A stretch of DNA of 64,000 bases, taken from Acorus gramineus (taxonomy: Eukaryota > Streptophyta > Magnoliopsida > Acorales > Acoraceae). Shown piece after piece: positions 1 to 64,000 of the stretch (position 1 is the stretch's first letter; the number at the start of each line of letters is the position of its first letter). The notes below the pieces were generated by a model. The model had not been told where the DNA came from and searched no databases. It saw only the letters and a list, made by a program, of their open reading frames with translations. Location: positions 3,597,324-3,661,323 of the forward strand of contig JAUJYN010000015.1 in the NCBI GenBank assembly GCA_030737835.1, written 5' to 3'. Both the position numbers and the translations under genes were made by a program.

Positions 1-2412
1 TATTACCTAATTTGTATGGTCATATGAAGTTTTAAGATTTTGTGTTGTGTAAGCCTTTAGACAACGGTGCTTTGCCCAATGCATCACCATTTGCTTTATT
101 TTGTTCCTGTGTGGAATACAAATACAAAAAACTTTGTTTTCCTTATTCATTTTTTTTATGGTCTTCTCATTGTTATGTATGATCAGGAAAAATATTTTGT
201 TCTTCAACTCATTGTTTGTTATAGGTACAGTTAGACTTTACTTCTTCATTCTTTGTATTATTTATTTCTTTGTCGGTATTTTTTATGGGCTTCTTATTGT
301 TATGTATGAGGAAAAAATTCTGTTCTTCAACTCTTTTTTTTTTTTTTTAATAATGTTTTTGGTGTTTATTGTTTGCCCTTAACAGATTCTTCTTCGTTTC
401 TCTATTGTGGTTGGACGTAGGATAGGTGTGCATCTCATGGTAAATACCTTGATTAAAAATAATGTTTGCTTACATCATTTTTTCGTATTGCAACTATGAG
501 TTACTTGAATATTCATTTTTTGTTGGATGAAGATTTAACTAGCCAATAGAGTATATGAGTGATTAAGTGTTTTGAGTTTTTAGTGTAACACTTAATTACA
601 CATCTGATACGAGGATGGTGATTTAATGACAAAATTATATAAGATCTAAATAGGAGTTATGTGTTTTTTTTCCATTCTGTATTATAGGTTGGCACATGTC
701 TGGCTGTAGGAACAACATTCTTAACTCCCAAGTAACTTAGGTTATATTTTGACAAAAACATAATTTTTCTGGTGCCAAAGAGAAATAATATTCCCTGAAC
801 GCACAAATTTGCATAATTGAAATTAAGAAAATGTGGAAGGGATAGTTATAACTACTCTTGTACACATTTTTGTTGATGACTAGGTGATTTAACCTGTGTA
901 ATTAGAGGCTGATTTAACCTGCATTTATATTACTGTTTTTCTGAGTAGTCTGATATTGTGGCTGAGTTACTTGTGTGTGTTAAATTTTTTTGTTCTGTTC
1001 TCATACAAAATTTTCAGTGTTTGCTTCTGAAGTTGGAAAAATTCAAGGGAATGGTTCTTCCTCTTGCAAAACAATAGAACGCTTAAATTCTATTGAGTAT
1101 TTTCGAGTGATAAGAATTTACTTATGGATTGGGTGTGTTTGTTTTTCCAGAAACTTGTACGAATTTTTATACCAAATATCATCAACTATTGTCGTGCGAT
1201 TCCAGATTATAACTCCTTAATACTCATTACTCATTACTGAACTGTAAATGACTGATTTCAAAGGCTTTATTTGAAATCCTGCTATACCTTCATCTGCATT
1301 GGAGATGGTTTATCTCCTTCATGAAACCTTATATTAAGTTGAAAAATATCCTTGGGTTTGCTATTTACCATTATAAGGAAAATGATAATGTCAGATTGTT
1401 AGAGGAAGGTAGATTTCCAGAATTGAGTTTACGTGGCCAATATTAGAATTGTATGGTAGTAAATATTGCTTCTGTTTTGTTGTTTACCATAGTAAAAATA
1501 AAAGAAGAAGAAGTCAGATTTTAAAAGGAAGGTAATGTGCATTATTTTGTATTATAGAGACATATGACTTCACATTAATGGAAGTAACTCACTATCATGG
1601 TAGCATGTATTTTTCTGTGGTCTTTTGTGATTTGTTTTGTATTTTGACTATGGTTCAGTATTTAATAAATAGTAGTAGCTGTCTACCTTCTTTCAAAAGG
1701 AAAAAAATGACAGTAACTCATTAAATTTTGCTTAACACAGAAGAGATCTCATATTCTTCTAACTTGAAATCCCCATTACTTTCTTTATCAGAGAATATAT
1801 TTGAGAGCACGCTCTATTGTATAGGAAGGGTGTTTGGGCTATTGGTGAGGGATGCGATTTTTGTTGTAAATGAAATTCTTTCTGGCAAGCAAAGATTGGT
1901 TCTCTTATTTTTTTATGAAGAATTAATGTTTTGGCTTATGTTTTGACATTTTCTTCTTGTCACAACACGGGTTACTAACAACTACTGCAATCTTTGCTCT
2001 GCATTTACATCAGTTATTATTTTTAAAAATGTTAAACATCATGCAGTGTATTGGATGTCAGGTTTACAAAAGAAATGGAAGTAAATCAATATCATGGTAG
2101 CATGTATTTTTGTGTGGAGGAAAAACACCACCACCCTGTTGAAAAAGCTGCCACTGCAGTATACTCTGAACACCCCCCCCCCCCCCCTGCCAATTGCCTT
2201 ACTATTATTATATTATTATGACTGTTTAAAATGATGTTAATAATAATAATGAAAAAAAAATTAATAGTATACCCAACTTGTAGCATCGTATTGTAGTATT
2301 GAATTTTTGGGTTGTGTAACATTTATTACTTCATTTTTATGGTCATATAAAGTTTTAAAATTGTTATGAACAGTGATTTATTGTTTTAATTATTAGACAA
2401 GAGGCTTTAAAA
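1..2412. other. AT-rich stretch with no recognisable gene
   Basis: This stretch holds many short ORFs with no family signature. It has local duplications: a stretch near 150-210 recurs near 279-335, and a block at 1556-1630 with the motif ATCATGGTAGCATGTATTTT recurs at 2060-2120. The first 70 bases resemble 2322-2412, just before the RPA-like pseudogene, in the motif TATGGTCATATRAAGTTTTA and the following TTAGACAA. The window may therefore open inside an older duplication of that gene's upstream region. A homopolymer C run lies near 2170-2187. I see no coding exon here that I can defend. Confidence 0.5.
150..340. repeat. Imperfect tandem duplication, period about 128 bp
   Basis: Two adjacent blocks share ATTGTTATGTATGA and TGTTCTTCAACTC in the same order and spacing. 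It is a local duplication in AT-rich DNA with no function visible. Confidence 0.6.
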
Positions 2413-4589
2413 ATGACGTCTGCTCGTGAAGATTTGATTGATCATCCTACACCGTTAAATGCTTTGAAATTTTATGACAAGATATGGAATATTAAGGTCC
2501 GAGTTATAAGATGAGGATCTATAGAAACGTACAACAACCAAAAAGGGTATGGGAAGATATGGAAAGTGATAGTAATAGATGATGAGGTTAGTAATGTGTA
2601 ATGTGTAGATGGTTTTATGTTTTCATTACAATTTCATTTTTAAAAGTTTTATAAACTAACATCTACAGGGGATTAGAATGCAAGCAATAATGTTCAAAGA
2701 GGCGATCTCAAAATTCAATGCATTGCTGTTAAAAGATAAGACATACCAAATTTCTAACGGAATGGTCAAACCAGTTCACCCAGATTATGCCTATGTTCAC
2801 AAAATGGAGCTATCACTGACAATTCAGACACACATTGTGGAATCAGAAAGCGATTTGATTTTTTAAGAATCGATATATGATTTCACACCACTGAAGAACA
2901 TTATTCAAAGTCGAAAAGTGGACGATCAATTTGGTATGTATACTAAAACTTAAAAAATACAACAAATAGTTTATTTAATATTAAAACATGAAGACTATTA
3001 ATAATTGCTATGTATTTCATGCAGACACTATAGCTCTTGTGTTAAATGTGAGGACTACATATAGAATGGGGAAAGATAAGCAACATCCACCATCAAGAGT
3101 TCGAGAAATTATCATTAAAGATATAGAGTACAATCATATGAAACTTCATCTTATTATCATGTAATGTATACAACAAGTGAATAATGTTTTTTTTCATTGG
3201 TCCAATAGATCAGAATCAATTAAACTCTGATTGTGGAGTGACCTTGTCACGCCCCAGGGCGACCGTCCCCGAGACGTGTCAATAATATATATAATATCAG
3301 CAGTCTAAACAGGAGATCAATAAATACTCTACACAACACCGAAAATGACAACACAGACCAAATTGTAGCTGACATAATATATACAAATAGCGGAAGCTAA
3401 AACAACTGAGTCTGTAATTCAAAGACATATTACAGACCCGATACATAATGAACTGTCCTGTGAGAGCCAATATATACAATGACATCCAAATATACAAACG
3501 TGTGCCCAAGCACAGATAACAGTACATACAATCAAGAAGGGATGCTGATGGCCTCTCACTCGCAGAACGTGACGCTGCTCCGCTACTGCTGATGTGCCTC
3601 GGGGAGCTCCTCCTTCAGATCCGACTCAGATATCACTGGAGAAAAATATATGCGAGGGGTGAGCCACACGCTCAGTGAATAGCACAACCCATGATCACAA
3701 TTCATATATCCACAAATAATTTATAGCCCCTAACACGGGAGCAACCACACATTCTAATGGGTCGTTTCATCGCCAACCCACCTCCCCCCCTCACCCTCAC
3801 CCTTTCCGGGGGGTGACATGGGCCTCTTGGGGCATACAAGACCGCTCTCCACCCCTGGTCCACCCGGTAGCCTCTCCCACCCTCGGGCCTCCGCCTGGTC
3901 AACTCCCGTTATCAGTACAGTCCGACGCATCGGAGGTACCTACGGACGGGAGCCCTCTGTCAGGTATAGCCAACGCCGGGGAGTACCTACATCGGATACA
4001 ACCAATAAGGAGAAGACAACCTACTCACACGGATACGATCCTCATGGATCCATCGACACCGATTGTAACGATAAAATGTCATGAATTCTCAAGAATTCCT
4101 CCAGGGCGCATAACTAAGATGCGGGGAGACATATATTATAACAACAAGGTTATAATATTCTCTAAGGCATGCTTGTAACTATATGCTCACATTTGATTTA
4201 ATTAAATTAAACTAGATGGGAACATGCATAGTCTGGGGCTTTCCAATTAAAGGACAAGGTGACTAAACATGCATAGGCCGCTATACATGATATAAGGGTG
4301 CATATCCCTAGCATACAAAGTCTAAGGTGGCATGGATATATCATAATAATCATGCATGCATAGGTTTACATTTATTACATGGTAATATACAACTATGGTG
4401 CCCCAGGGGAGGGCAATGCACGCCTACGTGCATCGAACGCCTCCCTACTGGGTTGGATTGTCCCACTCACCGAAACCCAGGTCGCTACGTGACTGTCCGT
4501 CAAGATCTGCAAGATAGGGCATTCAAAACGGTGAGTATACTACACAAATACAAATGAAATACACTAGAAATACCCAACACTCGGACAAA

Positions 4590-5290
4590 CATGCATACGG
4601 GCCCGCATGCACGCGAGCACGCGCGTACGCACGCGAGTCTGAGTGCTCCGACACCCTCCTGAACCCACGGGCAGCCATACGCACGGCCACCCGCACGCGC
4701 ACGCCCGAAGGCGCACGCACGCACGCGCCCCTGCGCCCCGGGCGCACTGCCGCGCCCCAGCCCGCGCGCCCAGACGAGCTGCCGCGCCCCTGCCCGCGCG
4801 CCCAGACACGCTGCCGCGCGCGCCCGCGCGCACCGCGCATCCAGCCCTGCGCCTACCCGCGCGTATCAGGACCCTCTCTTTAAAATGAAAAGTGGATGTT
4901 CCGGCGCGAATCTCGGCAATCACTTGTTCTGATTCTACATATTGATCATTTTGAACTAAAATCAAACTTTTTGGTGGAATATTGACATTATGTATAATAT
5001 CCCTACCCTCAACAGTTACATAGGTACTTATGGCAGAACGGGCCGATCTGGTCTATCACAATAAAGCGATAGATGGAACTGCGTCCAGCCCTGCGCAGCA
5101 CCCCGCGCGCACCCCTGCACGCACCGCGCGCACTGCGCCCCCGCGCAGCCACTCCGCGTGCACGCCCGCGCGTCTGCGCGTACACGCGCACGCCCACCTG
5201 CGCGCCCGTCTGTGCGCGCTAGCGCCTGCCTGGCGCGCAGACTCACACGCACGCGCGCGCCCGAGCCCTTCCCACCTCCTCCTCAGCCCT
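4590..5290. repeat. CpG-rich low-complexity LTR cassette, two blocks
   Basis: Blocks at 4590-4870 and 5085-5290 are made of CGCG, CGCACG and GCGCCC runs inside an otherwise AT-rich locus. The edge near 4575-4645 (CGGACAAACATGCATACGG) is shared with copies near 12490, 37790-37850 and 58765-58845, while the core differs. Long Arg/Pro/Ala-rich ORFs on both strands are compositional artefacts. Confidence 0.7.
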
Positions 5291-5894
5291 CCCTCACCCC
5301 CCTAACAACCATACTAGCATGCATAATTAAATAAATGCCCTAAACATGCATCTAACCTAGCTAGGGGAGGAGAAAAACTTACCCAAAAGGAGGAAGGCCA
5401 ATGGGAGGAACTCGGGTGCCCTTGCGCACCAAATCGCCGCCACCGAGACCACCACCACCAAGCCCACTCTCAGCCCTCAAACATGGCTGAAAACAGGGGA
5501 GAAAGGAGACCATGAGAGGAGGCCAACAAAGGGGAAAATAAAAAACAAAACCATGGGAAGGTAGATCCAAGCCTCACCTTCCATTTTCGCTTCTATGGCT
5601 TTTCTTTTCTTCCACTCCTACTAGCTCTAATGGAAGGATTAAAGAGAAGGGGAGATGGATCTTTGTGTGTTAGTGAGAGAGAGAGAGATGGGGAAGAAGA
5701 GGTGCACGCCTAAGTGGGCTCACCCACACACACACACACTTAGTCACTCACACACTCACACTTAGAGTTTTTAGTCATTTGGTGAGCTTTGACCTTGGGT
5801 CAACTCATCCACACAAACAAACAAAACCCATTGACCAAGTCAAGGGTCAAACTTGACTTGGTCAAAGTCCAAAAACTTGATTGAATATTTAAGT

Positions 5895-7423
5895 TGTTAT
5901 TAATTACCGCAAGTGCACGGATCGTTACAGAAGTATAGATCTAGCAAATACGGGTCGAACCCACAGAGAATTGTTTAAATCAGATTATTAATCAATTTAA
6001 CTAATCGAACTAGAAAGAAAGATTGATGAAGTTTTTTTTATTATTTATTATTATTATTAAAAAGAGAATATTAATATGAAAAGATAACTAGGGTTTTAGA
6101 ATCCACCATGCAATACCAATTTAGGGATTATATTCAAATATGAAACTCCACCATATAACTCAATCAATATTGACGTTAATCAAATACCAATCGGAAAATA
6201 AATATTTAAAATCATATTAATTATTTCATAAAATCAGATTTGAAATCAAAACAATCATCTCAATATTCACATATTAGGAAGAGAATAAGATATCAAATAG
6301 TTAACCAAGCATACCCTATCAAACCCTAAACAAGAGATCATTGAAGATGGTTCTACGATTAAAAATCTTGATTTATGAAAACCCAATAGAATGATCTATC
6401 TCCCTTCCCTTTATAAAATCTACCAACTCAATATTCAACATGTTAAGAAGAGCATAAAATATCATAGAACTCAATCAAAGCATATTTTATCAAATCAAAT
6501 ACAAGAGATTTTTGAAGAAGGTAATAAGAAATTCACACAAAAGGTTTCAAAAGAGAATTGAAGGAGAGATTGATAAGCAATAAAGCAAACAATATGGAGA
6601 ATTCAAATCTAAATATAAAATCCTAAACTAACATTGCATGGTTTCATCTTCAACCCTAGTTGAAGATTTAGCTACTAGAAAACATGATCAAATAAAAGAA
6701 AAGAAAAATAAAAGACATCATATTATTAAAAAATTCTTGAAAATAAAAACACAAAATTAATATTAAAATTCAGATCTAATAGAATACAAGAATCAAAATA
6801 TATGAGATGAAAAGAAAAACAAAAACAAAGTAAAACTCTTGAATTCTTCTTCTCCTATTGTTTGCTTTGTGCCTCCTCTTATAGTCTCCAGCTCTTGAAT
6901 CTCAACCATTTATTTGCAATATAATAGATGGTTAAGATTTGGTAGTTAAGATTGGCCTCAACCTTCCTCATATGAAGTTTAGATTTAATTCCCGTCCTTG
7001 ATTTTCTGCAGAATCTTCAGATGGCTTTTTGACCCGTAATAAGATGGAATTACGAAATCTTCATGAAATAGTGATTTGTAGATCTTGAAATTATCTTTCC
7101 AACGCCATATCATGCGAATAAATCAGATACTTGAGAAAAAAGTTATGATCAAAACAGTGGGACGGGATTTTGAAGAATATATTTGATTAGATTGATTTTT
7201 ATTCAATCTTAACCAAATCTTTTTCCATAAGGATCTTCTAGAAACTCTTGATTCTCCTTCACATCTTTAACTGATTTGTAGCATATCTTGTATTGATAAT
7301 CATCATTTAAGTCAATTACCTGCAATAACACATGAATTCTTAATATTAGTTATTATTATACATAAAATAAGGATATAGAAACTTAGATTAAGGGGTTTTA
7401 ATGTATAATTAATATGCTTATCA
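5895..7423. mobile_element. Candidate solo LTR or TRIM-like insert within the solo LTR
   Basis: AT-rich DNA interrupts the TTGAC-box region that is continuous in the sister LTRs (compare 13741-13815). It begins TGTTATTAATTACCGCAAG and ends ATGCTTATCA, so the ends are TG..CA. Near its start is GGGTCGAACCCACAGAGAAT, a type of sequence seen in plant LTRs. No convincing target duplication is visible (TAAGT versus GTCAA), so the borders may be off by several bases. No coding sequence is evident. Confidence 0.45.
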
Positions 7424-9219
7424 GTCAAAGTCATCTTTGACTTGGTCAAGTCTCCCTATGACTTTCCGCTTGGTCAAAACCTGGATACGATTCGGAACTG
7501 TGAAATTCTGAACGTTACCGGAATTCGATGAAATTTTCGTGAGTGGCTTGAAATGACACCAGGACACATAATGTGCAGTTAGATTTTCAATCGGAGTTCT
7601 CAAGCTCAGGATGATAGCTAAAAGTCCAAAATTTTAGCGGTTCCGATCGAAAAAGAAAAAGTTAAAAAACTGCCAGAAATGTCCCAATGGTAACCAGAAT
7701 GCTAAAAGTTACACATATATAACAGACCAGGCTGACAATGAAGGAAAAGAATTAGAGGAATTGATCGCACACAATCCTATAATAGCAATTTCAAGAGCAA
7801 AGGGTACCATGTCCGATGGTAATTCACTTTACTCTGCCTTACCCTTAACTATGCCTAATAACAGACATACCCTACTCATTAAGTTTTTAAATAAACTTAG
7901 AAGATAAAGGAATATAAGCTTCATAACGGAAGCTATACAATAAGACTTCTCAACATTTAACTGATTAAACTAATTCAGATCATAATTACATGCAAAAACA
8001 TTACATGGCATCTCAATAATAATAATAAAAAAAAAAAACTACCAAAATATTCCTTTATAAAATTGCCTCCCATTAATAAAGTATGACGAATTTAAATTTC
8101 ATTTCAGCACTCCAGGTCCATATCGAATAGGATAAAATAAAATTATATATAAATTTAGAAGACTAGAGATTTAAGTAATGTTAATTTGACATCAAATTAC
8201 TATATGAGCTTATATCACTTTCATGTATATTACTTTGATGTATATTGTTGTTTAGTGCTTCATATTTTAAACATGAGTTGATGATCGCTGTACTTGCATA
8301 TTGTTTTCATGTATATGCCAGGTATGAAATTTTGCAAATTCATTTTCAATTTACATTGTATAGAGTTTTTAATAAATTGATGGACTTAGTTTCCTTCAAC
8401 TCCATCCTACTTAGTATGTTGGGACTGTCAACCATGCATGCACAAAAACACATTCTTGTCCATTCACCCTCAAAATACATATTTGCAATCGTATATGTTG
8501 TTCCAACAGAGTTTGCTCTTTCTATTAACACATGTTTAATCAAAATTGTACTATCTCATATCAACGGTTTGATACCCGTTCATGTTATTTTTATAAATTA
8601 CTTATTATTTAGTATAACATATACAATCTTCATTCAGGTGAATTTTGTATCAACTCAGGAAAAACAACAACAATTGAAATCAACCCATCAATTCAACAAG
8701 CTAATGAGCTATGAGAACGGTATCATATGGATTTCATTAGATAGTTTTATTGGTTTTTCAAGATTTCATAAGTTATATTATGACAAGCAAATTATTAACA
8801 TCATAATAAACAATTTCATATTTATGAAGAAAAGTGGGGACCTCAAATTTTTCCTTTCTCTGACAAAGACGGTGAGAGATACCACTGTAATGACAATCGA
8901 TGAAATCATCTGTGAAGGCACATCTAACATCAAGGTGTATATGAATGTTAATACATAAACACACACATATATATAACATGCGTATAGTACAAATGAAATA
9001 ATTATTATGAAGAATTAACTTTTCAAAGTTAATTGAAATTGCAGACTACTTTCTGCTCTTTCCAAGCAAACATCATGAGCATTGAAAACAAAAAGGAACC
9101 ATATTACAATGCATGCAAGAAGTGTTATAGTAAGGTTGACATGAAAGAAGGTGCAATGGAATGCAACGCACATGTGCTTCAACTAGTTGAGAAAAAAACA
9201 CAGTACTATTAAGTCTCAA

Positions 9220-9960
9220 CCAACAAATGGTAACATATTCAAAGATGAGTATGTTAAAGCCGACTTTAAAATTGAATAAAGAATTATTAACATAGCTCAG
9301 CCATAAAAAATAATAAAATTAAAGGAGAAAAATAATAACAACATAAGAGAGTTAGCCTCATGTCTTACCTATCTTTGGCCTCATGGCATTGTATATTAAT
9401 GAAGGAAAAATAATATATCCGTTTTTTTTATAAAAAAAAATTCAGACTCTTTCACCAGTTTTCTTATTTTTTTTTATTTAAAATCACATATTATTTCATT
9501 GAAGTAAATATTGTTATACAAAATAAAATATATTTTGATATATAATAATATATTTTTTCATTTTAAAAAAATAAAGTTTTTTTTTTGCGCCATACATTGC
9601 ATACAGTTCTTCTCCATTCAATTTTAAACAAAACATTTATTACATAAGTGCCTCTACTTTTAATATTACATATGCATAATAATTATGCCTTAGTGTTCTC
9701 CATATTGACTTGTAAATAAACTTTTCATATAACTTCTACATTGAATCAAACCCTTAATTAAAAGTTATAATCATGAATTAAAACAATAAAAAATGAATAG
9801 AACTAAAACATGCTAACATTTAAATATACTTCTCTATTCAATGATAAAATGAAACATATCCACAAAAAAAACTCATAGTTCATGATCTATCTCATATTTC
9901 ATGATCATTGATGCACAAGAAGATTCAAATTGTAAATTGAATTTGAATTGGAGATGTTCC
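9220..9960. other. AT-rich intergenic stretch
   Basis: Poly-A/T rich sequence follows the end of the RPA-like pseudogene. I see no ORF, RNA gene or transposon end here. Confidence 0.5.
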
Positions 9961-10142
9961 ACCACTTTTTACTGCATTGACCTTGGTGGGTTTGGATCCT
10001 CTGCTAGGATTTTGTGTGCTAGGATCTGCAGTACTTTTTCTTAGAGAATGCTACGTGGTTGACTTTAGTTTTCAATGGTTGAGATTTATATGATGGGTCT
10101 CACTTTTTACTTTTACTCTTTTGATCAACACCAAATGCTGCC
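9960..10142. repeat. Dispersed repeat X, left part of copy 1
   Basis: Sequence with CTCTGCTAGGATTTTGTG and TCAATGGTTGAGATTTATAT matches, in reverse complement, 43140-43315. The match breaks off at the solo LTR that starts at 10143 and resumes at 17070, so one copy of X was split by that insertion. Confidence 0.75.
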
Positions 10143-10908
10143 TGTCACGCCCCAGGGCGGCCGTCCCTGAGACGTGGCAATAATAAAATATCAGCTATCA
10201 ATACCTGAGGTCAATAAAGACTCCAACAACAACACACAAGGTGGCAAAGCAAGGATAATGATAACTGACTGAAAAGCGGAAGCATAATATATAAACAATG
10301 TCTGTAAACCAAAAACATTATTACAGACTCGAATACACAATCACTGTCCTGTGAGACCCAAGTCTAGACCAAAGAAAATACAACCTATGTCACATGCACG
10401 ATTTACAATACATACAATGACTCTAGGACTGCTGACAGCCTCGCACTCACCACCCGCCGGAAGAATGCTCCACGCCCATAAGACCACGCCACAGGAAAGC
10501 TCCAGCTCCACGCCCAACACTGCCCCTGAAAAGAAACAGTATGCGAGGGGTGAGCTACAAGCTCAGTGAGTGGCTGGAAACCAATCACCATACAACAGTT
10601 CAATACATAACAATTCCCTTTCAAGGTAAACATGGGTGGAAACCCATGGATAACAGGGTCACGCGGCGGCGCGACCAACCTCACCCTCACCCTCACTCCC
10701 GGAGGGAGACTCTTGGGACTTTTAGGGAGAGACCATACCATTGGTCGAGGAGACGCGGGATTACTGGTCTACACCACACTACTGGATCACCAATCTCACC
10801 CTCACCCTCACTCCCGGAGGGAGACTCTTGGGACTTTTGGGGAGAGACCATACCGTTGGTCGAGGAGACCCGGGATTACTGGTCTACGCAACACTATTGG
10901 ATCATCTA

Positions 10909-13900
10909 TGTCACGCCCCAGGGCGACCGTCCCCGGGACGCGGCAAGGGTATACATGATATCAACAGTCAATACAGGAGATCAATAATATACCATAAACA
11001 ACAGCAAAAAGACAACACAGACAACAAAAGGGCTGACATGATGTATACACAGAAAAGCGGAAGCTAAAAAGACTGAATCTGTAAATCAACAACACTTTAC
11101 AGACTCGATACATAATCATATGTCCTGTGAGAGCCAATATATCCACAATACATCCAAATACAATCCATACTAGGTGCCCAAGCACAGAAATATATACATA
11201 CAATCAAAAGGAAGGATGCTGATGGCCTCAAAACTCGAGGGACGTGGCGCTACTCCGCTACTGGTGTAGTCGCTCGGGAAGCTCCTCCTTCAAGTCCGCC
11301 TCGGTAATCACTGGAGAAAATAATTATGCGAGGGGTGAGCCACACGCTCAGTGAATAGCACAACCCATGCATCACAGTTTATATTAACCACATTTAATCA
11401 AGTCACTAGCCTCAAAATGGCATAAACAACACAAATCCGGGGGTTTGTTACATCGCCGAACCACCATACCCTCACCCTCACCCCTCAATAGGTGACAAAG
11501 GATGTTGGGACTTAATAGGCTGATAATCACCCTTACACAATCCAGTGGGTCGCCACATCGCCGGCCCACCATACCCTCACCCTCACCCTCACCCCTCAAT
11601 AGGTGACATAGGCTCTTGGGACTGACTAGGCTGTTGGTCACCCTTGGTCCACCGATAGTCTCTCCCCACTCCGTAGGCCGTTTGGCCACTCCCACATTCA
11701 GCACAGTCCGTCTACCAAATCAGGAGGTGCCTACTGATGGGAGCCCCTGCACGGGACGACCTTTCTAACGCTGAGGTAGTCTCTACACAGATCCAACGAA
11801 GGGAACAGAACAGCCTATCCATCGCATATGATCCACTTGGATCCGCTGACAACACATCTCTACAACTCTAATGTCTTGAATTCTTCAGAATTCCTCCAGC
11901 GCGCATAACCAAGATGCGGGGAATACATAAGATAATAATGAGGAAAAGAGACCTTGGGAGGGCAACCTGAGGTCCCGATATAGGACATCCCGCCAACCAA
12001 ACAAGGAACACGGAGTACCCTAGCCCGGGTCTCAATGTTTACCTCGCAAGGCCCCCTTATATTCCCCAAGGCATGCTAACAATATCACAAGCTTGCATTT
12101 AAGTAAATAAATCAAACTAATAGGACGCATGCATAGGTCGGGGCTTTCCTAGAATGATAACGAGGTGACAGGATGCACGGCTCTTACACATATCCTAAGG
12201 GTGCGAGTCCCTAACATACAAGTCTAGGGTGGCATGCATTCTACACACTAATCATACTTGCATGGATTACATATAACAAGTTAATATTAACTATGTGCCC
12301 CAGGGGAGGACGGTACACGCCCAAGTGCATATAACGCCTCCCAACTGGGTTGGGTTGTCCCACTCACCGGTAACCGGGTCGTCGCGCGACCGTCCGTCAG
12401 GATCTGCAAGACAGGGTAATCAACCCGGTGAGTAAAATACACAAATACTACAAAATACCCAAAAATACACAAATAAATACCCAACACTCGGGCAAACGTA
12501 CATACGGCCCGTACGCACGCTAGCCCGAGCACCCCGACACCCTCGGCAACCACCCGCACGGCCACCCGCCCCCAGCTGCACCGCCACGCCCCAGCCCGCG
12601 CACCCAGGCGCCCCGCCGAGTCCCTGCCCGCACGCCAGGACACGCCGCCGAGCTCCCCGGGTGCACCGCGCGCTCACTGCGCCCCAGCGCAGCAGCCCGC
12701 GCGCACATCGCACGCCCCGCGCTGGCCCGCGCGCACACCGCACGCCCCGCGCGCCCAGCGCCTCGCCCTGCGCGCACCCCGCGCGCACCTCCGCTGCCCT
12801 CGCCTCGCTGTGCGCGCACCCCGCGCGCACCACCGGCTCGCCCAGCACTCCACCGACTCGCCGCGCGCGCACAGCGCGCCTGCGCCTCTACGCAGCGCTC
12901 CGCGCGCACGCCCCCGCACGGCGCCCTGCACGCATCGCCCCATCGCCCACGACCAGCGCCCAGCACACCCGCGCCCAGGCCCAGCATGCGCGCCCAGCAC
13001 ACGCGCCCAGCACGCCCTCCAGCTCCACCCGAGCGCATGCCCGCGCGCACGCGCGCGCGCGCCCAGCCTGCTGCGCTGCTTGCTGCCTGTGCTGCTGCCT
13101 GTGCTGCCTGCTGCCCGAGACCACCAGCCACCCTGCCCGAGACAGTCAACCCCCTGCCCGAGCCACCCTACCTCCTCTATCCGGCCACCAACGGCCTCCA
13201 ACAGCCACCAATCACCCCCCACAGCCACCAACACCCAAACCCACCCTCCTAACAAGCATCTAAGCAAGAAAAGGAAGGAAAGAGAGCTTACCCAAAGGAA
13301 GGAGAGGAAAGGAAGGGAACCGGAAGCTCCTCTTGCACCAAAATGCCTTCCCAAAGATCTCCACCACCAAGACCTCTTCCCACCTCCGAAAGGGCTCAAA
13401 TCTGAGGAGAAGAGAGGGCGGGAGAGAGGGCAAGACATGCCGGAATTCGAATCTGAAAACATCGGGGTGTAGATCGGGACCGGATCTATCCTTTCTATGT
13501 TTTGAGTTTTAAGTTCTAAGCCCTCTAGGTGGCTCAAAACTTAGAAAAGAGAGAGAGGGGGAGAGAGAAATTCCAAGGAAGGAGAAGATGAATAGTGGGA
13601 GATATTTTAGCTTCTCACATTAAATAAGTCAAACCTCACTTGAATTAGGGCTAATCAAGATTAATTAGGCTTAAGGAATAGATTAGGTGAGTTAAGTGGG
13701 CTTTGACTTGGGTCAACCCAACCACACAAAAAAACAAAAAGGGTTGACCAAGTCATGGGCCCACTTTGACCGAGTCAACTTTCCCAATGACTTCTCGCTC
13801 GGTCAAAACCCGGATACGCCCCGGAACTGCGAAATTTTGGAAACGTTACCGGAATTCGACGAAATTTTTGTGAGTGGCTTAAAATGGCACCAGGACACAT

Positions 13901-14057
13901 AATATGCCGTTATATTTTCAATCGGTGTCCTCAAAAATAGGACGATAGCTAACAGTCCAAAATTTTGCGGTTCCGATCGAAAAACAAAAAAAAAACTCAA
14001 AAACTGCCAAAATGCTCCAATGGTTATCAGCAGGCAAAAAGTGACACATATATAACA
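10909..14057 (-). mobile_element. Nested solo LTR, TSD ATCTA
   Basis: It starts TGTCACGCCCCAGGGCGA, ends CACATATATAACA, and is flanked by ATCTA at 10904-10908 and 14058-14062. It sits within the outer solo LTR: the sequence before it (GGATCATCTA) and after it (ATCTACATCGAG) is continuous in the LTR near 39600. Its length is 3149 bp. It contains a GAATTC pair at 11878-11893, (CCCTCA)n tracts near 11468-11600, a CpG-rich cassette at 12500-13130 and TTGAC boxes near 13700-13805. No coding domain is present. Confidence 0.92.
12500..13130. repeat. CpG-rich low-complexity LTR cassette
   Basis: About 630 bp of GCGC, CCCGCGCGCAC and CCAGC runs. Overlapping ORFs of 150-290 codons exist on both strands because stop codons are rare in such GC-rich sequence. 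None has a domain or a plausible composition. Confidence 0.75.
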
Positions 14058-17000
14058 ATCTACATCGAGATAACTGTCCAACGATGTCTTTAAACATCGA
14101 TACGAGACCGGACCCAACAGACGAACAACGAATGGGTCGCGAGGCGACGTGTCTTCACCTCATCCTCACTCTCACTCCCGAAGGGAGACTCTTGGGACTT
14201 TTTGGAAGAGTCTTAGACTGCTTTACACCCTTGGTCCACCGGTAGCCCTTTCCCCCGCGTAGCCTCTACCTGATATACTCCCACGATCAGTACGCTTCCG
14301 AACGCATCGGTGGTACCTACAGATGGGAGCCCTCTGTCAGGACAGCTTTTCCAACGCTGGGGAGTTCCTACATCGGATCCAACGAAGGGGAGAACGATTC
14401 CACACTCGCAATATCATTCGTTAAACCTCTCCCGGGTAGCCTCTACCTGGTACACTCCCACGATCAGTACGCTCTTGAACGCATCGGTGGTACCTACGGA
14501 TGGGAGCCCTCTGTCAGGACAGCTACAACCCAGCCCTCTTCAACACGGACGACATTAGGAGTAAACATTCCATGTTCGCAAAGCGAACCCAATGGAAAAA
14601 CAACTACTCTCGATAATCACTTATCGAGATATCGAATACTACTGTACTCCCACACCGTTGCGTTGCTCGGACACAGGGGGGTGTCACGCCCCAACTACCG
14701 GCTTAACAATCCGATAAGATAATGAATTCTCCTGAATTCCAAACGAATGCATCGCTCGGATGCACGGGGCGATTACATCGCTAGCGCTCTAACTAATAAG
14801 GTACAACCCGACAGCGGGTCATACCCACGCCTATTCCAGATAGGCCTATCAGTTTTTTTAACATGCGCATATAATATGTCCAGGGGAATTTTTATATCTA
14901 GCTATGTGCATGAACCATATGCACAATCATCTAATAATTATAGGGACACTCCCTAACATGGATTTACATCATAATAAATCATACAACATGCATACATGGT
15001 CATTAATCACATAAGCACACAAGACCTAACTTAAACATGCGTTGGATATCACAAACTTAAAAGAAAGGGTCAAGCGCGATCTCGCGCACTAACAGGTGCA
15101 TGCCAATATTCCAAACGAACCTGAGTCGAGTAGGAAATCGCATCTACTTACTCAGTTCGTTCAGAGGGAGAGGGCGAGAGAGATCATCATCTCATGAAGC
15201 TGGTCATAGCTTTGCCCCATTAGCATGGGCGCAACAACCACACCACGCCCTCGAGTCTTATCGCAAGGGAATATTAGGCCAGTGCCCGTTATTAATTCAG
15301 ACTTAATCATGTTCGATATTCCAATTAATATGGTGGGAGTAGTATTAAAATACTACCTAAAGCATGTCATATTCTACACATCCATACACATTACCAAAAA
15401 TACATGCCCATACTAGAGGGGCGCATGCAACACAATCATTCATACATAGATACAATACATGTATATAAGCCTAGCATGCAAGATATCTACATATTATAGC
15501 TTAAGCATGGCCATACTACTTATCTACACAAGTAGTATAGCTAAATTGCCCCATCGATGCGTGACGCGCGACTACGCGCGTCCAGCGCATCCCAAAGGGG
15601 GGGGGGGGAGGATTGGATTGAACCACTCACCGATACCCGGATCGCGGCGCGTCTGGTCTACGAGATCTGCAAAACACAACCAATGATCCATAATTAAATT
15701 ATGGAACCTCCTATCACACATATAAGCTTACTTCATGAAGACCCTAACCCCTGATACTTCCATATTATCACCCAAGACACATGCAACCAACTCCTTGACA
15801 CTCAACCAAGCAAAAATGCTAACCTGCTGCAACCAGCCCTACTAATTGGTCTTCACAGCACCCAATACACTTCCAAAAATTATGAAATAAATCATGCACA
15901 TTATATGATATGCTGGGATCATAATCCATGAAGACATTAGAACTTAATTTTGCCTCTACAAGCCCGAAACATTTCATTTCCCGAAGCAGGTCAATTCCTA
16001 CGCGAATCTGGACAGGTCATGTAAAACTGGTTCTAACTTACACCACAGTTATCATAATGACCCCAAATTTCATATATAACATCTAGACACATAGCTGATC
16101 AAATCATAAGAAGACATAATCCTAAAAATATGCCTCTAAATACTAGATTAACTGAGATCTTTAAAAGACAGTGAGCTGCCTTACCAAAACAGGGGGAGGG
16201 AAATGGGGAGATGCGGGGTTATCGACACACCCACGACCACCTCAACCACCACCACCACTACCACCATCTCTTCAGCCTCTCCACCAGCCCTTCTTGGCAG
16301 AAAAACAGGGGTGCAAGGGCATGAGAAGGGGATTGAGAGAAGAGAAACAACAACAACAACACATGCTCACCTTTTCTCACCCTTTCTCACTCTTTCTTGT
16401 GCTTCTTCTTCATCCTTTCCTCCATTAACAGCACACACAAAACCAAAAAAATAAAGAGGGAGAGGGAGACGAGAGTGAGAGGGAGTGAGAGGTTTCCACA
16501 CACAAAGGGGGCCTTAAATGGAAATAAAGTGAGTTGGTGGGGGGAACAAGACCAAATCGTCCCTGACCAGAAATTCTGGACGGGCTTCACTAGAACAGCC
16601 ATAACTTCCACGATATAGCTCCGAATTGCACAATTCAAGATCCTTTGGAAAGCCAAGAAGATTATCTACAACTTTTATGTTTATGCCAAGATCAAATAAT
16701 CCCTCCAGCTATTCCGAAATGAGAGCTAAACATTGAACAGGGCTGCTGCCAGAATTTTTCATCCCCGGGGTATACTTGGAAAAATACCCATAACTTTTAC
16801 TACATGAATCCAGTTGATCTAATTCCACTTTTGTACGAAAGCTAACTCAAAACTGAGCATCTCATGATAAAATCATATTTAAATCTCTTCATCTTGAATT
16901 TTAACAAAATTAAATCCAAATACCAAATCAGAAATACATAACTTCTAGGAGAAAAATTATGTAGCCAAATTTTCAATCAGAGCGCTCCAACTCCTGCAGG

Positions 17001-17074
17001 TGGCTAAAAGCCAAAATTTTAGCAACTCCGATCGAAAAAAATAAGGCTTCAAATAACAGAAGCATAACACTGCC

Positions 17075-17165
17075 ACGTCTCAAATTTAATTTTGATGGTT
17101 CAAATTTACTTAATGGGGCCCATCTTTTTGTTTTTACCTTATGTCAATCCAACTTGAATTTTTTA
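17075..17165. repeat. Dispersed repeat X, right part of copy 1
   Basis: CTTAATGGGGCCCATCT and GCCTCCACGGGG match the reverse complement of 43040-43130, continuing repeat X across the solo LTR insertion. Confidence 0.7.
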
Positions 17166-17169
17166 AAAA

Positions 17170-17640
17170 AAAGCCTCCACGGGGTACATGGTAGTGCATG
17201 TATGATATATAAACACATAAACATATTTGCAGGATAAAATAATATTTAACATATTAACGTGACAAGTTAGTTTTTTGTTTTTTTTTTATTGACATTGTCC
17301 CAACAGTTTCTCAAACATATTTAGTGATTTTTTTTTACTGTTATTCTAATAGTTTCATATTAGTTTATTTAGTCATTTAATCAACCATTTCATTTTATAA
17401 AAAATGAACTTGGTTAACATTGTCATTTACAGAATAACACTCTCATAAATAGTTTGTCCTTTTGTTTCCATCAAAATAAATATAAAATCCAACCTATGCT
17501 ACTCAAACTACTGAAATCCCAGACCATGTTGATGTTTGAAAAGAAGTATTTGGGATTTCAATGAAGGAAGAACATCAACAGTCTTCATTTCTTTGCAATC
17601 TGCATTGAAAAAAAATAGCAAAACATCATATTAGAATTAA
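17170..17640. other. AT-rich stretch without a gene
   Basis: Low-complexity T/A runs and no coding signature. Confidence 0.4.
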
Positions 17641-17649
17641 AAGCATTTT

Positions 17650-18540
17650 ATACTGGCGCTTTATAATCAGCTAATGCATTATTTTGTCCATGATCTTCAA
17701 CATCAATGCTATTCGAGGCTTGTGGGTCTTGATATGTGGAGTCAATATGTTGAGTTACTGAGTTTTGTTGAAGTAAAGACTGGAAGCTTGTATGTTGTGG
17801 TTCTCCATAACACACTCATGGTGATAAATTAGGCATACTATGTCCCTGTAATTATACAATAAACATATTCAGTTACCAATATGATATCTATGAATACATA
17901 AAAATATTTTTAAAAAATACTTACATGATATGATTGTATATCAATGGAAGACATTGGCTATTACCACCCATATAAAGCATGTGAGGAGGTAAAGCCAAGA
18001 GACCCCCTTCCAATTTTATTTGTCTTTTTTATCGAAGAAAATTCTTTTGATCTTGTTTTGTAAAGCCAAGAGACTCCCTTCCACTAGCTTGTATGCCCAT
18101 CAGCTCATATGCAGAACTAATCCCATATTCTTCTGCCAATTCTACTTCAATGGCATGTGAGGATGACATTTCTTGATGGGATGGCAACATATGGACACAT
18201 TCTTGTATTACAAGATGGTGATTGTGCATTTCAACAAAATTATGGACCATGTACTTGCCATTGCTCCTATTCAGTTTAATAGTCATCTATGCACCACAAC
18301 CAGTTCTAGTATCAGCTCTACTGTTCTTAGTCAAACTATCTCGTTTATCAACACCTCAGAAGCCCTCCTTACAACAAACAAATATTCTTGAAGTAATTTC
18401 ATTGGTATGTTTATTTCTGTTATGAGTATGTCTTCTAATGCTAAACCCCATTCTCCTTTCATATTAATTATAAAATTTGTATGCTGCTTGTTCGGAGTCA
18501 AACATCATATCATAAGTAGGTTTCCATGAATCACCCATTG
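17650..18540 (-). pseudogene. FHY3/FAR1-family (MULE-derived) pseudogene fragment
   Basis: Read on the minus strand from about 18540, the sequence begins MGDSWKPTYDMMFDSEQAAY, then KFYN, GFSIRRHTHN and FVCCKEGF. It continues with GKYMVHNFVEMHNHHLVIQE (18029-18286), MLPSHQEMSSSHA, LAEEYGISSAYELMG and ASGRESLGFTKQDQKNFLR. This is the FAR1 DNA-binding domain and its downstream linker, including the HNH motif of the WRKY-GCM1 zinc-finger fold and the GRESxGFTKQD stretch. The MULE transposase domain and SWIM finger that should follow are missing. A short downstream piece (about 17660-17850, FQSLLQQ) may be the C-terminal tail. Stops interrupt the N-terminal domain (after FYN, after EGF, and before the last part). 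FAR1 proteins are light-signalling transcription factors domesticated from Mutator transposases. This copy cannot make one. Confidence 0.75.
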
Positions 18541-18865
18541 ATCTAAAAGAAAAAAAAAATCCCAAATGACCTAAAAATCCTTACAAAAAAACATAAACAT
18601 CATAAAAAAAAAAGAAAAACACAAATCTCATGACATAAAAATCACAAAAAAATATAAAAAATAAAACATCAATATTACCATTTCATTGTCACCCTTTCCA
18701 TGATTTATATATTTTATTATACCACAAATTATAATTAATATTTGAAATTTTCAAGAAAATATATTATTATATAAATAAAATATTTTTGGAGGAACTTAGG
18801 GTTTGTGATTTAGGGAAGAAAATGACTAATACCTTTAGATGATGAGAGCGGTGATGAATCGAAGG

Positions 18866-19708
18866 TGTGGGGGGTGAAATTAGGCCTTCACCCTCCTGGG
18901 CTGGATCATCTCCAATCCGGGCTTTTGTTGTAGATCCGAGATGATGTTGATGACGAATCTCCTTCACGATATCCAGTAGTAGAGCTTCAGCGCCAGTCGC
19001 CGTCCTCCTTCTTCATTCTTCGGATACCTGAAACTCACACCAGTGTGGTGCCGGATAAGTCAGTCGTCTTCCTCCGGAAGAAGAACTTAGAATTCATGAG
19101 GACTGATAAGGGAGAGAAAGTATTCGCCTACCATGAGAGGGAGATGAAGTCCCTCTTTTATACCAAACAGGGGCGTGCCGAGTTTGGCCTTGCGGAGTGA
19201 CTATATCAGGATATGGAATCTCCACGCGGCCTCTGGATCTGTGGACATGTGTCGCCTAGGGATCATCACCTTATAACTGTTTTTCTGACATCCTATCCTT
19301 TTCCAGTATCAGGGAATATTTCCCTTGTTAGCCGTTACTACGCAAGGTCGGGCATATGGCCGACCTGCATTTCAATTCGGGTATTGAATCCCAGATGGTC
19401 TGTCCTTTAAGTCGGGCATTTCTCAGTGTCTGTTCTTAACTGTTCAAACTTTAGTCAACCATTTTTCGGTGCATGTCTGACTTGACCTGGTCGGGCATAG
19501 CCTCATGTTTGACTTGGCCTGGTCAGGCATAATCGTTTGCCCGATCTGACGGAAAAAGTGGGCCTGATGAGGCCGAGGGAGGATTTTGGCCCATGGGCTT
19601 TATTACCCCGAATCCCTCTTTTATCATCATAGGCTAATCCTCATTTAATTCCTATACTTATACAACCTTATCCCTTATTCGGCCTTTTGATGAATTTGGT
19701 CTCCTACA
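18866..19708 (-). repeat. 3' LTR of the Tat-like element
   Basis: It starts TGTGGGGGGTGAAATTAGG and ends GGTCTCCTACA on the plus strand. It pairs with 42091-42913. In the first ~146 aligned bases I count about 14 substitutions, nearly all C/T or G/A transitions, as expected of methylated transposon DNA. Confidence 0.85.
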
Positions 19709-19724
19709 ATGCCCCCTTCTTTTG
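19709..19724 (-). other. Polypurine tract of the Tat-like element
   Basis: On the minus strand AAAAGAAGGGGGCAT lies directly before the 3' LTR, as expected for the plus-strand priming site of LTR elements. Confidence 0.75.
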
Positions 19725-19816
19725 GTCTCTCAATTGTTTGGGAGTCCAGAAGAACCGATCTCAGGAGACTTGACCGACTGATAGGCTTGTCCAATCAAGA
19801 TTTCTTGGGTCGATTG

Positions 19817-22800
19817 TGTCACGCCCCAGGGCCGGCCGTCCCCCGGACGCGGCAAGTGTATATATGATATCAGTAAACAGGAGTCAATAATATACCATAA
19901 ACAAGCAACTAGAATGACACACAGACAACAAGGAGGCTGACATGACATATACACCAAATGCGGAAGCGAAAGACTGAATCTGTAAATAAAACATACTACA
20001 GACTCGATACACAATCATCTGTCCTGTGAGAGCCAATATACACAATATACAACTGAATATATACAAACGCGTGCTCAAGCACGGAAATAAAATACATACA
20101 GCCAAAAAGGGATGCTGATAGCCTCTAACACTCGCGGGACGTAGCGCTGCTCCGCTACTGAAGGAATCCCTCGTAAGGCTCCTCCTGCTGATCCGGCTCA
20201 GTGGCAACTGGAGAAAACATATGCGAGGGGTGAGCCACACGCTCAGTGAACAACACAACCCATGCATCACAGCTATATTAACCACAATTAAACAACACCT
20301 AGCCTCAGTGGCATAACATCATAAATCCAGTGGTTCGTACAACGCCGAACCACCACACCCTCACCCTCACCCTCAATGGGTGACATAGGATGTTGGGACA
20401 TACTAGTCTAATAATCATCCTTAGACCACAATTCCACAACCAGTGGGTCACCCCATTGCTGACCCACCGCACCCTCACCCTCACCCTTCTATGGGTGACA
20501 TAGGATATTGGGACTGACTAGGCTGTTGGTCACCCTTGGTCCACCGATAGTCTCTCCTCCACTCCGTAGGCCGCTTGGCCTTCACCCACAACTTCAGCAC
20601 AGTCCGTCACAAATATCGGGAGGCGCCTACTGATGGGAGCCCTCGGAAGGGACGGCCTTTCCAACGCTGGGGCAGTCTCTACACGGATCCAACGAAGGGA
20701 AACAGAACAGCCTATCCATACGCATATGATCCACTCGGATCCGCCGACCACACATCTCTACAACTCTAATGCCCTGAATTCTTCAGAATTCCAATAGGGC
20801 GCATAACCAAGATGCGGGGAAACATGCATTATAATAATAAAGAGGTTGGAATATTAACGGGGAAAGAATCCTTGGGAGGGCAGCGTGAGGTCCCGATATA
20901 GGACATCCCGACAACCAAACAAGGAACACGGAGTACCCTAGCCCGGGTTTCACCGCTGTCCTCGCGAGGCCCCTCCCCTATAATATTCACTAATACAGGC
21001 TAATAATCACATGCTCGCATTTTATTTAAACAAATTAAACTAAATGGGAACATGCATCGGTCGGGGCTTTCCTAGCATGGAAACATGATAACAGGGTGCA
21101 TGGTTCTTATACGGGTCCTAAGGGTATAAGTCCCTAGCATACAAACCTAGGGTGGCATGCATACTACAGATTATCATGCTTACATAGTTTTCATATTAAA
21201 CAGGTTAATATTTACTATGGTGCCCCAGGGGAGGACGGTACACGCCCAAGTGCATGTAACGCCTCCCTACTGGGTTGGATCGTCCCACTCACCGGAAGTT
21301 GGGTCGTCGCGCGACCGTCCGTCGAGATCTGCAAGACAGGGTATCAACTGGTGAGTAAAATCCACAATTACTACAAAAATACACAAAACACTCTAAAAAG
21401 TACCCAACGCTCGGGCAAACGTACACACAACCCGTACGCACGTTAGCCCGAGCATCCCGACTCATTCCCGCACTCCCGGCAACCACCCGCACGGCCACCC
21501 GTCCCCGGATGCACCGCCGCGCCTCAGCCCGCGCACCCAGGCGCACCGCCGGGCCCCTGCCCGCACGCCTGGACATGCAGCCGAGCCACCCAGGTGCACC
21601 GCGCGACCCCTGCGCCCCTTCGCAGCAGCCCACGCGCACCCCGCACGCCCCGCGCTGGCCCGCACGCACACCGCATGCCCCGCGCGCCCAGCGCCTTTCC
21701 CCGCGCGCACCCCGCGCGCACCACCCACTCGACCAGCAGCTCGCCTAGCCCCGGGTGCACCCGTGCGCACTGCGCCCCAGCGCAACGCCCCGCACGCGCA
21801 CCCACCCGCTCGCACCCACTGCTCACCTCACCGCGCGCACGCCTGCGCCTTTGCCCAGCGCCCCGCGTGCACGCCTGCGCCTCTGCCCAGCTCACCCAGC
21901 ATCCGCGACCCAGCGCCCAGCGCCCACGCGCACGCCAGCGCAACACGCGCCTAGCGCGCCTGGCAGCACACGCCCAACGCGCCTGCCAGCCTACCCGCGC
22001 TGCTGCCCGCGTTGCTTGCCTGCGCGCATCTCCGAGTGGCCCGAGCACCGCTCGCCTGCACGCCCGAGCACTGCCCGCCTGATGCCCGAGCACCTCCTAC
22101 CCAGCATGCCCGAGCACTGCCCGCCTGATGCCCGAGCACCTCCTACCCAGCACGCCTGCCCCTGCACCCCCCGAGCGCACACCCGCGCGCACGCGCTCGC
22201 GCGCCCGGCAATCTGGTGCGCCTGCCTGCTGCGCCTGCTGCCAGCCCTGCTACCTGCCCGGAACTGCCTAACACCCTGCCCGACCACCGAAACTCCTCTC
22301 ACCGGCCACCAACGGCAACCCACAGCTGCCGACCACCACCCACAGCCCTCCGACGGCCACCCACAGCCACCGACCACCTCCCAACCCCAAAACCATCATC
22401 CTAACAAGCATCTATGCAAGGAAAGAGAGGAAGAAGGGCTTACCAAGGGAAAGGAAGGATGTTCGATAGCTCTCCGTGCACCGAAACCTCTCCCCAAAGG
22501 CCTCCAATGCCGGGATCTCCCTTGGCCCTCGAAATGGTCCAAATCAGGGGAGAAAAGAGGGGGGAAGGAAAGGCTAGACTCGCCGGAATCCGGATTTGAA
22601 GACACCGGGGTGTAGATCGGGACCCGATCTACACTTCCTGGGCTTTAGGTTTTAAGGTTTGAGAACCCTAGGGGGCTCAAAAGCTTGAAAAAGAGAGAGG
22701 GGAGAGAGAAAAAGCAATTTGAGAAGATGATGAATAGTGCATGGCAACACTTTTTGCTCACTTAAATAGGTCAAACCATGATTAATTAGGGCTAATCAAG

Positions 22801-23186
22801 ATTAGGTGAGGATTAAGGGCTTTAAGCAAGCTTTGACTTGGGTCAACCCAACCACACAAAAAGACAAAAAGGGTTGACCAAGTCATGGGCCCACTTTGAC
22901 CGAGTCAACTCTCCCAATGACTTCTCGCTCGGTCAAAACCCGGATACGCCCCCGAACTGTGAAATTTTAAAAATGTTACCGGAATTCGATGAAATTTTTG
23001 TGAGCGGCTTGGAATGGCACCAGGACACATAATATGCAGTTAGATTTTCAATCGGAGCCCTCAATCTCAGGGCGATAGCTAACAGCCCGAAATTTTAGCG
23101 GTTCCGATCGAAAAACGAAAAAAATAAAAAAACTGTCAGAATGTCCCAACGGTTACCAGAAGGTTAAAAGTGACACATATATAACA
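19817..23186 (-). mobile_element. Solo LTR of the giant LTR family, TSD GATTG
   Basis: It starts TGTCACGCCCCAGGGCC, ends CACATATATAACA, and is flanked by GATTG at 19812-19816 and 23187-23191. Its length is 3370 bp. It sits just inside the 3' end of the Tat-like element. It has the same block order as 10909-14057: a GAATTC pair near 20777-20792, (CCCTCA)n tracts near 20349-20485, a CpG-rich cassette at 21470-22260 and TTGAC boxes near 22835-22935. No coding domain is present. Confidence 0.92.
21470..22260. repeat. CpG-rich low-complexity LTR cassette
   Basis: About 790 bp, the longest CpG-rich cassette in the window, built of CGCGCGCAC, GCCCGAGCAC and CCAGCGCC runs. It includes a local duplication (GCCCGAGCACCTCCTACCCA near 22085 and 22131). 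ORFs of 120-290 codons here are compositional. Confidence 0.7.
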
Positions 23187-23527
23187 GATTGGGCTGGATC
23201 CTTGGGTCTGACGCCCCACGTGCTTGACACTTGTCAACTTCTCATGTATTTTCTTCATTTAATACCATTTGGGGGATAACCCTGGAATTCAATTTTACCG
23301 CCTTGTTTTCCCAAAGGACGGAGGCAGTTAGTGTTTTGGCCCTAACCCTTTATATGTGTGTAACTGCCCTTCAGTTTCTATCCACCTCATTCGAATTTTC
23401 TCTCTTCTTAAAATTTGATCAGCACCCTTTTGCTCTTATTCCCTATTCAAATAGCTCGATTCCCTGACGACCTTGTGATCGAAGAGTACACGAGGGAAAT
23501 TCCCCTCCCCCGGACCCCGAATCCCTC

Positions 23528-24967
23528 TTGCTTTACTTTGGTCAGATTGAAGTTGGTATGATCACCTTTCCGTTATCCCTGCTAATAATGGAGTTCTTGA
23601 GCTTCTTTGGCCTTCATCCCCTCCAGCTTGTCCCGAGCGCCTACCGTATTTTGATGGCGGTCACTGCCCTCAACCGTGCCTGTGGCCTCAGCCTCGGCCT
23701 GAATGTGGTGCAAAGCTTCTACATCTTGAAGCTCCTCAATGGAGGAGGCAAGATGTTTTATCTGATGCGTAGGTCGGCGTCACGGGAGCTGATAAAGGAT
23801 GCTCAAGAATTTGTCTATGATTTGCGATCCAGAATTTTTAAGATCCAAGGTGCATGGATGCCTGAGGGTTGTGCATACTGGATTCCACTTTATTGGAGGG
23901 ACTGACAATTGGAGTCAAGTCGGTCTTTCTTTTTGGCAGTGGTTGCTTTTCTCTTTCTTTTAAAGGTGATTTATTTATAACATTTTTTCTCTCTAGGCGA
24001 CTTGTCCCTCAATGCTTGCCCTCCATAAGAGAGCCTTCGCACGGGGGACATAAACCGTGCCTTAGGTTTTCGTGAGAGGAGCTGGAAAACCCTGCTGGGT
24101 GCCGCCCCTGTTGATCCTCAAGTTCCTCCTTCTTCGGCTTCTCGGCCGTCTTCAAGTTGGACAACTCACCAAGGCGCTCCTTCTGCTTCTCGGGGTGAGG
24201 CTTCAAGCTCCGCTTCTGATGGAGGAGCATTGTGGAGGTCGAACCGTCGTCGCAAAGTGGCAGTCAGGTTGGCCGTGCCCTATGACCGCCCGATTGAGAT
24301 CAGAGAGGAGGAAGAAGAGGAGGAAGAAGTTTTTCTCAACGGTGACCGTCCCGTGAATCATCAAGCTCCCCTTTCTCCCCTGAATCATCAAGCTCCCCTT
24401 TCTCCCCTGAATCATCAAGCTCCCCTTTCTGCGGACATTGGAGAACGAGTAGAAGAAGAGGAAGAAGTCCTTGGAGGTGAATCTCCCCTGCCAGAGGATC
24501 ACGCCGAGTTTGACCAGGGCTCCCCGATGGCTGTTGAAGAGCCAGGAGTGGCGGCACCAGCTCCTCCATCTCCGGTGCAGATACCCAGTCAAGTTCATGG
24601 TCCCAGCCCTCCTCAGTCTTTGGCTGACGCTTGCGTCAGAACTGACACTCCATTCATAGTGCCCCCTGCACTTCCTCGCAAGGCCAGCCTTGCGGTTTGG
24701 GAACGTGTCTTCACCATTCAGAAGGCGATTGAGAAATTGAGGCTTCTGATCAAAGAGGAGGAGGAGGACGAACGGCCTAAAGATTTCTACGTTGGCTTTT
24801 ACACCGGTTTTATTTTCGATCGTGATGGGGAACCCTTTCCTTCATCAAATCGGTTGGAAGAAATATATGACGCTTCTCTATTTGAGAGGCGTCATGGCCG
24901 CTATGCAAGGGACGCTCCGAGTACTTCTACTCGGTCGGCTCCTTTTGATCCTCGTCCTTGGCAGTGA
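23528..24967 (+). CDS. Antisense ORF region of the Tat-like element (putative gypsy-type transposon domain), fossil
   Basis: On the plus strand, opposite to the element's gag, the first part (23528-23905) reads ITFPLSLLIMEFLSFFGLHP, LQLVPSAYRILMAVTALNRA, then SFYILKLLNGGGKMFYLM. This resembles the plant 'putative gypsy type transposon' domain (Pfam Transposase_28). The second part (24230-24967) is rich in Glu and Pro and carries three copies of the nonapeptide NHQAPLSPL from a 27-bp tandem repeat near 24354-24432. The region is broken (about one or two breaks). The function of such antisense ORFs is not known. The domain name comes from recollection of the family, not a search. Confidence 0.6.
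24354..24432 (+). repeat. 27-bp tandem repeat, three copies, coding nonapeptide
   Basis: Three in-phase units contain AATCATCAAGCTCCCCTTTC. The period is a multiple of three, so the repeat keeps the antisense reading frame. Confidence 0.85.
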
Positions 24968-26427
24968 GAGGGCGTTATTGCGGGCTTTTCAATGTCTTTC
25001 TTCTTTCTTCTTTTCTTTTTTTTTATAACATATGGTGTTTATCAGGGCTGCGTCCCATGTTAATTTTACTTTTGTCATTGTATGATGAACGCTTTTGCCT
25101 TGCTTTCATGGTTTTATGATAACTGCCTTTGGTGACCTAACTTTATGAGGAAAATGATTCGTGTTTGCATAGATAAATGTTTTGTTCCACTGTATGTCTT
25201 CACTATTTGCACGCCACTTCCTGCTCTTTCTTCCTTTAGGTCGGGCTTTCGCTGGTCGGGAGCTTAGGTCGGGCATTGCCGGTTTGGAGCTGAGGTCGGG
25301 CACTTCTAGACGACCTTCTCTGATCGGGCTTCTCAGGTCGGGCGTTATTTATGACCGTTGATTTTTTTTTCCGCTTAGTGTAACGCCCCCGTACCCAAGA
25401 CTCCATTTTAAAGCTTGAATATGGTACATCACCCTGGAATTTCTCGATAAAACACGGGACACATATTTTTGAAAACATAAAAGATTTATTTACATCATAC
25501 TAGATGATAAACCATAACCATGATATAATCATAATTCATCCTAAACGCGGACGATTACACACGAATAGTTTGAACATAAACATCCGACTGTTTTTTCTGA
25601 AAGGGACTAAGGAAAACTATATGCCAAGGAAAGGCTTATTTGACCTCCTAAATGCAACGGAAGATAAACGCACAAGCTACGATCTCCACCACCAAGATCA
25701 ACGATCACCAGCGGCTACTCTTAAAAGATTGGGAGAAAGAGGGGTGAGCTACAACACGCTCAGTAAATAGAACTTTACGTCCCAATAATATAATATGTTT
25801 CCAAAATAACAATCTTGATAAAATATCACAGATTCAGTTGCGTATATAAGTTGATACATCAATAATCATAACTTAAATAAGAATAACATTTTTGATGCAT
25901 AATTTCGAATGATTCTTTCTCAAGCCATATGATGCATATGAATGCAATGCACACGCATACCCATATTTCATGGCACCTAGCCATAAGGATTTCGCTAAGG
26001 AAATCGTGTCACCTAGACGCATGTCACCTAGACGAGGTCACCTAGACTTGGGTCCATTCTGAACCATATTCACCTAGACTAGGCCACCTAGGCTGCGTCA
26101 CCTAGACGAATGCGATGCATGCATGATCAACATATATTTTCATTTCGATAAATGCATGCGACAGTTTCAAAATATTAACACTTTAGCACAATACGAAATA
26201 AGGCACTAGCCTATATAATATGACATGCTCGAGTTTATACAAAAGTAGCATTTCAAAGTCATTGATAAAATCCTTCAAAACTATATAGGAGACGAGACCT
26301 ACTCTCCTTAGGTCCAATGACACAGAATCAACCCTAGAAGGCCTAAAGCAATCTAGTCAGACCTGAAACGATGTGAATCGATCAAAATATGTACATACAG
26401 TACAGAACTTGATGGTACCTGTACATG

Positions 26428-26650
26428 CAGAAACCGGCGGCTCCCACAGGGACCGTCACTGACCAACCCGACGGCTCCCATTGGGGCCGTTACTAACAAA
26501 TCCGACGGCTCCCACAGGGGTCATTCGAAACATACCCGACGGCTCCCACAGGGGCCGTCCCGTGGCAGAAGCATGAAACCCTAATATATATATATATATA
26601 TGGGAGCTGTCCGAAACATATCTGATGGCTCCCATAGGGGCCCGTCTTGA
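26428..26650. repeat. GGCTCCCAYAGGGG array, five units
   Basis: Five imperfect units carry CGACGGCTCCCACAGGGG with spacers of about 12-60 bp. The last two are each followed by GGCAGAAGCATGAAACCCTA and a TA run, so a larger unit was duplicated. Confidence 0.75.
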
Positions 26651-26667
26651 GGCAGAAGCATGAAACC

Positions 26668-26670
<3 letters not shown>

Positions 26671-26736
<66 letters not shown>
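26671..26736. repeat. (TA)n microsatellite
   Basis: About 33 uninterrupted TA units. A shorter run lies at 26584-26601. Confidence 0.95.
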
Positions 26737-26742
<6 letters not shown>

Positions 26743-27240
26743 TAAAACATTCTACCATTGAAAACAAAACATGGTTTGTTTTAAAACAGTGTAAAAACAG
26801 TGAGAATCTCGTATTGAAATCAAATCATGCATTCGAGAAATCGATTTAAAACAAAACAAGGATTCATTTAAAACATCTTCGAAAAACCCTAGATCTATCA
26901 TAGGTACAAATACAAATATGGATCTACGTTCAAATCTTCAAAACTCATGAAAACGCATCACTGGTTTGGATCTATGCATATAAAGTTTAAAACAAGGCTT
27001 AAAGGATCAAAAATCATGATTCTACTTAAAACGAATAAACTTAAACATGATGTATGCTTAAACATATTCCTTTTTACATGAAAGGCTTATAAAACATTTA
27101 AAAATCTCATAGTACCCTAGCTATAACATCAGATCCAAAATTCATTTATATCATCTTAAAGATCATGCAAATCTAATAGGAAAACTCAAAAATATAATCA
27201 AACTTCGAGTATATACATGTAAGACCTAACACAATCATCA

Positions 27241-30044
27241 TGTTATGCCTGTGACATTTGGGGTCTTATTTTTCGATCGAGGTCGCTAAAATTTTGGCTT
27301 TTAAGCACCTGTGGGAGTTGGAGTGCTCTGATTAAAAATCTAACTGCATATTATGGGTCATGGTACTGTTTGGTCCTACCCATAAAAATTTCATCGAGTT
27401 CCGGTTACGTTTTAGGAAATTATGCAGTTCCGAATCGTATCCTGGTTTTGGTCGTTACTGGATTGTCAAAGGGTGTCTTGGACTAAGTCAAATGGAGACT
27501 TTGACCAGTCAAAGTTGACTTTGTCAATTCAATGGGTTTTGTTTGTTTCCTTGGTTGGGTTGACAAGGTCAACCCCCCCCACCACCCACTTTTTGGGCAT
27601 TAAACACCTATTGAGAGTGAGAACTCTCTCTCCCTCTCCCTCCACCATCTCTCTCTTTTCTCTCCCTCTTAGGCTTTCTTTAGTGAGTTTTAAAGAGAAA
27701 AAAAATCAGCAAGTGAAGGAGAAGAAGAAGCACAAAAGGGGGGTGCAAAGAAGATGATTAAGGTGTGTGTGTGTGCATTCATGTTGTTGTTGTTGTTGAT
27801 TCTCCTCTCCTTAGCTCCCTCTCATACCCCCCTTTGCACCCCTGTTTCCTGCCATGAAGGGCTTGAGGAGATGGTGGTAGTGGTGGTGGTGGTTGAGGTG
27901 GTCGTGGGTGTGTCGAGAACCCCGCATCTCCCCATTTCCCTCCCCCTGTTTTGGTAAGGCAGCTCTCTGTCTTTTAAAGATCTGAGTGAATCTAGTATTT
28001 AGAAGCATATTTTTAGGATTATGTCTTCTTATGATTTGATCATCTATGTGTCTAGATGTTATATATGAAATTTGGGGTCATTATGATATCTGTGTTGTAA
28101 GTTAGAACCTGTTTTGCATGGCCTGTCCAGATTCACGTAGGAATTGACCTGCTTCTGAAAATAATTTATTTCGGGCTTGTAGAGGCCAAATTAGGTTCTA
28201 ATGTATTCATGAATTATGATTCCAGCATATCAGAGAACGTGTATGATTTAATTCATAATTTTTGGATGTGTATTTGGTGCTGTGGAGATCAATTAGTAGG
28301 GCTGGTTGCAGCAGGTTTGGCAGTTTTGCTCGGTTGTGTGTCAAGGAGTTGTTTGCATGTGTCTTGTGTGATAATATGGAAGTATCAGGAGTTAGGGTAT
28401 TCATGAAGTATGCTTATATATGTGATAGGAGGTTCCATATTTTAATTATGGATCATTGGTTGTTTTTTGCAGATCTCGTAGACCGGACGCGCGGCGATCC
28501 AGGTATCAGTGAGTTGTTCGATCCAACCCTTCGAGAAGCGTTGGATGCACGTAGTCGTGCGTCGCGCATCCGTTGGGCACCCTGACTATACTACTTATTT
28601 AGATAAGTAGTATGGTCATGTCTAACCCATAATATGCTCGTATATTGTGTAGAACCCCCTATTTCTACCATATATTTGCCCATGTATCATATTCATGTGT
28701 GAATTATTATGTTTGCATGTGCCCTTCGTGCATGGGCATGCGTGATGTGTGTTAATATGAATGTGTAGAATATGCATGCCTTAGGTAGTCTCTATTTATA
28801 GTACTACCTCCCTATGTTAGTAATATCTAGCATGATTGAACCTTAGTTAATAACTGGGTGCATACTTAATATTCCCTGATCATAAGACTGGAGGACGTGG
28901 TATGGTTGTTGCACCCATCTTGTTGGGGCAAAGCTATGACCAGCTTCCGAAGAGGATGAGACTTTCCCTCTCTCTCGCCCTCCCTCTTTGCGGGAACTGA
29001 GTAAGTAGATGCGATTTCCTACTCGACTCAGGTTCGTTTGGGAATATTGGCATGCACCTGTTAGTGCGCGAGATCGTGCTTGACCCTTCCCTTTTAAGTT
29101 GGTGATATCCAACGCATTTTAGGGTATATGCTTGAATGCTAGTATGCTTGTATGAGGTATGCTTGTATGCTTGAATGCTTGTATGCATACATGAGGTATG
29201 CTTGTAGGCTTGTATGCATATTATTTAGCCCATGCATGATATATATATTGTTTATCCATATTAGGGAGTATCCCTATAATTATTTGATATGTCATCGTGC
29301 ATGTAGTTCATGTACAAAACTAAGATACAATTCTCCTGGATATATATGCGCATGTTAAAACTGATTAGGCCTATCTGAAATAGGCGTGGGTATGACCCGT
29401 TGTCGGGTTGTACCTTATTAGTTAGAGCGCTAGCGATGTAATTGCCCCCGTGCATCCGAGCGATGCACTCGTTTGGAATTCAGGAGAATTCATTATCTTA
29501 TCGGTTTTGTTAAGCCGATAGTTATGGCATTAAGCTAGGCCTACCCGTGCTAGGCGTGTGTATGAACCGCCTGTTGGGTTATGTGCCTTGGGCTTATTTC
29601 TGCATGAGAGCAGAGGTAACCCCTTGTGTCCAAGCAACGCACTCGTGTGGGAATCCAAGAGTATTCGTTATAGTCGATATGTGATTATCGAGCGTAGTTG
29701 ACTTTCCCATAGGGTTCGCTTTGCGAACGTGGGGTGCTTCCTCCCGACATCGTCGTGCGTCGAAACACCCCAGCGTCGAAGCTGTCCTGTTTGGGTGCCA
29801 CCACTTGTAGGTGCTACCGATGCGTATCGCGGTACACATCTGGCTGATGTACCGATCGTGGAAGGCCGACAGGTAGAGGCTACGCGGGAGAGGGCTACTG
29901 GATGATTTTGCGAGCGTGGAATCGTTCTCCCCTTCTTCGGATCCGCGTTGAAGCTACCCGACGTTAAAGCTGTCCTGACAGAGGGCTCCCACCTGTAGGT
30001 ACTACCGATGCGTTCGACAGATGTATTGATCATGGGAGTATACC
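27241..30044 (+). mobile_element. Giant-family LTR piece, left end present, right part replaced
   Basis: It begins TGTTATGCCTGTGACATTTGG, the left end of the giant LTR family in plus orientation. It has TTGAC boxes (27478-27575), the AT-rich middle cassette (27960-28490, shared with 15640-16200) and a GAATTC pair near 29476-29492. It runs to GGGAGTATACC, where another LTR start follows at once. In the sister copies this point (33002 and 39390) continues AGGTAGTGACTACC, so the junction is an insertion or recombination point. Confidence 0.75.
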
Positions 30045-33000
30045 TGTTATGCCTGTGTCATTTGGTGCCCTTATTTTTCAATCGGAATCGCTAAAATTTT
30101 GGGTTTTAGCCACCTACAGGAGTTGGAGAGCTCTGATTGAAAATTTGGCTACATAATTTTTCTCCTAGAAGTTATGCATTTCCGATTTGGTATTTGGATT
30201 TAATTTTGTTAAAATCCAAGATGAAAAGGTTTAAATATGATTTTATCATGAGATGCTCAGTTTTGAGTTAGCTTTCATACAAAAGTGGAATTAGATCAAC
30301 TAGATTCATGTAGTAAAAGTTATGGATATTTTTCCAAGTATACCCCGGGGATGAAAAATTCTGGCAGCAGCCCTGTTCAATGTTTAGCTCACATTTCGGA
30401 ATAGCTGGAGGGATTATTTGATCTTGGCATAAACATAAAAGTTGTAGATAATCTTCTTGGCTTTCCAAAGGATTTTGAATTGTGCAATTCGGAGCTATAT
30501 CGTGGAAGTTATGGCTGTTCGAGTGAAGCCTGTCCAGAAATTTCTGGTCAGGGACGATTTGGTCATTTGAATCCCTCTTTTGGCTATTTAATGGCCCCGA
30601 ATGTCTCTCTCGCCTAACACACTATCAACCAGCCCTTATTCTATGAAAATGAAGAAGATAAAGTGGAGGTGGTGTTGAAGTCCCCTCTTCTGATGTCATG
30701 ATATGTATGTTGTTTGAAGGGAGGTTCGGGGCGTCGATGGTGATAAAGGTGGAGCTGTGGCGTGTGGGCGTGCCGGAGCCGCGTATGGACCTCCCGCTCT
30801 CCGTGTTGGGTTCAGCCATGTCTTTTGTAGCTGATGGGGAGGAGTGGAAGCTCCATTGCTTTGTGTTGTTGTTGTGCATGCATGGAATTGAAGAGGATGA
30901 GGGAGAGAAGCCCATGTTCATGCGTTATGTGTTGTGTATGTGTGTACGCCACCCGTTTGTGAGTATGTGTGAGTGAACCTTGTATGCCTCTTCTTCTCTT
31001 CTTTCAAATGAGGTTCCTCATGCATCACTTGGCCTTGTCTTTATAGGCTAAAAGGGGCGTAGGGTTGGCACATTGGAGTGCTCGAGGGCGTGCTTGGTAT
31101 TGTCCGATGCATACAGAGCGCGTGGGAAGCGTGCACGGAGTGCTTGAGGGCGTGCTTGGCGTTGTCCGATGCATGCGGAGTGCGTGGGCAGCGTGCACGA
31201 GGTGCTCGAGGGCGTGCTTGGCGTTGTCCGATGCATGCGGAGTGCGTGGGCAGCGTGCACAAGGTGCTCGAGGGCGTGCTTGGCGTTCGCCGATGCGTGC
31301 AGAGTGCGTGGGCAGGGTGCACGAGGTGCTCGAGGGCGTGCTTGGCGTTCGCCGATGCGTGCGGAGTGCGTGGGCCGCGTGCACGTGGTGCTCGGGGGCG
31401 TGCTTGCAGTATTCGGACCCGTTCAGGGTGTGTTTCGGGGTATCGAGCACCTTGTTATAGCCCAATCCAAACCATTGGTCAATTTCGGGATTGGATGATT
31501 CTTGGCGGATTGGTATCATGCTTCGGATTCAATTGTTTTCGCCCTCTTGTGTTTCGCGAGCTGTGCGCTCGTTAGGTGAGTGGTTCGATCCAATCCCCCC
31601 CCCCTCGGGATGCGCTCAACGCGCGTAGTCGCGCGTCGCGCATCGATGGGGCCCCCTAGCTATACTACTTGTGTAGATAAGTAGTATGGCCATGCTTAAG
31701 CTATAATATGTAGATATCTTGCATGCTAGGCTTATATACATGTATTGTATTCATGTATGAATGATTGTGTTGCATGAGCCCCTCTAGTAAGGGCATGTAT
31801 TTTTGGTAATGTGTATGGATGTATAGAATATGACATGCCTTAGGTAGTATTGTAATACTACTCCCACTATATATATTGGAATATCTAGCATGATTAAGTC
31901 TTGGTTAATAACGGGAACCTGCCTAATATTCCCTTGCGATAAGACTCGAGGGCGTGGTGTAGTTGTTGCGCCCATGCTAATGGGGCAAAGCTATGACCAG
32001 CTTCATGAGATGATGATCTCTCTCGCCCTCTCCCTCTAAACAAACTGAGTAAGTAGATGCGATTTCCTACTCGACTCAGGTTCGTTTGGAATATTGGCAT
32101 GCACCTGTTAGTGCGCGAGATCGCGTTTGACCCTTTCTTTTAAGTTGGCGATATCCAACGCATGCTTAAGTTAGGCCTTGTGTGCTTATGTGATTAATGA
32201 CCATGTATGCATGTTGTATGATTTATTATGATGTAAATCCATGTTAGGGAGTGTCCATATAATTATTAGATGATTGTGCATATGGTTCATGCACATAGCT
32301 AGATATAATTCTCCTGGATATATTTATATGCGCATGTTAAAAACTGATAGGCCTATCTGAAATAGGCGTGGGTATGACCCGCTGTCAGGTTGTACCTTAT
32401 TAGTTAGAGCGCTAGCGATGTAATCGCCCCGTGCATCCGAGCGATGCACTCGTTTGGAATTCAGGAGAATTCATTATCTTATCGGTTTTGTTAAGCCGGT
32501 AGTGGGGCATTAGGCTAGGCCTACCCGTGCTAGGCGTGTATATGAACCGCCTGTTGGGTTATGTGCCTTGGGATTATTTCTGCGTGAGAGCAGAGGCAAC
32601 CCCCTTGTGTCCGAGCGACGCAACCGTGTGGGAGTACAATAGTGTTCGCTCTCATCGATATGTGATTATCGAGAGTAGTTGCTTTCCATGGGTTCACTTT
32701 GCGAACATGGAATGTTTACTCCCAATGTCATCCGTGTTGAAGAGGCCCGGGTTGTAGCTGTCCTGACAGAGGGCTCCCATCGGTAGGTACCACCGATGCA
32801 TTCGGGGGCGTACGAATGGTGGGAGTGTACCAGGTAGAGGCTACCCGGGAGAGGGCTAATGAATGATATTGCGAGCGTGGAATCGTTCTCCCCTTCGTTG
32901 GATCCGATGTAGGAACTTCCTGGCGTTGGAAAAGCTGTCCTGACAGAGGGCTCCCATCCGTAGGTACCACCGAGGAGTTCGAAAGCGTACTGATCGTGGG

Positions 33001-33876
33001 AGTATACCAGGTAGTGACTACCCGGGGAAAGGGCTACCTGTGGACCAAGGGTGTAAAGCAGTCTAGGTCTCTTCCAAAATTCCCAAGAGTCTCCCTTCGG
33101 GAGTGAGGGTGAGGATGAGGTGAAGACACGTCGCCGCGTGACCCATTCGTTGTTCGTCCGTTCCCATAGTTGTTGGGTCCGGTCTCGTATCGATGTTCAA
33201 AGACATCATTGGGAAGTTATTCCGATGTGGATGATCCAGTAGTGTTGTGTAGACCAGTAATCCCGGGTCTCCTCGACCAACGGTATGGTCTCTTCCCAAA
33301 AGTCCCAAGAGTCTCCCTCCGGGAGTGAGGGTGAGGGTGAGGTTGGTCGCGCCGCCGCGTGACCCTGTTATCCATGGGTTTCCACCCATGTTTTCCTTGA
33401 AAGGGAAGTGCTTATGTATTGAACTGTTGTATGGTGATTGGTTTTCAGCCACTCACTGAGCTTGTAGCTCACCCCTCACATTCTGTTTCTTTGAGGGGCA
33501 GTGTTGGGCGTGGAGCTGGAGCTTTCCTGTGGCGTGGTCTTATGGGCATGGAACGTTCTTCCAGCGGGTGGCGAGTGCGAGGCTGTCAGCAATCCTAGAG
33601 TCATTTTATGTATTGTAAATTGTGCATGTGGCACATGTTTTGTTTTATTTGGTCTAGACTTGGCTCTCACAGGACAGTGATTGTGTATTCGAGTCTGTAA
33701 TAATGTTTTTGGTTTACAGACATTGTTTATATTATGCTTCCGCTTTTCAGTCAGTTATCATTATCTTTGCTTTGCCACCTTGTGTGTTGTTGTTGGAGTC
33801 TTTATTGACCTCAGGTATTGATAGCTGATATTTCATTATTGCCACGTCTCGGGGACGGCCGCCCTGGGGCGTAACA
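30045..33876 (+). repeat. Left LTR of the Tekay/Del-like element
   Basis: 3.83 kb, TGTTATGCC to GCGTAACA. Its left 1.5 kb resembles the 57606 copy and carries the 62-bp tandem array. Its right 2.3 kb matches the right LTR with roughly one difference per 20 bases by eye over a 270-bp stretch. Confidence 0.85.
31075..31408 (+). repeat. 62-bp GC-rich tandem array, about 5.4 units
   Basis: Units start near 31075, 31137, 31199, 31261, 31323 and 31385. Each contains GAGGGCGTGCTTGG, CCGATGC and GAGTGCGTGGGC. The period is 62 bp. It occupies the cassette position that holds dispersed CpG-rich or AT-rich sequence in other LTR copies. ORFs across it on both strands are repetitive artefacts. Confidence 0.92.
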
Positions 33877-33881
33877 AAAGT

Positions 33882-33894
33882 TGGTATCAGAGCC
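33882..33894 (+). other. Primer binding site, initiator-Met tRNA type
   Basis: TGGTATCAGAGCC, complementary to the 3' end of plant initiator methionine tRNA, six bases after the LTR end. Confidence 0.9.
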
Positions 33895-36610
33895 TGGTCC
33901 TGTCAGAGCCTAAGTCTAGTCGTATAGATGATGAGTCGTAGGATTGTCATCTGAGTACTCTTGTTTTAGAAGTTATCTTAGGTTGCTGACATGCCTCCTC
34001 GCATCCGTTGACGTGGACGTGACCCCCCTGGACCCACCCTTAAGTTGTCGACTGGGTCGACTGGTTAGGGTCAGTTGTTGGATCCCTTGTTGTGGGATTA
34101 AGGCTTGGGTAGGAGATTCCAGCCCAGTAGTATGATAGTGATGAATCGGTCACAATTTCTAAGGTATGGATTGCGTCTCGAAAATGGAGCTTCTTTCCCG
34201 TACATCGGTATTGCTGGTAACCATGGAGTTCGCGTGCGGCGCTAGTTTCAAGTGTTGAGGATGTGGCGTATTGCTCATTAAGGGGTGATGTCTTCTTTCA
34301 GCCTTCCTACTCAAGATTAAGGGGCCTTGCGGGGTCATCGTTGAGACCCGGGCTAGGGTACTCCGTGTTCCTTGTTTGGTTGTCGGGATATCCTATATCA
34401 GGACCTCATGGTGCCCTCCCAAGGTTTCTTTTCCCAGTCAAGGAATACCTTTGAAGCATCAAATTGATGATGGATTTTTCCTCTCACTTGGAAGGTGCTG
34501 TAGTGAGTGGTGATGCATACGATCAGGATTGAGTGCGTCCTATTGCAGCTTGGTGGGCGATTGCTTGTGGACTGGGTTCCATAGTGGCATCTGGAGTCGC
34601 TTCGATATATCATTGTGCGTTGTAGCTGCCCGGTTGAGGCCAGAGCCCTGTGAGGTGCTCCCAGATACTATGCTTGTTGGTGCGCCCATATGGCAGAGAT
34701 AGCGGGCTTGGGAGGCTACCAGGTAGAGGCCACACCGAAAGAATGCTACTGGATGATGTCGAGAGCGTGGACTCCCTGTGATGAATCTGCCCATGGAGTG
34801 CAAGATGCTGGAGTTCCAATGGTTATAGTTGAGCGACCTATCTCTGGCGGCATGTGAAGCACAGTTGTGGATACTGTCGCGTTTTGCCCCACATTGGTCG
34901 CAAATGAGGAGACGCGATGCTAGCGTTCGTGATGGGACTCAACCGCCCTATCAGATAGATGACGTCGCATAGGCATTGTCGAGGTTCGACAACCCCTTAT
35001 TGCGTGTCTTGTGGATTAAGTGCGGTTGAGCGGCTTACCAAGCGTGTAAGTGTCATCATGAGCGCCAGCCATGCTCGAGGAGCAGAATCTGGACTTAATT
35101 GTTCGAGGTGTTGTTTTGATCTTCCCGTAAGGGTTGAAGATCAGGTACCCCTTGCTGTGAATTGATGATCTATTTGACCAGCTCTGGGAGCGAGTGTCTT
35201 CTGTTAGATCGATCTTCGCACAAGGGTATCACAAGTTGGAGATCCGAGAGTTGGACATCCTGTAGATGGCCTTTCGTGACCGTTTCAGGCACTACGAGTT
35301 TTAAGTACTGCTGTCGGGGTTGACGAATGCGCCGGATGCCTTCGTGGATCTCAAAAGTTTTATTGGGCCTCCGTGGACTACTTTGAGGTAGTCTTCATTG
35401 AGATTGCTAGTGGCGCGATGAAAAGGTGATATGGGTGACCTTGTTTCCCCAGGTTGGCATGCCCTCAGGCAAAGTTCAAGAATCATCATCGCGTTGGAAA
35501 GCGTCAGTCCATGGAGATTCCTCAGCGAACATGGGAGTGGGTTATCAGGGATTGTTGCGGAACTCGCTAAAGTCACATTCGGGTCGCGACGCCGTCTAGG
35601 TGATCATTGACCGACTGACTAAGTCTGCGCTTCCCTCCCTAATCCGACTGATTGAGTCTCTGGACGCCTTGACGTGGGTTTCCACCTTCGCAATTGTTCG
35701 TCTTCATGGCACTCCGATCGGCGCTATTTCAGGTTGAGACGCGAGGGTTACTTTGAGGTTGTGGCACAGCCTTGGCAGGCTTTGGCGCGAGCCTCCATCT
35801 AAGTACAGCGTTTCACCGCCGATGAATGGCCAAGCAAGAGGACGATTCTGACCTTGGAGGACATGCTAAGTGCCTGCGTGCTCGACTGAGGGCTAGTTGG
35901 ATGAGGCACCACCCATTTGTTGGGGTATGCCTGCAAGGCGACTGCCATTCGAGCATCCAGATGGATCTGAAAAAGGCACTCTACAGGCGCAGTTTTATAC
36001 CTCCCTTGTGTTGGGACGGTTGAGGAGCGCCAGTTGGAGAGGCCATAAGTTAGTTATTTGACCTTGCGGTGGCCAGGTTGGTTCGTGTGTGCATCTGCAC
36101 CTCCCAGAACCGACAGAAGGGCTACGCAGGTCATCGTCGCCAGCAGCTTACCTTCAGGTTTGGCGACCATGTTTTCTTGAAGATGTCCCAGTTTAAGGGC
36201 ATCCTCCGTTTCGACGTTCGGGGCAAGCTGAGTCGGCCCTTCATCGGACCGGTTCTCGTCTTTGAGTGGATTGGGGAGGTGGCTTGTCATGTAGCCTTTC
36301 CCCCACAGCTGGCTCATGCCCACGACGTCGTCCTTGTCTCATGGCCGAGGCGTTATGTCCAAGATCCTGCTCATGTCACTCCGTTCGACCGTCTCATTCT
36401 CGAGCTGGATTTGTCGTTCGTGGAGCAGTGGATCAAGGTCAGAGACCAGCATGAGAAGAGGCTCCACGCTAAGACCGTTCCCTTGATTGCAGTGTGTCGG
36501 TAGCGCCAGTCTGGTGCATAGACCACTTGGGAACAAAAGGTCTATGCATGATACTTGCTATATTCGGTCTTCCCTTTGGGTTTTCTTAAATTTCGAGGAC
36601 TAAATTTCCT

Positions 36611-36624
36611 AAGGGGGGGGGAGA
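36611..36624 (+). other. Polypurine tract of the Tekay/Del-like element
   Basis: A G-rich purine run lies two bases before the TGTTATGCC start of the right LTR, preceded by CGAGGACTAAATTTCCT as in many plant chromoviruses. Confidence 0.85.
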
Positions 36625-36625
36625 A

Positions 36626-39600
36626 TGTTATGCCTGTGTCATTTGGAGCCATTTCGGTTAAGCCTTGGTCACTTCTGGGTCATTCAGGGCCTTTTTAATT
36701 TTTGATCGGAGCCGCTAAAATTTTAGCTTTTAGCCACCTGTGGGAGTTAGAGTACTCTGATTGAAAATCTGACTGCATATTATGGGTCCTGGTACCATTT
36801 AGTACTACCCATAAAAATTTTATCGAATTCCGATAACGTTTGAAAAAATATGCAGTTCTGAATCGTATCCGGGTTTTTGAGAGTTCCTGGTTTGATTAGT
36901 CGAATAGTGTGAGATATTTTGGTGAATGGGGTGACCTTGGGTAACCTCACCCCCCACTTGCTTAAAGGGTAAGAAAACTATGGGTATTTTTAATGTGTGT
37001 GGGTGAGTTTAGCCTAGGTTCACCCCCCCTTTTTCCCTTCTCATCACCCCCCCCCCCCAAATGGTGGAAAAAGAGGGATCTCTCTCTCCCTCACCATTCC
37101 CACGTCTCCCTCTCCCTGTGTGTGAGTGTGTGTGTGTGTGTGTGTTCTTTTTAAAGAAAAGAAGGAGAAGAAGAAGCAAAAGAAGAGGAGAAGTGAAAGA
37201 GAAAGAGCACTCAAAGGTGTGTTTGTGTTGTTGTTGTTGTCCCTTTCTCTCTTTCTTTCTCTCTAGCTTTCACCCCTCTCATGCTCCCCTTTTTGCCCCT
37301 GATTTGCAGCCAAGTAAGGCTGAGGAGGTGGTGGTGTTGGTGGTGGCGGTTGCGGTGGTTTTGGTGCGCCAAGGGCACCCGAATACCTCCCCTTTCTTTC
37401 CCCTCCTTTGGTAAGCTCTCCTCCTCCCTTATCTTTGTTTTAAATGGTTGTTAGGGCTCTTAGGGTGTTCATGCATGCCATGCATAGGTGGTAGGGTGTG
37501 TGTGAGGGCTGAGAAGGGGGTGGGTGAGGTTTGGGCGCGCGTGAGGGGCCATCCGCACTGCGCTGGTGCGCGCAGTCGGGCGCGCTGGCGGACTCGCGTG
37601 CATACGCGCAGGCGTGCGAATGTGCGCGTGAGGTGCTGGGTGGGCGCGCAGTGCGCCCGAGCAGCGTACAGTGCGCGCGCGCGGCAGGGCGTCTGGGCGC
37701 GCGGCAGTGCGCCAAGGGGTGCTGGGGCGTGTGCGTGCGTGCGTATGCGTGTGGCTGCCCGAGGGTTCGGGTAGGTGTCGGGGCACTCAGACTCGCGTCC
37801 GTATGTGCGTGCTCGCATGCGTGCGAGCCCGTATGCGTGCTTGTCTGAGTTTTTGGCATTTGTAGTAAATTCCATGTATATTATGTAGTTATACTCACTA
37901 TATTGAATGCCCTTGTCTTGCAGATCTTGGCGAACGGTCACGCAACGACCGGGGTTGCGGTGAGTGGTTTGATCCAATCCCCCCCCTCTCTCGGGATGCG
38001 CTCGACGCGCGTAGTCTCGCGTCGCGCATCGATGGGGCCCCCTAGCTATACTACTTGTGTAGATAAGTAGTATGGCCATGTTTAAGCTATAATATGTAGA
38101 TATCTTGCATGCTAGGCTTATATACATGTATTGTATTCATGTATGAATGATTGTGTTGCATGAGCCCCTCTAGTATGGGCATGTATTTTTGGTAATGTGT
38201 ATGATGTATAGAATATGGCATGCCTTAGGTAGTATTGTAATACTACTCCCACCATATATATTGAAATATCCAGTATGATTAAGTCTGGGTTAATAACGGG
38301 CACCTGCCTAATATTCCCTTGCGATAAGACTCGAGGGCGTGGTGTAGTTGTTGCGCCCATGCTAATGGGGCAAAGCTATGACCAGCTTCATGAGATGATG
38401 ATCTCTCTCGCCCTCTCCCTCTGAACGAACTGAGTAAGTAGATGCGATTTCCTACTCGACTCAGGTTCGTTTGGAATATTGGCATGCACCTGTTAGTGCG
38501 CGAGATCACGTTTGACCCTTTCTTTTAAGTTGGCGATATCCAACGCATGCTTAAGTTAGGCCTTGTGTGCTTATGTGATTAATAACCATGTATGCATGTT
38601 GTATGATTTATTATGATGTAAATCCATGTTAGGGAGTGTCCCTATAATTATTAGATGATTGTGCATATGGTTCATGCACATAGCTAGATATAATTCTCCT
38701 GGATATATTTATATGCGCATGTTAAAAACTGATAGGCCTATCTGAAATAGGCATGGGTATGACCCGCTGTCGGGTTGTACCTTATTAGTTAGAGTGCTAG
38801 CGATGTAATCGCCCCGTGCATCCGAGCGATGCACTCGTTTGGAATTCAGGAGAATTCATTATCTTATCGGTTTTGTTAAGCCGGTAGTGGGGCATTAGGC
38901 TAGGCCTACCCGTGCTAGGCGTGTATATGAACCGCCTGTTGGGTTATGTGCCTTGGGATTATTTCTGCGTGAGAGCAGAGGCAACCCCCCCTTGTGTCCG
39001 AGCGACGCAACTGTGTGGGAGTACATTAGTGTTCGCTATCATCGATATGTGATTATCGAGAGTAGTTGTTTTTTCATTGGGTTCGCTTTGCGAACATGGA
39101 ATGTTTACTCCCAATGTCGTCCGAGTTGAAGAGGCCCGGGTTGTAGCTGTCCTGACAGAGGGCTCCCATCCGTAGCTACCATCGATGAGTTCAGAAGCAT
39201 ACTGATCGTGGGAGTGTACCAGGTAGAGGCTACCTGGGAGAGGGTTAACGAATGATATTGCGAGCGTGGAATCGTTCTCCCCTTCGTTGGATCCGATGTA
39301 GGAACTTCCCGGCGTTGAAAAAGATGTCCTGACAGAGGGCTCCCATCCGTAGGTACCACCGAGGCGTTCGGAAGCGTACTGATCGTGGGAGTATACCAGG
39401 TAGTGACTACCCGGGAAAAGGGCTACCGGTGGATCAAGGGTGTAGAGCAGTCTAAGTCTCTTCCAAAAGTCCTATGTCACCTCTAAGGGGTGAGGGTGAG
39501 GATGAGGTGAAGACACGTCGTCGCGTGACCCATTCGTTGTTCATCCGCTCCCATTGTTGTTGGGTCCGATTGCGTATCGATGTTCAAAGACATCGTTGGG

Positions 39601-40387
39601 TAGTTATCTCGATGTAGATGATCCGGTAGTGTTGTGTAGACCAGTAATTACGGGTCTCTTCGACCAACGGTATGGTCTCTCCCCAAAAGTCCCAAGAGTC
39701 TCCCTCCGAGAGTGAGGGTGAGGGTGAGGGTGAGGTTGGTGATCCAGTAGAGTTGTGTAGACCAGTAATTCCGCGTCTCTTCGACCAACGGTACGGTCTC
39801 TCCCCAAAAGTCCCAAGAGTCTTCCTCCGGGAGTGAGGGTGAGGGTGAGGTTGGTCGCACCGCCGCGTGATCCTGTTATCCATGGGTTTCCACCCATATT
39901 TTCCTTGAAAGGAAATTGTTTATGTATTGAACTGTTGTATGGTGATTGGTTTTCAGCCACTCACTGAGCTTGTAGCTCACCCCTCGCATACTGTTTCTTT
40001 TCAGGGGCAGTGTTGGGCGTGGAGCTGGAGCTTTCCTGTGGCATGGTCTTATGGGCGTGGAGCGTTCTTCCGGTGGGTGACGAGTGCGAGGCTGTCAGCA
40101 GTCCTAGAGTCATTTTATGTTTTGTAAATCGTGCATGTGGCACATGTTGTATTTTATTTGGTCTAGACTTGGCTCTCACAGGACAGTGATTGTGTATTCG
40201 AGTCTGTAATAATATTTTTGGTTTATAGACATTGTTTATATATTATGCTTCCGCTTTTCAGTCAGTTATCATTATCCTTGCTTTGCCACCTTGTGTGTTG
40301 TTGTTGGAGTCTTTGTTGACCTCAGGTATTGATAGCTGATATTTCATTATTGCCACGTCTCGGGAACGGCCGCCCTGGGGCGTGACA
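36626..40387 (+). repeat. Right LTR of the Tekay/Del-like element
   Basis: 3.76 kb, TGTTATGCC to GCGTGACA. It has the left-end type of 27241, a CpG-rich cassette at 37515-37830, a GAATTC pair near 38840-38856, a (GGGTGA)n tract at 39712-39736, and a duplicated block of about 120 bp (39620-39855) that is single in the left LTR. Confidence 0.85.
37515..37830. repeat. CpG-rich low-complexity LTR cassette
   Basis: GCGCGCGGC and GTGCGCGC runs, with the same right edge (GGTGTCGGGGCACTC) as the cassette at 58515-58840. The core sequence differs. Confidence 0.7.
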
Positions 40388-41960
40388 CTTGGGGTCTTTT
40401 AAAACTGGTAATCCTCCGCAGATCATGTCAATGACTCTGGCCGCGTGTGATGGGGCAACATTAATCACGTGTTTTTCAAGCCTCTTTTCCTCCTCAGTGT
40501 CGATAAACTCCTTGAGATTTCCTTTGCGGACCAATACCTCCAGAAACCCCTTTAGTGTTCGACAACTCTCTATCTGGTGTCCATAGTCTCTGTGATAATC
40601 ACACTTAAGACCTTTGTCTCTAGTGGCCGGATCGCTTTTCATCGGGGGTGCCCATTGGAAGAACGGCTCGTTCTTTATCTTTTCTAGGATTTGAACAAGA
40701 GGGAGAGTAAACTTGGTGTACGGGCGTTCTCTGACTTCGTTGGTCGTCAGGTTACTCTTTGTGTCAGCTTGCGGCTTGCGTCCTTTATCCTCTTTTGTTG
40801 GTGGGTTTTTGGAGACTGCCGCTACCGCCTGGGGTCTAGAGGAAGTGGCCTCGTCCTCAACTTTGGCATACTTCTCTGCCCGACACATTAGTTCATTTAG
40901 CGATTCTGGGACCTTTTTTATTAGGGAGTTCCTTAGTTCGTGCTTGGGCGGTAATCCATTGCGGAATGCCATTACAACGGCATTAGGGTCGCACTTGTCA
41001 ACTTCGAACATGAGGAGACGGAAGCGATCCACATAACTCCGGATAGATTCCCCAGTTTGCATGTGCACTTTCATCAAATCTCCCAAGTCCTTCTTCAGTT
41101 TGCGACTGCATATAAAATGCTCGGTAAATAGGGTTCTCAGCTCTTCAAAACATCAGATCGAACCGCCAGAAAGCTGATGGAACCAATTGAGGGCTGCTCC
41201 CTCCAAACTGGAAGGGAACATCCTACACATAAGTTCATCATACTGTTCATACAAAGCCATCGCATGGCAAAAGCTCAACACGTGATTGAATGGGTCGGTT
41301 GTCCCATTATACGGCCAAAATTTGGGTTGGATGAACTTTTTGGGCAGGGTACTATGCAATATACGCTGAACGAACAGAGATTCGAACCTTCAGCGCTCTG
41401 GCAATGAAATCCCGGTCTCGAGTATTTGTCACCTCGCTCTTATATGTTCGTATTTTTCGGTCAGGCCGATCATCTTCGTATTCATCATCCGACGACACCG
41501 AGTAGCGGCTGGGACTGTGGCAACGTCCGTGCCTTAGTGGCTGGGGTATGTGTTCGCCCCTTGGTTCCCGTCGTGGAGAACGACTGCGGCACCTTCCTTG
41601 GTCTAGCCTAAGCTGAGTCCTTCTTGAGGGAAATGCTGACTGGGCAGGTCCTCTCTCTCGCCGCCTACGCCCCTCTCCAGAAGAATATACCGACTCGCCA
41701 ACTTTTTCATTAGCTTGCCGACTTTGCTTGTCCTGGTTGCGCGGGACACCCTCCCCTGTGGTCGGGCCCCCTTGACTTTGCACTTCTGGAGGTGGTGGTG
41801 GTACAACATCTAGTCGCTTCAAAATCTCCTCTATTAGGTTCTCGAGGTGATGATATCTCTGGTTCATCTCTTCGAGTTCCTTAGCATAGTGGCACTCTGC
41901 TTCATCCGTCGGGTTTTGGGAAGTCGACCCTATTTTGGTTTGCCCTTCGTCGGTGGCGGA
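40388..41960 (-). CDS. gag remains of the Tat-like element, fossil
   Basis: On the minus strand, a charged N-terminal part with SRSPRREPRGE and SSDDEYEDDRP precedes the capsid region: KKFIQPKFWPYNGTTDPFNH, ALYEQYDELMCRMFPSSLEG, AALNWFHQL, and after it TGESIRSYVDRFRLLMFEVD and FRNGLPPKHELRNSL. This matches the plant Retrotrans_gag domain. Sequence after 40388 belongs to the inserted LTR. The region is broken (a few breaks). It lies just downstream of the element's priming site, as gag should. Confidence 0.8.
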
Positions 41961-42070
41961 TCCTCAGGTGTTATTTGACCACCTTCTCCGTCTTGCCCTT
42001 GGATCATCGATCGAGTCCTCGTCATCACCATCTACTCTGTTTTGAAATTTGGGACGGCTTCTTGCTCGTG

Positions 42071-42090
42071 TCCCACAGACGGTGCCAATT
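42071..42090 (-). other. Primer binding site region of the Tat-like element
   Basis: On the minus strand AATTGGCACCGTCTGTGGGA follows the LTR end directly. The motif TGGCRCCGTCTGTGGGA is the usual priming site region of many plant Ty3/gypsy elements. Confidence 0.8.
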
Positions 42091-42913
42091 TGTTGGGGGT
42101 GAAATCAGGCCTTCACCCTCTTGGGCCGGGTCATCTCTAATCCGGGCCTTTTGTTGTGGATCCAAGATGATGTTGATGGCGAATCTCCTTCACGACGTCC
42201 AGTAGCAGAGCTTCAGTGCTAGTCGCCGTCCTCCTTCGTTCTTCGGATACCTGAAACTCACACTAGTGTGGTGCTGGCTAACGCCCCTCCGACGCTCAAG
42301 TCAGTCATCTTCCTCGGACAGAAGAAGAAGAAGAAATTAGAATTCTTGAGGACTAATAAGTGAGAGAAAGTATTCGCATACCATGAGAGGGAGATGAAGT
42401 CACTCTTTTATACCAAACAGGGGCGTGCTGAGTTTGGCCTTGCGGAGTGACCATATCAGGATATGAAATCTCCACGCGGCCTCTGGGTCTGTGGACATGT
42501 GTCGCCTAGGGATCATCACCTTATACCTGTTTTTCTGACACCCTATCCTTTTCCAGTATCAGGGAATATTCCCCTTTTAATTCGGGTATTGAATCCCAGA
42601 TGGTCTGTCCTTTAAGTCGGGCATTTCTCAGTGTCTGTTCTTAGCTGGTCAAACTTTAGTCAACCATTTTTTGGTGCATGTCCGACTTGACCTGGTTGGG
42701 CATAGCCTCACGTCCGACTTGGCCTGGTCGGGTATAATCATTTGCCCGATCTGACGGAGAAAGTGGGCCTAATGAGGCCGAGGGGGGATTTTGGCCCATG
42801 GGCTTTATTATCTCGAATCCCTCTTTTATCATCATGAACTAATCCTCATTTAATTCCTATACTTATACAATCTCATCCCCTATTCGACCTTTTGATGAAT
42901 TTAGTCTCCTACA
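42091..42913 (-). repeat. 5' LTR of the Tat-like element
   Basis: TG..CA ends, partner of 18866-19708. It contains GTCGGGCAT and GACTTGGCCTGGTCGGG direct repeats (42610-42735) also found in the partner and in the antisense 3' region (25240-25345). Confidence 0.85.
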
Positions 42914-42919
42914 TAAGGA

Positions 42920-43330
42920 ATTGAAGAGCTTGAAATATTCAACCCAAGTGGACCGATGGAGATCAAAAATTAAAATAAAAAAAGAAGACAACCAAGTTAT
43001 GTTACCATAGGAGCTTGGAATCTTTAGAATATTTAACACAGTGGACCCGTGGAGATTAAAAAGAAATCAAGGGTTGACAAAAGGTAAAAGCAAAGAGATG
43101 GGCCCATTAAGTAAATCTGAACCATCAAAAATAAAATTTGAGACGTGGCAGCATTTTGTGTTGACTGAAAGAGTAAAAGTAAAAAATAGGACCCACCATA
43201 TAAATCTCAACTATTGAAAACTAAAACCAGCCACGTGTCATTCTCCAAGAAAAAATATTGCAGATCCTAACATACAAAATCGTAGCAGACAATCCAAACC
43301 CCTACCTTAGTAAAGTCATAATGCCCCTAC
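42920..43330. repeat. Dispersed repeat X, copy 2
   Basis: 43080-43310 is the reverse complement of 9980-10142 plus 17070-17150. The left part contains two imperfect direct copies of GTGGACC(C)GTGGAGAT (near 42950 and 43042). No coding capacity or clear terminal repeats are seen. Confidence 0.7.
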
Positions 43331-43582
43331 GAGGGGGCAACAAGGTTAAACATGTACTCCTCAACACTAAGGGTGAACGATGATTTTTTATTGTTGAATA
43401 GATCTAGTTTTTTTTCTTAACAAATCTAATAAATTTAAATATTAAAAATAGATTTTTGATTTGATTTATTTTAGGTGAACGATGATATGTGTGTTCCTTT
43501 ATTGATCTAAAGAATTGAAAGCTAGTATTAATAAAAATAAAATAATCGGTGAAGATATATGAACAGGAGAATAGATGAACAG

Positions 43583-43583
<1 letters not shown>

Positions 43584-43614
<31 letters not shown>
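43584..43614. repeat. (TA)n microsatellite
   Basis: About 15 uninterrupted TA units. Confidence 0.95.
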
Positions 43615-43617
<3 letters not shown>

Positions 43618-43867
43618 GATCTGATACTTTGGGGTTATTGATGTGGATTTGATACTTTTGGGTTGTTTTTGGTCTTCAGCCTAGGGGAATTTTATTTATT
43701 TAGAGGGGTGGATTAATAGAACAAAGGGTGGGTTATTTTGTAATATTTTTTTCATTAGTTAAAAATAGATTTATAATATTTTACAAATAGTTTAGGTTGC
43801 TTTTATATTTTATTTAAATTGACTGCAAAAATATATGTTTTTTAATCATTATGTATCACTTTCTTTA

Positions 43868-44010
43868 AAACACAAACAATGTATTTTTATTTTCTGTCAT
43901 ATTCCATTCTAGGCGCAAACAACAATTTTTATTTTCTATCATTTTCCATTACAGCACAAACAACAGTTTTTATTTTCCATCACTTTCCATTACAGGCACA
44001 AACAGGATAT
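43868..44010. repeat. Short tandem repeat, about 46-bp unit, three copies
   Basis: Three units share GCACAAACAACA, TTTTTATTTTC and TCCATTACAG. Related TTTCCATCACTTT motifs follow to about 44100. Confidence 0.7.
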
Positions 44011-44109
44011 AAACTGATCAAAAGAAAAATGATTTCTTTTCCATCACTTTTCCTTTGACCAAAATTCATTCACTTTCTTTCATTTTCTCTTTAAAATTGT
44101 ACACAAACA

Positions 44110-46356
44110 CATCCTAAAAAGCAAATGTTACGGTCTACAAATATGATGTTCTAAATAAAAGGGCTCTAATACAACCCTTTTTAGTCACATTTACAATTGC
44201 CACATCACTACCGAAGCTGAAATAGCTCTACACAATATATACTTCACTGTATCATTTTAAAAAAAAGATCAAATCAAAATGTTCCGACTGCTAATGGGAC
44301 TGAAAAGGACCGAGCGTGGACGTTGTGTGATTGACCTCACTAAAGCAAATGTGGTACTCCCAAAAGGGTCATATTGAATTTAATGGCCCTCTCATATCAA
44401 AGCCAATGCCACCATATGCCAGAAACTGAACTTTCAGTTAACAGGACCACACAGTATTCCCCGGAACTTCCAGGAAACCACAAAGATTTCCTCATGAAAT
44501 GGTCCTACATTTACCAACGAAAACTTTATGTTAAGAAACCTCCAGGTCCCTTCTCCTATTGGAAGATTATGGTCCAGATAGATAAACAGGCATAGCCATA
44601 CAAATGTGTTGCAGCTATAGTTCACATTCCAAAGCAACAACACTTCTGTTGATTGACCTTCTGACAGATCTTTAGTATTACACCATTATATAAAAGCTTG
44701 CGTACGTTTTCAGCTCACATTGAAGATTGAACTGGCAAAGATCAATGAAAGATGAAGCAAAAAAAATACAATAAAAAATGATAAAACTAATCATGAAAAA
44801 AAAAAGGGAATATGCCTCAACTTATCCAACGCAAGAATGATCAGATTCTTATAGCCAAAGGAAAACTAACAAATCAGAAAAGCAAGAATGATAAAACTCT
44901 CCCTTCAACATGGAAAAACAAACATGGCATATCGAAAATAAAGGACAACCATCCAACACAACAATATCTATATGCTCGAAGCTAGTCCAGACATTAGGAG
45001 AGAACTTATCACTTGAAGAAAAGGTGGCAGGAATACAAGGATAACAAAGACAAAAGGCAGAGGAATAGAAATGCAACAAATACGACAAGGAGATGCATCA
45101 AACATACAACGATCGATGAAATAGTGGATGCAATTCCTCCTTTATTCAATAGGGGACAAAAACCACTCACCAACAACAGCTGCTCCTGCTATAATATAGG
45201 TTTCCACACATACACCATAACAGAATTATAACAAGCTACACATCATGATTTTGTTCCAAATTGTTGATGTCAGGAAGGTTTCATAACTGAAGCTTCTTAG
45301 AAGAAAACAAAAGGGGCAAATGTAATATAGAATGAAAAAAAAAAGAAGCAAAAATATACAGCTAAAAACATGATGTAAAACAGCCCACTAGCATCTAAAA
45401 AGCAAACAAATTCAATGATACAGTGCACGTTAGTAGTCCTGTTTCCTTTTGTTTTGGTAGTTCATTCAATAGATTTCTCCTCTATTGTGGAACAAAAGAG
45501 ATTTCGTTTGTAGTTCTCAAGTTTTGTACCCTGCTTTGGGGCACTTTCTCTGATTTAATATAATGAGGGAACTGCTTATCATTTTCTTCAAAAATAAAAA
45601 GTCAAAAAAGAAAAATGATACAGTGCATACAATTGCAAGCTAAATGAATTTAGCCAATGAACAGCCAACAGGTTCAGGTAACAAACAGGCAAACCAAATG
45701 ATAAATCAGCATTATCATCAGTCAGTTATGGTATTAAAACAGATTCATGTTCCCATTTCCTGGATTCTTTCACTTTAAGGCAGCTGATAATTCTATCCAA
45801 TTCCAAACTAATAAATTACCTAATTAATTGCGATGATGTTCAACGGGAAAATGAAAAAACTACAGCATATATCAGAATTATCATCAGAGGGAGATGAAAG
45901 CACTCAAATGGTACAATGGAGTAACGACACAAGACAACCCAGGCAAGTAGTGAGAGAATACATGAATAAATTAGTCTCAAGCGAAAAATATATAATATAA
46001 ATATAGAAAGAAAAGGCCACCCTGAACAGGAAAACAATGAAAGCCTCACTTCATTCGATGATCAGAACACATACCAAGCAGCAGATAGTGAGACCTTCCA
46101 CGGCTACAAATGCATTCCACTCTGAACGTGCTCTTTCAGTGAATGTAACCTCTACTAACAAATGAATGCTGTACTTGCCAATTGTCTTTTCCACTCATTC
46201 CATCTTTCCCTCTTTCCCATTGAAGAATTATCTAAATTAGTTAGTTATGCCAATGCTCAATAACCCTTCCGGTTTTGCTTTTTTGAGGTTCCATAACAAG
46301 AGCCAACATGGTCATACATAGCCCAAGCATTAAATATAATAAATAAACAATTGGAT
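44110..46356. other. Intergenic region and 3' flank of the GT17 gene
   Basis: No gene is recognised. 45420-45600 contains AAGTTTTGTACCCTGCTTTG and a run of A-rich sequence reminiscent of a plant LINE 3' tail, a weak match. The proximal few hundred bases (about 46000-46356) probably include the GT17 3' UTR, but the poly(A) site is not evident. Confidence 0.4.
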
Positions 46357-48350
46357 TTAGCCACGCTCTCTCTTGCAGTTCCCAGGCAACAAAAATCTGT
46401 ACTTCTCAGCATTTTCAAGGAGATATGAAGGCAGGTGTACTGCCGAGAATGACCGTGGAATTGGCCCCAGCTTACCAATTATATCCTTAAATGTGTACTC
46501 CTCTGGAAGCATATCAAAAAGGTCCGCCCCTCGACAAATCACTCTCTGAACTCTGTCAGCATTCAAATAATGAGAGAATCTCACGCGATCAGTGTGGCTA
46601 TAGGCCTTCATTTTGAATATGAACTCGCTTATGTGGCGGAAGCAGAAACTGCAATGCCAACCCGCATCGGCAAGGATGTCATCAGTCTGTCTATAGTGGG
46701 CGTATCGAGTCCTTCCCATCTGGTACCGGTGCACCGAAGCCCGCCAGCTCTTGTTATCCAGCAAAAACTCAAACGAATAGAGGTAATTCCGAAGGCGTAG
46801 GTGAAGAATCGGTGGGATGTCATCACACCACCTCAAGAGGTTGATTGTGTGTCCGCTTGGAATCTCATCAACATCCGACATTATCAATAGATCATCGTCG
46901 GTGATGCCGGCAATTCTCAAGAGCTGATCAAGAGCCACGCGTTGGTAGGCCTCCTCAATGAAAGGGTTCTCACCCTTCTTGAATCTCCCCCCAACGACTC
47001 CATATGTCAGCCTCGGCTCAATAAACTTGAATTGGCTTCTGTTTTTCGCAAAATAGAGTGGCTTTGTGCGGCCTGTGAAGGTCGAATTGGACTCCAAGAG
47101 GACGAATTGAGTTATATATGGCTGGAGCTCGTGCCAGCGGATGGTGAGGATGTCCAATTCATTGCTGAATAGGACGGCATCAAAAACCCGCCTTGGCGTG
47201 TCCCGGATTTTCCACCCATGGAGTTTGCATTGGTTTTCCATCGAAATGTTCTCATGGTAGTAGTGGGGAATGTTGTGGAAGGGCTTTGGCGGAGACTCCC
47301 ATATCGGGCGAAGAAAGTACGTAATCTTCTGGCCATGCAAATACATCCCAAAAATGAAGGTTGGGACCACCACGAATAGGAGAATGAACATCTTCAAGTC
47401 CAATCCTCGGAGGGCACATCGAAGTCTTGACACTCGTGTTGCCTGCTGAAAGGTATGGAGTGGAAATATTGAATCCATCAATTAGGTCCAATATGAAATT
47501 TGCTAGGCATGGAGGATTCATAAACAAATGTACGTGGATAAGAAAATGAAGTGATGTTTCTCAATCATGAATTCAGTTCAAAGGAAAGCAAAATCATTTT
47601 GTTGATCAAATTACCATGATTTCCAATCTAATAGAAATTATGAAGTGTTTTATATGCATTGACTAGGATGTTATATCAAATAGATCAAGAAGCATTTCTT
47701 TTTTCTATACCTTTAGTAGACTTAAAACAGGTACTATAAAATCGAGTAATTCTACCCAAAAAATTATTTTTGACATATGAGGCATTTCTTTTTCTGTGTT
47801 TTTCATGTAAAGCAAAAAAAAAAAAAAAAAAAATTGGTGGACTGAATCCATGCAAATCAAAAAAGTATTTTTTTCTTCTTCTTTTGAAGGCCTTTAACCA
47901 TTTAAGAACCATTAACTGAACTGACCAAACAAATTGGAACAAGAAAACAAAACCCTATAACTTTCATTTCAGATATGAATCAATACATTCATAACTCAGA
48001 TCCCTGACTAACAATTTCAAAATCAAAACTCACAAACAGAATTTGAAGCAAAATTTCATCACCCAAAGCTCCCAAAAAGGGGATTTTTTTAAAAAAAAAA
48101 ATCTCAAAATGAGAAATTTTTTCCCGAGATTGAACAAGCAAAACAACAAACACTAAAATGGGTTGGCCCGAAAAATGAAAAATAAAACAAAAGATTGAAC
48201 CCTAAAACACTAGATCACAGAACAAAAACAGATCTACAAAAAAATTAAAAAAAAACACACAAATAAATTTTAAAATACCTGACCACATACGTCGTCGCAG
48301 ATGTCATCGGTCTTCTTCGAATTGTAATACCCTCCTGCTTCAGGCATCAT
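46357..48350 (-). CDS. Glycosyltransferase family 17 protein (beta-1,4-mannosyl-glycoprotein N-acetylglucosaminyltransferase-like), two exons
   Basis: GT17 enzymes resemble animal MGAT3, which adds bisecting GlcNAc to N-glycans in the Golgi. The acceptor of plant members is not established. Exon 1 (48279-48350) reads [20 protein letters not shown], then VCGQ, followed by a GT donor. Exon 2 starts at 47445 after a CTTTCAG acceptor and runs to the stop at 46357. The product is about 386 residues, the usual plant length. A type II membrane anchor lies at about 43-60 ([18 protein letters not shown]). The catalytic region includes [29 protein letters not shown] (about 141-149), [26 protein letters not shown] and the DXD motif in [20 protein letters not shown] (D215, D217). 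Near the end are [13 protein letters not shown] and [20 protein letters not shown]. An in-frame ATG in the intron (47481) is not the start, because exon 1 supplies the conserved N-terminus. The acceptor is CAGCAG, so products with one or two Gln are possible. It looks intact and is the only clearly live gene in the window. Confidence 0.93.
47446..48278 (-). other. Intron of the GT17 gene
   Basis: 833 bp with GT donor and AG acceptor on the minus strand. AT-rich, with a poly-A run near 47815-47835 and another near 48250. No inserted element recognised. Confidence 0.85.
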
Positions 48351-48650
48351 GACCCTCTCAAATTCTCAATCAAAACCAAACAAAAACCCTTCGACCCTCT
48401 CAAAACAACAATTCCACCGATCGACCGTCGATTCAAAGAAATGGGTCTCGCTCAGAACCCACCCAATCGCCGATGAAAACGAAACCCACCTCGATTTTCA
48501 CTGTTTATCGATATAAATATCAATAATTTGAAAGGGTCACTAAATCGAGAGCAAAAAAATCGAAATTTTTTGAGCTCCTACGAAGAAGTAATGGAGAGAT
48601 GTATATATAGCCCTATGAAATCTGAAACCCTAAATTTTCTCGCTTCGTTT
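48351..48650 (-). promoter_or_regulatory. 5' UTR and core promoter of the GT17 gene
   Basis: On the minus strand a TATA box CTATATATAC lies at about 48601-48611, some 250 bp upstream of the ATG, so transcription could begin near 48570. The leader holds CT-rich and TCGAT-rich sequence. Inference from motif and spacing only. Confidence 0.5.
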
Positions 48651-48659
48651 TTTGGATGT

Positions 48660-49415
48660 TTGGATTCCCCCAAAATCTTTATCGGATTATTATCTGTATA
48701 TTTGGGGGACTGTTTTTTATATTTTATTATCACAAATAATCACTTCTCCTCCTCTACTTATAAAAACTTTTTGTTGCGCCGGTCACCGTATCTCATTCTC
48801 CCCCTTATGCTTCACCCATTTTGCTCCCCCCTTAAAATATCTGTCAATTGGTCCACTCCTCAATCAGGCTGTTAATTGTATGAAAAATATAGGCAACAGA
48901 GTCAGAGCCATATATTATTTGAGAAAATATCTAAAGTAAGGCGAAAATTTTATTACATCATATAAAATATAGATGCATTTGTATTGAATAATTGTATGAA
49001 TAATAGTCCTTTGAATTTAAACAAATTTTGTTATGTTTTGATATTTGTGGAAAAGATGATAAATCATAAAACCATATTTAATCGTTAATTAATATGTTAT
49101 TGATTATCTGACAAATATTTATATATGTTTGAAAATGAAAATATATATGGGTGTTTTGATTTTTCTTATTATTTTATGTAAATATAATATTTATGTATGA
49201 ATTGGATAGTATTTGTTAATATTATATTAATAAGAATAATATGATACTAGTTTGATGGATGTGCTAAAACATTTGATATATCTCAAGTTATATATATAAT
49301 ATGATGACAATTAATTTTTCTTATAATTATTGAATAAATCAATTTAATTTGTGTGATATGGGTATTTAAATGTATAGTTGTAAAGTTTGTTATGAAGTTA
49401 CAAATAAAAAAATAT
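48660..49415. other. AT-rich intergenic stretch
   Basis: Upstream flank of the GT17 gene. No ORF or element end recognised before the foldback element at 49416. Confidence 0.4.
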
Positions 49416-50177
49416 GGTTTTTTTTGCATATATACCCTGTTGGAATCCATTTTTGTGGAATTACCCATGCTGCATTCTAGATTGCAAAAGTACCCCCACT
49501 GCGTCTAGAAATCGTGCATCCATGCCCCTCCATCAGTTGCCATAAGCAACACAGAGTAAACCATGGTTACATTGTTAACCAGACCAACAAAAATTACTTT
49601 TTACCCCTAAAACTACCCGACCAGATTACACTTGATCCCTCAAACTCCCTCTCACACAAACCCTAACCCTAAAATACAAAAAAACAAAAACTAAACCCTA
49701 AATCATCTCCCCATTTCCATGCAAACAAATTTTTTTTGCTTGATGTCCACATTTTACATGGCAAACTACATTAACACTCATTTCCATTGGGGAAGAAACA
49801 AGTGAATGAATGAAATCAGAGGGTTTAGCTGATTTCTATCAAAGAAGAGGGGAAAAAAAGAAACACAAATGGGGAGAAAAAGAGGAAGAGGAGCTATGAA
49901 GGTTGAAAAAATGGAGAAAGATGCAAAAAATCGAGGAAAAGGGAAGACGAAGAAGAAGACTTCAGTCATAAAAAACTGATCTGAGTGGTATTTTTTCCAT
50001 TTCCTAACAATTAATGGCGACAAATAGAGAAATTTTAACCAGACCTCACAGTCACTAACCACAGGGGCATGGATGCACTATTTCTGGACGCGGTTGGGGT
50101 ATTTCTGCAATCGGGAATGTAGCAGGGGTAATTCTGCAAAAACGGATTCCAGCATAGGTATATATATGCAAAAAACC
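49416..50177. mobile_element. Foldback MITE, Mutator-like, about 762 bp
   Basis: The first ~125 bp and last ~115 bp are inverted copies: GGCATGGATGCACNATTTCT, GGTAATTCNNCAAAAANGG and TATATATGCAAAAAA recur in reverse complement. The ends GGTTTTTT/AAAAAACC are flanked by AAAAAATAT on both sides (one base of offset), a 9-10-bp duplication typical of Mutator-like elements. No transposase. The middle is A/G-rich with no coding sign. Confidence 0.75.
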
Positions 50178-50189
50178 TAAAAAAATATG

Positions 50190-51085
50190 TTATAATTAAA
50201 AAATAATCTTTTTTTTCTTTCTAGAATTCAAACATATTTTGGTTGTCTATATAGATTTCCGTTGTTATATCATCATTCGAATCTAAAACCAATAAAAAAT
50301 AAAAATATGTCATGCCATGATCAATATGATTCATTTTTATTGTATGTAACTTATTATCAATATCATTCATACTGTGTAACTTCCTAGTGTGACTGACTTC
50401 TGGGACACTGTGGATATGCCCATCTAGTGACAAAAGTTCAAGAGGTCTGATTCTCCATTTGGTGTTTAACTGCACTGAGTTTCTAATTTGTAAATATTTG
50501 GGAATCTAAAATATTATGTATTCAGAACTCGGGGCATGGGCTAGTAGGGGCTTCGAGTATTTGGGTGACCGAATAAGATATGAGGGTGATCTAGCTATTT
50601 CTTGCTTTATCTTTCAATTTTTATATTTTCTTGGCAAGATCATGGGTAGATTTGCGGCCTACCTGTGGTATATTCTTGCTTTCTAGGTCTGTTTTTTCTC
50701 AATTTTCTTATGCTCTTTAATTTTTTTGATCTCCCCCAATTTGGACTGTCTAGTAAAATCATTTGATTTAGAATAGGTATGCCCACGTTATCTCAAAAAA
50801 ACTAATGTTCAATATTATTATCTATATCCATTTGATTGTTCACAAGCAATTTTTGAAAAACACTTTTTTCGTACGCGTAAGAACCGGGAAGAGATATTTT
50901 GCCTACAGTTCAATCTGACCAAAACTGCCCTTCCGCATGTGTGTTCAACGATGACATGGAATGATGGACTTTTTCGTAATTGTGCAACACGGACGCGCCG
51001 CATTGACAGAGTCAAGCTGTCCGTTTGAAAGTCCTCCACAGGTGTGTTTGTTTCACTTGCCTTATCAAATTTTTTTTTAAGATTT
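50190..51085. other. Intergenic stretch without recognised features
   Basis: Two ORFs of 84 and 104 codons on the minus strand (50221-50475, 50818-51132) show no domain or conserved pattern. I do not call them genes. Confidence 0.4.
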
Positions 51086-51088
51086 AAA

Positions 51089-51620
51089 TGGGAAAGATCC
51101 AAATAACCCCCTGTAAACTGCATGAAATCCATATAACTCCCTGGTTTTTCCTAAAGTCTATATAACTACTTGAAAACACCTATGTAAATCTAAATAACCC
51201 CACGAGTTAAACTTCTATTAATAGATGAGTAATATTTTATGAATATTCCATTTGATTAACCCTTACTGAAAATACAGTACACCAAAAACCTTCTACAATT
51301 TATTAAAAATGCGAAAAACCCTCTATAAATTACCCCTCCTGATAGATTATAAAACCTTATCCAGAGAGTAAAATCATCATTTATAAAAAAAATTTCATAT
51401 TTTTAACACATTATTCGAGCTTTTTGGTATATTATGTTTTTAGCCAAGGTTAACCAGATAAAATATTCATAGAATAATCATAATATGTCAACGAAAATTT
51501 AATTCAGATGGCTATTTGGATTTACATATATATTTTTAAGGGGTTATATAGACTTTAGAAAAAGTTAGGAGATTATATAGATTTCAGGTAGTTTATAGGG
51601 GATTATATGGATTTTTTTTA
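51089..51620. mobile_element. Foldback MITE with long inverted ends (copy 1)
   Basis: The left arm GATCCAAATAACCCCCTGTA, ATCCATATAACTCCCT and AAAGTCTATATAAC returns in reverse complement at 51510-51615 (GGTTATATAGACTTTAG, GGGGATTATATGGATTTT). Arms are about 110-130 bp. Borders are approximate. The flanks (AGATTTAAA and AATTTAAAA) resemble a degenerate target duplication. Confidence 0.6.
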
Positions 51621-51699
51621 ATTTAAAAAGAGGGTTTGCTTCTATTTATGGTGGAAATCCAAAGGGACAAAAAATAACAATCTGGGTTCAGGTCGGTAC

Positions 51700-52365
51700 A
51701 ATCCGTCCGCTCTACTCCTTCTGACAGCTTCCGTTGGATGGCCGGCGATCCTCCTCCTTGAATGTCGTTGGAAACAAGGTTAAGGGTGATCTATAAAAGA
51801 CCCTCTGACACTTAAGTCAACCTATGCACAACTTAAGATATTGTAAAAAGTGTTTTTCACATACCTCAATAGGGAGAATTGGTTCCCTATTTATAATACT
51901 TTGGTGGATGCCATAGAATCAATGGTGGATCTCTTTCTCATCGAACGGATGGGGAGAGGTCCCAGATTTAGGGGATTGATGATATGTTATTGATTTGCAA
52001 AATCAGTTATTGATTATCCTTGGATGAATACACATAATTTGTTGGGATCTTGTAAATCAATTAATGATGTTTCTAAATCAATGATATATTGTTGTGATCT
52101 CAGATAATCTTTTTAATAATAGCTCTAGATTTAATATATCTATTTAGGATTTAGAGAATTAGCCATTGATGATTTCTTAATAAAAAAAATTGAATGTAAA
52201 ATACTGACTTGAATTTGTGTTTGGTCGTCGGGTATGGAGGGTTTGACGGGCCAGATCCATTTTTGGTAGGCTATCCAGGTCGTGGCCTCTCTCTAGTCAG
52301 GTCTTGGGTTGCCGGTATGTGGAGCATAGTTTATGAGCCTGAATTTTGGCCCCTACAAACACCTT
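51700..52365. other. Possible LTR fragment of a Tat-like element
   Basis: CCGGCGATCCTCCTCCTTGA and GAATTTTGGCCCCTACAA recall parts of the LTRs at 18866 and 42091, in the same order, but I cannot align it securely and no end or duplication is visible. Confidence 0.25.
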
Positions 52366-52371
52366 AAACAG

Positions 52372-52625
52372 CCCAAAATCCAAATAACCCATGACTTTTT
52401 CTGAAGTCTATATAATTGTCTGAAAAAACCTATATAAATCAAAATAGCCCATGAATTAAATTTTCATTAAAAATAAAGAAAATAATACTAATATTCTGTT
52501 TAGTTAATTTAGACTGAAAACACAATATATCAAAAATCTTCTTACAATTATTTAAAAATTTGAAAAAAACATTTGTAAATAGATGATTGTATCCTTTATT
52601 TTTGAAATTTAAAAAGAGGATTCAC
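52372..52625. mobile_element. Partial second copy of the foldback MITE
   Basis: AAATCCAAATAACCCATGAC, GAAGTCTATATAATTG and CACAATATATCAAAAATCTT follow the order of 51095-51310. Only one arm and part of the middle are present. The Mutator-like element begins ten bases later. Confidence 0.6.
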
Positions 52626-52635
52626 TTTTTTATTT

Positions 52636-54000
52636 GGGAAAATTAATTAGAGGTCCTCACTGCCACCTCCCAATTATTTTTAGGTCCCTTGAATTTTTTT
52701 ACTTTTTTCTAGGTCTCCAACTCTCAAACTCATTATTTTTAGGTCCAATTTAACACTTTCCGTCAGACCCTTTTCTTTGACTTCCAAAAATTCCCTTTCA
52801 ACAAATACATTTACCCGAACAATCCAAATCTCACCTTCTTCTTCCCCAAGTCATCTCTTCTATTCACCTTTTCTCCATTTTTCCCACCAAATCACAGAGA
52901 GAACGAGAGAACGCAATCCAAACCCAAAATCATTTCTTTCATCATGCATATTCATCCACCCTTCGTGTTTCTTCTCTATTCAAAACCCTAACAAAGCCCA
53001 CCATTCAAAACCCTAAAAGCCTACTCCATCTGAAACCCTAAATAGGCCACCAACCTGACGCTCCCCCCTACGACGACGACGGTGGTGGCAACAACGGAGA
53101 ACCACAGACTTCAACACATAGAAATCTTCCTATTGTAAGTCATTTTAATATGTTCTTTCCAAAATCAATTCTTCAAATGAATGTCTAGTTCCAGATTTAA
53201 TGTGTGGTACTCCTTTTCATGTATGATATACTTGTGATATATTCCATGTTATAGCATCATTCTTTTTCTATGCTTGAGTGATATGTTCCACGTTGGTCTC
53301 TTGGTACATTGTTATGGATTCCGGGCACATTGTTAAGTATTTTCAGTACAATATTAGGTCATATCGGTACAGTAATAACCTATGTTTTCCTATGCTATTC
53401 CATGTATGATATATCCAAATTATTGATTCATGATTATTAATGAATACATGAATTTTATATTTACAAATTCTCATAAAAGAAACTAGTATGTGGCATACAT
53501 AAATTCATCTTTATTGAAAAACTTGGTATGTTAGTCTCTCATAAAAAGAATTAGTCGTTCGTCTTTTAGTACACTGTTATGGTATGCTTTAATGATCTTG
53601 TAATTTTTTTTCCTAAATGACTCACCTTTCCTCAGATCCTTCCTTTAAAGATTTAAAAAATTTTCCTTTCACCAAATGGGTTTTAATTCTTCACTTAGTC
53701 TGCGATATTGGTTTTTATGTATCTAATTATAATTTCTCTTAACATATGATTAATTAAATTGTTATTCCATTTTCCCTTGTTAGGAATGATAGATGCACAT
53801 TTGGAGTATTAATGAATGTCTAGGAGCATATTAGATGTTATTATGAAATCTAGTTATGAAAATGCATTACTTATTGTTATTTGTTATTGTTATTTTTATT
53901 TGTGTACACTGTTATTTTTTGTGTGTGTACATGTTTGTTAGCTTCCTTTTTTTTTCTTTTTGCACATTTTTATAGGATTTTTCTCAAAAATTTATCCCAA
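52636..54000 (+). repeat. Left terminal inverted repeat of the Mutator-like element
   Basis: Matches 61058-62455 in reverse complement over nearly its whole length, down to CACATTWTWTAGGAT and CAAAAATTTATCC near 53965-54000. The outer 500 bp resemble a promoter and leader (CTCAAAACCCTAA-type and CACCATTCAAAACCCTA motifs, CT-rich tracts). Confidence 0.85.
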
Positions 54001-55039
54001 GCCATCCATGAAATCTCTAAATAAATACAATCCAAAGCTCCTTCTAAGCCATCAAAGCTCCTTTCAAGGAATCCACCAAAATTTATCCGAAGACAAAAGT
54101 GAAGAAGGAATCAATAAAAACATCCAATGTTTCTATAAAAGAAAGCAGAGGTAAACAATTCCATGTGTCTTACTTGTTGGTTTTGTAAAATGTATGTTGT
54201 TATGTGCTATGTGCATTATTATATAATCTGGGTACATTATTAACCTTTATGAGTACATTATTAAACTATATGGATACACTATTATAATGTATTTGTTAAT
54301 TCTGAGTTTCATATTCTTTTTTGTTTGTAATTTTGATATGGAGGTAATGTAACTCCACATCTCTGATGCTTAGAAGAAAATGAAGAACATATAATAAATA
54401 TATTGGTTTAGTATGTATAAACACAGTAATGATTATGCTTTGATGGGTTAGAATGAACTCTATTTATTCAGCAAAAGACTTTATGTAGGCCTGTGATATA
54501 CTTATTTTAGGGGGTCTATGTCTCCATGACAAGTTTATCAAAGAAAGAAAATGTAAACTCTGTAAGGGGGTATATTGTTAATTCTTTTCAGTAACCTATG
54601 TTTGTTCTATGTTATTTCATCTATTAGTGAGCACATTGAAGGGGTTGTCCTATATTAATTCTTTTCTATTTACCAAAGAAATGACTTCATTTAAGCTTGT
54701 GATATGCTTAGAACATATTTTCTTAGTCTTTTAGTAAGTATGGCTTCTTGCTACAATTTTTTGTTAGTTGATGAATGATGTGCTAATTTTGGGGATGTAA
54801 TAAACCATCAACAACTTTCTTGTCTTTGGTTTTATATATATGAGAATGTTTAATTTATAAATCTATTGGGGAAGCATGTTTTCAAAAAATACCAATTGGT
54901 CTTTTGTAAGGTATTTTGCTATCGGTACATTATTCTGAATTATGGGTACATTGTTAATTCTTCTTAATACTTTGTTATGGACTGTGAGTACATTGTTAAT
55001 TCCCAATAACTTATATTTATTTTATTTTATTATTCTTTT

Positions 55040-55372
55040 TGTAGATTGTTGTTGACGGTTGAGGAGGTTGCTCTAATAGTAGTGTTTCTTGCTTTTGTGG
55101 AGAGGGCAGTCATAGACTCTGACTTTAATTGATTCCAGGCTGAAGAACAAGTATTTCATGAATGCTACCATGTCACAAGGGAAGCATTGAAGGAAAAGAT
55201 GTTGTCCTTGGTGGAGTCCAAGGATGAAGAGGACATGAAAGACTTCATTCTGTTGTGGATAGCCTTCATGTTCCCAATTTTTTTACTTTCAGCTGACCAA
55301 GTCGACATTCCAAGATTCAGAGATGAATATTTTGCGAAGATTCTAAGACGATACAAAGGAAATGTGTTATGA
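55040..55372 (+). CDS. Hypothetical coding exon inside the Mutator-like element, possibly captured
   Basis: From an AG acceptor-like site (TTTTGTAG near 55042) an open stretch reads LLLTVEEVALIVVFLAFVER, is interrupted by a stop near 55130, and continues FHECYHVTREALKEKMLSLV, then ESKDEEDMKDFILLWIAFMF and PIFLLSADQVDIPRFRDEYF, ending at 55372. The mix of charged and aromatic residues looks more coding-like than the surrounding AT-rich DNA, and it has codons on one strand only. I do not recognise a family. Either a fragment of a captured gene or of the element's own lost gene. Confidence 0.35.
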
Positions 55373-55453
55373 ATGGACAAGACGTGTTTTGAATGGATCT
55401 ATTATACAAATAACTTGAATGGACATGAAGTTATGTTTTGAATGGACAGAAAA

Positions 55454-56930
55454 TGTGACACCTAGCCCAAGAGTCCAAGAGGCCCATGGATTGGGTGATG
55501 GTGAGGGTGTTTCGTCCCACATCGCCTAATGGGAGGAGATAGTCTGTGCTTATGGGTGAGCACAGCTCTTACACACCAAGACGCTTTTTAAACCCGTGAG
55601 CCCATTTAGGGGCAAAGCGGACAATTTCTTTCTGTGTAAACCTGGGGCATTACAATTGGTATCAGACCCTGTCCATTATGCGATGGTGGGTGTGGTGGCC
55701 CCACACGAGGACGTGTGGCCTATTAGGGGGGTGATTGTGACGCCTGGCCCAAGCCCAAGAGTCCAAGAGGCCCATGGATTGGGTGATGGTGAGGGTGTTT
55801 AGTCCCACATTGCCTAATGGGAGGAGATAGTCTATGCTTATATGTGAGCATAGCTCTTACACACCAAGACGTGTTTTAAACCCATGAGCCCATTTATGGG
55901 CAAAACGGATAATTTCTTGCTGTGTAAGCCTAGGGCGTTACAATTTTTGAGTGATTTAGTCGCTTGGGGCTTGACACACCTGTTTAAGGGGAACGGTTCT
56001 TCCGATTGAGAACCCTACTCGGTCATACCATTTAAACTGCATGATTTCTATAACGTGGGCCAAGGATTGGGCCACGTGATTGCATTAAAATAATTTTATG
56101 TTCATGATCATGATTTTAAATTGATTTATTAAAGGAAATTCTTGTTTTTTACATAACTTTATTTATATATATATAACTGTCATATGAGATAATATATCTG
56201 TGAGTCTATTCACTGAGTTAATTGCTCACCCTATTCCAAATGGCTGGTTGTTTCATAACCAGGTAGTTCATCTTCTGAGGATCAAGACAAATCTTGAACT
56301 TTTTATACACTTCAGGGATCTCGAGGTAGCAGTGTTGGAGAATAAATAACAGTCGTAGCCGACTATTTGGTTTTATTTTAGTTAGATGGCTCCCACAAGG
56401 GTGGTTTAGTATGTTTTTTAATTCTATTATTTTGTTTCCGTCAAACTCTGATATTTTGTAAGACCATTAGTGGTTTGGAACCTTTGAATGTTGTTTTTAT
56501 GTTTTATCATTTTCAGTTATATTATATTAGAATGTTTTTTTTTTTTAAAGCAAATTTTGGTTTTGTGTTTTGTATAGGTGTGGTAGCGTCCTGTTTACCG
56601 TCCGATTAGCGGCTAGGTAAATGTGGGGCGTTATAGCTGATATCAGAACCTGTCCATTACGCGATGGTGGGTGTGGGTGGCCCCACACGAGGACGTGTGG
56701 CCTATTAGGGGGGGGGGGGTGATTGTGATGCCTGGCCCAAGCCTAAAAGTCCAAGAGGCCCATGGATTAGGTGATGGTGAGGGTGTTTAGTCCCACATCG
56801 CCTAATGGGAGGAGATAGTCTGTGCTTATATGTGAGCACAGCTCTTACACACCAAGATGCGTTTTAAACCTGTGAGCCCATTTAGGGGCAAAACGGATAA
56901 TTTCTTGTTGTGTAAGCCTGGGGAGTTACA
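55454..56930 (+). mobile_element. TRIM (miniature LTR retrotransposon) complex with three LTRs, TSD GAAAA
   Basis: Three copies of a ~205-bp LTR occur: 55454-55654, 55736-55942 and 56724-56930, with TG..CA ends (the third starts TGTGATGCC). Between the first two lies a complete 81-bp internal part with a priming site TGGTATCAGA (55657) and a purine run before the next LTR. A second internal part (about 56640-56723) precedes the third LTR. Between the second LTR and that internal part is about 695 bp of foreign LTR-like DNA (55943-56638) ending GTGGGGCGTTATA. The outer flanks are GAAAA at 55449-55453 and 56931-56935, so the complex sits as one insertion. It codes for nothing. Confidence 0.85.
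55943..56638 (+). repeat. Foreign LTR-like segment inside the TRIM complex
   Basis: Not TRIM sequence. The end GGTAAATGTGGGGCGTTATA and the GGCTCCCACAAGGG motif resemble right halves of other Ty3/gypsy LTRs (compare the block at 25379-27240). No second copy in the window. Confidence 0.5.
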
Positions 56931-56984
56931 GAAAATGTGTTATATTATATATAACTGCGTTTAAATGGATCTAATGTACATTTG

Positions 56985-57245
56985 TTGACCAATTGATGTT
57001 ATGAATATAAGTTATGTTATGAATGATGGTTGTGTTTTGAATGATATAACTTATGTAATAATTGTTGTGTTATGAATGAAATGGTATTATGAATGATAAA
57101 TCTGCTATGAATGACAATTGTGTTATGAATTGTGTAGTTGTACATGTTATGAATGAAGTTGTATTATGAATGATAGTCGTGCTATGAATGACAATTGTGC
57201 TATGAATGGTAAGTTGTGTAATGAATGATAGTCGTGTTAGTCCAT
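56985..57245 (+). repeat. TATGAATGA-rich imperfect tandem region
   Basis: The motif (T/C)TATGAATGA recurs about a dozen times at 10-30-bp spacing, with GTTATGAATG variants. Similar TTTTGAATGGAC copies begin already at 55365-55450, across the TRIM insertion. Confidence 0.75.
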
Positions 57246-57605
57246 CTAGTTATATTGTGATTCACTTGTAATACATTATTGGCCATTTGGGTACATTGTT
57301 ACGTACTACCAATGCATTGTTAGTTCATGTAGGTACACTGTTATGCACTATCACTTGTAATACTAGATCCACTTCACTTACTACCCTGTATACATTCACA
57401 ATAGTTTAAGCATTATCAGATCAACATGCACTCAATAAGCAATAAACATATGAGATAATCTGCTTTAATACAAATAAATGTTCATACATGATAATAAGAA
57501 TATTTAATTAAAACAGAAAGTTATTTTTCAAATTGGACCAACTACTTCATTTTAAAACTACAACTTGATTTTTGCATGTCTTTGTGTTGTGTCAAAGACC
57601 CTTGT

Positions 57606-60600
57606 TGTTGTGCCTGTGTCATTTGGAGCGCTCTGTTTGAAAATTTGGGGTACATAATTTTTTTTCCTAGAAGTTATGTATTTTTCGATTTGGTATTTGG
57701 ATTTGATTTTGTTAAAATCCAAGATGAAGAGGTTTAAATATGAGTTTACTATGAGATGTCCAGTTTTGAGTTATCTTTCGTACAGAAGTGGAATTAGATC
57801 AACTGGATTCTTGTAGTGAAAGTTATGGGTATTTTTTCAAGTATACCCCGGGGATGGAAATTCTGGCAGCAGCCCTGTTCCATGTTTAGCTCTAATTTCG
57901 GATTAGCTAGAGGGATTATATGATCTTGGCATAAACATGAAAGTTGTAGATAATCTTCTTAGTTTTCCATCGGCCTTGGAATTGAGCAATTCGGAGCTGT
58001 ATCGGGAAGTTATGGCTGTTTCAGTGAAGCTTGCGCAGAATTTCTAGTCGAGGGGCGACTTAGTAATTCCCCCTTACGATATTTTTGATAAATATCTCCT
58101 CCCTCTCTCTTCCCCTCTCACCCCCACGTCGACTGCATTTCTGGTCTCTCCTTCTCTTTTCCTTTGCCCCCCCAAGTGTTTGATGAAATGTCTCAAAGAG
58201 AAGGAGGAGGTGGTGGAGGAAGTGGTGGTAGATCTTGTGTTCATGTGTGTTGTTTGTTTGTTCCCCTCTCTCAAGCTCCCTTTCCATGATATCCCCCCCC
58301 CCTGTTTTGCTGCCATGGGAGGGCTGAGGAGGCCGAGGTGGTGGTGGTGGCGGTTGAGGTGGTCGCGGGTGCGTCGAGGGGCCCCGAACCTCCCCCTCTT
58401 GTTCCCCCTCCAAGGTGAGCTCCTCCCCTTCTTTTCTTGCTTTTCTTGGCTTAAGGGGTTGGTTGAGAGGTCATGCATGCTAGGTAGAGGTGTTAGGGTG
58501 TGTGTGAGGGGTTGGGAAGGGTTAAAATGGGGTTAGGGCAAAGTGGGCGCGCCTTGGGGGTTGTCTGCGCGCGGGCGCGCGCGCACGCGCGCGCAGGCGG
58601 GCGCTGGCGGGCGCGCAAGCGCGCGCGGGCACGTGCGCGCGGGGGCGCGCTGGGCTGGCGCGTGGCAGTGCGCCGATGGTGCTAGGGTGCGGCGTGCGTG
58701 CGCATTCATGGGTGCGCATGCGGGGGGCCATGCGTGTGGCTGCCCAAGTGTTCGGGTAGGTGTCGGGGCACTCGGACTCGCGTGCGTACGTGCGTGCTCG
58801 CATGCGTGCGAGCCCGTATGCATGCTTGTCCGAGTATTGGGTATTTCTAATGTTTTCTATGTATAAATTGGATTGTTTCTCACCAGTTGGATGCCCCTAC
58901 CTTGCAGATTTCGTCGGATGGGATGCGCGAGGTCCCGGGTCATAAGGTGGGTGGTTTGATTCGAATCCCCCCCCTCTCTAGGGATGCGCTCGACCTGCGT
59001 AGACGCGCGTCGCGCATCGATGGGGTCCCCTAGCTATTATATGTAGAAGCTATGCATGCACCCTTATATGATCAATATGATGCTATGCATGCCACCCTAG
59101 ACTTGTATGCTAGGGATATGCACCCATACATCATGTATGGAGGCCTGTACATGCCTGGACACCATGTCCTGTACTTAAGAGCCTTGATCTATGCAAGCAT
59201 GATTAGTATGTAGTATGCATGCCACCCTAGACCTTCTATGTTAGGGACTTGCACCCTTAGGATATGTGTAAGAGCCATGCATCCTGACACCATGTTTCAT
59301 GCTAGGAAAGCCTCGACCTATGCATGTGTCCTATTAGTTTAATTTATTTAAATCAAATGCGAGTTATTGATAATTAGCATGCTTAGTGAATATTATAACC
59401 TTGAGGTTATAATATAGGCTTCCCCGCATCTTAGTTATGCGCCCTGGAGGAATTCTGAAGAATTCATGACATTAGTAGAGTCTCCTTCTCTGGATTAAGG
59501 GGCCTTGCGAAGTCAGCGTTGAGACCCGGGCTAGGGTACTCCGTGTTCCTTGTTTGATTGTCGGGATATCTTATATCGGGACCTCATGGTGCCCTCCCAA
59601 GGTTTCTTTTTCCAGTTAAGGAATACCGCGGATCCAATTGGATCGTATCCGTGTGGGTAGGCTGTTCCTCTTCCCTTCGTTGGATCCGTGTAGGGACTCC
59701 TCAGTGTTAGACAGGCCGTCCTGACAGAGGGCTCCCATCAGTAGGCACCTCCTGATTTGGTTTCGGACTGTGCTGAATGTGGGAGTAGACCAGGCGAGCT
59801 ACGGTGTGGAGGAGAGGCTATCAGTGGACCAAGGGTGATTAACAGCCTAGTCAGTCCCAAAAGACCATGTTACCCTGTGAGGGTGAGGGTGAGGGTGTGG
59901 TGGGTCGGCGATGTAGCGACCCATTGGATTGTGTAGTTGCTGCCACTTAGAGGCTATGACTACTTTGAGGTTAATATGAGTGTGTTGGTTGTTGTTATGC
60001 ATGTGAGTGATGTCTCGATGAGCGAGTATCGAGAGTGGTTGTTCGAGTTGAGGAGATCGGGTTGTAGATACTACCCGGGAGTGGATTAATGAATGTGGTC
60101 GCGAGCGTGGAATCGTTCTCCCCTTCGTTGGATCCGATGTAGGAACTCCCCGGCGTTGGCTATACCTGTCAGAGGACTAGGCGGAGGCCACGAGGGTGGG
60201 AGAGGCTACCGGTGGACCAGGGGTGTAGAGCAGTCTAAGTCTCTCCCAAAGTCCCAAGATGTCTCCTTTCGGGAGTGAGGGTGGGGGTGAGGTTGGTCGC
60301 GCCGCCGCGTGACCCAGTGATCATTGGGTTTCTACCCATGTTTTTCCTTGAAGAAGGGAATTGATTATGTTTTGAACTGTAGAATGGTGATTGGTTTCCA
60401 GCCACTCACTGAGCTTGTAGCTCACCCCTCGCATACTGTTTCTTTTCAGGGGCAGTGTTGGGCGTGGAGCTGGAGCTTCCTGTGGCGTGGTCTTATGGGT
60501 GTGGAGCGTTCTTCCGGCGGATGGCGAGTGCGAGGATGTCAGCATTCCTAGAGTCTTTTATGCTTTGTAAATCGTGCATGTGGCACAGGTTGTATTTTCT

Positions 60601-60829
60601 TTGGTCTAGACTTGGCTTCCACAGGACATTGATTGTGTATTCAGGTCTGTAATAATGTTTTTGATTTACAGACATTGTTATATATTATGCTTCCGCTTTT
60701 TCAGTCAGTTATCATTATCTTGCTTTGCCACCTTGTGTATTGTTGTTGGTGTCCTTATTGACCTCAGGTATTGATAGCTGATATTATACTTTATTATTGT
60801 CACGTCTCGGGGACGCCTGGGGCGTGACC
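57606..60829 (+). mobile_element. Solo LTR of the giant LTR family, TSD CTTGT
   Basis: It starts TGTTGTGCCTGTGTCATTTGG and ends GGGGCGTGACC, flanked by CTTGT at 57601-57605 and 60830-60834. Its length is 3224 bp. The left end is of the 30045 type, the middle is a CpG-rich cassette (58515-58840), the next block (about 59480-59640) is of the type in 11930-12060 and 20860-20980, and the right end is of the 33876/40387 type. A GAATTC pair lies at about 59450-59466 and (GGGTGA)n at 59876-59900. No coding domain is present. Fossil. Confidence 0.92.
58515..58840. repeat. CpG-rich low-complexity LTR cassette
   Basis: GCGCGCGGGC and GGGCGCGC runs. The right edge (GGTAGGTGTCGGGGCACTC, CGTATGCATGCTTGTCCGA) is shared with 37765-37855. 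Confidence 0.7.
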
Positions 60830-60837
60830 CTTGTATC

Positions 60838-61024
60838 TCGAACAACGATACAATAACACTGCATCCGGATCTGCTTGTGACTCAATCATATTTTTTTTCT
60901 TTCTCCCCAACCTAATCTTCGTTAATGGGGGTTTGATGCATATGTTACCTTCTTTCTCCTCTGTCCTCTGAACAACAATGCAATTTCACTGCGTATGGAT
61001 TTGCCTGTGACTCAATCCTATTAA
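60838..61024. repeat. Direct duplication, spacing about 125 bp
   Basis: GAACAACGATACAATAACAC..TGTGACTCAATC near 60840-60895 recurs as GAACAACAATGCAATTTCAC..TGTGACTCAATC near 60969-61022. Confidence 0.7.
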
Positions 61025-61057
61025 CTAGTTGTGCTTCTTTATTGTAGGGACAAACTA

Positions 61058-62455
61058 CCATGAATGATTCCATGGATAAATTTTTGAAGAAGATCCTATA
61101 TAATGTGCAAAACAAAATAAATAAATTACAAGTGAATAAACAGACACACAAAAAAAAATAATAGTGCACACAAATAAAAATAACAATAAGTAACAGCAAT
61201 GGGTTACGGTAATGTATATTCATAACTAGGTTTCACAATAACATTTAATATGCTGCTAGACATTCATTAATACTCTAAATGTACATCTATCATTGCTAAC
61301 AAGGACAAATGGAACAATCCAACTTAATGAATCTTATGTTATGAGAAATCATAATTGGATACATAAAAACCAACATCATAAATTAATTGAATTAAACCTT
61401 ATTTGGTGAAGGAAATTTTTTTAAAATCATGAAAGGAAGGATGTGATGATTTGGTGATTCATTTAGGGAAAAAAAAACATTACAAGATCTTTAAAGCATA
61501 CTGTAACAATGTACGAAGAGACTAACATACTAGTTCTTTTTATGAGAGACCAACATAACAAGTTTCTTAATAAAGATGAATTTATGTATGCCACATACTA
61601 GTTTCTTTTATGAGAATCTGTAAATCTAAAAATAATGTATTTTTTAATAATTATGAATCAACAATTTTGATATATCATGCACGGAATAACATAGGACAAC
61701 ATATGTTACTACTGTAACGATATGACCTAATATTGTATTGAAAATACTTAACAACGTACTCAGAATCCATAACAGTGTACCAAGAGACCGACGTGGAACG
61801 CATCACTCAAGCACAGTAAAAGAATGATGCTATAATATGGAATATATCACTAAAGTATATCATACTTGGAAAGGAGTACCACACATTAAATCTGGACCTA
61901 AACATTCATTTGAAGAACTGGTTTTGAAAAGAACATATTAAAATGACTTACAATAGGCAAATTTCTATGTGTTGAAGTCTATGTGGTTCTCCATCGTCAT
62001 CGTCGCCGCCATCGTCGTTGTAAGGGGGAGCGTCAGGTTGATGGCCTATTTAAGGTTTCATATGGAGTATGCTTTATAGGGTTTTGAATGGTGGGCTTGT
62101 TAGGGTATTGAATGGAGAAAAAACACAAAGGGTAGACGAACATGCATGATGAAAGAAATGATTTTGGATTTGGGTTGCGTTCTCTCGTTCTCTCTATGAT
62201 TTGGTGGGGAAAAAAGAAGAAAAGGTGAATATAAGAGATAACTTGGAGAAGAAGAAGGTGAGATTTAGATTATTTGGGTAAATGTATTTGTTGAAAGGCT
62301 ATTTTTTGAAGTCCAAAAAAGGGATATGACGGAAAGTGTTAAATTTGACTTAAAAATAATGAGTTTGAGAGATGGGGACCCATAAAAAAATAAAAAAAGT
62401 TCAAAGACATAAAAATAATTAAGGGTGGTTGTGAGGATCTCTAATTAATTTTCCC
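61058..62455 (-). repeat. Right terminal inverted repeat of the Mutator-like element
   Basis: Reverse complement of the left repeat. It includes the GACGGAAAGTGTTAAATT, CGTTCTCTCGTTCTCTC and TCATGCATGATGAAAGAA-type stretches in matching order. Confidence 0.85.
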
Positions 62456-62464
62456 TTTTTATTT

Positions 62465-63420
62465 TATATATATATATATATATCATCATCCCCAACATGT
62501 GTGCGAAGTCTTCGAAGACTTGAAAGTGTCCTTTCCACCCAAAGCCGAGTCTCGAGTCTTCCTTCACGAAACGCGTCGTCCAAATCGGATGACTGGAATG
62601 TGAGAATGGGTGGTGGGTGGAAATTGGGGGATGCTCATTGACCTTTGAACATGGGGATTTGTTAATGCCTAATGGGGAGTGATTGATTTTTGTATTGGAG
62701 AGGAAAGACTTTTGGGAAATTTTTTGAGCAAACGTAATTCTATCCCACCTTTAATTTGTTTATTGAGAGCTCATAAATCTATGTAAAATTAATTTTTTTT
62801 AAAAAAATAAATACATTAATATATATTTTATTTTTTTTATAGGATTAAAGATATTTACATTCTTCTAAATATGAGTAATCTTATATAAGTTCTTATTAGA
62901 GTTGGGGCACATATACAAATCTTTAAAAATTAAAAAAAACTCAATTATCATCTTCTATGTCAATATTCTTAGGAGGGGTTGAAAATTTAGAGATGATATA
63001 ATCATTTTGTGGTATGGTTAGAATTAATTAGGAGATATTGAATTATAGTTAATCTCTGTTAATGACAGGGATGTTTAAGGGTTTTTCTCAAGTTTTAAAG
63101 AATTTTATGTCTATCCAAACTGTAACAAGGATTTATATAAGATTATCCATGTTAACAGGGATATGGATGTCTTTAATTCTTTTTATAACATTATGTAAAT
63201 CAATGTACACGAGGGTTGCGGGGAGGCTACATGTTTTATTTTTTATTTTTTTGTTAGTGATTGATTTTTTTGATTTTCTTGAGTAAATATATACAAGAAG
63301 TAAGCTAAAAGAGTGAGTGATTACAAAATGAAAGGAGCAGTCCCTTAGTTAAACAATGAGTCCATGCAACTAAGAATCATCGGGCACTGAAATTGGGACT
63401 TTGCGAGAATAAACAGCCCC
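62465..63420. other. AT-rich intergenic stretch
   Basis: A short TA run follows the Mutator-like element. A 74-codon ORF (63062-63286) has no recognisable features. No gene called. Confidence 0.4.
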
Positions 63421-63456
63421 TTCAATTCATTGTCTTGGGTGAGGGCATTTGCAAGC

Positions 63457-63705
63457 TCAATTAATCCAATGAAGTGGAGGGGAGATCAGTTTGTTGCCCA
63501 TGGTGGTCATATGGGCTGCCAAAAGGTCAGCGGGAGCATTGGCTTCGCGATAAGTGTGTTGGATTTTCCATTGGTCAAAAGAGACCAGTAAATCTTGGAC
63601 CTCATAGAACAACCTTTGCGACTTCCATGGGACCAAACCACGATCTTGAAGCCATGAACAGACTGTCGCAGAGTTAGTCTCAAGGATAAAAAATTTTAAG
63701 TGATC
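63457..63705 (-). pseudogene. RNase H-like domain fragment, LINE-type
   Basis: On the minus strand: KFFILETNSATVCSWL, VPWKSQRLFYEVQDLLVSFD, QWKIQHTYREANAPADLLA, GNKLISPPLHWIN, then a stop at 63457-63459. This is the plant RNase H-like domain (RVT_3) found at the C-terminus of many LINE ORF2 proteins: a conserved E at the ETNS position, the HTYREANAPAD helix with its last Asp. The usual D of E-S-D-S is N here. No reverse transcriptase lies upstream within the window, so it is an isolated relic. It could also derive from a host RNase H-like protein. Confidence 0.7.
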
Positions 63706-64000
63706 AAAAATTACATCTGTCCATATTAAACCCTCTAAGCATTTTTATTGCATGAGTTACAAATGAAATCATTGCATACATTTTAACTCCTACCTTCATT
63801 ATTTAGTGGAGGGTGAAAATTAAATGGGAAAAACGTTTCAATTGAAATCGGTTTCATTAGCATATAAATGGTTACAATTAATTTTGATTGTCCATTAGAA
63901 TTTAAAGCATATACGTTTTCATGTGTGTTGTGACTATAAATATTCATGGCTAGCTCTCCTGCATAAAAGGAATATAATAAGAGAAATAAACCCTTATGTT
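63706..64000. other. Window edge, nothing recognised
   Basis: AT-rich sequence with no coding signature to the end of the window. Confidence 0.4.

Follow-up and report, generated by a model that had tools for sequence, protein, structure and literature searches.

The window, the 64-kb stretch of Acorus gramineus DNA analysed here as a whole, holds eight LTR copies, each 2.8-4.5 kb, of what appears to be one Del/Tekay-like Ty3/gypsy family. Five are solo LTRs, two (L1 and L2) flank a deleted element and one (L7) is truncated. The preliminary description had listed eight copies or parts of one LTR family, and all are real; the two it placed at 10143 and 10909 are genuine too, but each marks the right end of a solo LTR, L4 lying nested in L3 and splitting it.

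30045..33876, + strand: L1, 5′ LTR, 3832 bp; left type B, private middle with a 62-bp array, 33876-type right end
31078..31406, + strand: 62-bp tandem array, 5.3 units, among the eight copies only in L1
33877..36625, + strand: deleted interior of the Del/Tekay-like element, with an integrase C-terminal SH3 piece and a purine-rich tract (PPT) at its end
36626..40387, + strand: L2, 3′ LTR, 3762 bp; left type A, CpG middle, 33876-type right end
14058..17069, − strand: L3, solo LTR, left and middle part; left type B, AT middle; TSD GGCAG together with the right part
10143..10908, − strand: L3, right part, 33876-type
10909..14057, − strand: L4, solo LTR nested in L3, 3149 bp; A-related left, CpG middle, 3245-type right end; TSD TAGAT
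19817..23186, − strand: L5, solo LTR, 3370 bp; type as L4; TSD CAATC
3245..7724, − strand: L6, solo LTR, 4480 bp including an insert; CpG type, 3245-type right end; flanks TGGTC/AGGTC (4/5)
5866..7434, edges approximate, no strand assigned: foreign AT-rich insert in L6, ~1.57 kb
27241..30044, + strand: L7, LTR cut off on the right by L1; left type A, AT middle
57606..60829, + strand: L8, solo LTR, 3224 bp; left type B, CpG middle, L4/L5-like third block, L1-3-like right end; TSD CTTGT

The 5-bp TSD is exact in four of the five solo LTRs (L3, L4, L5 and L8), and the flanks of L6 match at four of five positions. The insert was recognised by comparison with L4, of which 1-294 and 280-362 match 1-290 and 1860-1943 of L6. 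The AT-rich stretch of L6 is this insert, and L6 itself is a CpG-type copy.

In Del/Tekay elements an iMet-type PBS lies beside the 5′ LTR and a purine tract ahead of the 3′ LTR, and the integrase has a C-terminal SH3-like domain and a chromodomain. The right end of L1 is followed by AAAGT and TGGTATCAGAGC (iMet-type PBS, 33877-33893), and a purine tract (PPT, 36600-36625) precedes L2. Five of the listed interior ORF pieces were scanned, and their sole match was to PF24626, the integrase C-terminal SH3 domain (within 36054-36500, E 9.7e-12); the same five pieces matched neither a chromodomain nor RT. All seven right ends (L1-L6 and L8) have a type A U5 att, with GGG at -8 to -10, and the LTRs are long, their 5′ half containing a CpG-rich region that varies. 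The copies are thus likely to be LTRs of one Del/Tekay-like chromovirus family. Excerpts of the account of Del/Tekay chromoviruses (PMC4029996), whose LTRs are said there to exceed those of other plant elements in size and variability, give the same very long, length-variable LTRs with a plastic CpG-rich 5′ half, type A U5 att, iMet-type PBS, PPT and SH3-type integrase end. They differ in reporting lineage-specific CpG patterns; block exchange, splice-like borders and a hairpin are not among the features these excerpts describe, and the eudicot Del copies in them are without a CpG island, unlike the CpG-type copies here. A search for relatives in viral_contigs with the integrase piece gave nine pattern stretches, none confirmed, and LTR-end plus PBS patterns gave 0 and 0 there; a shorter LTR-end/PBS pattern in genome_contigs found six bacterial/archaeal MAG stretches, which we take as chance.

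The L1-L2 unit stands apart. Its outer flanks, ATACC and CTTGG, form no TSD, L1 and L2 (95.3%) are no closer to each other than L1 and L3 are, and the two copies differ across most of their left 1.3-1.5 kb. As L1 and L2 are the two ends of one PBS-to-PPT unit, this difference cannot come from template switching. Two different insertions would instead have been joined by DNA recombination after insertion. The pattern is that described, in the excerpts available, for complex LTR insertions (PMC1950507), joined elements without a TSD and with non-matching outer LTRs, although those are complexes and not block-built solo LTRs. Similarly, in a partial view of crapaud from Podospora (PMC10787394), the 5′ and 3′ ends are unlike each other in seven of the 150 full copies.

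The blocks combine much as had been claimed. All four combinations of left and middle blocks are present: A with AT in L7, B with AT in L3, A with CpG in L2 and B with CpG in L8. The two proposed right-end types also hold, with L1, L2, L3 and L8 91-95% alike, L4, L5 and L6 76-83%, and only 60-66% between the groups. The 62-bp array, put forward as a further middle cassette, was found in L1 alone, where it is the CpG-rich stretch. The middle of the LTRs is of low complexity, with degenerate tandem units, and has a GC content of 0.7-0.8 and a CpG o/e >1 in L2, L4, L5, L6 and L8 but not in L3 and L7. Main matches among the copies are collinear. For the most part, left and middle blocks of different types cannot be aligned. 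Immediately to the left of the cassette the AT and CpG types still match at 66-75%, so the types are not wholly unrelated.

Each copy has a conserved core with a stem-loop.

31576..31660, + strand: core of L1, GTGAGTGG and stem-loop, without the TTGCAG-36 nt island
37918..38046, + strand: core of L2, TTGCAG, 36 nt, GTGAGTGG, stem-loop
15542..15672, − strand: core of L3
28467..28590, + strand: core of L7
58902..59034, + strand: core of L8, 39 nt, GTGGGTGG
12290..12409, − strand: core of L4
21214..21334, − strand: core of L5
4392..4512, − strand: core of L6

The longest invariant run in the core is TTGCAGAT (5 of 20000 column shuffles). For 11 of the 18 pairs given by RNAalifold, 90.9% of 88 cells are paired (0 of 500 shuffles) and ten cells show compensatory changes, altered on both sides (0 of 500); two of the five measures fell within the shuffle range, and the structure was derived from the same sequences. 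Hairpin energy is unremarkable in L2 (z -0.76) and L8 (z -0.97), and the centroid fold of L8 is different. Rfam at the gathering threshold gave no matches and the tRNA gene search none.

Three observations carry the case for exchange. L3 is a mosaic: its left is 95.2% identical to L1, its AT region 92.1% to L7 (634 columns), and its right block 95.3% to L1 and 94.9% to L2 but 80.9% to L7. When copies are anchored at GTGAGTGG, the identity of L1 and L2 is 0.28 in the 36 nt to the left and 0.96 in the 24 nt to the right, and that of L1 and L3 is 0.28 and 0.92; L2 and L3 match at 64% in the 36-nt island and 88% right of it. One exchange seam, at the edge of GTGAGTGG, is common to L1, L2 and L3. 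L8 changes partner inside its right half, with 0 of 20000 permutations as strong for each of four parent pairs, and in trees it groups with L4/L5 for block V but with L1-L3 for block VI, either split having an ultrafast bootstrap of 100. Two permutation controls gave 4130 of 20000 with L5 as the child and 20000 of 20000 with L1, the latter uninformative since nearly all its sites match one parent. Because the identity of a given pair of copies jumps from one block to the next, every left/middle pairing is represented and L8 changes partner, simple divergence alone is excluded as the whole explanation, and the earlier proposal of block exchange is supported by these eight copies from one 64-kb window.

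The cassettes, about 0.5-1.1 kb long, are flanked in seven of the eight copies by a conserved GGTRAG on the left and, on the right, by TTGCAG, likewise conserved, after which come 36-39 nt, GTRRGT and the stem-loop.

37411..37923, + strand: intron-like CpG cassette of L2, GGTAAG ... TTGCAG
27954..28472, + strand: intron-like AT cassette of L7
58415..58907, + strand: intron-like CpG cassette of L8, GGTGAG ... TTGCAG
15667..16184, − strand: intron-like AT cassette of L3
12404..13291, − strand: intron-like CpG cassette of L4
21329..22443, − strand: intron-like CpG cassette of L5
4507..5382, − strand: intron-like CpG cassette of L6

The two AT cassettes described earlier at 27960-28490 and 15640-16200 nearly coincide with those of L7 and L3. 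Between divergent copies GGTRAG is kept in 7/7 aligned, TTGCAG in all seven copies with the island and GTRRGT in all eight; L1 has neither GGTRAG nor TTGCAG and keeps GTRRGT only. In all four AT-versus-CpG pairs (L2-L3, L2-L7, L3-L8 and L7-L8) the left match stops close to the GT, at most 7 nt before it or 4 nt after it, and three of the pairs match again from 6-10 nt ahead of the 36-nt island; L7 and L8 show no match at the core. The pattern TTGCAG-N30-45-GTRRGT, drawn up after the site had been seen, occurs seven times in the window, always inside an LTR, in LTR sense and at homologous sites; 40 order-1 Markov simulations gave a mean of 0.375 and a maximum of 2.

To judge by these motifs, the cassette looks like an intron and the 36-nt island like a microexon. 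The leader within the LTR would then be organised into exons and introns, and the cassette, being an intron, could diverge or be replaced freely. A fuller version, tentative and somewhat short of an even chance, makes the LTR gene-like, with exon 1 running to G|GTRAG, the cassette as intron 1, the 36-nt microexon and a hairpin-headed intron 2. Splicing would shorten the mRNA leader while unspliced RNA carried the full LTR onward, and the hairpin-bearing exon/intron edge would be a hot spot for RT template change, where promoter, exon and intron modules are shuffled by copy-choice. By an approximate scoring, the GGTRAG donor ranks first in L8, third in L6, fifth in L3 and L5, seventh in L7, ninth in L2 and outside the best nine in L4; by the same scoring the TTGCAG acceptor ranks first in L3 and L7, fourth in L4, sixth in L2, ninth in L5 and outside the best nine in L6 and L8. 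These are not the top-scoring splice sites throughout, which counts against the intron reading. Read as coding, the island has stops in 2/7, 2/7 and 1/7 copies across the three frames. Titles and listings on introns or splice sites in LTRs yielded none naming an intron inside a plant LTR. The preliminary description had mentioned neither the splice-like borders nor the core at the seam, nor that template switching cannot account for the difference between L1 and L2. The splice-like borders of swappable LTR cassettes are the new element of these findings, block exchange being an already known kind of LTR evolution (HERVH LTR7, ONSEN, crapaud, Tnt1), here in large form.

These borders also bear on ordinary subfamily divergence, in which an unconstrained middle (intron-like, CpG-/AT-rich and microsatellite-prone) turns over faster without any exchange. 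The AT/CpG differences do stop at splice-like borders, as they would for unconstrained introns, the middle is of low complexity with degenerate tandem units, and the 5′ CpG islands of Del LTRs are known to be plastic (excerpts of PMC4029996). Divergence cannot, however, set an AT cassette 92% like L7 between blocks 95% like L1, as in L3, nor yield four combinations or the switch of L8 in alignable sequence. It is contradicted for L3 and L8 and very improbable overall, but may partly account for the contrast of AT and CpG cassettes, which might stem from unconstrained introns and not from swapping; exchange rests on L3, L8 and the seam of L1, L2 and L3.

It is probable that blocks have been exchanged within one Del/Tekay-like family mostly by RT template switching at the core before insertion, with an intron-like cassette and with L1 and L2 joined later. 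Reverse transcriptase would copy the right half from one packaged RNA, reach the core with its hairpin, over which even distant members of the family are alike, and go on towards the left on a second RNA that carries a different promoter/cassette block; the hairpin may be the trigger for switching. Excerpts on ONSEN (PMC5668417) supply an experimental precedent, recombinant LTRs between family members seen in extrachromosomal DNA during bursts, although ONSEN copies are so similar that many reads are indistinguishable, whereas here the cassettes are largely non-alignable and the seams coincide. In a partial view of HERVH LTR7 (PMC8912925), LTR blocks likewise have conflicting block trees, interpreted as recombination between subfamilies; this is a human endogenous retrovirus, and the excerpts do not describe an exon-intron form of the blocks.

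Against template switching, gene conversion among integrated copies can also yield mosaics with TSDs intact. An origin of the mosaics among LTRs already integrated, through gene conversion or unequal DNA recombination, is nonetheless unlikely. Such recombination is needed for L1/L2, with their unlike left and middle blocks and no TSD, and conversion was predicted in 25% of LTR pairs (excerpt of PMC7251063). Reciprocal exchange is disfavoured because four solo copies carry exact TSDs, and conversion needs homologous flanks on both sides, which the left and middle blocks largely fail to offer between types.

The core could instead be the U3/R boundary and not a microexon, the stem-loop opening R, so that intermolecular first-strand transfer swaps the whole U3 while R-U5 stays. 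This is doubtful, but it accounts for the single seam common to L1, L2 and L3, and TATA-like words lie ~40 nt ahead of TTGCAG in L2 (by eye) and L8. Crapaud (PMC10787394) and Tnt1 of Solanaceae (PMC1838419) vary, in the excerpts, mostly in U3 with the right part conserved, and for crapaud, where the variation is limited to U3, recombination at the strand transfer is suggested. These are other hosts and elements, and the intron-like AT/CpG cassettes and the right-half switch of L8 belong to the copies here. Because L2 and L3 differ in the island but match right of it, the transfer point would have to lie at GTGAGTGG. A U3/R boundary leaves the kept TTGCAG and upstream GGTRAG without explanation, the TATA pattern finds nothing at the site in L4-L6, and L8 also switches well within the right half.

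Should the variable middles of Del LTRs be introns that lie between conserved leader exons and are exchanged as modules, a single cause would underlie their differences in length, their CpG plasticity and their changes of promoter. Dating of insertions by LTR-LTR divergence would then fail for joined copies such as L1 and L2.

Two further splice-like sites were considered. An earlier exon-1 donor, AAG|GTGWG (at 592 in L2, 700 in L3, 523 in L7 and 2148 in L6), ranks first in L2, L3 and L7; nothing in L4, L5 and L8 clearly corresponds to it, and it was replaced by GGTRAG. A conserved U5 acceptor is not claimed as a downstream splice partner, as the stretch around it also resembles what we take to be a plant poly(A) region. 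The acceptor-like site lies ~160 nt before the LTR end and reads TTTACAG in L1, L3, L4, L5 and L8, ATTACAG in L6 and TTTATAG in L2.

Self-comparison of the window and inspection of the ends revealed one LTR family in eight copies (L1-L8). The LTRs start with TGTTRT in LTR orientation, and in the seven copies possessing a right end the terminal sequence is GGGGCGTGACA or differs from it by one base. Two copies enclose an interior of only 2.75 kb:

30045-33876: L1; next come AAAGT and then TGGTATCAGAGC, an iMet-type primer binding site
36626-40387: L2, with a purine tract directly before it

The primer binding site after L1 and the purine tract before L2 fix the transcribed sense. Exact 5-bp target-site duplications flank the solo LTRs L3 (GGCAG), L4 (TAGAT), L5 (CAATC) and L8 (CTTGT), L4 being nested within L3. 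The flanks of L6 (TGGTC/AGGTC) agree at four of five bases, and L7 is truncated at the start of L1.

The preliminary description had proposed block exchange among these LTRs, and this is borne out within the window by the combinations of left and middle blocks, the block identities of L3 and a partner switch in L8. The main pairwise matches between copies are collinear. L1, L3 and L8 have left type B (87-95% identity), while left type A unites L2 and L7 (83%) with the more distant L4-L6 (67-73%). An AT-rich middle cassette is common to L3 and L7, a CpG-rich middle to L2, L4, L5, L6 and L8, and the middle of L1, which includes a 62-bp array, is private to that copy. All four combinations claimed earlier are present: A with AT (L7), B with AT (L3), A with CpG (L2) and B with CpG (L8). 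L3 matches L1 at 95.2% over positions 1-520, then matches L7 at 92.1% in the AT cassette, a part in which L1 cannot be aligned; right of the conserved core it is 95.3% identical to L1 and 94.9% to L2, against 80.9% to L7 (915-928 columns). L8 groups with L4/L5 in alignment block V (84-86%, against 69-70% for L1-L3) and with L1-L3 in block VI (91-92%, against 60-61% for L4/L5), each with an ultrafast bootstrap of 100. In a 3SEQ-like walk the switch was equalled in 0/20000 permutations for all four parent pairs; controls gave 4130/20000 with L5 as child and an uninformative 20000/20000 with L1. The walk placed it near position 2320 of L8 for one parent pair and near 2660 for three, and sliding windows near 2400. 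Modular recombinant LTRs are already known, as in the U3 modules treated in PMC1838419 for Tnt1, and the exchange claimed here is a large and clear form of that known kind.

The core consists of TTGCAG, a 36-nt island (39 in L8) and GTGAGT (GTGGGT in L8) in seven of the eight copies; L1 keeps GTGAGT, preceded by unrelated sequence. The pattern TTGCAG-N30-45-GTRRGT, drawn up after the site had been seen, occurs seven times on both strands of the window, exactly at the seven core copies (order-1 Markov expectation: mean 0.375, maximum 2 in 40 simulations). No invariant run in the alignment of the seven copies is longer than TTGCAGAT, a length equalled in 5/20000 column shuffles. In every one of the eight copies the minimum-energy fold has a stem-loop immediately right of GTGAGT, formed by differing sequences; the L8 centroid fold departs from it. 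For 11 of RNAalifold's 18 pairs, a structure derived from the same sequences as were tested, 90.9% of 88 cells were paired and 10 were changed on both sides, each matched in 0/500 shuffles. Sliding the structure along the alignment made it worse. Two of the five measures did not exceed shuffles (pairs changed on both sides, 155/500; further pair types, 489/500), and single-copy z-scores ranged from -0.76 to -3.28.

The AT or CpG cassette is bounded by GGTRAG, at the same aligned position in all seven copies tested (L2-L8, the L1 middle being unrelated), and by TTGCAG. In the AT-versus-CpG pairs L2-L3, L2-L7, L3-L8 and L7-L8 the left match (66-75%) stops close to the GT, from 7 nt before it to 4 nt after it. 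Three of the four pairs match again from 6-10 nt ahead of the 36-nt island; L7-L8 has no match there. Judged from its sequence, the cassette with its borders looks like an unconstrained intron flanked by conserved exons, and the AT cassettes first placed at 27960-28490 and 15640-16200 correspond approximately to intron-like stretches at 27954-28472 and 15667-16184. This reading is weakened because the splice-like sites are not top-scoring in every copy: under an approximate scoring, GGTRAG was among the nine best donors (1st-9th) in six copies but not in L4, and TTGCAG was among the nine best acceptors (1st-9th) in five but not in L6 or L8. The main alternative is that the core marks a U3/R start instead of an intron border. 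Among the listings returned by searches of an open-access library, we found no description of splice-like borders with a hairpin core in LTRs. A further stretch, CTGTA...TTACAG (TTATAG in L2), is conserved near the right ends of the LTRs, preceding each by about 160 nt (33719 in L1, for example); it may mark a poly(A) region or else a 3' splice site.

Across their right halves, L1, L2 and L3 show about 95% identity. The L1 middle is unrelated to those of L2 and L3, which themselves have in common only the core and about 350 columns at 66%. In ungapped comparisons anchored at GTGAGTGG (36 nt left, 24 nt right), identity was 28% left and 96% right for L1-L2, 28% and 92% for L1-L3, and 64% and 88% for L2-L3. 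The three copies with left type B likewise share the end point of that block, at about 520 in L1/L3 and about 463 in L8. This common seam was seen among the eight copies of one window.

Template switching at the core is the probable mechanism, and it fits L1, L2 and L3. During minus-strand synthesis, reverse transcriptase would copy the right half first and then meet a stable hairpin, where the patch around GTGAGTGG, matching even distant family members, could allow a change of template; continuing on the other RNA would swap everything leftward, promoter, exon and cassette together. Recombinant LTRs of ONSEN are attributed by their authors to recombination between co-packaged RNAs (PMC5668417), U3 replacement during strand transfer is raised as a possibility for crapaud (PMC10787394), and a discussion of LTR7 block exchange treats template switching as the traditional explanation (PMC8912925). 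The mosaics could instead reflect DNA exchange after insertion. Reciprocal exchange is disfavoured by the exact duplications that flank L3 and L8, but these are compatible with gene conversion.

For the L1-L2 unit the best reading is that DNA recombination joined two insertions, since the left and middle blocks differ between its LTRs, no target-site duplication surrounds it (flanks ATACC/CTTGG), and L1 is as distant from L2 (95.3%) as from L3. It resembles the complex elements described in PMC1950507. Abutting the L2 right end on the opposite strand is a Gag fragment of another retrotransposon (PF03732, 40388-41963, minus strand), near which 42091-42913 matches 18866-19708 at 85%.

Membership of the family in Del/Tekay is likely, though short of proof because neither RT nor chromodomain was matched in the ORF pieces scanned; of the five interior pieces, one gave a match, to the C-terminal SH3 domain of integrase (PF24626, E 9.7e-12). 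All seven right ends carry GGG at -8 to -10 of the U5 end, given in the att-site account of PMC4029996 as the type A site of Del elements, and the LTRs agree with the long, variable, CpG-rich 5' half that it ascribes to Del LTRs. The element type points to a plant host. The sole host-gene match among ORFs scanned was a GT17 glycosyltransferase (46357-47481, minus strand; PF04724, E 8.6e-187).

L3 (10674-10904) and L2 (39619-39850) contain tandem duplications of 115-121 bp that carry GGGTGAGGGTGAGG-like G-rich runs. Strict G-quadruplex patterns fall on the LTR plus strand in L4, L5, L6 and L8, whereas those of L3 and L7 are on the opposite strand. The L8 region is flanked by another repeat, present as two inverted copies (85%) at 52636-53997 and 61074-62455. 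A direct repeat of about 217 bp occurs three times (84-93%) at 55438-56930, and after it comes a tandem array of 18-bp units at 56997-57239.
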